Positions 1 through 64,000 of a DNA stretch of 64,000 nucleotides are shown here, piece by piece. A program made the position numbers and the translations under genes. Source of the stretch: Owenia fusiformis (Eukaryota > Annelida > Polychaeta > Sabellida > Oweniidae); contig CAIIXF020000004.1 of the NCBI GenBank assembly GCA_903813345.2, positions 24,241,985 through 24,305,984 on the forward strand, written 5' to 3'. The notes under the pieces were generated by a model. The model ran no database searches. It was not told the origin of the DNA and saw only the letters and a program-made list of their open reading frames with translations. Numbering within the stretch: the first letter of the stretch is position 1; each line of letters opens with the position of its first letter.

Positions 1-1400
1 AACTTCTAAATCCCTCAGAGGTTAACGTTTTATATCGAATATTGTGCAGATGCCCCAGAGGCAAAATTCAATAATAGTCCAATGACATGATCTTAATCCC
101 GGCATTTAAAGCCATATCATTAATATTATTTTCTAATTCTTATAAAATGGATTATTCCTCAGAGGTAAACTTATAATATAAAACAATCCTTATCTACAGA
201 TGCCCCGGAGGCAAAATTCAATAATATTCAATAATTGCCTGATCTTGGTCCCGGTGTAAAAGGGTAGGAGGTCCTATCAAATTATGGTCCTACTCTCCAT
301 TGATTTATATGGTGACCTAAATACAACTCTTTCCCTCATTACCTTATACGCAATCGGGGCCAGTAAGGGCCGTTAACAAAGGGGACCATCATTTCTTTCA
401 CACCGGCATTTAAAGCCATATTATTAATATCATATTTTCTAACTTCTAAAGTGGATTATTCCTCAGAGGTAAACAGTCATATAATATAAAAACAATATTT
501 ATCTACAGATGCCCCGGAGGCAAAATTCAATAATAGTCCAATGATCTTAATCCTGGCATATGAATCTATATTTTGTTAATATTATATTATTGCATTGGCT
601 CTTATGTGCCGCTATGTCGCTATTTATTGGCCTATGATAATATCGTACATACAGACTCCGAATACACAATGACCATTTGGGCAGCACCTCGGAGGTGTCC
701 CGGACTTATGATCGGATCATAATCCTGGCATACAAAGCCATATATCATTAATATTCAGTAATCAACTTCTAAAGTTCACATTCCTCGGAGGTAAACTTTT
801 AATATTAAATATTACTTATGCATAGATGCCCCGATGGGCAAACTTAAATAATAGTTCATGATCAATTGATCTGATCATAATCCTGGCATACAAAACATTG
901 AGTAAATATTATATTTTCAACCTCTAAAGTAGATTATTCCTCAGAGGTAAACTTTTAATATAAAACAATCCTTATCTACATATGCCCCGGAGGCAAAATT
1001 CAATAATAGTCCAATGATCTGATCATAATCCTGGCATATATTAAGATTCTATTAACTTCTAAAGTACGTGTTCTCCAGAAGTAAACTTACAATACCAAAT
1101 ATTCCTTATCTCCAGATGCTCCTGAGGCAAAAACTCCATAATAGTCCAATATTGATTCATGGGACTTAATTCTTTTGACTAATTTCAAAATGAAATCATT
1201 ATTTAGCCTCGGAGGCAAATATCTCAAATCTTATAATGTATAAATAGTAATCTTTTATAGCTCCACAAACGTCTCAGAGACGAGTCTCGTCTGAAATTAT
1301 AAATAATAAATATATGGCAACTCCTTGCCCAAACATTAAACTCGTTCCATATGCCTCAGAGGTAAAGCTTTTTATCCAGCTTTTTATCTCAGTTATGAAT
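1..1400. repeat. Degenerate array of CCTCAGAGG / GCCCCGGAGGC units
   Basis: Two short motifs alternate: a CCTCAGAGGTAAAC-like box and an ATGCCCCGGAGGCAAA-like box, separated by AATAATAGTCCAATGATC-like and TAATCCTGGCATA-like spacers. Full units recur irregularly at about 150 bases or multiples, for example near 14-60, 150-215, 455-525, 780-840, 935-995 and 1070-1125. Most cores are near-palindromes centred on a C/G-rich step. The array forms the downstream noncoding tail of the retroelement read on the minus strand. Confidence 0.75.
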
Positions 1401-2199
1401 TATTGTAAATAATTTACATTTTATATTCATGTGGTTTCGGAAACCTTGCTAACATACTCTGTATACAATTTCTTAGTATTATATTTACAGTACTTATGCC
1501 CTGTAGGCTAATAATTGAATTCTTTAATGGCAACCTCGCGGCGACCCCTTTTGCAAAGTGCGAAAGGTACCTTGTACATTTTGTTTTTTATATACAAGGA
1601 GGTCCACCTACCCCTAAGATGAAATTGGCGTTTGTAGGATTTAAGAATTCGAAACACAATTTACTTAAAACAAAAACTATCTCTAACTTTATATCAAAGT
1701 AAAAATACATTTGACAAAATATTTTAAAACAGTTAACCTTAAAGTTGTTTGGTAAATTTAGCAAATGCTGCCGTGTTAGCGTCACAAAGCCAAATGACTC
1801 AAAACCTATTTCCTAAACATAAATCACTCACTACTCATTCTACTCATTCAATCAATACCACCGTTTGTCGTCACTTAAATAGAACAGAACATACTCAAAT
1901 ATACACCCCCGTAACAAACTATAGAACACCTTCTCCAAATCTGATATCAAAACAGTGTGAAGTACCTGTATTAAATAATTTTCAAACTTATTCGCTACGC
2001 TCAATCGTTAGAAAATATCATTAAAACTGGTCCTCCGTATTTAAATCTTAAAAGAACACAACCACCATATAAATTTGCATTGGCTCTTATGTGCCGCTAT
2101 TCCCGAAGAACAAAGATAAGGTAAGGTAAGAATAAGTTTAAAATCCCATTCAAATGAAGATAGTATATTCTTATTTAATATGAATAACGCAATAAACTT

Positions 2200-2790
2200 A
2201 ATTAAGTCACCTATTATAAACCAAGATTGATAACTTTTGTGCCTTTCTTGAATGTTACTCTCCACATAACCATCTATAGAACAATCACTTTCCACCTCCT
2301 ATGAGCCGAACAACCTACCGTTCACATCCACTGTTAGCACCTGTAGTAGTATCATCACTACGTTAACCATGTCAACCAAAGATGGTTGTTTCAACTCTTA
2401 TTTCTTTCTAAGTACCCAAAAACATTTTTCTACAAGATGAGTAACACAATTTCTCCTTATACCTCAAAAACCTGCAAACCCGAAAACAACAAAATTTAAC
2501 CGTTCTGATCTCCTTGACACTAGCAGACGAATGACTCATTTTTAAAAAACAATATTCTTAATAATTTCATCTGTGATTGGAAATGCTTGGTTAGCTGATA
2601 GACTACGTAAACTACTTTCGTTATTCCATTTTGAAAACTTATATGCATAATTTTCTATCGTCTTTGGTTCTCCAGACTTCACCACAAAACCAGACATTTT
2701 CGTCTTATAGATATTTAGATTTTCATTGTCTCTACCTATTTGGGTCTTCTTCCTGCCATACCACACTGACGTTAACTGCATCTGTGTCAT
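2200..2790 (-). pseudogene. Tyrosine recombinase remnant of copy 1
   Basis: Reading the minus strand, an N-terminal core-binding-like stretch (T-I-E-N-Y-A-Y-K-F-S-K-W) lies at 2790-2542. A stretch with F-L-R-Y-K-E, like the first catalytic-arginine box of these recombinases, follows in another frame around 2480. The segment S-I-D-G-Y-V-E-S at about 2290-2260 resembles the region carrying the nucleophilic tyrosine. Stops and frameshifts separate the pieces. The same breaks occur in copy 2. Confidence 0.6.
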
Positions 2791-3086
2791 TTATACCCTG
2801 AAAACGTACATACAACATCGTTACACAATGAAACTACCATACATCAAACAACAACAACAGTTCAATGCTTTTAATAATCTATTTTTATGCAATAAATATG
2901 CTCCTGAAGCAACCAATTCTGAATATTCATATGCTATATCTCTGAGTGCCGGGCATTAAATAATCACCACCGGGTGGGAATTATATGTTTTTAATACAAC
3001 TATCGTATCTTTTTCATTCACGTATTGACCAGTATACAGAAGAATGCCACTGTGGAAAAAACCATTAATACTTTCGCTTGCAACCA

Positions 3087-3690
3087 TCAGCTTGAAATAT
3101 TTGCAATCAATACTACAGGTGTAACAACATAATTGATTTTACCACACCAGTCCTGAGAAAACGAATCGACAGCCTCAGTACCTACATAGTTATGCATATT
3201 AAGAATTAAATCTGTAACATTGCGTTCAATGTTGTCTGCGAATATGTCTACAGTAAACACTCCCCGTTTTGTATCTAAAAAGTTGAAGATATTCCAGTAT
3301 ATACCCCCAGTCATTATAATTTATCATTTTGCTGATGGACTCAGCATTTCGGGTTAGTTCCCGCGGAATCCATTCAGGCTTCAAAACCTCAATTCGCTGC
3401 AAACATATTTCACGAATATCAACGGCAAGTTTCTGAATTTCTTATATCATGCTACCCTTGTTTACTATATTCACTACACCAGTGTTGTCCGTGAATCAAC
3501 AAACAATTCGACATTTTAAGTATATCTAGACAAATTAATCAACACCCCTTAAACGTTTTGTTCATAGAGCTTTTTGATTTCTAAGTTTCTGACCATTTTT
3601 GATAACATACATAATTCTCTATATTCCAGTACATATTCTCCACAAGCCCTACTCGATGCATCCGAATAAACAACTCTGGAGTGTTCAGGA
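3087..3690 (-). pseudogene. RNase H and connection domain remnant of copy 1
   Basis: Minus-strand frames give V-Y-S-D-A-S near 3675, then W-I-P-R-E-L near 3360, and F-T-V-D-I-F-A-D plus Y-V-G-T-E-A-V-D-S-F within 3314-3087. These match, in order, V-Y-S-D-A-S, W-I-P-R-E-N, H-T-V-D-R-F-A-S and C-P-G-T-E-A-V-D-A-F of the better preserved element at 44857-46844. The frame is interrupted by several stops. Confidence 0.65.
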
Positions 3691-4484
3691 CACGTTTTAA
3701 AAACCTTTCCATTCAATCTCTCAAGATTATTTTCACTTGAAACACAATTATTGCTTGGCTTGATCAGCTATCTTGATAAGACATCCCAGTATAATCTAGG
3801 ACAACTATTTTTGAAACCCCCTTGTTTTGTGACTATATCACCTGTTGCACCCTGGCAGATTTTACTTTTCTAATTATGGAAACCACAACCCTTGGAGTGA
3901 TCACATAGCCTGTACAGTACGAAACTTTTTACGGTTTCACTTCGGGATATAATTAATTTCCTTTTCAAATCCCGACCAAATCTTAGCCAAACCAAACCAA
4001 AACGAGTTTTGAGTTTTGTTTCTTTTCACGTTAGATCATGGTTTTGGGATATATATGGTCTACTTTTCTTATGACAGATTGACACTTACAGTTTGCTTGT
4101 CTTGTTGGGTTTCTTTAAAGTTTTTAGTCACTTTCCCTTTGTCATTTGCGCTTATATAGTCCTCATCCTACTGCTCCTCCTCGGATTAGTAGAGACCGGC
4201 TTCATATGGTTACTCTGCGCCTGCTTCTAAGATTCTATAGAAAACATTCATCCTACTCCTTTAGAATCGTCAAAACTACTTCATCATTTAAAATAGTTTT
4301 GACATTGTATCTTACTGATGATATGGACGAAACGAGCATTAGGTATGACTAATCCATAACAATAAAGGTCTAGTGTTCTAGTGTTTGAATTGCATTGGAA
4401 TTCTACATTTTATATTCACTTGATATTTATCAAGGGCTGTATATAGTCAGAAAAGACATCATCAATGTTTCATTTCTATTCCAG

Positions 4485-4529
4485 TTCCACCCACCCCTCC
4501 TCCGACCACAACTCCAAGGCCAACCCGAA
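4485..4529 (+). CDS. Gene A exon: Pro/Thr-rich linker
   Basis: A 45-base exon between TTCCAG and GTAAGT encodes 15 residues (x-P-P-T-P-P-P-T-T-T-P-R-P-T-R). It matches exon 54489-54533 of gene C in length, sequence and phase (1-1). It is the first exon of gene A inside the window. Confidence 0.75.
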
Positions 4530-7500
4530 GTAAGTATATGAAATCGTAACTTTATATTTTAATCAAAACATCAAATACTTTTAAGTTTCTATGGCATCCA
4601 CACAATTTACGATGGATATAACACACTTTTGATTATACCTTATGACGAATATTCAAAACTTGATCAAAGAGAACATATTTCACTGAAGTAATTATTTTAC
4701 ACTGCTCTTTTCATCACATTTAGAAACCCGATATAATTTCATATTGCTTGATTAGTGGAATTTGAAATAGTTTTCCATATTTATCTACATGTGGCAGGAT
4801 TTATCGGAACAATCTATTATAGAGTGACGTCTTTCTGCACTTTATGATGGAGGTATAACATTGCAGTTGATATCATTCACCGGTGATCGGCTAAATTACG
4901 CTGGTTACCGAAACGAGGTGGAGGGAAAGTATTGCAACAGATTTCTGACAATCATAATGTTGGATTTTGGCTATTTTCCGAGGATTTAAACAGGTGCATA
5001 TGTAAGACCAATGCATAACCTCTAAGAAAAGCACTCCTAGAGATGATGAAACTACTTCGACTTTGAGACAAGGAAGATGCGAACAACCCACCCCCATGTT
5101 TTTCTGAAATGTTTTCCTAATTTTCAACCCCTTCCACCCCTGCTTTTTTAATTTTTCCTGCATTAATATATGTGTTTTGACACAAAGTTGACCCCTTCAA
5201 GTGAATCCTTTTTGTGGAAAACAATATTTCCCGTGTTATTTTCTCAAAGGGAATACTGATTTTGGTCACCCATAATGGATATCTTTAAAACCCCCGAAGG
5301 AATCACTTATTACAGTAGATGTAACCCTCTGTCCCCACATAGGAGGTCTGAGTGATTGCAGTTCACTCATACAATCCCCTTTGCTTTGGGCAATTTATTA
5401 GCAAATGTCATTTTCCCACCTTCTGATTTTGACTTATATTTCTTCTAAACAATAAAGTCGAGCTGGATTTTTTAAATAAGAACATTGGAAGGATCAGCCA
5501 ATGAACTGTGATAGTATAAAAATATTATTCATTGACAAAAATGACACTTGTCACATGGGGATTGAATGATTGTATAACAATCATCTCACTTTTACATGTA
5601 CATTTATGCTTAAGTGCAAGCATGCATATTAGTTAATGACATTATCATATGAAATAAGAAGATATACTTGAATATATAAAACAGAATTGTCACAATTATT
5701 CTAATGATTTTCAAAGTGACTGACATCATATGCATTTTATTTCATGCTGAAAATTGCTTAACAGTTCTATTTTCTCCTTACCTAGATTTTTACATATCTC
5801 AAGAAGTACCTTAGAAGTACATTTTCCCTTACTACGTATTACTTTCTCGGTAAGAACCAGGCATTATTTGAACAAAGCAAGAGTTTATCATGAACTTGCT
5901 CTCTCTAAAAATAAGTAGGTCAACACAATTGCAAACATAACTAATCCCCACTCAATGACTATTTGAATATGACTATTTGTGTGTACAAAATATCAATCCA
6001 ATGCGTGTATAGAGTGACGCAATCAAACAATAGGACATCTGCCAAATTGGGTTTATACATTTTGGAGACATTTTCTAAGACTGATAAAAAATTCACACTT
6101 TCACAGGAAGTGATACATACTTCCCAAATCAACCAAAATAGATTTATATCAGTAATCTTGGGTGTTTTTATTGCTTTTTCTTGAAAATATACATATTTAA
6201 CTGCAATTTGATCCTAGGTAGATATTAAGGATATTAACGACAATGCATTTTTCAAGTGAGCCCTAGAGGTGTTTATAGGTATTCACTCTTTATCCAATAT
6301 TGTCCTGAATTGTGATGTTGACTCTTGTTTGGGGGAAGGGAATGGTTTTGCACCCCATTTCTTTCACATTAGATCATAGTTCTGAGATATATAGAGTATA
6401 TTTTTCTTATGACAAGTCTAAACTTAGAGTCTGCATTTCTCGCTGGGTTTCTTTGAGGTTTTTAGTCTCCATCCTTTTGGCACTTGTGCTAAGATATTTA
6501 ACGTAGAATGAAGATTGAGTAGTAATGGTGCAGTGAAAGGAGCAGGGAAAGTATTGCAACAGACTTTTGATAATTTTGACAGTTGATAATTTTTTTGTGA
6601 GTAGTTTCTGGCTGTAAAAAGTAAATGCTTGGGAAAGGCGAATCTATAATCTTCAAGAAAAGTTCAAAGAATAGTTTCCAGATCAATTGGATTATCTTAT
6701 AATCCATGTTTAATCCACCCATCAACAAGCTTTTTCAAAATACATTCGTCATTTTCACTATCGTCCCTCATTTTTTTTACAATTTTTCATGCAAAGTTAC
6801 ATTGTACTTGAACACATGTTTCATCAAGTAAAATATGTAAGGAACTCCATGAATTTTTTTTTGTGTTTTTTTTGAAAAAATGAACCTCTTAAAATGCATG
6901 TTTACAAAAATAATTTAGGAGTGATGTAAAAGATGGCAATGTTTTTCAATAATAACATGCATAGGTGGGTGAATTACTCATGTGTGTTGTGTTTTAATCC
7001 TGCATTCACTGACTGAGTTAGCCTATTGAAAAATCGTAGAGATTAATAATACAAACAGTAATACTATGAATACTTCTACTTCAAGCTCAAATAGCGCTTT
7101 CAGGGTCCTGTGTTGAAATACTAGATCACCTTATGTGCATGAATTTTCAAGAGAAACCATCAGTGCAAGCAATTAAATGAAAGCATCATCCGAACATCAC
7201 TTGAAAAGTACTAAAGTGGTGAAAAATTGCAGGATGTTGACAGAAAATGTGCCTAGGGGAGAGGGTCGTCTCTCAACCCCCCTCCACCCCCTCCCTGATC
7301 ACGGGACTAATACATGTGATATGGCAAAGTCCAATTCATAGATTAAGTTTCCCTTGCAGTCTTGTTGGCATTTTTATTAGAGTTCATGTTTTGTTTATGT
7401 TAATGGGTGAGTGGAAGACCCTTGGGTGGGAATCAAATATAAAATGTTTTCTAAAATATATATTTGAAATACTTTGTGTATGTTCAGTCACAAACTCTAA

Positions 7501-10500
7501 GCAACATTAACTAGTAATGGGGCAACACCTCAACTCAATTGAGTGAATGTGTAAACCATTTAAGGAACAAAAAACATTACATAAAACAAACTCAGCATGC
7601 AAACATGTAAAACTGGCATGGCAAAACAATAGATAGTGAAACTGAATAATAAAAGCACATACGACTAGAAAACAAGGGATTAATGAACACGAGTGTAAAG
7701 TAATGAAGGGACCTGTTAAAATGACATGAATGGGGATTGGTCAATTTGAATAGTAGAAATATAAAAAATGTGAAAATTAGCCAGGTAGAGGGGGAGAGAT
7801 AAAGGGAGCTGCTGCTCCCCCAAGAGATTCTTTCAAAATGATGCAGTTTCTCACCAATCTGAGCACTTCGCATGATTTTTTAGCCAAAACTGTCAAAAAG
7901 TTCATCCCTAGGCAAAAGCTTTGCCCTTGGTAAAACTGCTCCTACCCCTTGGTAAAAGCTGGCTACAGACTGTGTAAAACACTTGTGTGAGAACTTGAAC
8001 ATGAACGAGTACTGTTATGACCCCCAGTAATGTTGTCCATCTCTCAACTGGTTTAACTGGGGACCATTACATCAATTGGCATTATATCAATCAGGAAACA
8101 AAAAGAGGCCAGTGATGTGAAAATAGTCAATAGCACGGTGTTATAGCATGACGGTTACGCCACCTCTGAAAACGAGGTTGTGTACGTTCACTAATTTATC
8201 CAATAAAATGGCCGCGATGGAAGAGAAAACTAAGGTTGGCGCATTATTTTCTATTTCTGTGTATCAATGAAAGGATGAACGATTTATGTAAAAATCGCAT
8301 TCGGTGATACTTTCAGTAATGTATATTTTGAACGAAGCGTTTGCAAATTGATGCCCGGGGATAACATGAAATAAGAGAAAAACTGTCGAGTTTGAAATTC
8401 AAAACTACACAAAAATTTAGTAATTTGTTTATTTTTGTTTTTGTTGTTAGGGCATGGTCTACATTGCCTAAAAACCTTGTGGTATATAGATGTAACCTAC
8501 ATACGATCATACAAAGCCAATTGAGCATTGGAAACCACCTATGTTTTACTCAAGCCATAATAATGTATTTGAATTTGCAGTAGTTATACACAGTTTACTT
8601 ATACTTACAGTTAATATTTTGAGTGGCTCATGTACTGAGACAACACGAGAATGGACCAAATATTATAAACTTTGATATCTCAGTCGGTAGGTTTACAGAT
8701 TATATTCTGTTTCTTGTAGACCACCTGGCAGATTTGACCCAGTCTTTATAACCAACCATATATACGTCACCGAATGGAACTAGTTTAAAAGGAAATCTTA
8801 TCTGTGAATATTTCCTACAGGCGAGAAAGAGGACATGCTGCCTTTCCCATCCGCCATTTTTTGTTATCGTTACCGCAAAATTTTGCAAATCGCCTTGACG
8901 TAACCGTCATGCTATAACACCGTGAATAGGGGACCATAAGTTTACACATTCCATGTGTACGTTCATCAAAATAGTGCGATCTTAACCTCCCTAATAACTG
9001 AAATTGTTGACTCAACCAATAGAATCATTCTATGTTTGTTTATATTTGTTCACATTAATATGGAAGAAAATCGGACATTTTGCTAAAAAGATGTTATTGT
9101 AAATCTTAGAAACAATGATAAAGGTAGTATACACCACACACTCAATGGTATTGATTGTGGTTTTCAGAGACTCTCAATAGGGACTTTAAGCTTGCAATGT
9201 TTTTCACAACCTAAATGTGAATGGAAAATATTTAGCGATGCATTTGTATGGGCGATTGGTCATAGGTTGGCGTTTCGATTTTATATGCAAGCTTAATCTC
9301 CCTAATGTTAACATTAAGGTAAGAGTGTATGTTACTCATAACATTTTCTTAGGGTAACATTTCTTGAATTGATGAATATGCAAAAATTATTCTTAGCATA
9401 TCATCCTTCATTTCATTATTTGAATAATCAATCTGGAGATAAACTCAAATAAGGAAGTGTGTTATAAAACATCATCATATATGTTCAATGTTTTTTCAGA
9501 AGCTGGATCAAAATATTTGTCTTACTAAAATTATTGGCAAAGGTATGATGTACTAAATTGTACTGTATTTATGATTTTAATAGCACTGTACCTCGTGAAT
9601 CATTACTGATAAACAAGATACAGAAAACCTGTTCAAAGTAAATGCTATAATTAGGCATCATAGAAATTATCATAAAGAGAGGTATTTAGAATTTTTTAGC
9701 AACTTATAAATAATAAAAAAAGAGACTTCTACAAACCATCAGTGTAAAACTTACAAGTGATAGCACAGTGTGAAAAACAAGCACCAGAGAATAAACAAAG
9801 GTGGCATCAAAGCACCTAGTACAGATGGATATAAACAAACAAACAAAGCAACTTACACACACACACACACATTATCTCGTTCCAAGACTATCTCTACGTT
9901 CTAGTCTTGCGAACGTCTTATTCTTTTGTCTGTACGATTACAACGTGGGAGAATTTTCTACGCTACTTACACTTAAGATACCTATTTCAATAGATTCCTT
10001 GGTATTTTAGCATTCTTTTTGTGTAGTTGAATCCACAATTGTGTGGGTTTATCGGCAGAACGAAGAGGTTTTCAGTTTTGATAGCAATATTTGCGTGTAA
10101 TATTTAACTTATTCGACCGTCAAATTCCTCCATTCAGTTCCCGGCATGCACCAGTCATAAGGGAAATCCCTGGGGAATTCCCCTTCCGACATTTTGAAAA
10201 TTGCTGATATATTTCCGATGTAAAAACTAAAATCTCTTCGTTCTGCCGATAAACCCATACAATTGGCGATCTAACAACATAAAAAGAATTCTAAAATACT
10301 CTGGAATGTATCGAGGTAGGTCATTTAATAGTGCAATGCGTAGTTCATTCTCCGACATTGTAGAAAGACAGGCTTACCAATGATACCGGCGTACGACCAC
10401 AATCTAAAGGGGTCGTAGGATGCGATAAACACACACAGGTTTAACTGCACTCAAACATTAAACAGTCAACTTGACAGGTATTCAGAATTTTTGGGGAAAT

Positions 10501-13500
10501 GCTGCGGTTATGCTCCATTGATTAAACAGGGGATCAAACAGCAGGGGATCAAACAAGTCCAACTTTCATTTATGAAAACATTTTGAACTAACTTTATGGC
10601 ACACTAATGACATCTTATATGAGTGTGCTGTACTAAAAGCATAGCTTTTAGATCCCCATTGGATCCCCTTATATTGGATTATCATAATCCTAATCCACGA
10701 GGAGTTCCTTATATATTTTAAGTGATGAAACATGTGTTCAAGTACAATGTAACTTTGCATGAAAATTGTAAAGAAAAATTAGGGACGATGGTGAAAATGA
10801 CGATTGTATTTTGAAAAAAGCTTGTTGATGGGTGGATTAAACATGGCTTATGAGATAATCCAATTGATCTTGAAACCATTCTTTGAATTTTTCTTAAAGA
10901 TTATACATTGGCCTTTCATATGCATTCATTTTTGTACAGCCAGAAACTACTAGAAAAAAATTATTTACTGTCAAAAATCTGTTGCGATACTTTCCCTCGC
11001 TCTTTGGCTTATGTTCTGCGATTTATATCAACATTCATTCGATATTGATTTAACGTAGAATGTAGATGGAGCGAATATGGCGTGGATAAATTTGGCTTAT
11101 GTTATGCGACTTATATCAACATTCATTCAATATTGATTTAACGTAGAATGTAGATGGAGCGAATATGGCGAGGAGAAATTTGGCTTATTTTCTGCAACTT
11201 ATATCGACATTCATTCAATATCGATTTAAATGTAGATGGAGCGAATATGGCGAGGAGAAATTTGGCTTATGTCCTGCGACTTATATCAACATTCATTCAA
11301 TATTGATTTAACGTAGAATGTAGATGGAGCGAATATGGCGAGGAGAAATTTGGCTTATGTTTTGCAACTTATATCGACATTCATTCAATATCGATTTAAA
11401 TGTAGATGAAGCGAATATGGCGATGAGAAATTTGGCTTATGTTATGCGACTTATATCAACATTCATTCAATATTGTTTTTTAACACAGAATGTAGATGGA
11501 GCGAATATGGCGAGGAGAAACTTGGCCAATGTTCTGCAACTTGTGGAGGTGGCATAAGAACAGTGACACGTATAAGATACAAGTTGTATGGCTATGCAGA
11601 GACCGGGGACCGAAATTGCTATGGTTCGAACACTGATGTGAGAACCCAATCATGTAATATTCAGCCATGTTGGGGGCCTCCGCCACCTCCACCTCTTCAA
11701 CCTACCCCGCCTCCCATTATAGGGAAAAGTGAGTAACCAGTCGAATCGTATCACTAATACTATACTAAACAATACCTCACTTCGGCATATTATAATTATT
11801 TAAAGGATATTGTTTAGATCAAATAAATGTAACCAATACAGAATCTGCACTAACACTCATATCAACATTTATCAAATATTGATTTAACGTAGAATGTAGA
11901 TGGAGCGAATATGGCGCGGAGAAACATGGCCAATGTTCTGCAAGTTGTGGGGGTGGCATGTTAACAGTGACACGTAAACGGACTAAATTATATGGCTATA
12001 CAGAGACTGGGGACACATATTGCTATGGCTCGGACTCTGTTGTTGTGAGAACCCAGTTGTGTAATATTCAGCCGTGCTGGGAGCCCCCACCACCTACACC
12101 TCCTCCAACTTACCCGCCTCCCGTCATAAGTGAGTAATCAATCGAATTACATGTATCACTAGTACAATGATAGTCAATATCGTAGTTAGGTATGACATAA
12201 ATTTTGAGAATGTATCTTTGGTCAAGCGAAAATAGATAAAACGATTACAGACTCTACACTATATATATATTTGTGATACTCCCTAGAACTGCTTGTTGTG
12301 AATTGAACAAAACATATTCGTGTTGGATGTAAATAATATTATAATCTATATTTCTATTCACAAGTTGGGTCTATAAAACTGGATCTGGTTAGGCGCTAGG
12401 CGATACGAACGTACCACCTAGAATGGCCAGATTTTTAGACCCAACTTGTGAACAGAAATATAGATTATAATATTATATTATAATATATAATTATAATATT
12501 ATTTATATTTATCTATATCCAGACCCTTTCATTAAGCATCAATGATAACAAAAACATTATATTACTTGACCCGATGAACTAATTTATCGATAAACAATAC
12601 ATATGGACATTTATATATTAATTTAGTACTCATACTGTGGACAATAAAAAATTTCAACCCATTCCCCACCTCCACCCACAGTTTTATAGACCCAAATATA
12701 TATATACCTAGTTTTAACTTATCAGTAGATCAACTTTATGAATAAATGTTCTTTGACTAACATATACACTGTATATCACTTAATTTGCTCTGGATGTATT
12801 GTATGACCATTTTAACTGTTCAATTCACACTTTTTAAAATTTTAACTTTTGAAAAAATGTTTCTGACTTACGTTGTATCTCTTTTAGCATTTTTTGGATG
12901 AGAATGTTGGATCATTCGAACATTTTCTAGTCTTATGCATGTTCAAAAGTGTTTTAACAAAAAACTTGTTTACTTGTTTCTTATAATTAAGGAGATCGCA
13001 TTATAATTAGATTATAAAGAAATAGAGAATGACATTTGATGGTTTAGTGAAAATATTCCTAGAATATGATGGTCAATTTTTCCAATTATTACCAAAAATA
13101 CTGTCTTAATTCGACATAACATCGAATATAGAATATATAATTATGTATATATTGAAAAATACCTAAAGGCAATTTCCAAATAGAGTGGATGATTCAATAC
13201 AATACAAATACAAGCCAGACTCATCACATCCTAATTAAAACTAATGTTTATACACTATAGACATGAGCTAAGGATAAGGGTATTGCCTCCGGAGGTCAAA
13301 GTTGCCGCTTTGTTGCAAAGATATAAAAAAAGTCCTGAACACTTTTCACACCTATCTAATGATATTATTATTCCCTTTCGTGTTTTGATGAATCGGAAAG
13401 TACATTCATGGCATTTCAAAAAATTTTCAAAATATAACATAATGCTTCTAGATTGCTACTGGGGAGGTTGGACCGAATGTGTATACGGTACTTGTGTTAG

Positions 13501-16500
13501 GAACCAATTACCTGCTGATGCGACATGTCGAATTCATGGTATTTCAAAATGTCAAAGAACCCGTCATTGCCATTGCACTGGAAAACGAACTGGTGTCGCA
13601 ACTTATCATCAATGCGCAGGTCTTTCGATCGAATATAAACACAAATCATGCTGCTTAGACTGCTACTGGGGAGATTGGACTGAATGGGTATACGGTACTT
13701 GCGTTATGAGTTATTCAGCTGCTACTACGGATTGTCAGATTCATGGAATTTCAAAATGTCATAGAACCCGTCAGTGTTATTGCAGTGGAAGTGGTGTGGC
13801 CGCTAATCATCAATGCACTGGTCTTTCGATAGAATATAAACACAAGGAATGCTGCTATAATCACTCATATACAACCCCTCCGCCTTATCCAACTCGTAAG
13901 TAACAACTTACTCGTAAGAATGTCGTCGCTACATTGAATGCCATTGCATTTGAAAATCCTTTCAATATATCTTTATGTTTTTAGACTGCTACTGGGGAGA
14001 TTGGACTGAATGGGTATACGGTACTTGCGTTAGGAGTCATTCAGCTGCTACTACGGATTGTCAAATTCATGGAATTTCAAAATGCCATAGAACCCGTCAG
14101 TGTTATTGTACTGGAAAACGAAGTGGTGTGGCCGCTAATCATCAATGCACTGGTCTTTCGATAGAATATAAACACAAGGAATGCTGCTATAGTCACTCAT
14201 ATACAACCCATCCGACTCATCCAACTCGTAAGTAACAACTTACTCGTCATTGCCATTGCTTTGGCTATCACCAATGCGTTGGTATTTCAATAGAATATAC
14301 AAACAAGGCATGCTGCTATAGCCAACCATATTCTACACCCCCTCCGACTCATTCACCTCGTAAGTAACACTCTACTTGTAAGCATGTCTACATACTTTGA
14401 TTTTTCATTATATACTTTTATATTAATTCACTCATTGATATCAATATAAGTACTCATTCGGTAATTTTACTCGCACAGATATTGATATTAACTCGTGGAT
14501 ATAAATGATATCACTCAAAATGAATTGGATATCCTATACTTATTACAACCCAAAATGAACAGAAATACATCCATTAGCGTTCATCTATTAGCACATTACT
14601 ATGGAAAAGTGGTGCCATCTTAATATAAAATGCTTATTAATGTTTATTTGTGTTCGTACTATTCAAATGGCAAATGGTGGCACAGGTGTATAAACGTATA
14701 CATATATTCATAAGCGTTTACTAAATAGAGAGGATAATATGCACGGACAACCTAAACATGAACCTGTGTTCATGCATACGCGTATAGGTTTTTCTAAATC
14801 TTCATTTTGAGCAGCAAAATAAGTGATATCACCGTATATACATTGATCGCCTATTAACACAAGTGCGTGAGAAATGACTCAACGAGATCCGCAAAATTCA
14901 AATGTATTGTAATGGTTATTTTTAAATGATTCATTGGTGTTTATTTTACAGGCTACTGGGTAAAATGCTTTAATATATTAAAGACAAAATAATATTTTTA
15001 CACTCTTTAATTTCTTATACTAAGGCTAGGTCTTGGGTTTCCATTTGACCATGATAAAATTTGTTTCCTCTTAATAACATTGAGTAAATATTTGAACACA
15101 GAAACTAATGGATCAGCCTATAGTGTGAGTTTCAGCAGACCAGACACCCAGAAATTTTTTATTTTGATCATAGGAATAAGGGGGTTTCTCGCAAAATTTA
15201 TGTCCGAAACCAAATATGATATTTATTTGGGGAAAATAAACATCACCGTCCTCTGATTCATTAAATAAAATGGTCACTGTGTGTGCTTATATTTTGTTTC
15301 GTTTTTTTTGTCTTTAGGTTTGAATACAATTGCCCTTTAATGATCTGTACAGTAGAACCTGCTAAGTGGAACACCTCACCTCATAAGTGGCACAGTTTTT
15401 TAAAGTCCTATGACCAATTTTCTACATGTAAATGAACCTCCGTAATAAGAACACAGAACGCCGCCAGATCGTTTGTAGTACGTACAGAAGTAGAGCTCAA
15501 TAGAAAATACTGTTACTTACAAAGGTTCTATTGTATTTCAAAAGGGTATTGTCGACTATACTCGCTTACCAGTAGTTTGATTTCATATGCACTATTTCAT
15601 TGGTCAACTCAATCAAACCCCTCACTTATGAGGTTGACCATCTTCGGATTCCAAGTTGGAGAAACTAAAGTCTTGAAAATCAAGCTATAGGCTGACTGGC
15701 CAGGTTGTTCTATTTACCTAGTTCATAGGAAGTTGATAATGTAGGCCGAATAATATGATATCCCATTCATTAAAATCCTGAATCAATCTCTGACAAAATA
15801 ATAAGACTTGGACAGAAAGTTCACCCTCTGATTCCAAGGTATGATATTCTACAACGTGGTTTATAAGGTTCGGGAATTTAGGAGTTCGTATAGAAGGACA
15901 GTAATAACATGTGAATCCAACCATATTGAAATGCAAAGAACATAATATTATTAGAATCAACATGGTAAACTCTCACACTTGGCTGATCATAATTATTTCT
16001 CATAACATCCTTTTTACTCAGTACTGAAGGGAAGTTGGAACGTCTGATATCTTTGGAATGTTAAGTATTATGTGTATTAGCCATAGGTATGTTGGTTCTG
16101 TGGTTTCAGTTATCTAAAAAAAGAAAAATTGGTGAAATAGACCTTTTAGTTCGGCGGATAATTGATTTTGCTTTATTTTTCAACTCAATTCAGGTATTTC
16201 GGTTAAGCCAATCACTGAATCATTTTGCCAAATCAATCTTGAGTCTCTTATACAGCATATGGAATATCATTTTTAGGTAACATAATATTACAGTGGTAAA
16301 GAAAAGAGAAACAGACATACCTTTCCTCCGACATGTTGAATTTTGCGGATCTTGAGTCTTTCCTCAAGCACTTGAAATAATAGGCGATCACTGTACATAC
16401 AGTGGATATATTCAGCTAAAACGTAAACGAAATAAGGAGTAGCATTGGCCTTTAAAGTAAAAAAAGATGAAATGGCCACAAATGATTGGCTGTAATACTG

Positions 16501-19500
16501 AATTTATTTGAACATGGCTATAGCCCAACAAACGATTTATTTGAGCCATTAAATGCATACACATTACACAACTATTCCTCAGATAAGCAACTTTGAAATT
16601 GTAAACATAAATATAAATACTTTTGCTTTTTTCATTTTTTCATGGAACAAAACTCAAGTCACTGCCAACTCAAAAAGCTAGAGTTTCGCGCCTAAATGGC
16701 CATATACATACATACATACATATACATGTTATGGGCATTGACCTTTAAAGTAAAAAATTAGTACCGTGGGTACTGGGCCCACATGGTGTTGCTTAAAAGT
16801 GAAAATAAAAAAGACGGGTATAATTTCTTGCAGATTTTTTGTGACAAAATTATTTCATACAACTACTCTTTACAAAGACATGGCTTTTTACAATGCAGGA
16901 CACGTGAACTTATTTGTAAAGCTAGGAAATGGGCCAAAAGTGAATTTCCTGAGACAAAAATGGTGGCCATTTTGAAATTAGGCGAGATTTTGAAGCAGGA
17001 GTCATAGGTTTTTTTCTTTATTGATGTTGAACAAAATTATTTTAAATCGGGAATCCTATCTACAGAGGATTTAAAAAGTGTTGACAGAGGTTTAAAACTT
17101 GCCACTTTTTTGGGCTAACTGAGAGACAGATGGACGAATCAATGTTAACTAAAATGGCTGAAAATAAAAAAAAACTGATATAATATTTTGCCGATTTTTG
17201 TAACAAAATTATTTAATACAACTACTCTTTACAGTGACATGGCTTTTTACAATGCAGGACAGCTGAAATTATTTGTAAAGCTATGAAATGGGCCAAAAGT
17301 GAATTTCGCAAGACAAGAATGGTGACCATTTTGAAAATAGGCGAGCTTTTGAACCAAGAGTCATAGGAGAGTTTTTTGTATTGATGTTGAACAAAATTAA
17401 CTTAAAACAGGAATCTTATCGACAGAGGGGGTTTAAGGCAAATGGTCCAAAAGTGGATTTTGCGAGACAGATGGACAAATCAATGTTAACTAAAATGGCT
17501 GAAAATAAAAAAAATGGATATAAGTTTTTGCTGATTTTTCGTAACAAAATTATTTCATACATCTACTCTTTACATTGACATGGATTTTTACAATGTAGGA
17601 CACTTGAAATTATTTGTAAAGCTAGGAAATAGGTCAAAAGTGAATTTCGCAAGACAAAATGGCGGCCATTTTGAAAATAATCGAGCTTTTGAGCCAGGAG
17701 TCATAGGGGAGTTTTCTGTATTGATGTTGAACAGAAATAACTTAAAACAGGAATCCTATCGACAGCGGTTTTTAAACGTGCCACTGTTGTTGACGGAAAA
17801 GTGGATTTCACAAGTCAGATGGACAAATCAATGTTAACTAAAATGGCTGAAATTAAAAAAATAAATATAATTTTTCGCTGATTTTTTGTAACAAAATTAT
17901 TTCATATATCTACTCTTTACATTGACACAGATTTTTACAATGTAGGACACCTGAAATTATTTGTAAAGCTAGGAAATGGGTCAAAAGTGAATTTCGCGAG
18001 ACAAAAATGGCGGCCATTTTGAAAATAGGCGAGCTTTTGAACCAGGAGTCATAGGGGAGTTTTCTGTATTGATGTTGAACAGAAATAACTTAAAACAGGA
18101 ATCCTATCGACAGAGGTTTTAAAACGTGCCACTATTGTTGACAGACAGACAGACAGACAGACGGACGGACGGACGGACGGACGGACGGACGGACGGACAA
18201 ATGAGCGATTGCAAAAGCTCACCATGTGAGCTAAAAAAATGAGATGGCCACAAATGATTGGCTGTAATAGTGAATTTATTTGAACATGGCTATAGCCAAA
18301 CAAAGGATTTATTTGAGCCCTAAAATGCATACACATTACACAACTTTTCCTCAGATAAGCCACTTTCAAATTGTAAACATAAATGTAAATACTTTTGCTT
18401 TTTAAGGCATTTTTTCATGGAACAAAACTCAAGTTACTGCCAACTCAAAAAGCTAGAGTTTCGCGCCTCAATGGCCATATAGAATTATTGAAACCGTTTA
18501 ATACAATTAAGTACAGTAAAGTTATGTAATCTCAACCTCACTCAGAATCTCCTGTGTTATAGGTTCATCGCAAGAAGAATACCCAACTGACAACATTGAA
18601 TTCACATTAAATTAACACGTTGAGGGGATTGTAAAACACGTTAAACTTGACGAGTTTTCATAATTTGTTGCGCACGCATCGCAATTCAAGTCCAGGTTTA
18701 CGTTTTCGTCGTCCAAAAGATGAAATCTTATCTTTTCTATTGTGGCTGTAACATTTTGGCGCCGACTTAACATATGCGTACTTGATCAAGCTTTTATTTA
18801 TTAGCACACTGCTGTGGAAAATTAAGGGCCATCTAAACATGTTAATGCATAATCAACGTTTATGAATTAGCACATGGTTGTGGTATATGGGGACCATGGA
18901 TGGTTGTTCCCGGTAAATGTGATCCACCAGCAGGTTGTACCCCATTGGACCCAACAGGTAGAAAACGCGAAATCCAAAATATGAGAGAGAAGCGGCAGTT
19001 TGTGTGTGTCATCATAACATACACATGTCAATTTGTAAGGCAATGTACACCATGTTACAAAGGATATAAGCACCAGGGATGCGTAGGAGTGTCATACAAA
19101 ACAGAAAATCGCACTTGCTGCAATCCAGGTATGGTGATCGATTTTTTGTTATGACTAATAGAAGAGGTACAGGGGTAGTTTAAATTGTAACAAACATTCA
19201 CGATTGTCAAAGGCCATAAAAGATTCTCAGAAATTCTCATCTCCAGAAGATAAAAAAAAACATCGGTATAGTTTACCATAGAAGGTTGATCAATATACAA
19301 AATAAGATGTCAACATCATCTTATTTTCAAATGGCTGCGAACGTGTGATAGGCACATAGAAACACATGAGGCTAAATCCTAAAATATAAGATATTATATA
19401 ATATTCAATCCTTTTGAGTGCAATAACTGTACCCTCTGTGTAAAGAAAAAGGTGCATGGTCAATACAATAATAATTTGTATAATTTTACTGAACTCTTCG

Positions 19501-20799
19501 AGGCATATTGTGTAAATGTTGTGTATAAGTGGTGGAAGTCTTAAGAAATAAGATGGAAACTTAACACTGTCACACTGACGATTTTTGTGACGTATTGTAT
19601 TCGATGCTTTCTAACTTTTTACAACATCTTCGAAATTCTTTGGCACTTTCAATTCATTCTCACAGTCAAAGTATACATACACTATACCTCTAAATGTTTG
19701 GAATGATCACAAGGATATGACCTTGCATCTTTTTTCATTACGCAGGGTATTTATTTCTGGGGATGTATTCCACGCAGCCCGAAGTGCGAGTGGAATACAC
19801 CCCTCAGAAACAAGAATTCAATATTTGTTTTATTATTTCACTGAAAAAATTAATATATTGTAATATTGGCCTGATTTTGTAATTGCACTGAGATAAGTTC
19901 ACCAAAATGTTATTCAAATTTTCTTTGGAACAACTTGCAATGTCGATTTCACTCTCATTTAAATACTCTTTACTCGTTCTAATCCTTCTCTGAGTAGTCT
20001 CTAAGTATGATCACTAATTAATCCATTTAAAATCCTGTTTACTTTCAACTAAAATTGGTTTATATAAAACGTCCGACAAAAATTTTCCAAAGGAAGAAAT
20101 ATCTTATGTGGTTTCCCCGGGGAATACATAAAATAAACAAATAACGTAACACTCGTTGAATACCTGTATCTTTCTTGAAAAATGCACCTTTCATATGGAT
20201 GATTTACACACGAATTAAATACCCTGTGATATATTTGGTCACATGATACATGACCGAACAATCACAGTGCCGATTATAACTCATAGAAATAACCGATTGT
20301 GTGTAGGTCCAACAACAACAATAACAACAGCACCGACGCCAACTCCAACTACGACATCATCAACAACAACAACAATAACACCAACTACAACTACAACTGC
20401 TACGACGGAATGTCCAAGATGGGGCGACTGGGGACTGTGGGATAGTTGTAATACACCGAACTGTCAACCTTTCGTTGACTATCCCGGTTATCCAAAACGA
20501 AAACGACAAACTTGTTCCCAGGAATTGGAAACAACTTGCACCCGGACCAAGACATGTGAGCAGTGTGATGGCAGCACTGGGGACTGCACTATACCACAAC
20601 CGTCGGAAACAAAGATATTAAAGTGCTGCGGTAAAAAATTAATTCCATGAATATTACAATTAATATATATGTCAAATAACGATAATAAATTCATATATAA
20701 CATAAACATTTTCACGTGGACAGGTATTCAATTGGAATAAGAGATCAAACCGTTAAATTTTGTGATAACTTGACTAAATATCTTGTTTCAGTACCCTAA
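4485..20799 (+). CDS. Gene A: secreted multi-module TSP1-like cysteine-rich protein, 5' exons missing
   Basis: Eight exons can be joined in one frame: 4485-4529, 11489-11728, 11893-12129, 13452-13895, 13985-14227, 18871-19128, 20307-20630 and 20792-20799, giving about 599 residues to the stop. By analogy with genes B and C, the signal-peptide and Lys/Cys-rich exons lie left of the window, beyond the retroelement at 1-4014. Module order is Pro-rich linker, two thrombospondin type-1-like modules, three C-Y-W-G-D-W modules (two fused in one exon), one C-G-I-W-G-P-W module, a Thr-rich linker and a C-P-R-W-G-D-W module. All internal introns are phase 1 with GT-AG borders. Thrombospondin repeats are extracellular protein- and glycan-binding modules; the role of this combination is unknown to me, and an extracellular matrix, adhesive or mucus function is inference. 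Confidence 0.8.
4530..6538. other. Gene A intron, left part
   Basis: No coding signal. 5720-6538 aligns with gene C intron 54690-55470. About 4655-5720 is private to gene A; within it, 4909-5165 starts like the inverted terminal repeat at 6541 (AGGGAAAGTATTGCAACAG) and is probably a fragment of the same element family. The reading frame at 4891-5163 on the minus strand has no recognisable domain. Confidence 0.5.
8134..8924. mobile_element. MITE with CACGGTG ends and 5-bp target duplication
   Basis: The ends are perfect 26-bp inverted repeats beginning CACGGTGTTATAGC. They are flanked on both sides by AATAG (8129-8133 and 8925-8929), a 5-bp target-site duplication. The 791-bp interior shows no convincing protein. 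Partial relatives lie at 31510-31946 and 35950-36646, both in the opposite orientation. CACxxTG ends with 5-bp duplications are features known for the Transib/RAG superfamily; that assignment is inference. Confidence 0.8.
9925..10390. mobile_element. Foldback-type inverted repeat element
   Basis: Two arms of about 150 bases face each other. The central 10036-10067 and 10234-10265 parts (GTTTATCGGCAGAACGAAGAG and its complement) are nearly perfect, and a weaker match extends outward on both sides to about 9930 and 10385. No coding content was seen. Confidence 0.65.
11006..11488 (+). repeat. Tandem array of truncated TSP1 exon starts
   Basis: Five units precede the real exon. Each contains the intron end (CAATATTGATTTAACGTAG), then the first 50 or so bases of a thrombospondin exon (TGTAGATGGAGCGAATATGG to TTCTGC), and then returns directly to intron sequence (CTTATATCAACATTC). 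The motif TAGATGGAGCG recurs at about 11063, 11151, 11233, 11321 and 11403, with the true exon copy at 11493, so spacing alternates near 88 and 82. Units keep the acceptor AG but lack a donor. Gene C has a shorter version at 55431-55619. Confidence 0.8.
11489..11728 (+). CDS. Gene A exon: thrombospondin type-1-like module 1
   Basis: An 80-codon phase 1-1 exon between AACACAG and GTGAGT. It encodes a six-cysteine module: C-R-W-S-E-Y-G, C-S-A-T-C-G-G-G, a basic strand T-V-T-R-I-R-Y-K, E-T-G-D-R-N-C-Y-G-S and S-C-N-I-Q-P-C-W, ending in a Pro-rich tail. C-S-A-T-C-G-G-G fits the O-fucosylation pattern C-x-x-S/T-C-x-x-G of such repeats. Confidence 0.85.
11893..12129 (+). CDS. Gene A exon: thrombospondin type-1-like module 2
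   Basis: A 79-codon phase 1-1 exon between AACGTAG and GTGAGT with the same six-cysteine plan (C-R-W-S-E-Y-G-A-E-K, C-S-A-S-C-G-G-G, D-T-Y-C-Y-G-S, L-C-N-I-Q-P-C-W). The Pro-rich tail ends P-P-V-I. It is the near twin of gene C exon 56438-56674. Confidence 0.85.
12130..13451. other. Gene A intron between TSP1 and C-Y-W-G modules
   Basis: Noncoding and nearly identical to 56675-58000. It contains the palindromic element at 12333-12478 and AT-rich sequence. An open stretch at 13244-13451 runs into the next exon but includes the polypyrimidine tract and acceptor, so I read it as intron. Confidence 0.65.
12333..12478. mobile_element. Short palindromic MITE-like element
   Basis: Arms of about 40 bases are inverted copies (ATATTTCTATTCACAAGTTGG on the left, CCAACTTGTGAACAGAAATAT on the right) around a unique centre of about 55 bases. 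A copy sits at the same place in gene C (56876-57021), so it predates the A/C duplication. Confidence 0.6.
13452..13895 (+). CDS. Gene A exon: two fused C-Y-W-G modules
   Basis: A 148-codon phase 1-1 exon, about twice the length of its relatives. The first module starts N-C-Y-W-G-G-W-T-E and runs to K-S-C-C. Instead of the usual tail and intron it passes straight through L-D into a second C-Y-W-G-D-W-T-E-W module. The codons for L-D come from TTAGAC, which in the separate exons is the acceptor TTAG plus the first exon bases. So the intron and the tail of module 1 were lost in frame. Confidence 0.8.
13985..14227 (+). CDS. Gene A exon: C-Y-W-G-D-W module
   Basis: An 81-codon phase 1-1 exon between TTTTAG and GTAAGT. 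It has W-G-D-W-T-E-W (two overlapping W-x-x-W motifs, the C-mannosylation pattern), nine cysteines including C-Y-C and a final C-C, and a short Pro/His/Thr tail. Confidence 0.85.
14248..14359 (+). pseudogene. Relic of a C-Y-W-G exon lacking its start
   Basis: This stretch matches the last half of gene C exon 58740-58964 (G-Y-H-Q-C to the Pro-rich tail and GTAAGT donor). It begins abruptly inside what would be the preceding intron, at the shared word CGTCATTG. There is no acceptor, so it should not be spliced in. Confidence 0.65.
14360..16459. other. Gene A intron, no exon seen
   Basis: Collinear with 58965-61190 of gene C. Around 15349 a TACAGTAGAACCTGCTAAG word resembles a pogo/Tigger-type transposon end, but I could not find its partner. 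The antisense reading frame at 15718-15963 is listed separately. Confidence 0.5.
15718..15963 (-). other. Antisense 81-codon reading frame with a C2H2-like motif
   Basis: The frame holds F-T-C-Y-Y-C, then H-V-V-E-Y-H about 20 residues later, so a possible zinc finger Cx2C...Hx4H, followed by E-L-S-V-Q-V-L-L-F. It stays open in the duplicate at 60431-60676 with several amino-acid changes. It may be an old transposon-derived fragment or chance; no start context or splice partners are clear. Confidence 0.3.
16460..16700. repeat. Left flanking direct repeat of the satellite
   Basis: ATGGCCACAAATGATTGGCTG through GAGTTTCGCGCC matches 18240-18482 closely. The two copies bracket the satellite array, so the satellite arrived with, or caused, a local duplication. 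Confidence 0.65.
16766..18137. repeat. About 345-bp tandem satellite, four copies
   Basis: The landmark GGCCATTTTGAAAATAGGCGAG recurs near 16962, 17319, 17662 and 18008, at spacings of about 343-357. Each unit also carries ATTGATGTTGAACA and CAGGAATCCTATC words. Short reading frames here are repeat artefacts. Confidence 0.8.
18138..18197. repeat. GACA then GACG microsatellite
   Basis: About five GACA units are followed by about eleven GACG units. A GCGATTGCAAAAGCTCACC tail follows, a combination I associate with molluscan dispersed repeats from memory. Confidence 0.85.
18240..18482. repeat. Right flanking direct repeat of the satellite
   Basis: Second copy of 16460-16700, with small differences such as an extra AAGGCATT near 18403. 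Gene C has only one comparable stretch (around 61195). Confidence 0.65.
18871..19128 (+). CDS. Gene A exon: C-G-I-W-G-P-W module
   Basis: An 86-codon phase 1-1 exon between GAATTAG and GTATGG. Ten cysteines are arranged as C-G-I-W, G-K-C, A-G-C, V-C-V-I, Y-T-C, R-Q-C-T-P-C, Q-G-C and a closing C-C. W-G-P-W is a W-x-x-W motif. This module occurs once in each gene. Confidence 0.85.
19129..20306. other. Gene A intron before the last large exon
   Basis: Collinear with 61692-62746. A small hairpin (GTGTATTCCAC with its complement) lies near 19763-19805. Otherwise I see nothing. Confidence 0.5.
20307..20630 (+). CDS. Gene A exon: Thr-rich linker plus C-P-R-W-G-D-W module
   Basis: A 108-codon exon starting after TGTGTAG. 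About 35 residues of mostly Thr with Pro and Ser form a likely heavily O-glycosylated linker. The ten-cysteine module follows: C-P-R-W-G-D-W-G-L-W, D-S-C, P-N-C, a basic K-R-K-R, T-T-C-T-R, T-C-E-Q-C, G-D-C and K-C-C. The donor GTAAAA follows the first base of the next codon. Confidence 0.85.
20792..20799 (+). CDS. Gene A terminal exon with stop
   Basis: After TTGTTTCAG the exon adds V-P and the stop TAA. Genes B and C also end two residues after C-C through a tiny last exon, which supports the call. Confidence 0.75.
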
Positions 20800-20902
20800 T
20801 AAAAGATAACAACACGACGGCCGCCCAGACACCAAACCTGAAACAGTTAAAGACGAAACAATTATGATCTACATATTTTATTATATGAACAATTGATTGC
20901 TT

Positions 20903-20908
20903 AATAAA
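20903..20908 (+). other. Polyadenylation signal of gene A
   Basis: AATAAA lies about 100 bases after the stop. The 3' UTR word AAACCTGAAACAGT upstream and TTGCTGCAAAAA downstream are conserved in genes B and C. Confidence 0.75.
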
Positions 20909-20909
20909 G

Positions 20910-21716
20910 ACAAATTCATTGCTGCAAAAAATTGTTGTTTTTGAATGACTGTGTATTTTAGAAGTAAGCTTTGCTTTCATAATATTTATTCAGGATTCAT
21001 CGTTTCCTTCTATTCGCTGATTGCTGATTGAATTGCATTACTATAAAAGATGAGGAAAGAGATTGCCATGCGTTTATTTGCCCATTTAAGTGCATAACAA
21101 TTACATTACGTAATGTTCCATAACGGTATCATTGTTCACATATTAGTAATTATTTCTGCTGCATTTTTGAATTGCCCGCGGCGGTGGTTGCTACCATGTT
21201 TGGGCTGCTATGTTTTTAAACATGTATTGATTATTTAGAAGGATGATTTTATTTTCGATCTAGAAAATATGTCAAAGATAAAAGAGAAAGTATGACCCAT
21301 AATTACAATATTATGTTACAATATACAACGTGCCTTTACTTTGGATCAACCTAATGTTTGCTTTAGCTACTTCTCAAATTGGGTAGATACAGCGAATAGG
21401 TAATTGCTAACAATTTAAATGAATGCAGGAGTACTTAAACATAAAATATTTGATATGAAGCAAATATCAGCGAGCAATATCAGATGCTCAGCTATCAAAA
21501 AGGCTGGGATGTCTGAAACTATACTATTTTCAAAACCCGTAGTGTTGAGCGAAATTGTCTACTCGAGAATATAATATTTGATTTAACATTAATTTTTAAC
21601 ATTGCTTTCTGAGAAGTCACATGCACTTTTGCATTCCATTTTATCTTATCATTTCGAAACATGTCATAAATTTATTTGTTTTTGCACAATTATATTCGAT
21701 TTATGTATATATATAC
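20910..21716. other. Spacer between genes A and B
   Basis: No gene or clear repeat until about 21550, where sequence shared with 53012-53180 begins. Confidence 0.5.
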
Positions 21717-22165
21717 TGTACTCCCGGTAATTTTCGAGCGATACTATATTTCGCGTTTTTCGTGATTTTGAAAAATTCGCGAAATATAATAGCCGCGAAA
21801 TTCACCCAGTTTTAATTTGCGAAATTTGATAGTCGCGAAATTCCAAGGAAATTTCCGGGGATTTCAATGTTGACAATATTTCGTCCACTTTTCGTCCACA
21901 TTTTTAGTTTTGAAATAGAGAAATTAAAAGAGAGATCGTTATTAGTGTATTTAAATGATTATTCTATCGAAAAGGCAAAACCATTGGGTGAAGGAACAAC
22001 CATCGCTGTTATCAAACTCGAAAGAGTGATCTTGTATGACAAGTCCGCGGACATTAAGAGCCGCAAAATTTTAAAAATCTGAAAATTAGCGAAATAAAAT
22101 AGGCGCGAAATATCAAAATGCCAAAAACGTGAAATATGATAGCGCCAAATATTTGTGGGAGTACA
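21717..22165. mobile_element. GTACTCCC-ended MITE rich in CGCGAAAT
   Basis: It begins TGTACTCCCGGTAATTTTCG and ends with GGGAGTACA in inverted form. Inside, TCGCGAAAT-like words repeat many times. A shorter related piece is at 53186-53345 and shares the upstream flank. The reading frame at 21867-22082 lies within the repeat. Confidence 0.6.
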
Positions 22166-22529
22166 ACATGTGGTAACACTTTTGAATATGCGGTGAATTT
22201 GTATCTATGGTATAAGTACTAGTCTAGAATTATGCACGATCGGTGAATTTTCAAATGCGAACTTAAAAAGTCTCGTCTCTCAATACAATATGTTGTTCAA
22301 TAAATATGTCCAGAAAGCACAAGTAAAATTGCATTTTAAAGGTTTTAAATTAATATAAGGAGGTATGAGATATATCAATATCAGGGGGGCGATTGTAAGA
22401 ATTATACCTTACATTATCTTATGTGAAACATCACGTAATTATTCTATTATCCAATGGAAATTGAGATGTTGGCATAACCACATGAGGTGAAGCATATGCT
22501 TTTTGTGTTTTTCTCATTTCTCAAATCAT

Positions 22530-22845
22530 TACATTGGTGCGCCATAACAGTTGGTAATTTGTAATTTCATTCAAAAGCATCGGTTGAGGCAATAATACGT
22601 CAAATATATCTTTCGATCTGTTTTGTTTGTATGATTAAGGGCTAATATTTCAAAAAGTATTCATTGTTTCTGTAGCTGTGAATGTTGACTCAAACACATC
22701 CGGTTGGTATATATCGTTACAATAGTGTAATCTTTATTTGCATACATGTCAATGTCTCAAAATATGATGATGTCTTCTGCCGTTTATTCCTATATTACCA
22801 TAACCCTTGATAATCCTTGATGGCAACTTCATTTTGTTCGACACA
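22530..22845 (+). promoter_or_regulatory. Conserved upstream region of gene B
   Basis: Words shared with the region just before gene C include CGATCTGTT, a G-G-[GA]-CTAATAT segment, TTGTTTC-GT-GCTGTGAAT and TCGACACAATGCA across the start codon. GTATATATCG at about 22708 could be a TATA-like element; the transcription start is not determined. Confidence 0.45.
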
Positions 22846-22903
22846 ATGCAGAGTAGAGTAAGCATCTTAACAGCGGCCCTAGCCATAGCGATGGTAGGAC
22901 TAG
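22846..22903 (+). CDS. Gene B exon 1: signal peptide
   Basis: ATG in ACACAATGC encodes M-Q-S-R-V-S-I-L-T-A-A-L-A-I-A-M-V-G-L and one base of Gly, then the donor GTAAGT. A basic start followed by a hydrophobic core is typical of a signal peptide. Cleavage probably falls near G-V-A / E-S-Y-A, encoded by exon 2. The start is supported by the same layout in gene C. Confidence 0.8.
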
Positions 22904-25900
22904 GTAAGTAAGCATAGTTTTATATTGAAGTCTGAACAGCCATTTGTGAATAAAACTGTAATATATATATATATATAGCTATGATATAGCAAATTTATTA
23001 GTAAGTTGCATTTACAGTTTCTTGTGCTTGTTATTTTTTTAATCAGATTTAGTGATATTATTTATAGATATGTTCGTCGAGAAGTATTGTAGTGCCTATG
23101 TACACAATATCATTATAGTGTCTTTCCATTCGTTTGAAATTGAAAAAAATATTTAGCTAAACATTTGGTCTATCAACACGTTTATAAGCATAAGATATCC
23201 AAATCAAAATGCATTTAAAACTGGTCCTCCGTACTTAAATCTTAAAAGAACACAACCACCATATAAATTTGCATTGGCCCTTATGTGCCGCTATGTCGCT
23301 ATTTATTGGCCTATGATAATATCGTACATACAAACTCCACATACACAATGACCCTTTGGGCAGCACCTCGGAGGTGTCCCGGACTTATGATCGGATCATA
23401 ATCCTGGCATACAAAGCCATATATCATTAATATTCTGTAATCAACTTCTAAATCCCTCAGAGGTTAACGTTTTATATCAAATATTGTGCAGATGCCCCAG
23501 AGGCAAAATTCAATAATAGTCCAATGACATGATCTTAATCCCGGCATTTAAAGCCATATCATTAATATTATTTTCTAATTCTTATAAAATGGATTATTCC
23601 TCAGAGGTAAACTTATAATATAAAACAATCCTTATCTACAGATGCCCCGGAGGCAAAATTCAATAATATTCAATAATTGCCTGATCTTGGTCCCGGTGTA
23701 AAAGGGTAGGAGGTCCTATCAAATTATGGTCCTACTCTCCATTGATTTATATGGTGACCTAAATACAACTCTTTCCATCATTACCTTATACGCAATCGGG
23801 GCCAGTAAGGGCCGTTAACAAAGGGGACCATCATTTCTTTCACACCGGCATTTAAAGCCATATTATTAATATCATATTTTCTAACTTCTAAAGTGGATTA
23901 TTCCTCAGAGGTAAACAGTCATATAATATAAAAACAATATTTATCTACAGATGCCCCGGAGGCAAAATTCAATAATAGTCCAATGATCTTAATCCTGGCA
24001 TATGAATCTATATTTTGTTAATATTATATTATTGCATTGGCTCTTATGTGCCGCTATGTCGCTATTTATTGGCCTATGATAATATCGTACATACAGACTC
24101 CGAATACACAATGACCCTTTGGGCAGCACCTCGGAGGTGTCCCGGACTTATGATCGGATCATAATCCTGGCATACAAAGCCATATATCATTAATATTCAG
24201 TAATCAACTTCTAAAGTTCACATTCCTCGGAGGTAAACTTTTAATATTAAATATTACTTATGCATAGATGCCCCGATGGGCAAACTTAAATAATAGTTCA
24301 TGATCAATTGATCTGATCATAATCCTGGCATACAAAACATTGAGTAAATATTATATTTTCAACTTCTAAAGTAGATTATTCCTCAGAGGTAAACTTTTAA
24401 TATAAAACAATCCTTATCTACATATGCCCCGGAGGCAAAATTCAATAATAGTCCAATGATCTGATCATAATCCTGGCATATATTAAGATTCTATTAACTT
24501 CTAAAGTACGTGTTCTCCAGAAGTAAACTTACAATACCAAATATTCCTTATCTCCAGATGGTCCTGAGGCAAAAACTCCATAATAGTCCAATATTGATTC
24601 ATGGGACTTAATTCTTTTGACTAATTTCAAAATGAAATCATTATTTAGCCTCGGAGGCAAATATCTCAAATCTTATAATGTATAAATAGTTATCTTTTAT
24701 AGCTCCACAAACGTCTCAGAGACGAGTCTCGTCTGAAATTATAAATAATAAATATATGGCAACTCCTTGCCCAAACATTAAACTCGTTCCATATGCCTCA
24801 GAGGTTAAGCTTTTTATCCAGCTTTTTATCTCAGTTATGAATTATTGTAATTTACATTTTATATTCATGTGGTTTCGGAAACCTTGCTAACATACTCTGT
24901 ATACAATTTCTTAGTATTATATTTACAGTACTTATGCCCTGTAGGCTAATAATTGAATTCTTTAATGGCAACCTCGCGGCGACCCCTTTTGCAAAGTGCG
25001 AAAGGTACCTTGTACATTTTGTTTTTTATATACAAGGAGGTCCACCTACCCCTAAGATGAAATTGGCGTTTGTAGGATTTAAGAATTCGAAACACAATTT
25101 ACTTAAAACAAAAACTATCTCTAACTTTATATCAAAGTAAAAATACATTTGACAAAATATTTTAAAACAGTTAACCATAAAGTTGTTTGGTAAATTTAGC
25201 AAATGCTGCCGTGTTAGCGTCACAAAGCCAAATGACTCAAAACCTATTTCCTAAACATAAATCACTCACTACTCATTCTACTCATTCAATCAATACCACC
25301 GTTTGTCGTCACTTAAATAGAACAGAACATACTCAAATATACACCCCCGTAACAAACTATAGAACACCTTCTCCAAATCTGATATCAAAACAGTGTGAAG
25401 TACCTGTATTAAATAATTTTCAAACTTATTCGCTACGCTCAATCGTTAGAAAATATCATTAAAACTGGTCCTCCGTATTTAAATCTTAAAAGAACACAAC
25501 CACCATATAAATTTGCATTGGCTCTTATGTGCCGCTATTCCCGAAGAACAAAGATAAGGTAAGGTAAGAATAAGTTTAAAATCCCATTCAAATGAAGATA
25601 GTATATTCTTATTTAATATGAATAACGCAATAAACTTAATTAAGTCACCTATTATAAACCAAGATTGATAACTTTTGTGCCTTTCTTGAATGTTACTCTC
25701 CACATAACCATCTATAGAACAATCACTTTCCACCTCCTATGAGCCGAACAACCTACCGTTCACATCCACTGTTAGCACCTGTAGTAGTATCATCACTACG
25801 TTAACCATGTCAACCAAAGATGGTTGTTTCAACTCTTATTTCTTTCTAAGTACCCAAAAACATTTTTCTACAAGATGAGTAACACAATTTCTCCTCATAC

Positions 25901-28900
25901 CTCAAAAACCTGCAAACCCCAAAACAACAAAATTTAACCGTTCTGATCTCCTTGACACTAGCAGACGAATGACTCATTTTTAAAAAACAATATTCTTAAT
26001 AATTTCATCTGTGATTGGAAATGCTTGGTTAGCTGATAGACTACGTAAACTACTTTCGTTATTCCATTTTGAAAACTTATATGCATAATTTTCTATCGTC
26101 TTTGGTTCTCCAGACTTCACCACAAAACCAGACATTTTCGTCTTATAGATATTTAGATTTTCATTGTCTCTACCGATTTGGGTCTTCTTCCTGCCATACC
26201 ACACTGACGTTAACTGCATCTGTGTCATTTATACCCTGAAAACGTACATACAACATCGTTACACAATGAAACTACCATACATCAAACAACAACAACAGTT
26301 CAATGCTTTTAATAATCTATTTTTATGCAATAAATATGCTCCTGAAGCAACCAATTCTGAATATTCATATGCTATATCTCTGAGTGCCGGGCATTAAATA
26401 ATCACCACCGGGTGGGAATTATATGTTTTTAATACAACTATGGTATCTTTTTCATTCACGTATTGACCAGTATACAGAAGAATGCCACTGTGGAAAAAAC
26501 CATTAATACTTTCGCTTGCAACCATCAGCTTGAAATATTTGCAATCAATACTACAGGTGTAACAACATAATTGATTTTACCACACCAGTCCTGAGAAAAC
26601 GAATCGACAGCCTCAGTACCTACATAGTTATGCATATTAAGAATTAAATCTGTAACATTGCGTTCAATGTTGTCTGCGAATATGTCTACAGTAAACACTC
26701 CCCGTTTTGTATCTAAAAAGTTGAAGATATTCCAGTATATACCCCCCAGTCATTATAATTTATCATTTTGCTGATGGACTCAGCATTTCGGGTTAGTTCC
26801 CGCGGAATCCATTCAGGCTTCAAAACCTCAATTCGCTGCAAACATATTTCACGAATATCAACGGCAAGTTTCTGAATTTCTTATATCATGCTACCCTTGT
26901 TTACTATATTCACTACACCAGTGTTGTCCGTGAATCAACAAACAATTCGACATTTTAAGTATATCTAGACAAATTAATCAACACCCCTTAAACGTTTTGT
27001 TCATAGAGCTTTTTGATTTCTAAGTTTCTGACCATTTTTGATAACATACATAATTCTCTATATTCCAGTACATATTCTCCACAAGCCCTACTCGATGCAT
27101 CCGAATAAACAACTCTGGAGTGTTCAGGACACGTTTCTTGATAAGACATCCCAGTATAATCTAGGACAACTATTTTTGAAACCCCCTTGTTTTGTGACTA
27201 TATCACCTGTTGCACCCTGGCAGATTTTACTTTTCTAATTATGGAAACCACAACCCTTGGAGTGATCACATAGCCTGTACAGTACGAAACTTTTTACGGT
27301 TTCACTTCGGGATATAATTAATTTCCTTTTCAAATCCCGACCAAATCTTAGCCAAACCAAACCAAAACGAGTTTTGAGTGAACTTCCAGATAGGAACAAA
27401 TCCAGATCGAATCAAATCGGACCTTATAGTATTTATAATTTTCTCAGACATTTAAGTTCACTATTTCCGGTCCTGATTGCATCATCCAAGAATATTAAAA
27501 TCTGAATCCAAAAGCCCTCCAATGTTTGACCAAGTATCTGACTTAATTATACGGTGATAGGATTGACAACCTTAGAAACTTCAACTGTTTAATATATACA
27601 ACCCTGTTCAAACAACCGTTCTTTATTTTCCTCTACAAATTTTTTAATTTTAAAATGCAAATCTGTTGCTTTTTATAATTCTAGGTCTTTGGTATGACTC
27701 AAACCGAATTTTCTAACCATTTTCAATAACATCAATTATGTAAAGATTAGCTCTTACTGATTTCCAAAAGGCTACATTTTCTTTCAATTTTCCTTTTACA
27801 GTTTGATTCTTTTACTATTTTGATTACATATATAATTCAGATGTATACTTAACTTCCGGTTATTGCTGCTACTTTGAGCAGATGTCTCTTTGACAATCTC
27901 TGGACCAACACCTAGTTCTGTAGCAGCAAAAACAAATACCGTTGCCTCTGAACCACCGTCCTGTTGTAGTTCTTATTGTTCTGAAGGAACCAGGCCCATC
28001 GAGACCTTCGCCTGCTGTAGATGACAAACCACCTCCGCCTCTGAAACTGACTTTATTTTTAGAAACTTTGTTCTGATATATTGAACTGATGATTTATCTC
28101 ACTTCAAGAATGAGCTTGACGTAATAGCTTCTTGTCATCGTCGCTGAATCTGCAGTTTCTTAACGTTCATATTTTTCTACTACACACACTTATGGAGATT
28201 CATCAGCTATTTTAACCTATTCTATTTCATTAATTATTCAAAACCATACCTTCTGCCAGGACACCCACTTCGCCCTGCACATCTCAGTCTCCAATCTTCT
28301 AGATATTTGGAAGTATGTTATCCAATATCTCAGAGTTGAATTCATACCGTTTCTCTCGTCTTTTCTTCTGTAACTTTGTTTCTGTTTCCAACTTCCTCGC
28401 CAGTTTTGAACCATCTTTGAACAATTCACGTTTTCTTCGTTCTCCATTCTGAGTCTCAGTTGCGTATTTTAGTATATAGCAAAAGTCTCAATTGCAAGTC
28501 TTAATAAATTTAGCAAATGCTGCCGTGTTAGCGTCACAAAGCCAAATGACTCAAAACCTATTTCCTAAACATAAATCACTCACTACTCATTCAATCAATA
28601 CCACCGTTTGTCGTCACTTAAATAGAACGGGGCATTTAGGAAAATGTTTCCTTTGGCGAAGGTACACATAAGAAGAAAAACATAGGAAAACATGTTGGAT
28701 ACTTCAGGAGGTATATCCCTGAAATTTCTGCCGTTGCCTCACCTTTCTTCAGTTTAATACGCAAGGACTACAACAAGAAGAAGAGATATGATGTTGTATG
28801 GACTGCTGAATGTGAAATCTGAAACTCAAAGAATTGCTGACCACTGCACCCATATTTGGATTATTCCCTGACTTTAACATGGAATTTATACTGAAATAGA

Positions 28901-31900
28901 CGCTAGCTTGCGAGGAATAGGAGGCTGGGACCTCATTATCCGGTCAACGCACCGCAAATCACAATCGCAACGTAAATATTTAGCGAATCGTACGCAAAAC
29001 GATATTATGATGTCATCTCAAAGGCACTCTAGCGCAAATTCATTGCCGTTTTGCGTCTTTAACGCAAATCGCAGTTTTCTTATTACACGGTAGACTCATC
29101 GCTATTTTCATTTCGCATCGCAAATACACTGCTAACCGCACGCAAATTGGTATTATGCAGTCATCGCACAGTTGCGTCCACGTAAATCAGTTGATTTTTA
29201 TGTCGCAAACTCCACTTTATTTGCGGCATCCCTGACCCTGCCGCAATATAAATCGCAAACATATCATCAAGAATCTTGATAGTTTTCCTATTTAAATTAA
29301 CATTATCGTTGTAGAAATCTAGGAAGTGCCCTTTGAGACATCTAACTAAAAATAGGTTGAAAAACATTAGAGACACAAATAACCAAAACTTATCAAATTC
29401 AAGTCTGAAAGTGCACGATTATGCTACCTTGGTTTTGTGAAATCTATAATAAATATCGCAATTCTATTTCGCAAATATCGTCTGCTAAAATTAAAATATT
29501 AGGGTTCGATCAAGCTGGAAAATGTGGCGCATATTATTCCAGGATGTTCACAATAGAAGAGGTTTACGCTTATTCAGAGACAGGAGTCAGCCGTTAGAGA
29601 TGACTGACGATGAGATATTAAACAGATATCGCATGCCGAGGCCACTCATTCTTGAGTTGATTAATATATTAGATGGGGATCTAGCGTCAAGAACAAGGAA
29701 TCCTCAGGCAATTCCATGTCAGCTAAAAGTATTCATTTCATTACGATTTTATGCTACAGGTTGTATGCAAATGATAAATGGAGATATATTCGGGGTATCC
29801 CAAACTACTGTTTCGAACATTGTTGCTGAGGTATCGGCGGTTTTCTCTAGGTAGGCTATATCAGTCGGACTAATTACAAAAACTCTGTAATTCAATGCAA
29901 TCTGGGTGATTCGGGTCATACATCATGCTCTTTGTATGGATTTTATATGGATTAATTACTGTAGAGTTTCAATACTGGTGAGGATATATGTAATGATGTT
30001 TTAGGGATCTGTACTAGAGTTAAGGCTATATCGAGTCTAGGGATCCATACTAGGGTAAGACTTCATCCAGAGGTATGAGCGTAATGATGTTCTGAGGGTC
30101 CATACTTGTGAACATAGCATATTTGGTCAGGGATCCACACCATTGGTATCCTGTATATTATACAAGGGCCGATCAAAAAGTTCTCTGGCTCTAGATTTTA
30201 TAATTAGAGGAGTTGGATGCTCAAACTTTTACATAAGACAGGGTAGTACGTTTGCTTGAGACTGTCTGAGTTTCATTTAATTTGTTTGTTTTTTTGGTAG
30301 TGACACAGAGTCAATACATATTTTCAATGATTGAATTATTCAACATGTCCAAGGACATACATGAGAAATGAGCTTGAGATAAACCCATTCGAAATGGCAT
30401 AAAAAGTACACAAATACATAGTGGATATAATAACATGTGAGAAATAGACACCAAAATGTCACCCCAAGCTAGTTATGTAAAGATATTTACATTTTTCCAA
30501 AATAAAAGTCATGTGCGAACGAGAATGCAGACTCTGCACCGGGAAGAGATCATTAGAACATGAATTCGCACAGAAATATAGTTTCCTCCAGTAATAAAAC
30601 AATACCTTCGCCTTGATAAGATACTTTGTCATAAATCTTACAATATGGGTGTAATAACGATGTAGAAAATGGGTCACATACATCATCTTTCAAACATTTG
30701 ACATTTTGTTCAAACAATTGCAGCGCCACCAGCGTTCTTCTTGAGAACTAAAACTAGGGACATGTCATTACTACGTACTAAACCTACATGTAGGGACCTG
30801 TTATCTTACATAGCACTGTGGAATGTCACTTTGCCACATAAACGATGAGAGTTAGTTTGAATTGAATAATGAAATGAAACTTTAAAAACTACATTTCGTA
30901 TACATTGACACTTATATGATTCTAAATGAAGCAAAATGTTAACGACATGGCTGTGAGTGATACCATAAAAATAACAAAAGAAATTAATTCATACTGTGAC
31001 AAAATTGTAAAAACTAGAACCACAAAGGTATAACATGTCGGCCTAATGTCAAACAAAACTAGTTAATTTGTTTTAGTATTATTTATCTAAAGTTTGCCAT
31101 TATTTATTACATTTTAATGTGTTAAAAACATCAAGAAAAGTGATGTGTTTCATTCACCATAAAATTAAAGTCGATTTAAAGTACATAAAGATCGAGAGAA
31201 TCGAGTGAAATCAAGTCAGCATTTAACATCCGGTCTTTTTGCATTTGACTGGTACATTTATTGATCTCCAAGGAGACTCTACAAATATAAAACTCTGTCT
31301 ACATTTATCTGTATTAAAATTGGTTTCTCTGTCGTCATATTTTCAACGACTCACCCGTGTTACAAAAATTATTAATGCGCAATATGCATTTTGTCAAATT
31401 ATAGATAAGAACGCTAAAAATATTTTTATGAGAATAGTTCAATAAATGCTGTCAATCGCCACACTGCCTTCAATTTTGAAAATGTCAACGTGATTGCCTT
31501 ATATAATTTCACGGTGTTATAGCATGACGGTTACGACAAGGCGATTTGCAAAATTTTAGCGGTAACGATAACAAAAAATGGCGGATTTTAAAGACAGCAT
31601 GTCCTCTTTCTCGCCTGTAGGCAAGATTCACAGATAATATTTTCTTTTCAACTAGTTCCATTCGGTGACGTATATATGGATGGTTATCAAGACTAGGTCA
31701 AATCTGCCAGGTAGTTTACTAGATGCGGAATATAAGCTATAAACTTACCGACTAAGATGTCCAAGTTCATATTTTTTAGTCCATCCTCGTGATTTCTCAG
31801 TATATGTGCCTCAGAGCCACTAAAACTATTAACAGTAAGTTAACTGTGTATAAACAAGCCATAAAATGACAAATCCAGAACAGAAACGTGGTCATATTGT

Positions 31901-34900
31901 AAATAATAAGGTTTTAAACGCAATGTCGTTAGACGACTACGTATGAATTCTATAGAGGGTAATGTAATGTATTAGATGGGCATTAGATATTTCGCGGACA
32001 GTTACGTGCATGTGCATCTTTCAAGTTAAGGTTGTTGCTAGTTCTGATAGCCTCTTTCCATGTTATTGCTATAATGGGTAAGAAATGGAATATTGAATTG
32101 CTTATATTTGTTTTCAGGACTCGCAAGAGACGCTCTTGTTTGAGCCTCTATAGGCCAAGGAAAAAATTGTGTCTTGCTTTATTCATGAAACCAATTCAAG
32201 TAAAAAAGATAGCAATGAAGAGGCAAAAGAAGAATTAGCATCAAGTACTGATGAATATGACAACACCTGTTCTCTGAAGTCAGATTAGCCGATGACAAAA
32301 CTTATTCTATTTGGCCGATGGTGTCGAGTGTTGAACATGTTGAGCTAGGCCGTATCCATGACTCGAGACCCTTGAGCTCACTGCGTTAATTCATAAAATA
32401 AATTGTTCGCAACGTGATGCGTTGTATTTTGGTCATTTTGGTCATTTTTCATACCGATTCTTTCTTGACAAATGAAAATACATCTATTGTGTTTTGCTTC
32501 ACAATACATGTTTCGATAAGTATTGATAATATAAATGTTGATATATTGTAGTTGCTGAGAGTTATGCCCAAAAAGGTAGGAAAGGTGGGGACAAGGCATG
32601 CATGAAAAATTGCAATGAAGAAAATCGCCGATGTAAAAAGATTTGCAAGAATGGATCGCCCCCAATCGATGGGAGAAGTGAGTAAATACATTGGAGAGCA
32701 CGTATCATTCACGTATCATTAAATCCGATTATTTTAATTTATATGAGTTGTGTGTTACTTTGATATTGATATCTAATGATATTGAATATAATATGAGAGC
32801 AATCAAACGAATATCAGATTCGATATAAGCATATTTTTCAATTTTATTACTTATTTTCTTACAAAATAGAATGTATATGGGGTGACTATGGTGAGGAGAA
32901 ATACGGGGAGTGTTCTGTTAGTTGTGGAGGTGGCACACTACCAGTGACACGTTACAGGTACAAGTTTTACGGTGAAGCAGAGACCGGGGATCCGGAATGC
33001 ATTGGTTCGAGCTATATCTATGTGAGAAGCCAATCGTGTAATACTCATTCATGTCCATCCATACAGACTTCTCAACCTCCTCCAATAAAGATCATTCCTC
33101 CTGGACCGGTCCCTCCGCCTCCCCAACCGATTGTCCCACCTCCTGTCGCAGGGAGAAGTGAGTAACCAGTTTGATTGAATATATAAATCACAAATATAAT
33201 GATTTATTATGGCAATGGCGTGGTTTTTTATTAAGTCTTGTTTATGCTAGCGATTACCATATGAGATTGTACACCCGCAGTTATTATCATCCAATATTGT
33301 TTCAACACAGAAAACAAATGGAGTAACTACAACCCAGAGAAATACGGCAATATTATTACTTATCTTTTTACAAAATAGGATGTAAATGGAGTGACTATGG
33401 TGATGAGAAATACGGCAAATGTTCTGTTTCTTGTGGAGGCGGCACACTACCAGTGACACGTTACAGGTACAAGCTATACGGAGAGACCGGGGATCCAGAA
33501 TGCTACGGTTCGGACACTGAAGTTAAAACACAATCATGTAACACTCAGCCGTGTCCAAGTGAGTAACCAGTTAAAGGAATGTACGCACTGATACAGCGAT
33601 CGTTATTATGAATTTGGTATAACATGATTGTTTAGGATGGTGTTTATAACAATAATGGCAGATGGAAAAATATAGCGATTTCGGTAAAGTTGTTATTCTA
33701 GATACGTATAAGTAAACTTGAACTTTTAAGGGTCTTGTCACACTAAATTAATTTGAAATCGATATTCATGAATTCTACCCAGTTGACATAAATAGGTTAC
33801 AAGTTGTATACTCATTCATCAATTAATGACGGGGAATGTAATATATTCGTTGCATCGTTAGTTATTTGTACAATATCAATTCAATACCTAACTCTTGTGG
33901 CGTGGTGTGTCTCCCAACAAGTGAATTATTTCACAGTTCCTGTTAAAGTTTAAGTTGAGATATAAGTTTAGAACGTATAAAAGGCACGATGATTGTAAAC
34001 GTTTAAGATTGGATCTCCTCGTAAACCCTGAATTATATTCAGAGTATCCAATCAAACACTTTGACTACAATTTCGATACGCTAATCAATCCAATCTATGT
34101 TAACAATTTATAGAGCGGGCCATTCTGTTGCATAATAAACTCTAATCCAGTTTTTACAGGGTGTTTCATAATGTTCATCGCCGAAGATAGACCTCTCATG
34201 TTATACAAAAGTTGAGTTTTGACGAAAAATTTAACATGGGCAGAAGTCCCATTTTCGTAGTACCATATTGACTGAATAGGATATTGTTTATATTGATAAC
34301 AGACTCATGAATAACAGCATCTACAGTGTAAAGCAGTGCTTATATTGAGATTTACACACTATTTTTTCAACGCAGGGTGTAGATGGAGTAACTATGGCGC
34401 AGCAACATTTGGGACATGTTCTTCACGTTGTGGAGGTGGTGTATTAATGGTAACACGTACTAGGACCAAGATATGGGGTTCAACTGGGGATCCAGATTGC
34501 TATGGTTGTAGCACTGATGTGAGAACACAGTCATGTAATATGCAGCCGTGTCAGCCAATAATCATCCCTGTTGTCCCGTATGCGCAGCCAATAAATTCCT
34601 CAAGTAAGGAACTAGTTGATTAACATTTATCCATAATAATTCGGATGATAATCATCTCTACTGGGCTGACTTATAATGGTCATTACCAAGGAATCAATAC
34701 ACGCCGTGCTGCGAATACCTTAATGTTTTGATACTTTTCTAGCCTTTTAAAAAAGTTGCAATTTTTTGGGCACACCCTGTATAATGATTAATTTTGGCAA
34801 TAACGTAATTGTTTACAAAGACTTGTTTATGCAAGTGATAAACAGATGTGATTTTATACTCACAGTTTTTATCACCCAATATTGTTTCAACACAGAATGT

Positions 34901-37900
34901 AGATAGAGTAACTACGGCCCAGAGAAATACGGCAAATGTTATACAGAGGTTGAGTTTTGACGAAACCCTTTAACATGCGCAGAAGTCCCATTTTCGTAGT
35001 ACCATATTGACTGAATAGTTTAAGGATATTGTTTATAACAATAACAGACTCATGAATGATAGCATCTATACCAGTGCTTATATTAAGATTTACACACTTT
35101 TTGTTTCAACACAGGGTGTAGATGGAGTAACTATTGCACAGCAACATTAGGTCCATGTTCTACAGCTTGTGGAGGTGGCGTATTAACTGTTACACGTACT
35201 AGGACCAAGATATGGGGTCCAACGGGTGATTCAAATTGCTATGGTTCGAACACTGAAGTGACAGTGACACGACGACCGTGCAATAATCAGCCTTGTCACC
35301 CCATACGGATCGTCCAACCTCACGTTCCACAGCCTATCATTCCGCGTCCTGGTATCGTTAAAAACAAAAGTTCTTATCTAAATCTTAAATGTTGTTTTAT
35401 TTCATCATATGGGAACTACATTACATATTTTAGAATATATGCATGATACCTGTATTTAGTTAATGACATTTATCTGGTTATGTTCTACATATACTCATTT
35501 ACTGAATGTATGGCGTACTTTTTATAGATAATAGGGCAATTAAGCTTGCATATAAAATCGAAACGCCAACATATGACCAATCGCCCATACAAATCCACCT
35601 CTTAAATATTTTCCGTTCACGTTTTGGTTGTGAAAAACTCCTTAATATTTAGGTTATTGATGACATTGCAATTCATCATTCCAAATAATATATTATTGTA
35701 TTATAAGATTGCCAATGGGGACCATGGACGAGATGGCAACGAATGGAACCATGTTTCAGGTGGGATCAACGATGTGGAGTTGCGATGAGTCGACGAACAC
35801 GCCGGTGCTATTGTAATGGGATTGAAGTAGATCCTGGACGGTGTACTGGTATTGCAGTAGAACAAGCCTCGAGACCTTGCTGCGTCGACACTCCTAGACC
35901 CCAACCACCTCGTAAGTAGACATCTAACTCGCAAGTCATCAAATATAGAATAAACGATTTGCAAAATTTTGCGGTAACGATAACAAAAAACTGCGGATGG
36001 GATAGACAGCATGTCCTCTTTCTCGTCTATAGACAAGATTCACAGATGAGATTTCCGTTTCAAATAGTTCCATTCGGTAACGTATAATGGTTATAAAGTC
36101 TGGGTGAAATCTGCCGGGTGGCTTGCTAGAAGCAGAATATAAGCTGTAAACTTACCGACTGAGATATTCAAGTTCATAATTTTTTGTCCATTCTCGTGTT
36201 TTCTCAATATTTGTGCCTCATAGTCACACAAACTATTTACTGTAAGTAAATTGTGTATAAACAAGCCATAAAATGACAAATCCAGAACAGGAATGTGGTG
36301 TTTATTGTAAATAATAAGGTTTCAAACGCAATGTTGTTAGACGACTACGTAGATTACTAAACTTGGTGTAGTTTTGAATTTCAAACTCAACAGTTTTTCG
36401 CTTATTTCATGTTATCCCCGGGCATCGATTCGCAAAGACTACGTTCAAAATATACATTACTAAATGCATCACCGAATGCAATGCTTACATAAATCGGGCA
36501 TCCTTTCATTGATACACAGTAGTAGAAAATAATGCACCAACCTTAGTGTTCTGTTCCATCGCGGCCATTTTATTGGATGAATCAGTGAACGTAGCCGTCC
36601 AACCTTGTTTTCAGAGGTGGCATAACCATCATGCTATAGCAGGGTGATACTGTTATAAACAAACCATCGTTCTTCTTCCCTTCATATGCATCCTCCTTTA
36701 AAATGTCTTTAAAATGATTGTATGAGATTCGTTTAGCTAAATGTGTTAAGTTTAACATTTTTCTATCAGCTTTCTTCGCCACTTTTATGTCAAGCTATGA
36801 TATTAACAATGTTAACATTTGCCAACGAGTGTAAATGTTTTCGAAAACAATTTCACCTGCAATAATGGGCCGTGTTGGTTCACAACCACGTTGTTAATTT
36901 TTGGAATTCATTGATTTGATAGATAAATCTTTTTTTCATTCTTCGTGTGCATAAGTTGTAAGAATATCTTGTTCTAGCCCCTCGTGTGCCCATGTGTCGT
37001 CCGGCCCTGTACCCTAAGTATTTATATGGTGGCGAACGGTGAGCCCACACGGCCTAAGTGTGACAGCTCCATTAAATAAAACTATTTGCAAAATTGTTAA
37101 AATATGTTACGTAAGACAATTTCCTCACTTCCTCACTCCCATTATTGTAATAGAAATGTATGTATTGATGACACCAAGTCCCATACTTTTGATCTTTAGA
37201 ATACGTGTTAGCTCCTATTATTAAAAACTCATAACTTACTGATACCCATGGCCTTATATCATACGGTTGTTGCAAACTTTGGTCATAAAACATGAACGCT
37301 TTTCAACGAATATATGTTTATTTATTAGCAGACGAAGATTTCGGTAGAAGCGAAAGCATAATTTATGTGTATACGTAAAGAGTATAAGTGAATTGAAATT
37401 GGGATTTTGCAAAAATATGCACTAATACGTATAGAAACAATTTTAATTTAATTTGTTTCACCAAAATTAAATATTTCCCCTTCCAAATTCCTTATATAAG
37501 ATGGTTTTGATAATGTCACTATAATATGACTTTATGCCAAGTAATATTATGATTCCTACCAATACCTACTGTATATCTAAAGAATTTACTGACTTTTAAA
37601 CACCATGTTACGTATAAGCCATTGCTTCTTATGAAAAGATAGAGCTATGCAACTAATGACAAATAATATCAGATAAGTTATAAAATGAAGGATTTATAAA
37701 CACTCTACAAGTGTTCTGCGAAATCTCTATGTATTCACAAAGTGTCATTTCAATGCTAAAAGGATGTCTCAAGTGGGAGACAGCTAAGTAAATATGCATA
37801 TATTCATAGACTATAGACCAACGTTTAATTGTTGCAATTGGGAACTATAACATGACATACTGTAATCAAGCATGAACCATCGTTTATTTATTTCCTAGAA

Positions 37901-40900
37901 CCAGGCTGTGGCATATGGGGAAAGTGGATGGATGTTCCTGGAAAATGTAATCCACCAGCAGATTGTACACCACTTGTTCCAGTGGGTAAGAAACGAGAGA
38001 CATGTGTCATCACGACATACAAATGCCAAGTAGTAAGGCAGTGTACACCATGTCCAGGAATACCAAAAGGTTGCATAGGAGTCGCATTCAAAACAGAAGA
38101 TCGCCAATGTTGCAAAACAGGTATGGTGGTAGAATAATTTACTGTAGCTATTATCAGAGGTGCAAGGGTTATCAGAACAGAAAATCACATATGTTGCAAA
38201 CAGCTATAGTGGTAGAATAATTTACTATAGCTAGTATCAGAGGTGCAAGGGTTATCGAAACAGAAGATCGCACATGTAGTAAAGCAGATATAGTGGTAGA
38301 GTTATTTATTATAGCTAGTATCAGAGGTACAAGGGTTATCAAAACAGAAGATCGCATATGTTGCGAAGCAGATATTGTGTTAGGATGATGATTATCTATA
38401 GCTAGTATCGGAGGTTCAAGGGATATCAAAACAGAAGATCGCTTATGGTTTAAAACGGGTATGGTTGTATACTTATTTACTATAACTATTATCAGAAGTA
38501 TAATAAAAAAAGAAGATCGCACATGTTTTAAAGCAGATATGGTGGTACAAAAATGTATTATTACCACCTTGCCGGGCCAGTTCTAGAGGTTTTAGTGCTA
38601 GTTTAGAAGGCGTTCATTTTACTATATCGACCTGAGAAATATGTGACGTCATAGTGGTGGTCCATATGGACCGGTCTAGAATATACTAGTATTCTGGACC
38701 GGCAATTTTCCCCGGGAAATTAGATATCGTTCAGTGCGTAAGATTTTCTTGCTATTTCAGCCCTGGTCGTTAACGGTGGTAATAATACTAATAATAACGT
38801 CATTTCTGCGAGCAATATAGTGAAATATTGGACCTTGGGCCTTCGGCCCTCGGTCCAATATTTCACTATAATGCCCTTAGAAATGACGTTATTGTACTAT
38901 TATAGCTAGTATAAGATGTCCAAGGGTTATTAAAACAGAATATCGCACATGTTGCAAAACAGGCATGGTGGTAGGATTATTAGTTAAGAGTAAAGGTCAA
39001 AATTACAAAATTGCAATGATCACTCGTGATATTCAATGCTATGCAATATATGCCCTAAAAAGCAGAATATAAGTTTTTGAAGAGTTGAAAAGTTTTTATC
39101 AAAAATTTTGCATCGGAGAATTTGAGGACATTATATAGTGTATCTATATCATCAATATTCGTAACATTAATATCTTCGGTCACGGTGTAAGTTAAACCGA
39201 ACACAAACAAAATCAGTTACAACAAATGGTACCTACTATCCCACATATAATTGACTGTCTTACACAACAAATATGTAAGATGCTTCAAAACTGTATTCGA
39301 CCCGATCAAATATAAATTTGATAAGTATTTTAAATATATGCGATGCCAAGTACCATTCGTGTTGGGTTAACATATTCATTTGTGGTAAACATATTCATTT
39401 GTGGGGTAAGTCACGTGACTTACCGAATGGTTCTATATAAACCTATGTTCATATTATGGACTTTTTTCTGCATCTTTATTCGATTTTCACACTTTTGTAT
39501 TTGATTACAACCATTCGATATTCCACTATATTAAAATAATTCGAAACACGTAATAAATTTGTTTGTTTTTTCACATTTATATTTGATTTATGTACCTATA
39601 TATGCGTAGATGCACTTGTATATGCGGTTCATGTTATTCAGTGCTTGGTAAAATGTCACATATTTAAGTCCATGTACACACACGAACAAAGACGGTTGAC
39701 ACATATATTAAGAACACGCATCAAATACAAATATACTTTGGAACCAAACAATTTTCATTTACCGAACAATCATAGAGTCTAAAATAACACGGACATATAG
39801 TGACTTGCCCCACATAATTAATTACATGTACTTTCGCATAAAATCACTTGGGGTAAGTCACGTGACTTACCCCACATAAATGACACATGCATGTAGCATA
39901 AAACCATTCGGTAAATCACGTGACCAGTGACGTTGAAATTATTTCAAAATGAATGAAACAAGCGAGGAAAAAGAATTTGAACAAGATTCATATTCACAAT
40001 TTAGAGAGGAAATTGACGAGTTATTAGATCATTGAAGCATGAGGCTACACGCGATCCTTTCTTAATAGAAGATACATGTACATGTTCGCAATTGGAGAAT
40101 CACACCAGAGCTCTTGAATATATAGATAGCGCAGTCACGTGACTTACCCCACATCAAAACAGTGAACTATTACATTAGGACAGTATTCCTATAGCTGTTC
40201 GATAAAAATAAAAAATATGTCCACATTTATCTCATTCGTCCATTTAAATGGCATTGCATGGGTAATAGACACTTAAACCACACTTAAGTAGCAACACAAT
40301 AGAATGAACGGTGCTTTATTTTTAAGAATATCCAGCTAAAAAAAGAGCAGTGTATTATTTTTCTATTGTTTTTTAAGAGTCTACACTTGGCTTTTGCTAG
40401 CCAAAACCAGTGTGGCATAAAAGACAATTGACTGTCACATGCAATGCACTTACGCTTAACTAATTATACCATATCCACGCCTTCAATAGTTGAAAAACGT
40501 TAAACTGTACATGCCATGTTAAATGCACTGCACTCAAGCTGGGCTAATTACAGCCACTCACTTCTTAATAAGCTTACCCAAGTCAATACAAAAAAAAGAA
40601 ATTCAATTTTTTTTAAATTGGATCTTTTGGTTCAATTTTGGGTTTAAGGAGAAAAAATTGTTTTGTCTAATACTAAGACTCGTTGTTTATCCCTAACATA
40701 AAAACAGAATGAAGCCAACTCTATAAAATATAAGCTAATTTTCATTGATTTCCTATTACACGATGAATTATTTGTAGGTCCAAAGCCAACAACAAAAAAA
40801 CAGACAACCCCAAAGAAGACAACCCCAAAGGCGACAACAACAAAACCAGCGACAACAACTAAAAAAGTAGAACAGTGTCCAAAATATACCTGGGGACTGT

Positions 40901-41243
40901 GGGGGCCCTGTGATCGTACGGATTGTGCACCTTTTCTTGACTTCCCTGGTTTTCCACAGAATATAGAAGGCAACAAACGACAAGCGCCTTTTGGTTGTAA
41001 AAGCGTAGAGATTACAACTTGTAAACGCATTAGCACGGGCTGCACTAACTGTGGCGGCAAAATTTGCTCTCTGGATCCGCAATTTGAAATAAAAAATTTG
41101 AAATGCTGCCGTAAGAAAAAAACATTAAAAATTGAAAATAATTTGATTAATAACATAAACACTTTCATTGTTAAGTATATCATTTTTAAACGGTAAAATT
41201 TATGCTTGACTAAATTTTTTTTGTTTTTGTTTCAGAAATCTGA
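22846..41243 (+). CDS. Gene B: secreted multi-module TSP1-like cysteine-rich protein
   Basis: Ten exons join in one frame: 22846-22903, 32552-32677, 32870-33157, 33379-33558, 34376-34603, 35115-35351, 35708-35911, 37899-38120, 40778-41110 and 41236-41243. They total 1884 bases, about 627 residues. Order: signal peptide (1-19), Lys/Cys-rich segment (20-61), four thrombospondin type-1-like modules (62-157, 158-217, 218-293, 294-372), one C-Q-W-G-P-W module (373-440), one C-G-I-W-G-K-W module (441-514), Thr/Lys linker and C-terminal module (515-625). Introns are all phase 1. Intron 1 is about 9.6 kb because of the retroelement at 23222-28628 and other insertions. It has more TSP1 modules and fewer C-x-W-G modules than A and C, and is the divergent member. 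The function is unknown to me; secretion is well supported. Confidence 0.82.
23222..23297 (-). repeat. Split direct repeat B2
   Basis: AACTGGTCCTCCGTA through TTATGTGCCGCTAT recurs at 25464-25540 with two or three differences. Confidence 0.7.
23443..24840. repeat. Degenerate CCTCAGAGG / GCCCCGGAGGC array, copy 2
   Basis: Counterpart of 1-1400, with the same unit order and only isolated base changes. Confidence 0.75.
25192..25322 (-). repeat. Split direct repeat A2
   Basis: TAAATTTAGCAAATGCTGCC through CGTCACTTAAATAGAAC recurs at 28506-28628, which lacks about nine bases (TCTACTCAT). The open frame at 25187-25462 lies in this noncoding repeat. Confidence 0.7.
25464..25540 (-). repeat. Split direct repeat B1
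   Basis: Second copy of 23222-23297, placed between the recombinase remnant and A2 when read on the minus strand. Confidence 0.7.
25640..26228 (-). pseudogene. Tyrosine recombinase remnant of copy 2
   Basis: Same pieces and same stops as 2200-2790: the N-terminal K-F-S-K-W region, an F-L-R-Y-K-E box and a D-G-Y-V segment near the expected catalytic tyrosine. Confidence 0.6.
26525..27125 (-). pseudogene. RNase H remnant of copy 2
   Basis: V-Y-S-D-A-S, W-I-P-R-E-L and Y-V-G-T-E-A-V-D-S-F appear in order across broken frames, as in copy 1. Confidence 0.6.
28240..28447 (-). pseudogene. Gag-like remnant
   Basis: One minus-strand frame reads a basic segment followed by R-Y-E-F-N-S-E-I-L-D-N, like the K-x-Q-F-x-F-N-x-x-V motif I associate with gag-type proteins of tyrosine-recombinase retroelements, then hits a stop. 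Its position at the 5' end of the element fits gag. Confidence 0.4.
28506..28628 (-). repeat. Split direct repeat A1
   Basis: Matches 25192-25322; marks the upstream edge of the element on the minus strand. Confidence 0.7.
28900..29521. mobile_element. Noncoding 5' part of a Harbinger-type element
   Basis: Many CGCAAAT and GCAAATCGC words cluster directly before the transposase fragment and stop there. Terminal repeats are not resolved. Confidence 0.4.
29522..29854 (+). pseudogene. PIF/Harbinger transposase N-terminal fragment (HARBI1-like)
   Basis: The 110-residue frame contains N-R-Y-R-M-P-R, I-P-C-Q-L-K-V-F-I-S-L-R-F-Y-A-T-G and G-D-I-F-G-V-S-Q-T-T-V-S. These match the helix-turn-helix start of HARBI1-like nucleases, where L-R-F-Y-A-T-G and F-G-V-S-Q-x-T-V are typical. 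The catalytic DDE part (roughly 200 more residues) is absent after the stop. It lies in intron 1 of gene B. Confidence 0.8.
29960..30150. repeat. Degenerate minisatellite
   Basis: Three or four units of about 60 bases share AGGGATCxxTACTxG and GTAATGATGTT words. Confidence 0.4.
30171..30310. mobile_element. Mariner-like terminal fragment
   Basis: ACAAGGGCCGATCAAAAAGTTC resembles mariner-type terminal repeats in form, and 51478-51510 begins similarly. No partner end or transposase was seen. Confidence 0.3.
30311..31509. other. Gene B intron 1, unassigned
   Basis: AT-rich sequence without a recognisable gene or repeat. Confidence 0.45.
31510..31946. mobile_element. CACGGTG-ended MITE, truncated copy
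   Basis: It starts with the same terminal sequence as 8134-8924 and follows the right arm of that element (CAAGGCGATTTGCAAAATTTT) in inverted orientation. Matching to copies 1 and 3 is lost at about 31946, so the other end is missing. Confidence 0.7.
32017..32077 (+). other. Signal-peptide-like open segment with phase-1 donor
   Basis: The frame reads S-F-K-L-R-L-L-L-V-L-I-A-S-F-H-V-I-A-I-M and ends in G|GTAAGA, phase 1, like exon 1 of genes B and C. No ATG lies in this frame; the nearest one, at 32010, is out of frame. It could be a dead alternative first exon upstream of exon 2, or chance. Confidence 0.25.
32552..32677 (+). CDS. Gene B exon 2: Lys/Cys-rich segment
   Basis: Between TTGTAG and GTGAGT. 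It encodes V-A-E-S-Y-A then a basic stretch with four cysteines (A-C-M-K-N-C, R-C-K-K-I-C). It resembles gene C exon 51724-51839 (E-S-Y-A, C-K-K-I-C). Confidence 0.8.
32870..33157 (+). CDS. Gene B exon 3: TSP1-like module 1
   Basis: A 96-codon phase 1-1 exon between AAAATAG and GTGAGT. C-I-W-G-D-Y-G, C-S-V-S-C-G-G-G and E-T-G-D-P-E-C are followed by a long Pro-rich tail of about 35 residues. Confidence 0.85.
33311..33350 (+). pseudogene. Truncated TSP1 exon start
   Basis: CAACACAG acceptor followed by about 40 bases resembling a TSP1 exon start (ATGGAGTAACTAC, GAGAAATACGGCAA), then intron sequence. Its first codon positions have lost the Cys. Confidence 0.5.
33379..33558 (+). CDS. Gene B exon 4: TSP1-like module 2
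   Basis: A 60-codon phase 1-1 exon, compact and without a Pro-rich tail. C-K-W-S-D-Y-G, C-S-V-S-C-G-G-G, D-P-E-C-Y-G-S and S-C-N-T-Q-P-C-P give six cysteines. Confidence 0.85.
33559..34154. other. Gene B intron 4
   Basis: No gene seen in this stretch. Confidence 0.5.
34155..34783. repeat. Tc1/mariner-like ends bracketing exon 5
   Basis: TACAGGGTGTTTCATAATG at 34155 faces CACACCCTGTATA at 34771-34783. Each resembles the TACAGGGTG-type end of Tc1/mariner elements. They may be two separate fragments or one pair that now encloses an exon. Confidence 0.35.
34376..34603 (+). CDS. Gene B exon 5: TSP1-like module 3
   Basis: A 76-codon phase 1-1 exon between AACGCAG and GTAAGG. C-R-W-S-N-Y-G, C-S-S-R-C-G-G-G, D-P-D-C-Y-G-C-S and S-C-N-M-Q-P-C-Q. 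It has a seventh cysteine (Y-G-C-S), and Arg replaces the Ser/Thr of the O-fucose site. Confidence 0.85.
34896..34940 (+). pseudogene. TSP1 pseudo-exon with stop
   Basis: After CAACACAG the copy reads as a TSP1 exon start, but the Trp codon is TAG (TGT-AGA-TAG). It is cut short after GGCAAATGTTATACAG. Confidence 0.6.
35115..35351 (+). CDS. Gene B exon 6: TSP1-like module 4
   Basis: A 79-codon phase 1-1 exon between AACACAG and GTATCG. C-R-W-S-N-Y-C, C-S-T-A-C-G-G-G, D-S-N-C-Y-G-S and P-C-N-N-Q-P-C-H, then a Pro/His/Arg tail. Ala replaces the Ser/Thr of the O-fucose site and an extra Cys follows the first Tyr. Confidence 0.8.
35708..35911 (+). CDS. Gene B exon 7: C-Q-W-G-P-W module
   Basis: A 68-codon phase 1-1 exon between TTATAAG and GTAAGT. 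C-Q-W-G-P-W-T-R-W, Q-R-C, R-R-C-Y-C and R-P-C-C align with the C-Y-W-G-D-W modules of A and C. It has eight cysteines because the extra S-K-C of the relatives is M-S here. Confidence 0.82.
35950..36646. mobile_element. CACGGTG-family MITE, copy 3
   Basis: It matches the family from GATTTGCAAAATTTTGCGG to a degenerate end (CATGCTATAGCAGGGTG). The left terminal repeat is missing. It lies just after exon 7. Confidence 0.7.
36647..37898. other. Gene B intron 7, right part
   Basis: No recognisable gene or repeat seen. Confidence 0.45.
37899..38120 (+). CDS. Gene B exon 8: C-G-I-W-G-K-W module
   Basis: A 74-codon phase 1-1 exon between TTCCTAG and GTATGG with the ten-cysteine plan of 18871-19128 (C-G-I-W, G-K-C, A-D-C, T-C-V-I, Y-K-C, R-Q-C-T-P-C, K-G-C, C-C). 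It is shorter by the I-Q-N-M-R-E-K segment. Confidence 0.85.
38101..38990 (+). repeat. Tandem array of exon ends with donor sites
   Basis: Starting from the real exon end, the block from ACAGAAGATCGC through TGTTGCAAA and the donor-like GTATGGTGGTAGAATAATT to AGAGGTGCAAGGGTTATC repeats about every 84 bases. GATCGC-like landmarks lie near 38101, 38185, 38268, 38352, 38439 and 38517. A further unit at 38905-38990 is separated by a hairpin element. 84 is divisible by three, so a long minus-strand frame (38172-38567) is a by-product. Confidence 0.8.
38550..38905. mobile_element. Hairpin-forming insertion inside the array
   Basis: GTATTATTACCACC (38556) faces GGTGGTAATAATAC (about 38775). A second, nearly perfect inverted repeat follows at about 38798-38900: AATATTGGACC and GGTCCAATATT around GGCCTTCGGCC, flanked by ATGACGTTATT-type arms. 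The array resumes directly afterwards. Confidence 0.6.
39400..40155. mobile_element. Element with palindromic GTCACGTGAC ends
   Basis: GTGGGGTAAGTCACGTGACTTACC (first half given by GGTAAGTCAC and its complement) occurs at 39407-39426. A longer perfect 24-base palindrome lies at 39850-39873, and AGTCACGTGACTTACCCC at 40133-40150; a weaker relative is near 39903. The outermost copies form terminal inverted repeats. A 28-codon frame at 39949 (M-N-E-T-S-E-E-K) has no known domain. Confidence 0.55.
40778..41110 (+). CDS. Gene B exon 9: Thr/Lys linker plus C-terminal module
   Basis: A 111-codon exon between TTGTAG and GTAAGA. The linker alternates Thr with Lys and Pro rather than being almost pure Thr. 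Then C-P-K-Y-T-W-G-L-W-G-P-C, T-D-C, F-G-C, T-T-C, T-G-C-T-N-C, K-I-C and K-C-C give ten cysteines, as in A and C. Confidence 0.85.
41236..41243 (+). CDS. Gene B terminal exon with stop
   Basis: After GTTTCAG the exon adds Q-I and TGA. Confidence 0.75.
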
Positions 41244-41333
41244 TGAACTTGAACACATTTCCAAACGCCAAACCTGAAACAGTGAAATACTAAACAATTA
41301 TGATCACCATATCTTATCTAAATTTGATTACAT

Positions 41334-41339
41334 AATAAA
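41334..41339 (+). other. Polyadenylation signal of gene B
   Basis: AATAAA about 90 bases after the stop, in a 3' UTR that shares AAACCTGAAACAGT with the paralogs. Confidence 0.75.
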
Positions 41340-42096
41340 GACCAATTGATTGTTGCTGCAAAAAAATGTGTTTGTATATTGTACAATTAAAACCTTACTT
41401 TCATATATTCGAAATTATCCCTTCTGGTCCTTGCTTACGGAATTGTATGATATCAGTCACGGATATGTAACAACCCCACCCCGAACCTTGGTTCAAGAAA
41501 CAGCATCACATTCTAAATCCGCAAAATCTATGACAGCATATCATACACTGAAAATCAAGTAAAAATCATGGTCTGAAGGAGCCCAAATGGGAATGACCCA
41601 TAATTCAGCATAGTTTTAACAAGGTGGATACAGGCACGTACATCAGTACGTAGAGTTGTTTTTAAGAATTAATAAGCAATATTTTTTAGTATATATCGTA
41701 TGGCCATGATAGCCATTAAATGTCGTTGATATTAACAGACATGGCACAGGCTTTAATAGAAAAACAGAATTTGACTCTACTTGAAAATATAAATTATGGT
41801 AAATTTCCCCACATGCAGTGAATAGCCTCGATTTGTTTATTTTACTCTTATGTGTACAATATGTTGATGTTGTATTTTTGTATACCAGCATGCTGTAATA
41901 TATCATTCTTTTGAAATCTGATTTATAATCTATTTCGCACAATGTTATTTCATGTTCGAAAGGCATGACAAATTCAAAAATTAAATATTCAATCCATACA
42001 GTTAATCTGTTGATGAATCAGATTAAAAACACGGGTAAACAAAATCAGAAGGTATTGTGTTCGTCTAGAGCGCTGTACAAACCAAGCTATATTACG
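41340..42096. other. Spacer downstream of gene B
   Basis: No gene recognised. The frame at 41643-41966 on the minus strand has no domain I know. Confidence 0.45.
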
Positions 42097-43349
42097 TAGT
42101 AGCCTGGGCAGAATTTTTTAAGGGTCACTTTGTCTTTGATAACTTTTTTAAATGTCAGAATTATCAAAAACGATTATATATTTGAAAACTAAGGTAAAAT
42201 TCTGACATAAAAATATTAAAGAAACACCTCTTGATTTATTAACATTATAGGCGTTTATATTAGGAGTAATGTGAAGGCATGATTCATCATTTTGTCTCAT
42301 ATTTGATCAAAAATGGCAGCATATTTTGTATATTTAATGTTCAGTTGAAAGTTAATATTTAAGCAATGTCATACGCCTATGAAGTCATGTAGACTGCTGC
42401 CTTGGAAATGATTGCATTTAAAATCGTTCATGATTTTAAATAACTTACAAGTACTTGGTATACTCGAAAATGTTCATACATTGTATGTGCAGTGTAATGA
42501 TAGGGTCGCAGGACTTACTTTTTTACCATTCCATTGTTACCTGTAGTTGATTAGCAACCCTATAGTAGTTTATATCCGAAGGACACGTGTACGCTTTTAT
42601 AGAATTCATCATTTTGACATAACATATTTTACAAAACTTTTATGACATTGGGAGTCGGCTATATATCGATAAAGAGCTTGCCTAATAGTATATAAAACTA
42701 ATGACCGATTACGTAACCATGAGATAATGTTACGCAATTAAAGCGCATACTCCTGGTTATGCAGCCTAATCATTAATCTTTGAGAAAAGAGCCCAAAAAT
42801 AAGTATACTCGTGAACGGGAGATGAATTTAATGAATAAAAATGCTCTGTGAACAATCAGATACGCCGTTCCCCAAAGATTGAATGAATGAGGCCTGGTTA
42901 TATTAGGATAAAGTAAGTGTTAGTATGATGTAGGTGTATGTATGCTAATACGGAGAGCGCCGTAGAATATAGGCATTTTCTTATCATTCCCCGCACTTGC
43001 TCTTACAAACTGAACAAAATAATCATTTATTTAGCAATGGCTGCGTTTGCCGAGAGTAACGTTTATTGATGTCTATGTGGGTACAATGAAATTTTGGTTA
43101 TATCGTGGTTAGCTCTGTGGTCCCAGAGACCGTGTTAACGTCTGAAATGCCTCTGACTCAACTTCGGCCTACCAACCTGAAAAAAAACCTTTATAGGGAA
43201 ACATGCAGGTGGTTCACCCGCCTGAATGAAGCAGAGTCACTCTGTAAAACAAAGCGTGGGATTTAGAACTTGGCAGAAAGACGTGTTAACCCGGGGTGTC
43301 AACTTTCACTCCCGTTAAACTTTTTATAAAACCTGAATAATGTTCATTG

Positions 43350-43520
43350 GTGCAGCCCCAGAAGGCTTCGTATGATGCAGCCCCAGAAGGCTCAGCCCCA
43401 GAAGGCTTCATCTGATACAGCCCCAGAAGGCTTTATAATACAGTCCAAGAAGGCTCGGCCCCAGAAGGCTTCATCTGATACAGCCCCAGAAGGCTTCGTC
43501 TATAACCCATAAGGCATTAC
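43350..43520. repeat. GCCCCAGAAGGC short-repeat array
   Basis: About eight copies of CAGCCCCAGAAGGCTTCAT-like units, 15-30 bases apart, lie just downstream of the recombinase on the minus strand. The GCCCC-GAAGGC core resembles the GCCCCGGAGGC boxes in the tails of the two dead elements. Confidence 0.75.
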
Positions 43521-43654
43521 TGTCCAGAATGGTTTGTTCTTTGTGCTGCCCCTGAAGGCCATGTTCTCTGAAAATAAACTATAAACGTGTTATTTTATGA
43601 TATTAGAGCCATTTCGTATATTCTATTTTAAAATGTATAACATCTTTTTTAATT

Positions 43655-44356
43655 TTAACTATTGTACAATTTTTGTGGCTGAAATTTAGGTGTTACTCGT
43701 GTAGGCAAAAAGCCGAGAATGACTACCTTAGTTTCATACTCATAGTCTGATTTCCATCGACCATGTGACTTGAATACTCTATCAAATATACCAAACCTTG
43801 CGGCTGCCGTAGCCCCTCCAGCTCTCAAACTATGAGTACCAAACTTTTCCGAGTCAAAACCTATGTTTTTGATGGCATTTATTACCATAGCCCTGCAAGC
43901 CGAATAGCTCAGTTTTGAGTTTGTGTTTCTAAGAACATAACCATTTGACTTGAATGTCAATGCTCTTAATATATATTCTTCTAAATCTTGTTTGATTTTT
44001 GCCATTTCAAAATACCTTTGTAACCATGTATATGGACAGAGCTTGTTACAAGTTTTTGCAATAATAACACTGTTACCGTTTCTATATACATCTGTCTTAG
44101 ATTTTTCTACAAATATATCTATATGTGTTTGTTTGAATTGTATGTCCTTCGATCTTAGCCTAGAAATGTCATCATATCTGAAGAAACCTGCATACGCTAA
44201 TATCATGAATGTAATTGTTCTTAATGATTTAAGGTTAATGTATGAATTGTCCGAATTGTCTACAATTTTTTCTAACATTTCTGGAGTAATTGGTTGTTTT
44301 TTGACTGTCCCTTGACCAAGAGATCTTTTAGCTGATTCTATTAGTTTATTTATCAT
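43655..44356 (-). pseudogene. Tyrosine recombinase, catalytic part
   Basis: The 233-residue frame has the catalytic Arg box (A-G-F-F-R-Y-D-D-I), H-S-L-R-A-G-G-A-T (His-x-x-Arg) and S-H-G-R-W. The region expected to carry the nucleophilic tyrosine, usually close to D-G-Y some eight residues after G-R-W, is replaced by S-D-Y-E-Y-E-T, and the last 21 or so residues are encoded by the terminal direct repeat. Upstream, A-W-A-H-E and N-P-C continue the domain beyond the ATG. Confidence 0.8.
43681..43742 (-). repeat. Terminal direct repeat, downstream copy
   Basis: GAAATTTAGGTGTTACTCG through CTTAGTTTCATACT is shared with 47393-47452 essentially without change. Confidence 0.85.
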
Positions 44357-44389
44357 TATGTTATCGCATGGATTTGGTATACATGCCGT

Positions 44390-44700
44390 TTCATGTGCCC
44401 ATGCTATGGCGTATTTTCATTGTTCACTATACTGTCACTGCATTTTGAATCAAGCTGAGTAAATACAATGCTACGTGAATAGTTTTTGCTGGTAAATATT
44501 TTACATTTTCAAATGTGTTACACCATTTTTTAAAATTACTGAAATTAGCAGTATAAGATCTGACCGTAGAATCCTCCTTGGACTTTAATAGTTGGCGTGG
44601 CAGTTCATCGAAGAGGATTTGAAGCTTTGGTTCTGTAATGTCCTTTTGTAATTCTGACCATTGCTCTGTCTTCGTTATTTCGTCGAATACACCTGAAACA
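44390..44700 (-). pseudogene. Tyrosine recombinase, N-terminal core-binding part
   Basis: The minus strand encodes G-V-F-D-E-I, then S-T-V-R-S-Y-T-A-N-F-S-N-F-K-K-W and Y-L-P-A-K-T, typical of the SAM-like core-binding domain. It then needs two frame changes (around 44455 and 44410) to continue into Y-A-I-A-W-A-H-E and the catalytic part. TTTCAG lies directly upstream, but I could not pair it with an in-phase donor. Confidence 0.6.
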
Positions 44701-44856
44701 TATTACATTACAAGGCAAATATATGCATTCTATACCAGAACCTTGTTGGCTGACGAACCCTGTGATTCATTTACATTAATTTTTTCATCAAAATAACTTC
44801 AATGCTAAAGTTATACCGTGAAATTTGCTACCTAGAACAGAATCTTTCTGTGAACC

Positions 44857-45414
44857 TTATATATATACATTTGTCCCCATAGGAATCTCAATCACCTGTG
44901 TGATAAATTCTCGGTACCTGATACCGTTATGCAACAATGGCCAATATGCCGCGCTGTTCCACTTCGGAACAATTAATGTACTTCTTGCTCTCTGAAAACA
45001 TGCATATTTCACTGCTTTGCAAACCAATTTTATTGGTGGTACTAGCCAGTTATTTTCGTCTTTCCAACTCGCAGAAAATGCATCTACTGCCTCTGTACCT
45101 GGGCACCAATATTCTGAGTTGAATCGGTTTACCTGATTGTTTTCGCTAGAAGCAAACCTGTCTACTGTATGCTTACCCCATAGCTGGTCCAGCCATGTAA
45201 ATACCCATTTGGCAATTTTCCAATCTTCTGTCTCAACTATGCGACTTATTTCATCGGCTATGACATTATTCTCTCTTGGAATCCACTGAACTGACAACCT
45301 GACGTTGAACTGCTTACATAGCATAAAGATAGCTAATGTTAAATACTGTAAATCTAGTTTCATGCTACCTTTTCTGATAATATTTACAATGTTCTGATTA
45401 TCTGTCGACCACAT
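44857..45414 (-). pseudogene. RNase H C-terminal and connection region
   Basis: W-S-T-D-N-Q-N-I-V, W-I-P-R-E-N-N-V-I-A-D-E-I-S-R and H-T-V-D-R-F-A-S are typical of DIRS-type RNase H and its downstream domain, as is C-P-G-T-E-A-V-D-A-F. It overlaps the preceding frame in another register, so the original single ORF is frameshifted here. Confidence 0.8.
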
Positions 45415-46844
45415 GTCGATTGTATTACTACCTGTAGTCCTTTGAGTTCTCTCCAGGTTGAGCTGTTTGTTTTCTCAGAATCGGAAAATGTATAATGAGC
45501 TTTTTCTGTCTCATATTCTACGAAGTACCCACCACAGGCGTTCCCAGATGCGTCTGAATAAACTAAGTTAGTACATACTTGTGATTGTTCTATTTTCTCA
45601 CCTTCCATGTGTGGCAAATTGTCTCTCCAGAACAGTATTTCTTGCCTGGCACCTACAGATAGGTCTATTCTTACATCCCAGCCTGACCTGCTGGCCACGA
45701 CAATTTGTAAATGTTTTGTCATAAGATAACAAATATTACCTATTGCAGGTTGCAAAGAAACAATCTTACCTACAACCCTTGCTACCTCTCTTGCTGTAGT
45801 ATTCTGTCTATTGCTACACAGCGCATGTACATCCTGCATTATTTTGAGACGTTTGGTTTCAGGAATAGATATAGTGAACTGTTTCAAATCAATCTGAAAA
45901 CCTAACCATTTGATATTTTGAGTTGGTTCCCATATTGACTTTTCGTCATTTGGTATAAAACCACTTGATATCAAATCTGACCTTACTTGATGCGACTGAT
46001 CCACCGCTTCTTCAAGTGTTTGACACACACAAAGGGCATCATCGAGGAATGCTACTATACTCATACCTTTGCTCCTCCATCTTGTGACAAGAGGCTTCAC
46101 AATCTTTGTAAATACAAGACCTCCTGTTGATATACCAAACGGTAACACTGTAAACATATAATACTTGTATTTCGTATTCTCACCTACTTGCCACTTGAAC
46201 CCTAGATATTTCTGATGTACCTGTGCAATAGATATATGATGGTATCCACTTTTAATATCAAATGAAAACATATAAGCATCTTTCTTGAAATACTCTCTAG
46301 CTACCTTAAGGTCTTCTAACTTAACCTTGTCTCTTATAATATAGGGATTGACGTGTCTAAGGTCTAGTACTAACCTTCGCTTACCCGCTGAACTCTCTGC
46401 GACCGTCAGTGGATTGACAACATGAGGTGGAAATTCTGTTTCTACAATTTTTCCATCACATAGCAATTCTTGAATAGCATCTGTTACAAAATCTGAATTT
46501 CTATTAGCAGAAGCATTATTTTTGAGTTCTGCTTTGTCTGGTCCTGATAAAAAGGGAATAACATAACCTTTTGAAATAATGCTTTTTACATAACTATGCG
46601 CATTGATTTCTTGTGACCAAAATTCGATGTGTCTTTTCAAACTGTCTTTAACATGTTTTGACTCTGATTCAATAACACAATCTGACAACGTACCCTTCTT
46701 ACTGCTTTCCTTGGCTAGTGTTCTGCTGTTTTTCCATGTATGTTGAATAACACTCTTAGGCCCAGTGACCTTTGCCTCCGCAGGCACGGCAGATATCGTT
46801 CTCTCGTGAACGCCCACTCCTTTGGTTTTGCTGACCATTGCCAC
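45384..46844 (-). CDS. Reverse transcriptase with RNase H start
   Basis: The 486-residue frame has R-L-V-L-D-L-R-H-V-N, F-D-I-K-S-G-Y-H-H-I, L-P-F-G-I-S, the catalytic F-L-D-D-A-L box (YxDD family) and W-L-G-F-Q-I, in RT order. A thumb region (A-R-V-V-G-K-I-V-S-L) and RNase H start (V-Y-S-D-A-S-G-N-A-C-G-G-Y, S-S-T-W-R-E-L-K-G-L) follow. Soon after W-R-E-L the frame is lost, and the usual spacer before T-D-N-Q is shortened. It copies the element RNA into DNA. Confidence 0.85.
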   Translation of the reverse strand: MAMVSKTKGVGVHERTISAVPAEAKVTGPKSVIQHTWKNSRTLAKESSKKGTLSDCVIESESKHVKDSLKRHIEFWSQEINAHSYVKSIISKGYVIPFLSGPDKAELKNNASANRNSDFVTDAIQELLCDGKIVETEFPPHVVNPLTVAESSAGKRRLVLDLRHVNPYIIRDKVKLEDLKVAREYFKKDAYMFSFDIKSGYHHISIAQVHQKYLGFKWQVGENTKYKYYMFTVLPFGISTGGLVFTKIVKPLVTRWRSKGMSIVAFLDDALCVCQTLEEAVDQSHQVRSDLISSGFIPNDEKSIWEPTQNIKWLGFQIDLKQFTISIPETKRLKIMQDVHALCSNRQNTTAREVARVVGKIVSLQPAIGNICYLMTKHLQIVVASRSGWDVRIDLSVGARQEILFWRDNLPHMEGEKIEQSQVCTNLVYSDASGNACGGYFVEYETEKAHYTFSDSEKTNSSTWRELKGLQVVIQSTCGRQIIRTL

Positions 46845-47361
46845 TGGTTTTGCTGTATTTGGCTTGCTGACCGCTGCTGGTGCCTTCTTCTGGTTGTCTT
46901 GAATCGGTGCTGCCTCTGAAACTTGACCTTTTTTGGTTTAATCTATTTCTACGTTTTTTGGAAACATTTCTAAATGAAATTGATTGAGCCCTTCTAATCT
47001 TTTTATCATCATCGCTATCACTTGCGATGGCTTTCTTTTCATACTCTTCTACGGTTGCCCAGCCTGTTTCGCTATCATCGGCGATTTTAATTAGCTTGTT
47101 TCTATGATCTATAGCTGACATACCTGATGTTAGAATTGCCATTGCTTCTTCTGGCGAGTTGTTGCTAATCTGCTCCATGGCCGTTGATATAGAATCTTTC
47201 ACGCCCATGTTATGCTCATACTGTACACAATGCGCCTTGTGTTTGAACGAATGTTCGTCACTTTTGAGCTTCTTCACAAACGATTTGTTTTCCGCCGTCA
47301 ATTCTCTTTTGAGATTGTCCATTTTTCTATCCAATAATTGTTCTAACTGTTGCATATCCAT
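46756..47361 (-). CDS. Gag-like protein of the retroelement
   Basis: The 201-residue frame begins M-D-M-Q-Q-L-E-Q-L-L-D with a likely coiled coil and has a charged middle with H-S-F-K-H-K-A-H-C-V-Q-Y-E-H-N. The basic tail ends C-R-A-C-G-G-K-G-H-W-A, a zinc-knuckle form cut just before the final Cys. Its end overlaps the reverse transcriptase frame by about 90 bases, as in compact retroelements. Confidence 0.75.
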   Translation of the reverse strand: MDMQQLEQLLDRKMDNLKRELTAENKSFVKKLKSDEHSFKHKAHCVQYEHNMGVKDSISTAMEQISNNSPEEAMAILTSGMSAIDHRNKLIKIADDSETGWATVEEYEKKAIASDSDDDKKIRRAQSISFRNVSKKRRNRLNQKRSSFRGSTDSRQPEEGTSSGQQAKYSKTSGNGQQNQRSGRSRENDICRACGGKGHWA

Positions 47362-47392
47362 ATTTAATAGTGAATATTGTTAAAAACGTGTG

Positions 47393-47452
47393 AAATTTAG
47401 GTGTTACTCGTGTAGGCAAAAAGCCGAGAATGACTACCTTAGTTTCATACTA
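47393..47452 (-). repeat. Terminal direct repeat, upstream copy
   Basis: Same sequence as 43681-43742, located just upstream of gag on the minus strand. It corresponds in position to the A1 repeat of the element at 23222-28628. Confidence 0.85.
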
Positions 47453-48252
47453 CCCTTTGTTCAAAATACTACTTTTCTATTGGCTACTACTTTACACTCA
47501 GAATCTAACCTCGTTCTATTTCAGCAACTGCTAACAAAATGATCAGAAAATTATTTTCAATCTCATTCATACTTCAAAACGATAGAAAATATAAGTTACT
47601 GTTTAGCAAACGAGGCGCGAAAGTAAGCAATATGTAAGGATTGAACACAAAATGCAGCACAACTTATCCAAGATTGCATATTGGGGCGCGGTAAATATGG
47701 TCCATCCTATATAGGCACCCTTCTACAGAATATCTCAGTGGAGACAAAGTTCGAATGAGTACACCTCGCGTGCACGGTTTACCATTTTTCATGTCATTCC
47801 CATCCTTGGAATGCATTTGAATTTTTCCTTAGCTTTACAAGGGCCTTTGAGATGGCTGTTTTGGGCCCTTGAGATTATTTTGGACCCACTCTCATCACAC
47901 CCCAAACATAGGGATGCCACTTAATAACATCCTCTTGAACACAACCACGACCATTTCAAAAGAATTCAGTTCATGACCCCCGGAATATGCCTTGTTGTAT
48001 TTGAAGATTGGTCAGATGATGCATTACATCAGGATTGTATCTTTAACAGCATGACCCTAGAAACCTATGACAATTTCCAACAGAACATTCAAATTCACGA
48101 AAATTGCTGCCATGTTTGAACAAATATGAGACAAAATGAGACAAAATATTACTCTAGTTTTTAAATATGTAATCTGTTTTTGATTATACTGAAAATTAAA
48201 ACAAGTTATTCAAGAAAAAGTGACCCTTGAACAATTTTGTCTGGGCTACTAA

Positions 48253-50440
48253 ATATTTTGCTTGAAACTTGAACACGTTCACAAATATTCATTAATGTAT
48301 CTTAAAGATACAACCTGATAAACAATTATATATATTTATATACAGGGTGGTCAGAAATGGAAACCCTGCCACTATTTTCCACACATCCCTGTCATTAAAA
48401 AAAATACTCCTTGATTTTTTCCATAATTTGTACATCATTCAATCAACAGCCTGCTAATATCGTACTCCATGGCCATCAGAATGATAGTTTCGATTTTACA
48501 GCACTTTAAACAACATGCTCCAATGGTCACTTTTGCACTAGAGGCAAATCTGTGCATGTCTTCTAAAATGTCCCTTGCTTCTTACAGTGAGGAAACGCCA
48601 AAAATTTAGTATTTCTGTACATATTACTCTGTATCCAAAACCGTTCTGTCCAAAATGTAAGTTTGGAAGGATTGAGGATGCCTTTCAGTGAAAGCAACAA
48701 GGCTACTTTTAGAAACTGTTTCAATGTTAAAGGGTAGGTGGAACATGAATAACGCAGATGCGAGTAGGTAGTTACCAGTTTCATCATCAGGTGACTCGTT
48801 CGGGTCAGATAGCATGGTAAGTTCCCTTTAAATTAAATTACATCTGTTTTAGTGGTTCAATTTTCATATAACCCTAATGTATCTAATAGTTATGCAAATT
48901 GAATTATGTCCAGTGAAAGAAAATGTTACCTGTCCAATACTAGAAAAGATATTTCATATATTTTTTTGTAATTTTGGAACATTGTGGTCTATGGGGAATC
49001 AACCCGAACTAGAAGTCACACATACAATAAAGGACGGGATAATTATGATACCCTATAGTTCATCATTAAATATTTCCAAAGAATTCGGCTTATCCATTGC
49101 TGAGAAAATTCTTGTCAAGCGGCTCCATTTTTGGGACATAAATTATATATTATACTAATTTTTTTTCATTTTCATTTGAGTTAATTACATATCTCAAACG
49201 GGCATATACGTGTTGTAGGATAATGTAACATGATACCCTAAGGTAGAAACAACTCCCCGTATTAATCTGACAGGAGCTGGTATCTTTATCCTCGCTAGGA
49301 CCACCGACAATTCAAGCCAGCATAGGCCTTTTATCGAGTTACACACTACTATACCTTGCATTTGGCTTTCATGAGCAACCCATTTGGCTTATTAGTAATG
49401 ATTATATATTTGTTTTTATTTGTCTGTTCCTTATTAATGGTTTATCGGTTGAAAGTTAGATGTTGATAAGGTACTTTAAAAAATATACTAAACAATCCAA
49501 TTAGACAAACAAAGTATCTTATGCATTTCTAGGTGTTAGGTATGGTAGTGTATCACTCTAGTAATCTACTTCTCTGGTGTACTTTTTAGCATAAGCTGGC
49601 TCCTGTCACTGCATGCTAGATTGAACCCAGGATCTTGGATCTTCAGCAGTCATATATTTTTGCTGCCTGTTTTGTGAAGCGGTCATAGTAACGAACGTCG
49701 CAATTCGTCAATTTATTCATGTGTTTACGAATGAGTTGATATAGTTATGAATAAGATTAATTAATTGTAAAATTAAAATTTTGTAATATACTTGGGATGG
49801 TCGTTTTTGTGTTGTCGATACTTTCATGAATATGATTGATTAATTGTAAATTGAATTTGAAATTTTGTAAGATACTTGACATGATCATTTTTGTGTGATC
49901 GGCTACAAATATGTATGCAAATGTTAAAAGGGAATGGACTAACAATAAGCATTACCAGTATTAAAGAACACAGCAAGTAAAAAAAGCATAAAAGAGTAGA
50001 ACATTCATAAGGAAAACAACTACTAGTATCCCATATCAAACTTGAAAATAAACAATTTCTAATACCCCTTCCCATAGCATTCAAGTACCATTATCACAAT
50101 ACAAGACAACTAAAACACTAATATGAAATATAAGGTATTGGCAATGATTCATAAGAATATCACACTTGTGGACATATACAGGTAGAGCTGCGCAATAAAT
50201 GGTGATATCGCTCTATTTAGAAATTTAAGACTGATTATCCAATAGATGGCGAAATAAGAAAAAACATGAACAAATCAATAATCTTATATAAAACGTCAAC
50301 ACGTGATTACAATTGCATCCAATCAAAATAGAGATCGGGCGATTTTCACATAAGCACAGGAGGTGACGCATGCGCATGCTCTGTTGCTCTTTAGTAAATC
50401 ATTATAACGGGGCATAATATATTATTCAATAACAATGGCA
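48253..50440. other. Spacer upstream of gene C
   Basis: No gene recognised. TATACAGGGTGGTCAG near 48342 resembles a Tc1/mariner-type end without a partner. Two similar AT-rich units of about 60 bases occur around 49750-49890. Confidence 0.45.
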
Positions 50441-50656
50441 ATTTTATACTTTTATTCAGTTGAATTAGTTGAAAAAATAGGCCGTCAAATAAATTTTTCG
50501 ATCTGTTCGGTTGTGTGTGTTTAAGGACTAATATATCAAAAGTTTTGAATTGTTTCAGTTGCTGTGAATTAAAAGCATGAAATACTCTATTTGACACATT
50601 GCAACGGTATTGTTATGTATAGTTGCTAACACGTCAATTTGTGCTTTTTCGACACA
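50440..50656 (+). promoter_or_regulatory. Conserved upstream region of gene C
   Basis: Shares CGATCTGTT, AGGACTAATAT, TTGTTTCAGTTGCTGTGAAT and TTCGACACAATGCA with the region before gene B, in the same order and spacing. The two genes are otherwise divergent, so the block is a candidate core promoter and 5' UTR. Confidence 0.45.
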
Positions 50657-50711
50657 ATGCATACTGGACGCATCTTTATTGCTGTCCTTGTCATAGGACT
50701 GGCACTATTAG
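50657..50711 (+). CDS. Gene C exon 1: signal peptide
   Basis: M-H-T-G-R-I-F-I-A-V-L-V-I-G-L-A-L-L and one base, then GTGAGT. A basic residue followed by a strong hydrophobic core; start context ACACAATGC equals that of gene B. Confidence 0.82.
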
Positions 50712-53700
50712 GTGAGTTAATATATCTTTTAATGAAATGGTAAAAATACAATCACTTGGAAATAATGATAATACCGCTCTGGTATTTCTTTCTAATATTT
50801 ACTAGTGTATTGTTTATGTTAAAGCTTTGATATTCATCCAACGATGGCTTTTCTTCGTAGTGCACTTTCTATTTACTTTTAATTTAGGTGTTTATTTTAG
50901 TTACATGTACCTTTTCTTTGGTCTGTTGTTCATCAGCATGATAAGAATCTTAGAGACCTGAATGACAAATTCAAATTCAGAAATATTACCAAAAGTCAGT
51001 CTTAACATTTAAAAATATGTTTAATTGGAAAATAACCAAAATGAGTTTATTTCGCCCAAATATAAACTTTAACCTTGGAACAAAATAGTAATCCCAGCTT
51101 TTATGATTATATATCGTCTTTATGTTCCAAAAGTTATATCGATATTCTTTAAAAAAGAATTATACATAACTGATACTAAGAAAGAACGAATGGAAATATT
51201 GATACGTTGAATCTACTTTTACAGCTTTACAGTAATATTTTGAAACATATTCTCAAATGTTTACTTTGATAAAGGTGAACTTTTAAAATTACTTCAGTAA
51301 TATTTTGACAAATAATGCAATAAAATTCCCAAATGGTCGTCAGTTTTGCTTTACATATATACAACTAAAGCTATATGGGTAAATAGCTTAATATATACAG
51401 GAATCAAGGTAACTGGCGTTCTCACTTAGTTATTTCTTGTTAAGACTTTCTAATTAGATTCACAGACTCCTTAATACAAGGGTCATTCGAAAAGTCTTGC
51501 ACGACAGCTTCTCAGTACTGCATTGCAAGGCCACGCACAGATTTTTTTGGAAAAGAGGGTATATCCTTTTTTTAAATTCAACTGATAAATTGTTTTTGAA
51601 TAGTTGATATTCCTATTGATTCGTTATGAATTGTTAACTGATTAAGATTCATTTAAATAGTACAGTATAGTGTACCAATATGTGACATCAGTATTGAAAA
51701 TATAAAATGTAATTGCATTATAGTTTCTGAGAGTTATGCTGGCAAGGGTGGAGGAAAGGGCAAGAAAAAGATGTGCAAGCCCTGCAAATCCAAATGCAAT
51801 TATGGAAAACGCTGCAAGAAAATCTGCAATCTGAAACCGGTATGGCTATTTATTGTATTATATTACAATTCGTCTTCTTAATATTGAACACGGGATATAT
51901 CCCGTATATCTACGGTCGTAGCCTTGCCCAAGTCGGTCTCTTTTACTTATCTTGATTTCTATTATGACCGCCTTGTACCAAAGAGAAAGCCACGTGCTTA
52001 ACCGACAGTTTGTTGATGTTGGTAAAATTTGACCATTCAACGACGGCCCTGTAGCGTTAGCTCATTATTATGCAGGGTCAAAAACAAGTACACTTTTCAC
52101 CGGGACTTTTCACGAACAAATCTTGCACGAATCTGAGCACGAATTCATCATAAAAATACAAATATTTTATCAGATAAATATCAATGAGAGTTTAGTGGAT
52201 GCCGGGGCATCGATCGGATAACCAAAGGTGAGAAGATTTCAACAATAAACGTTGAAACGATCGCCTAACATGTAGGCTTCGATCACCGATCGACGACAAC
52301 ATGACCCGCTAAATTGGACTAGGTCTTCGTGCATTTTCATAGCGAAATCAGTTTTAAATCAACATTGAATCGCATGATTTAATTTATATCAATGACTCTT
52401 ACCTTCCAATGTACATTTAATTACATAATATTATATATTGTATGTCTAACGAAACACTCGATCAGATCATTGAATTTCAAGTCGTAGATGTGAAGTTTGT
52501 TTTGTTTATGCGGCTCAACCTGATAACGTTTTGATTGGTCATTCAGCCTGAAGTCACACGTCGTGTCCACGCGATATCTGTCAATCAATAAGGTTTCGCG
52601 ATACCCCTGATAGCGTGGGTATTACGGAAATCTCGAAACCGTTGAATATTTCAGCATAATAACAGCGGAGATGTATTGGATTGTACAAGGCGGTAATAAT
52701 TCAAGATCGGATAAGTAAAAAAAATACCGACTTGGGCAAGGCTACTACGGTCGTAATTTACGTAATTAACCTTGAAGATAGACCCAGAAACCCCTCCTTG
52801 AAGGAGCCCTGTGTTCTTTTATGTGCACTTATACATAGACATACGTACACATCACAGCCTTTTGTACGAGTTGCGGACCACTCAGTCAAACACCCTGAAG
52901 TACTTCACGCAAACAAGCAAATTTAGTCTTGCCTGAACCGGGGATCAAATCCGGGACCTATTGCGCAGGAGGTACATGCGCTACCGCTGAGCTACACAGG
53001 TGGACTTTACTCAAGAATATAATACTTAATTTAACTTAAACTTTTAACATGGATTTCTGAAAAGTCACATGCACTTTTGTATTCGATTACAGACATTCGA
53101 CATTGCATTCTATCTTATCATTTCGAAACATGTCATAAATTTGTTTTTTGCACAATTATATTAGATTTATGTACATATATACTGTACTCCCGGTAATTTT
53201 CGCGCGCTACTATATTTTGAGCTTTTCGTTAGTTTTGAAAAATTCGCGAAAGGCAAAACCATTGGTTGAAGGAACAACCATGGTTGATATCAAAGCCGAA
53301 AGAGTGATCCTGTATGACAAATTCGCAGAATAGCCGCGAAATTTAAAAAAAATGAAAATTAGTGAAATATAATATAATTTGAAAATGTTACTAATATATG
53401 ATAACAATCAAGTTGTATCATTCTAGGTCATCATCAGTGTGTGATGTCAAATCTCACATGAAAATGACAAACTACAAAATAATAACGGAAAATAATCAAT
53501 ATTCCATCACCCCTATCAAATAACCTCTTTAATTCTATAATTACTCATACTCAGTATGGAAGATTAACTCATTTGACCCTTCTAAAAAGAATAGTCTGTT
53601 GTAATTTTGCTTCACTTGTTCAGCTCTTTAATTAAGGTGTGACATATCCTTGCTATGTTCAACAAAACAAATGCTTTAAAACAAGGATTTTCCCTATGCA

Positions 53701-56700
53701 TTGGTTTCCTTGTTTTTAGGGAACTAAATGTGACGACAAGTGTTGGAAGAATTGTATGAAAAAATCTAAACCGATGCCCGGTGAACTCCAATATTGCATG
53801 GATAAATGTAGAAGTGAGTAAAGTTTATTTGAAACATTTGAAAGTGCAGTTCTTTATTCTTATGTTTGAATCACCAGGGCCTATGACATTGTGCAATCCT
53901 AGAATTGATCCTGGTTGTTGTCGTGGTAATTATGCATTGGTTTTTAGTAACCATAAGAACCCAGCTTCAGAGAAGTCATATAACGTCGGCCTCTGACCTC
54001 CCCCCAGGGGGAAGGGGGATGTTAGACGTTGTTTCTTTTCACGTTAGATCATGGTTTTGGGATATATGGTCTACTTTTCTTATGACAGATTGACACTTAC
54101 AGTTTGCTTGTCTTGTTGGGTTTCTTTAAAGTTTTTAGTCACTTTCCCTTTGTCATTTGCGCTTATATAGTCCTCATCCTACTGCTCCTCCTCGGATTAG
54201 TAGAGACCGGCTTCATATCGTCACTCTGCGCCTGCTTCTAAGGTTCTATAGAAAACATTCCTCCTACTCCTTCAGAATCGTCAAAACTACTTCATTATTT
54301 GAAACAGTTTTGACATTGTCATCTTACTGATGATATGGACGAAACGAGCATTAGGTATGACTAATCCATAACAATTCGGCCTAGTGTTTGAATTGTATTG
54401 GAATTCTACTTTTTATATTCACTTGATATTTTATCAAGGGCTGTATATAGTCAGAAAACACATAGTCGATGTTTCCTTTCTATTCCAGTTCCACCTACCC
54501 CTCCTCCGACCGCAACTCCAAGGCCACCCCCAAGTAAGTACTGTATGTCACAATATGAAATCGTAACTTTATATTTCAATCAAAGCATCAGACTTTTAAG
54601 TTTCTATGGCATCCACATAATTTACGATGGATATAACACACTTTTGATTATACCTTATGACGAATACTCAAAACGTCCTTTCTTGTGCCTTGTGTGGTTG
54701 ACATCATTTTATTTCATGCTGAAAATTTCTTAAAAGTTCTATTTTCTCCTTACCTAGATTTTTACATATCTCAAGAAGTACCTTAGAAGTACATTTTCCC
54801 TTACTTCATATTACTTTCTCAGTAAGAACCAGGCATTATTTGAACAAAGCAGGAGTTTATCATGACCTTGCTCTCTCTAAAAATAAGTAGGTCAACACAA
54901 TTGCAAACAGAACTAATCCCCATTCAATGATTATTTAAATATGACTATTTATGTGTACAAAATATCAATCCAATGAGTGTATAGAGTGACGCAATCAAAC
55001 ATTAGGACATCTGCCAAATGGGGTTTATACATTTTGGAGACATTTTCTAAGACTGATAAAAAATGTACACTTTCACAGGAAGTGATACATACCTCCCAAA
55101 TCAACCAAAATATATTTATATCAGTAATCTTGAATGTTTTTTATTGTTATTTCTTGAAAATATACATCTTTTAACTACAATTTGATCCTAGATATTATCC
55201 CAGGGGTGTTTATAGCCATTCATTCTTTATCCAATATTGTCCTGGATTGTGATGTTGACTCTTGTTTGGGGGAAGGGAGGGGTTTTACACCCCATTTCTT
55301 TCACATTAGATCATGGTTCTGGCATATATAGAGTATATTTTTTTAAGTTTAAACTTAGAGCCTGCTTTTCTCGCTGGGTTTCTTAAAGGTTTTTAGTCTC
55401 CATCCTTTTGGCGCTTGTGCTAAGATATTTAACGTAGAATGAAGACTGAGTAATAATGGTGCAGCGAAAGGAGAAATTTGGCTTATGTTCTGCAACTTAT
55501 ATCAACAATCATTCAATATCGATATACGTAGAATGTAGATGGAGCGAATATGGCGAGGAGAAATTTGGCTTATGTTCTGCGACTTATATCAACATTTATT
55601 CAATATTGATTTAACATAGAATGTAAATGGAGCGAATATGGCGAAGAGAAAATTGACTCATGTTCTGCAAGTTGTGGGGGTGGCATAACAACATTGACAC
55701 GTAAAAGGACTAAGATATATGGCTATGCAGAGACTGTGGACACATATTGCTATGGTTCGGACACTGTTGTTGTGAGAACCCGATTGTGTAATATTCAGCC
55801 ATGTTGGGAGCCTCCACCGCCTCCACCTCCTCCAACTACCCCGCCTCCCATTATAGGGAAAAGTGAGTAACCATGCAGTCGAATCGTATCACTAAAACTA
55901 TACTAAACAAAATCTCAGTTCAGCATATCATAATTGTTTAAAGGATATTGTTTAGATCAAATAAATGTAACCAATACAGAATCTGCACTAACACTCAAAT
56001 CAACATTTCTCAAATATTAATTTAACGTAGAATGTAGATGGAGCGAATATGGCGCGGAGAAACTTGGCCAATGTTCTGCAAGTTGTGGGGGTGGCATGTT
56101 AACAGTGACACGTAAACGGACTAAATTATATGGCTATGCAGAGACCGGGGATCCAGAATGCTATGGTTCTGACACTGTTGTTGTGAGAACCCAATTGTGT
56201 AATATTCAGCCATGTTGGGGGCCTCCACCGCCTCCACCTCCTTCGACTACCCCGCCTCCCATTATAGGGAAAAGTGAGTAACCAGTCGAATTGCATCACT
56301 AAAACTATACTAAACAAAATCTCAGTTCGGCATATCATAATTGTTTAAAGGATATTGTTTAGATCAAATAAATGTAACCAATACAGAATCTGCACTAACA
56401 CTCAAATCAACATTTATCAAATATTGATTTTATGTAGAATGTAGATGGAGCGAATATGGCGCGGAGAAACATGGCCAATGTTCTGCAAGTTGTGGGGGTG
56501 GCATGTTAACAGTGACACGTAAACGGACTAAATTATATGGCTATACAGAGACTGGGGACACATATTGCTATGGCTCGGACTCTGTTGTTGTGAGAACCCA
56601 GTTTTGTAATATTCAGCCGTGCTGGGAGCCCCCGCCACCTACACCTCCTCCAACTTACCCGCCTCCCGTCATAAGTGAGTAATCAATCGAATTACATGTA

Positions 56701-59700
56701 TCACTAGTACAATGATAGTCAATATCGTAGTTAGGTATGACATAAATTTTGAGAATGTATCTTTGGTCAAGCGAAAATAGATAAAACGATTACAAACTCT
56801 ACACTATATATATATTTGTGATACTCCCTAGAACTGCTTGTTGTGAATTGAACAAAACATATTCGTGTTGGATGTAAATAATATTATAATCTATATTTCT
56901 ATTCACAAGTTTGGTCTATAAAACTGGATCTGGTTAGGCGCTAGGCGCCACGAACGTACCACCTAGAATGGCCAGATTTTTAGACCCAACTTGTGAACAG
57001 AAATATAGATTATAATATTATATTATAATATATAATTATAATATTATTTATATTTATCTATATCCAGACCCTTTCACTAAGCATCAATGATAACAAAAAC
57101 ATTATATTACTTGGCCCGATGAACTAATTTATCGATAAACAATACATATGGACATTTATATATTAATTTAGTACTCATACTGTGGACAATAAAAAATTTC
57201 AACCCATTCCCCACCTCCACCCACAGTTTTATAGACCCAAATATATATATACCTAGTTTTAACTTTTCAGTAGATCAACTTTATGAATAAATGTTCTTTG
57301 ACTAACATATACACTGTATATCACTTTATTTGCTCTGGACGTATTGTATGACCATTTTAATTGTTCAATTCACACTTTTTAAAATTTTAACTTTTGAAAA
57401 AATGTTTCTGACTTACGTTGTATCTCTTTTAGCATTTTTTGGATGAGAATGTTGGATCATTCGAACATTTTCTAGTCTTATGCATTGTGTTCAAAAGTGT
57501 TTTAACAAAAAACTTGTTTACTTGTTTCTTATAATTAAGGAGATCGCATTATAATTAGATTATAAAGAAATAGAGAATGACATTTGATGGTTTAGTGAAA
57601 ATATTCCTAGAATATGATGGTCAATTTTTCCAATTATTACCAAAAATACTGTCTTAATTCGACATAACATCGAATATAGAATATATAATTATGTATATAT
57701 TGAAAAATACCTAAAGGCAATTTCCAAATAGAGTGGATGATTCAATACAATACAAATACAAGCCAGACTCATCACATCCTAATTAAAACTATGTTTATAC
57801 ACTATAGACATGAGCTAAGGATAAGGGTATTTCCTCTGGAGGTCAAAGTTGCCGCTTTGTTGCAAAGATATAAAAAAAAAAGTCCTGAACACTTTTCACA
57901 CCTATCTAATGATATTATTTTTCCCTTTCAAGTTTTGATGAATCGGAAAGTACACTCATGACATTTCAAAAATGTTCAAAATATAACATAATGCTTTTAG
58001 ATTGCTACTGGGGAGGTTGGACTGAATATGTATACGTTACTTGTGTTAGGAACCAATTACCTGCTGATGCGACATGTCGAATTCATGGTATTTCAAAATG
58101 TCAAAGAACCCGTCATTGTCATTGCACTGGAAAACAAACTGGTGTCGCAACTTATCATCAATGCGCAGGTCTTTCGATCGAATATAAACACAAACCATGC
58201 TGCTATAGCCACCATTATCCTACAAACCCTCCGATGTATCCACCTCGTAAGTAACAACTTACTCGTAATGTCGTCACTACATTTATGTACTCTTAACATC
58301 AAACATATCTTTAGAAAACACTCAAAAATCTTATATATAATATTTAAACGAATCGGAACGTATCCTGATGCAATTGAATTTAAGATTCCCAAAATATATC
58401 ATTATGTTTTTAGACTGCTACTGGGGAGATTGGACTGAATGGGTATACGGTACTTGCGTTATGAGTCATTCAGCTGCTACTACGGATTGTCAAATTCATG
58501 GAATTTCAAAATGTCATAGAACCCGTCAGTGTTATTGCATTGGAAGTGGTGTGGCCGCTAATCATCAATGCACTGGTCTTTCAATAGAATATAAACACAA
58601 GGCATGCTGCTATAGTCACTCATATACAACCCCTCCGACTCATCCAAATCGTAAGTAACAACTTACTCGTAAGAATGTCGTCGCTACATTGAATGACATT
58701 GCATTTAAAAATCCTTTCAATATATCTTTATGTTTTTAGACTGCTACTGGGGAGATTGGACTGAATGGGTATACGGTACTTGCGTTATGAGTCATTCAGC
58801 TGCTACTACGGATTGTCGAATTCATGGAATTTCAGAATGTCATAGAACCCGTCATTGTCAGTGCACTGGCTATCATCAATGCAATGGTCTGTCAATAGAA
58901 TATACACAGAAGGCATGCTGCTATAGCCACCCATATTCTACACTCCCTCCGACTCATCCACCTCGTAAGTAACACTCTACTTGTAAGTATGTCTACATAC
59001 TGGTCGTTTTAGGGACATATAGATTGAATCTCGTTGTGGGTATCGTGGGTTAAACATGACATCATTATATAATTTTAATTCACTCATTGATATCAAAATA
59101 AGTATTCATTCGGTAATTTTACTCGCACAGATATTCATATTAACTCATGGATACAAATGATATCACTCAAAATGTACATTGGACATCCGATACTTATTAC
59201 GACCTTAAATGAACAGAAATACATCCATTAGCTATACAGCGTTTATTAATTACCACATTACAAAGTGGTGTCATCTTAATATAAAAATGCATATTAATGT
59301 TTATGTGTGTCCATACCATTCAAATGGCAAATGGGGGCACAGGTGTATATAGGTATACATAGGTTCATAAGCGTTTATTTAATATATTAGAGAGGATAAT
59401 GTGCAGGGACAACCTAGACATGAACCTGTGTTCATGCATACGCGTATAGGTTTTCTAAATCTTCCTTTTGAGCAGAAAAATAAGTGATATCACCGTATGT
59501 ACAATGATCGCCTAATATCACAAGTCCGTGAGTAATGACTCGACAAGATCCGCAAATTTCAAATATATTGTAATGGTTATTTTTAAATGATTCATTTGTG
59601 TTTATTTTACAGGCTACTGGGTTATTCTATTTAAAATGTTTTAAGATATTAAAGACAAAATAATATTTTTACACTCTTTAATTTCTTATACTAAGGCTAG

Positions 59701-62700
59701 GTCTTGGGTTTCCATTTGACCATGATAAAATTCCCTTCCTCTTAATAACATGGAGTAAATATTTGAACACAGAAATTAATGTATCGGCCTATAGTTTGAG
59801 TTTCAGCAGACAAGACACTCAGAAATATTATTTTGACCATAGGAATAAGGGGGTTTCTCGCAAAATTTATGTCCGAAACCAAATATGATATTTATTTGGG
59901 GAAAATCACCGTCCTCTGATTCATTAAATAAAATGGTCACTGTGTGTGCGTATATTTTGTTTCGTTTTTTGTCTTAAGGTTTAAATACAATTGCCCTTTA
60001 ATGATCTGTACAGTATAAGTCCTATGACCCATTTTCTCCATGTAAATGAACCTCCGTAATAAGAAAACAGAACTCCGCCAGATCATTTGTAGTACGTACA
60101 GAAGTAGAGCTCAATAGAAAATACGGTAAATAATATTGAGTCTTATTTCTATTATGATATGGCCGAAATATGTGAATTGGAACAGCTCCTAAGTGGAACA
60201 ATTTTTGAAACAACCAATGGCGTTCAACTTACATACAAAGGTTCTATTGTATTTCGAATGGGTATTGTCGAACATACTCGCTTACTAGTAGTTTGATTCC
60301 ATATGCACTATTTCATTGGTCTACTCAATCAAACCCCTAACTTATGAGGTTGACCATCTTCGAATTCCAAGTTGGAGAAACTTAAGTCTTGAGAATGAAG
60401 ATAGAGCTTGACTGGCCAGGTTCTATTTACCTAGTTCATAGGTAGTGGATAGTGAAGGCCGAATAAAATGATGTCCCATTCATTAAAATCCTGAATCAAT
60501 ATATGATAAAATAATAAGACTAGGACAGAAAGTTCACCCTCTGATTCCAAAGTATGATGTTCTACAACGTTGTTTATAAGGTTTGGGAATTTAGGAGTTC
60601 GTATAGAAGGACAGTAATAACATGTGAATCCCACCATATTGAAATGCAAAGAACATAATATTATTAAAATCCACATGGTAAACTCTCACACTCCACTGAC
60701 CATAATTATCTTTCATAACATCCTTTTTACTCGGTATTGAAGGGAAGTTGGAACGTCTGCTATGTTTGGAATGAATGTTAAGTATTATGTGTATTACCCA
60801 TAGGTATGTTGGTTTTTGGTTTTGGTGATCTAAAAACAGAAAATTTGGTGAAATAGACATTTTCGTTCGACGGATTATTGATTTTGCTTCATTTATCAAC
60901 TCAATTCAGGCATTTTGGTCAAGCCAATCACTGAATCATTTTGCCAAATAAATCCTGAGTCTCTTATATAGCATATGGAATACCCTCTGTAGGTAAAATA
61001 ATATAGCAGTGGTAAAGAAGAGAGAAACAAACATACCTTTCCTCCGACATTTTCAATTTTGCGGATGTTGGCGAGTCAAAGTTAATACACTCACGTACTT
61101 GAAATAATAAGCGATCACTGTACATACAGTGGATACATTCATCGAAAATGTAAACGAAATAAGGAGTGTCATTGACCTTTAAACTAAAAAAGAAGAGATG
61201 GCCAGAAATGATTGGCTGTAATAGTGAATTTATTTGAGCATGGCTATGGCAATCATTGCTCATAATCTATCTTTGGAAATATATGCTATTCCCCCCGGGG
61301 CTAGTTTACTCACAAACGATTTAATTTGAGCCATTGAGCGTGCTTGATCAAGCTTTTATTTATTAGCAAACAATTGTGGAAAATTAAAGGCCATCTAAAC
61401 ATGTCAATGCATTAATCTACGTTTATATATTAGCGCATGGCTGTGGCATATGGGGACCGTGGATGGTTGTTCCCGGTAAATGTGATCCACCAGCAGGTTG
61501 TACCCCATTGGATCCAACAGGTAGAAAACGCCAAATCCAAAATATGAGAGAGAAGCGGCAGTTCGTATGTGTCATCGTAACATACACGTGTCAATTTGTA
61601 AGGCAATGTACACCATGTTACTACGGATATAAGCACCAGGGATGCGTAGGAGTGTCATACAAAACAGAAAATCGCACTTGCTGCAATCCAGGTATGGTGA
61701 TTGATTATTTGTTATGACTTATAGAAGAGGCACAAGGGTAGTTTAAATTGTAACAAACGTTCACGATTATCAAAGGCCATTAAATTCACAAAGTGGGTAT
61801 AGTTCACCATAGAAGTTTGATCAATATAACACACGAGATGTCAACATTATCTTATATGTCTATTCAAATGGCTGCGAATGTGTGATAGGCACATAGAAAC
61901 ACGTGACACCAAATCCTAAAATACAAATATACGATATGATACAAATAACCAATCCTTTTGAGTGCAATAATTGTACCCTCTGTAAAGAAAATTAAAAAGG
62001 TGCATGGGCAATCAGAAAATTTTCAATATTTTGTATAATTTTACTAAACTCTTCGAAGCATATCGTGTAAATGTTTTACCATATCTACGAAATTCTTTGG
62101 CATTCTCAGTTCATTCTCAATGTCAAAGTATACATACACCGTACCTCTTATGTTTGGTATGATAACAAGGATATAACCTTGCATCTTTTTTTCTTTACGG
62201 AGTGTATTTATTTCTGAGGGTGTATTCCACGCAGCCGAAGGGCGATTGGAACCCACCCCTCAGAAATGTATACAGGTATTGCATGAAACAAGAATTCAAT
62301 ATTTGTTTTATTATATCACTGAACAAGTTATATTGTAATATTAGCCTGATTTTGTAGTTGCACTGAGATAAGTTCACCAAAATGTTATTCAAATTTTCTT
62401 TGGAACAACTTGCAATGTCGATTTCACTCTCATTTAAATACTCTTCACTCGTTCTAATCCTTCTCTGAGTAGTCTCTAAGTATGATCACTGATTAATCCA
62501 TTTAAAATCCTGTTTAATTTCAACTAAAATTGGTTTATATAAAACGTCCGACAAAAAGTTTCCAAAGGAAGAAATATCTTATGTGGTTTCCCTGGGAATA
62601 CATAAAATAAACATGTAACGTACACTTGTTGAATACCTGTATTTTTTCTTTACACACAAATTAAATACCCTGTGATATTTTTGGTCACATGATACATGAC

Positions 62701-63286
62701 CGAACAATCACAGGGCTGACTCATAGAAATAACTGATTGTTTGTAGGTCCAACAACAACAACAAGAACCACACCGACAACAACCACCCTGACGCCAACAA
62801 CGACTTCAACAACAACTACAACATCAACAACAACAGTAACACCAACTACAACTACAATTACTACACAGGCTTGTCCAAGATGGGGCGATTGGGGACAGTG
62901 GGGTTCTTGTTCTGAATCGTCTTGTCCTATTATTCCTGACCACCCCGGTTATCCGAAGGATACAAAGCGAAAACGACAGTCTTGTGTCTTAAAAAGGGAA
63001 ACAACTTGCACACGGAGCAAGTCATGTGAGCAATGTAATGGCAGCACTGGTGACTGCACTACCCCACAACCATTCGAAACAAAAATATTAATGTGCTGCG
63101 GTAAGAATATTTCGGACACAAAATTAAATTTTAAAGGATGTAACAATACCTATGTTAAATATTTACAATAAGTTGATTAATGACATAAACGTTTTCACGT
63201 TGACAAGTATTCCATAAAAATGAAATTTCTAAACCGTTAAATTTTATGATAACTTCTCTAGATGTTTTTTTGTTGCAGCGGATTGA
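50657..63286 (+). CDS. Gene C: secreted multi-module TSP1-like cysteine-rich protein
   Basis: Thirteen exons join in one frame: 50657-50711, 51724-51839, 53720-53813, 54489-54533, 55620-55862, 56031-56273, 56438-56674, 58001-58246, 58414-58650, 58740-58964, 61434-61691, 62747-63100 and 63279-63286. They total 2361 bases, about 786 residues. Order: signal peptide (1-18), Lys/Cys-rich part (19-88), Pro-rich linker (89-103), three thrombospondin type-1-like modules (104-184, 185-265, 266-344), three C-Y-W-G modules (345-426, 427-505, 506-580), a C-G-I-W-G-P-W module (581-666), and Thr-rich linker with C-terminal module (667-784). All borders are GT-AG; introns are phase 1 except the one after exon 2, which is phase 0. 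It is the complete reference for gene A. No transmembrane segment follows the signal peptide, so the product should be secreted. Confidence 0.85.
51478..51560. mobile_element. Mariner-like terminal fragment in intron 1
   Basis: ACAAGGGTCATTCGAAAAGTC resembles mariner-type ends and the start of 30171. No transposase nearby. Confidence 0.3.
51724..51839 (+). CDS. Gene C exon 2: Lys/Cys-rich segment
   Basis: Enters in phase 1 and leaves in phase 0. V-S-E-S-Y-A-G-K-G-G-G-K then a highly basic stretch with five cysteines (M-C-K-P-C-K-S-K-C, R-C-K-K-I-C). The donor is GTATGG. Confidence 0.75.
51893..52770. mobile_element. Element with about 85-bp inverted ends in intron 2
   Basis: GTAGCCTTGCCCAAGTCGG on the left faces CCGACTTGGGCAAGGCTAC on the right, and GACCGCCTTGTAC faces GTACAAGGCGGT. 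No transposase frame was seen inside. Confidence 0.65.
52930..53005 (-). repeat. tRNA-derived SINE head
   Basis: The minus strand reads GTAGCTCAGCGGTAGCGC (A-box-like) and, about 30 bases on, GGTCCCGGATTTGATCC (B-box-like), with tRNA-like spacing. The anticodon stem pairs poorly, so it is a tRNA-derived repeat rather than a functional tRNA gene. Confidence 0.6.
53186..53345. mobile_element. Short GTACTCCC-type repeat fragment
   Basis: ACTGTACTCCCGGTAATTTTCGCG matches the start of 21717-22165. A shared GGCAAAACCATTGG segment follows after a deletion. Confidence 0.55.
53720..53813 (+). CDS. Gene C exon 3: Cys-rich segment
   Basis: Phase 0 in, phase 1 out, between TTTTTAG and GTGAGT. K-C-D-D-K-C-W-K-N-C and Y-C-M-D-K-C add five cysteines to the N-terminal basic region. 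Gene B has no separate counterpart. Confidence 0.7.
54489..54533 (+). CDS. Gene C exon 4: Pro-rich linker
   Basis: A 45-base phase 1-1 exon (I-P-P-T-P-P-P-T-A-T-P-R-P-P-P) between ATTCCAG and GTAAGT. Confidence 0.75.
55431..55619 (+). repeat. Truncated TSP1 exon-start units in gene C
   Basis: One unit starts AACGTAGAATGAAGACTGAG (already carrying a stop) and a second starts CGTAGAATGTAGATGGAGCG. Both pass into CTTATATCAACA intron sequence without a donor. This is the short counterpart of the array at 11006-11488. Confidence 0.75.
55620..55862 (+). CDS. Gene C exon 5: TSP1-like module 1
   Basis: An 81-codon phase 1-1 exon. C-K-W-S-E-Y-G, C-S-A-S-C-G-G-G, D-T-Y-C-Y-G-S, L-C-N-I-Q-P-C-W and a Pro-rich tail with eight consecutive Pro. 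Confidence 0.85.
56031..56273 (+). CDS. Gene C exon 6: TSP1-like module 2
   Basis: An 81-codon phase 1-1 exon with the same plan (C-S-A-S-C-G-G-G, E-T-G-D-P-E-C-Y-G-S). Its Pro-rich tail ends P-P-I-I-G-K, as in exon 5. Confidence 0.85.
56438..56674 (+). CDS. Gene C exon 7: TSP1-like module 3
   Basis: A 79-codon phase 1-1 exon, nearly identical to gene A exon 11893-12129; one visible change is F-C-N for L-C-N. Confidence 0.85.
56876..57021. mobile_element. Short palindromic MITE-like element, gene C copy
   Basis: Counterpart of 12333-12478 at the same intron position. Confidence 0.6.
58001..58246 (+). CDS. Gene C exon 8: C-Y-W-G-G-W module 1
   Basis: An 82-codon phase 1-1 exon. N-C-Y-W-G-G-W-T-E-Y, nine cysteines, Y-P-T-N-P-P tail, donor GTAAGT. 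Shows what the first half of the fused gene A exon looked like with its own tail. Confidence 0.85.
58414..58650 (+). CDS. Gene C exon 9: C-Y-W-G-D-W module 2
   Basis: A 79-codon phase 1-1 exon. W-G-D-W-T-E-W, nine cysteines and G-S-G-V-A-A-N-H-Q-C, matching the second half of the fused gene A exon. Confidence 0.85.
58740..58964 (+). CDS. Gene C exon 10: C-Y-W-G-D-W module 3
   Basis: A 75-codon phase 1-1 exon. Shorter between C-Q-C-T-G and Y-H-Q-C, with nine cysteines. Its gene A counterpart is the relic at 14248-14359. Confidence 0.85.
58965..61433. other. Gene C intron 10
   Basis: Collinear with 14360-18870 minus the satellite. No exon found. The antisense frame at 60431-60676 is listed separately. 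Confidence 0.5.
60431..60676 (-). other. Antisense C2H2-like reading frame, gene C copy
   Basis: Counterpart of 15718-15963, still open over 81 codons with F-T-C-Y-Y-C and H-V-V-E-H-H preserved. Confidence 0.3.
61434..61691 (+). CDS. Gene C exon 11: C-G-I-W-G-P-W module
   Basis: An 86-codon phase 1-1 exon between ATATTAG and GTATGG, ten cysteines, almost the same as 18871-19128. Confidence 0.85.
61692..62746. other. Gene C intron 11
   Basis: Collinear with 19129-20306; nothing further seen. Confidence 0.5.
62747..63100 (+). CDS. Gene C exon 12: Thr-rich linker plus C-terminal module
   Basis: A 118-codon exon. About 45 residues dominated by Thr, then C-P-R-W-G-D-W-G-Q-W-G-S-C and the ten-cysteine module ending M-C-C. 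Donor GTAAGA. Confidence 0.85.
63279..63286 (+). CDS. Gene C terminal exon with stop
   Basis: After TTGCAG the exon adds A-D and TGA. Confidence 0.75.
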
Positions 63287-63390
63287 TTAAGATGACCTTG
63301 ACACGACACAGGTCCGACAACAAACCTGAAACAGTTCGAGGCGAAACAAGTATAATCAATATATCTAATTACATTAAAATGTGATTACTT

Positions 63391-63396
63391 AATAAA
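63391..63396 (+). other. Polyadenylation signal of gene C
   Basis: AATAAA about 105 bases after the stop, in the conserved 3' UTR context. Confidence 0.75.
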
Positions 63397-63621
63397 GACC
63401 AATCCATTATTGCTGTAAAAAGAAAATGTTTTTTTTAAATGTGTATCTTAAAATTAAGTTTTGCTTTCATGATATTAATTCATGATCCTTTGTTTCTTGG
63501 CGACTGCTGTTTGCTGGTTGCATTTAATTGCTTTACTCGTGATAAATTTAGATTCGTTTGCCATAAGTTTATTTGCACATTACAGATGAAGTAGTATTAC
63601 TATAACAAGCTACAGTATCAT

Positions 63622-63835
63622 AATAACTTTGATATTGGACTATTTCTGGACCTGTCAAAAGCGTTTGACACTGTCGACCACCAAATTTTACTTGACAAGC
63701 TAGATTTTCATGGCTTGAGAGGTAGTGTAAAAATTTAAAAACTAGTTCACTTCTTACTTAAAGGACAGAAAACAAATCACATGTTATAATAGTAACTCTG
63801 AACTAAGATCAAAACAATGGCAGGAGAGAAACAAA
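63622..63835 (+). pseudogene. LINE reverse-transcriptase fragment
   Basis: One frame reads [20 protein letters not shown], the highly conserved RT segment of jockey/CR1-like LINEs. After a frame change near 63738, S-Y-L-K-D-R-K-Q continues the same domain. Both ends are missing. Confidence 0.8.
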
Positions 63836-64000
63836 TGTTAACAAAATCTATTATCTGTATCCACATTACTATTCCAACCTTTTTTGCTACTATGCAGGAT
63901 ATCTCAGTGCTTTTTTAGTTGTTTTTTTATTTATAAATTTATTTCAATGGCTGTGCCACACTGGCATTACAAGCCATGTCTTTATATAGATTAAAATGAC

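Follow-up and report, generated by a model that had tools for sequence, protein, structure and literature searches.

Most of what is known of the TSP1 repeat comes from proteins of cell adhesion, guidance and the complement system. In Pfam it is modelled as PF00090 (TSP_1), with PF19028 (TSP1_spondin) and PF19030 (TSP1_ADAMTS). Secreted invertebrate materials with TSP1 domains include the annelid tube matrix, these domains being enriched in a tubeworm tube proteome (PMC8476170), and a flatworm adhesive protein (PMC8621496). The excerpts of those two papers name LamG, VWA, chitin-binding, TIL, vWD and C8 as partner domains, none of which was noticed in the genes analysed here, and they describe none of the three tryptophan- and cysteine-rich module types (CYW, CGIW and CPRW) that accompany standard TSP1 repeats in those genes. 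No description of these modules was found in the open-licence papers searched either. Compared with PF00090, the three types have 8-10 Cys instead of six, a CC end, and longer loops that often carry KR.

The modules were studied in a 64,000-nucleotide stretch of Owenia fusiformis DNA (the window), located on the contig here called C4. Elsewhere in the genome, contig C1 carries a Hox-like cluster with a KLTGP peptide, which we take to be a Lox5-type signature supporting lophotrochozoan origin.

Three tandem genes in a larger array

Three tandem genes occupy the + strand of the window, as the original prediction held: all 31 coding exons placed there are bordered by AG and/or GT as splicing requires, and internal stops are absent. 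Gene 2 (22846-41243, 627 aa) and gene 3 (50657-63286, 786 aa) are Met-to-stop open reading frames with correct splice sites. The predicted limits coincide with exon limits, as the gene 1 Pro-rich exon begins at 4485 and the gene 3 stop codon ends at 63286. Splice sites were checked for every exon listed below; "module search" marks those also placed by a search for the modules.

Gene 1
4485-4529, +, Pro-rich linker exon
11489-11728, +, TSP1 exon a (module search)
11893-12129, +, TSP1 exon b (module search)
13452-13895, +, fused exon with two CYW modules (module search)
13985-14227, +, CYW module exon (module search)
18871-19128, +, CGIW module exon, two KR sites (module search)
20307-20630, +, Thr-rich linker and CPRW module exon (module search)
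20792-20799, +, last coding exon, CCVP stop (splice check through 20798)

Gene 2
22846-22903, +, signal-peptide exon
32552-32677, +, basic Cys exon
32870-33157, +, TSP1 exon a (module search)
33379-33558, +, TSP1 exon b (module search)
34376-34603, +, TSP1 exon c (module search)
35115-35351, +, TSP1 exon d
35708-35911, +, lone CYW-type module (CQWGPW), eight Cys (module search)
37899-38120, +, CGIW module exon with a single KR site, structure modelled (module search)
40778-41110, +, Lys/Thr-rich linker and CPKW module exon (module search)
41236-41243, +, last coding exon, CCQI stop

Gene 3
50657-50711, +, signal-peptide exon
51724-51839, +, basic Cys exon 1
53720-53813, +, basic Cys exon 2
54489-54533, +, Pro-rich linker exon
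55620-55862, +, TSP1 exon a (module search)
56031-56273, +, TSP1 exon b (Pfam TSP_1, 24.6 bits; cut-off 21.6)
56438-56674, +, TSP1 exon c (module search)
58001-58246, +, CYW module 1 (module search)
58414-58650, +, CYW module 2 (module search)
58740-58964, +, CYW module 3 (module search)
61434-61691, +, CGIW module exon, two KR sites (module search)
62747-63100, +, Thr-rich linker (Thr 29/41) and CPRW module exon (module search)
63279-63286, +, last coding exon, CCAD stop

An AATAAA lies downstream of each last exon, at 20903, 41334 and 63391 for genes 1, 2 and 3, respectively. The basic Cys segment of gene 3 has no match in Pfam. In all three genes, TSP1 modules are followed by one or more CYW modules, a C-G-I-W module, a Thr-rich linker and a C-P-R/K-W module, so that the common order originally proposed holds from TSP1 to CPR/KW. 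It fails at the 5′ end of gene 1, whose signal peptide and basic Cys segment had been expected within the window: the signal-peptide exon (C4:24241386-24241443) precedes the window by about 540 bp, and basic-Cys exons are absent. Gene 2 also departs from its first description, having one module of the first W-rich type in place of three and a Lys/Thr-rich linker in place of a Thr-rich one.

Exon junctions are in phase 1 throughout, with the single exception of the phase 0 join between basic-Cys exons 1 and 2 of gene 3, which allows exons to be gained, dropped or exchanged without a frame shift. Judged by its DNA, gene 1 is an in-frame chimera from a recent tandem duplication. Through base 4014 it is a copy of gene 2 intron 1; from base 4016 it reproduces the body of gene "D", which lies upstream and has a signal-peptide exon identical to that of gene 3. 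The basic-Cys exons of gene 2 and gene D are outside the copied parts.

The three genes belong to a larger array at C4:24.09-24.33 Mb, where grouping the positions of module matches gives about nine genes, or fragments of genes, of this kind. The family is large: in a genome profile search, CYW matched 69 times at E ≤ 0.001, the matches lying on C4, C9, C12 and a pair of small contigs. At C9:13.03-13.06 Mb the arrangement recurs, as TSP1 exons precede CYW exons and these precede CGIW. For genes 1 and 3, dN/dS is 0.48 over the eight compared exons and below 1 in seven of them, the eighth being a 14-codon linker; no positive selection was found in aggregate over the eight. This ratio, together with strong paralogues outside the window (E = 8e-54 for CYW, 1e-58 for CGIW and 2e-28 for CPRW), indicates that the three module types are not chance occurrences.

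Part of the array, notably gene 1, might be decaying duplicate DNA and not working genes, a reading that we consider unlikely. It is favored by the absence of basic Cys exons from gene 1, whose signal peptide leads directly into the Pro-rich linker, and by two kinds of remnant in the same gene, namely a truncated CYW relic (14242-14316) and serially repeated, truncated beginnings of TSP1 exons (11003-11542). However, the eight exons of gene 1 in the window are open, their splice sites are intact and reading continues in frame through the chimeric junction; the dN/dS value also argues against decay, although it may largely reflect a time before the recent duplication.

The recent duplications within the array, at 98.4-99.8% identity, the chimeric gene and the variable module numbers would also suit a diversified recognition or immune family, in which TSP1-rich secreted proteins bind microbes or self/non-self ligands and tandem duplication with exon shuffling keeps up variability. 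In cnidarians and sea slugs, TSP1 proteins have been put forward as factors that recognize symbionts or plastids (PMC7663992). The dN/dS values speak against such a role, unsystematic inspection revealed neither a transmembrane segment nor a known recognition domain, and receptors probably do not typically have a Thr-rich linker, a basic Cys segment or loops with KR; a recognition function is given a low probability.

Kinship of the modules with the TSP1 repeat

The plain TSP1 module scanned against Pfam, gene 3 exon b, exceeds the curated cut-off for PF00090, and the other eight TSP1 modules in the window align with it. Among 16 TSP1 modules (these nine plus seven from locus L023), 14 have six Cys and 14 carry C-x-x-S/T-C, the O-fucosylation consensus. 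The W-x-x-W motif originally ascribed to the whole family belongs to the non-standard modules, where W-x-x-W/C occurs in 57/60 CYW, 11/11 CGIW and 7/7 CPRW; in its place, all nine TSP1 modules within the window have W-[SG]-[EDN]-Y.

These module sets are samples of the existing copies, with exact duplicates and loci L001-L006 excluded. Four CYW, five CGIW and three CPRW modules were added by hand to those from the pattern search, and one CYW (L016) was retrimmed; whole CGIW copies outside the set of 11 are in L005 (two KR sites) and L043 (one).

The non-standard modules had not been recognized as named families, and the searches bear this out. No match to Pfam TSP_1 at E ≤ 1 was obtained for any of the 32 CYW modules scanned (set A5, from 60) or the 14 CGIW and CPRW modules (set A6, 10 from 11 and 4 from 7, respectively), and stray matches at E 0.02-0.38 were to CX9C, zf-CCCH, Tsg_N, TMEM213, LTI65 and ADAMTS_C. 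A PDB sequence profile search gave no match for A5, and for A6 only two, both weak and both with transcription factors of fungi (E 0.17 and 0.18). The mucin CysD/WxxW domain, presumably similar as a short W-x-x-W Cys module with a CC end and an adjoining Thr-rich mucin-like stretch, was considered and dropped: the Pfam matches of the modules, up to E 1-5, include no mucin family (we assume that the library holds a CysD model), and their profile kinship is with TSP1.

Profile comparison clearly identifies CYW as a remote TSP1 relative. The hhalign score of CYW against TSP1 is 32.0, with 19.2 as the best of 200 column shuffles; when seven further sequences were joined to the TSP1 profile (23 in all), it was 42.8 (probability 96%), compared to 20.1 for the best of 100 Cys-preserving shuffles and 13.8 for the reversed profile. 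W-x-x-W, R-x-R, C-x-G and the terminal Cys are common to CYW and TSP1, in the same order. The remaining two types group with CYW and with each other: CYW-CGIW scores 24.2 (shuffle best, 21.4), CYW-CPRW 26.8 (21.5) and CGIW-CPRW 34.8 (26.6), values reached by none of 200 shuffles in each case. Direct comparisons with TSP1 gave 16.6 for CGIW and 16.0 for CPRW, which 1-3 of 100 shuffles per set reach, and a merged CGIW and CPRW profile scored 15.5, reached by 0/100 shuffles, over only five aligned columns and at a probability of 3%. Since the direct scores do not stand above shuffles, the TSP1 kinship of CGIW and CPRW is counted as indirect, by way of CYW. The idea that the modules are remote TSP1 relatives is thereby upheld for CYW and, through it alone, for the other two, and the TSP1 repeat appears to be the ancestor of the folded W-rich modules.

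That CYW, CGIW and CPRW are instead unrelated small disulfide-rich folds, converging on a TSP1-like W-x-x-W spacing, is very improbable: the lack of Pfam and PDB sequence matches and the nonsignificant direct links of CGIW and CPRW to TSP1 are compatible with convergence, but the margin of the CYW-TSP1 score over its Cys-preserving and reversed controls and the ordered common positions (W, R-x-R, C-x-G and final Cys) are not what it leads one to expect.

Structure prediction was applied to two module types, and every structural match obtained is weak. For the CGIW module of gene 2, a VIA search placed TSP1 repeats in 16 of the 22 rows listed, including the top four (Z 3.6-3.2), and the nearest structural neighbors of the model would be TSP1 repeats of properdin, BAI1 and Semaphorin-5A, at Z ≤ 3.6 and only 8-22% sequence identity; we know of no architecture in common with those proteins. 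Foldseek returned nothing below E 0.001 for this model, its best match being an RNase P subunit (E 0.75) and its best TSP1 repeat at E 2.5. The CYW model has three long strands and a pLDDT of 66, and is too poor for fold inference; its listed Foldseek and VIA matches are to unrelated folds only, with no TSP1 repeat among them.

Cysteines, dibasic sites and a proposed extracellular material

The disulfide-rich extracellular composition originally suggested fits the gene 3 chain, which has 75 Cys in the 762 residues after the presumed signal peptide. Nine Cys are present in 44 of the 60 CYW modules, and an even number in 16. Dibasic KR sites are concentrated in module loops. Counts of KR/RR sites exceed expectation in CGIW (29 versus 8.7), CPRW (16 versus 3.8) and CYW (59 versus 37.1), with none of 1000 shuffles reaching the observed number, while in TSP1 modules (8 versus 5.9) 247 of 1000 shuffles reach it. 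Two KR sites flank 7-12 residues in 10 of the 11 CGIW modules; gene 2-type modules, with one KR, are found at window position 37904 (the only one in the set of 11), in L043 and, truncated, in L044. The relevant CYW loop is without KR/RR in 31/60 modules. The nine-Cys predominance in CYW and the loop-concentrated KR sites, paired in CGIW, are new here.

These features are consistent with a secreted matrix protein of tube, mucus or cuticle, built from TSP1-derived modules, that is trimmed by convertases, mannosylated on Trp and cross-linked by disulfides; we give this reading about an even chance of being correct. The chain would run from standard TSP1 modules to CYW (with additional Cys, a longer first loop and a CC end), CGIW, a mucin-like Thr-rich linker and CPRW. 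After secretion, the Trp-rich modules would be C-mannosylated, the TSP1 modules O-fucosylated and the linker O-glycosylated; proprotein convertases would cleave KR sites in exposed loops, leaving the chains joined by disulfides, and the odd Cys of most CYW modules would link chains into an extracellular material. Excerpted text on C-mannosylation places the mannose on the first Trp of W-x-x-W/C (PMC8433626), and exon matches to Dpy19, the C-mannosyltransferase family, are present on C7 and C11.

The paired KR sites further suggest, though doubtfully, a two-chain CGIW module. Convertases might excise the 7-12-residue segment between the sites, in the manner of C-peptide removal from proinsulin, so that disulfides hold the two halves together; with the free Cys of nine-Cys CYW modules, this could give a self-assembling, covalently cross-linked material, possibly with bulk release of small peptides. 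This would be a use of the TSP1 fold for which the literature consulted gives no description.

TSP1 proteins also act in guidance, immunity and matrix regulation, and a material role is not entailed by TSP1 domains, because such proteins serve these other roles too. The genes may encode ordinary secreted matricellular or signaling modulators, the altered modules being lineage-specific drift with no structural role. The standard TSP1 modules with their O-fucosylation consensus would fit, as would the large genome-wide TSP1 content (150 scored out of 1006 candidates). However, the many paralogues, the recurring special architecture and the odd Cys and KR features probably reflect selection for a common property, and this alternative is considered improbable.

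Significance for the TSP1 family

If the reading of the genes as sources of a cross-linked material of TSP1-derived modules is right, one animal lineage would have remodelled the TSP1 repeat into several extra disulfide-rich module types, within a large, tandemly duplicating gene family missed by Pfam, for which new domain models could be added to libraries. It would also provide concrete sequences to seek in tube, mucus or cuticle proteomes, and the array would be a visible case of uniform phase-1 exons giving rise, via tandem duplication, to an in-frame chimeric gene.

Gene architecture and the origin of gene 1

The window spans C4:24241985-24305984 of a 498-Mb animal assembly. Splice borders are as expected for all 31 coding exons placed in it, and the readings of genes 1, 2, and 3 (599 aa for the in-window part, 627 aa, and 786 aa, respectively) contain no internal stops; the 5′ end of gene 1 lies outside the window. 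Exon orders are listed below, with signal peptides assigned by eye, CYW, CGIW, and CPRW (CPKW in gene 2) denoting three W-rich Cys module types, and TSP1 the thrombospondin type 1 repeat.

Gene 1, + strand: signal peptide (upstream of the window), Pro linker, two TSP1, three CYW (two in one fused exon), CGIW, Thr linker plus CPRW
Gene 2, + strand: signal peptide, one basic Cys exon, four TSP1, one CYW-type, CGIW, Lys/Thr linker plus CPKW
Gene 3, + strand: signal peptide, two basic Cys exons, Pro linker, three TSP1 exons, three CYW exons, CGIW, Thr linker plus CPRW

In each gene the terminal coding exon is tiny (CC-x-x-stop), with AATAAA ~100 bases downstream.

Gene 2 intron 1 matches window bases 1-3697 and 3771-4014 at 99.5-100% identity, and the signal-peptide exon of gene 1 (C4:24241386-24241443) is near-identical to that of gene 2. 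From base 4016, the window shows 99.8% identity over 2.5 kb to gene D, located upstream on the same contig (from C4:24228894), and 92% identity to gene 3. The 5′ exons of gene D (signal peptide, two basic-Cys, and Pro exons; C4:24225520-24229408) are of the gene 3 type, differing from their gene 3 counterparts at 0, 0, 1, and 4 positions, respectively. The simplest history is that gene 1, a predicted chimera, arose by a recent tandem duplication whose 4014/4016 junction would have joined a gene 2-type signal peptide to the gene D body, the frame being kept because the joined exons are both phase 1. A match between window 41705-54674 and C4:24216674-24229538 (98.4-99.4% identity, retroelement included) indicates a second recent large duplication within the array.

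Several smaller features accompany these genes. Where one gene 1 exon holds two CYW modules, the acceptor of the former intron is apparently read as Leu-Asp (window 13655-13665); thus, the intron was probably lost through deletion. A CYW relic comprising the 3′ half only (14242-14316) immediately follows the last CYW exon of this gene. Tandem ~88-bp units at 11003-11542 and 55427-55584 consist of an acceptor site followed by 17-18 codons from the start of a TSP1 exon, with no donor site seen in them; the TSP1 model scored five truncated copies, four of them in gene 1 and the fifth in gene 3, and such units are possible decoy acceptors. Between genes 2 and 3, the minus strand carries retroelement-like ORFs (43655-47379; reverse transcriptase/RNase H-like and tyrosine-recombinase-like), which we take to be a putative DIRS-type element, and gene 2 intron 1 contains a transposase-like ORF (29495-29854), presumably of Harbinger type.

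Genomic distribution and selection

A genome search with one CYW query found 78 places at E<=1 and 69 at E<=0.001 (on C4, C9, C12, and small contigs C218 and C292), a count that takes in the window's own exons and two relic pieces among the 69, and in which the small contigs may duplicate chromosomal copies. A C12 query found 35 places at E<=0.001. Searches at E<=1 yielded 19 places for CGIW (15 below 1e-7) and 10 for CPRW (nine below 1e-5: eight on C4, one on C218). At C9:13.03-13.06 Mb, a partial CYW piece and TSP1 exon are followed by four TSP1 exons, four CYW, and CGIW, with no CPRW found 3′ of this CGIW up to 13.062 Mb.

A further Cys module (...CCMDGKWYVPLGGRDYT...) alternates with CYW exons at C12:6483120-6492360; Pfam gave no match over cut-off for the two copies scanned. 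At C4:11457400-11467300, long ORFs of 1117 and 374 aa lie next to a CPRW exon and are probably a mobile element. The same genome has a Hox-like cluster at C1:17.97-18.47 Mb; in one of its genes KLTGP, which we take to be the Lox5 signature, follows the homeodomain, and at one end two homeodomains, presumably posterior-type, lie ~350 bp apart (C1:17970400-17971100).

Across eight exons of genes 1 and 3, dS is 0.157 and dN 0.075 (ratio 0.48); the coding sequence is under constraint, with no aggregate sign of positive selection. Exon ratios are 0.14 for CGIW, 0.30 and 0.42 for TSP1, 0.48-0.89 for CYW, and 0.57 for CPRW; the 14-codon Pro linker gives 1.51.

Relationship of the modules to TSP1

Pfam recognized TSP_1 in the one plain TSP1 module scanned and gave no credible match for 32 CYW and 14 CGIW/CPRW members (best stray E 0.02); nothing credible matched CYW or CGIW/CPRW in a PDB sequence search. 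Profiles were compared for sequences of this genome (60 CYW, 11 CGIW, 7 CPRW, and 16 TSP1). The CYW-TSP1 score exceeded all of 200 shuffles, as did the mutual scores of each pair among CYW, CGIW, and CPRW; the CGIW-TSP1 and CPRW-TSP1 scores were equalled by some shuffles. With a TSP1 set of 23 sequences, the CYW-TSP1 score rose to 42.8 over 56 aligned columns.

For the CGIW structure model (pLDDT 78.5, three sequences), TSP1 repeats took the first four places among the VIA matches and accounted for 16 of the 22 listed, all weak (Z 3.6 or less), and supplied 16 chains among the best 50 Foldseek matches listed, none significant. The CYW structure prediction was uninformative.

Dibasic sites, cysteines, and possible function

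KR/RR pairs in CGIW, CPRW, and CYW exceeded all 1000 shuffles, whereas those in TSP1 modules did not. In 10 of 11 CGIW modules (a set including one gene 2-type copy and excluding two others, L043 and truncated L044, with one KR each, and L005, with two), two KR sites flank a segment of 7-12 residues, often acidic, that lies between two cysteines; a further KR opens the segment in one of these 10. Gene 2-type copies have a single KR site, which in the gene 2 CGIW model, as positioned by eye, lies in or beside the sole stretch of at least three residues below pLDDT 50 (residues 27-30). A KR/RR pair occurs in the loop preceding the last three cysteines in 29 of 60 CYW modules. Cysteines number nine in 44 of these 60, ten in eight, and eight in eight; the odd, recurring number suggests that one is available to form a bond beyond its own module.

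Cys makes up 9.8% of the gene 3 chain, which also has a linker rich in Thr (29 of 41 residues), W-x-x-W motifs, and net positive charge; together with the signal peptide and no noticed membrane anchor, these features fit a secreted material. Published reports describe an enrichment of TSP1 domains in the tube proteome of a tubeworm (PMC8476170), their presence in a flatworm adhesive protein (PMC8621496), and a supporting role of C-mannosylation in TSP1 folding and correct disulfides (PMC6954052); Dpy19 matches were found in this genome. On these grounds, a component of tube, mucus, or cuticle held together by cross-links would be favored over recognition or matrix-signalling roles, with roughly an even chance of being correct.
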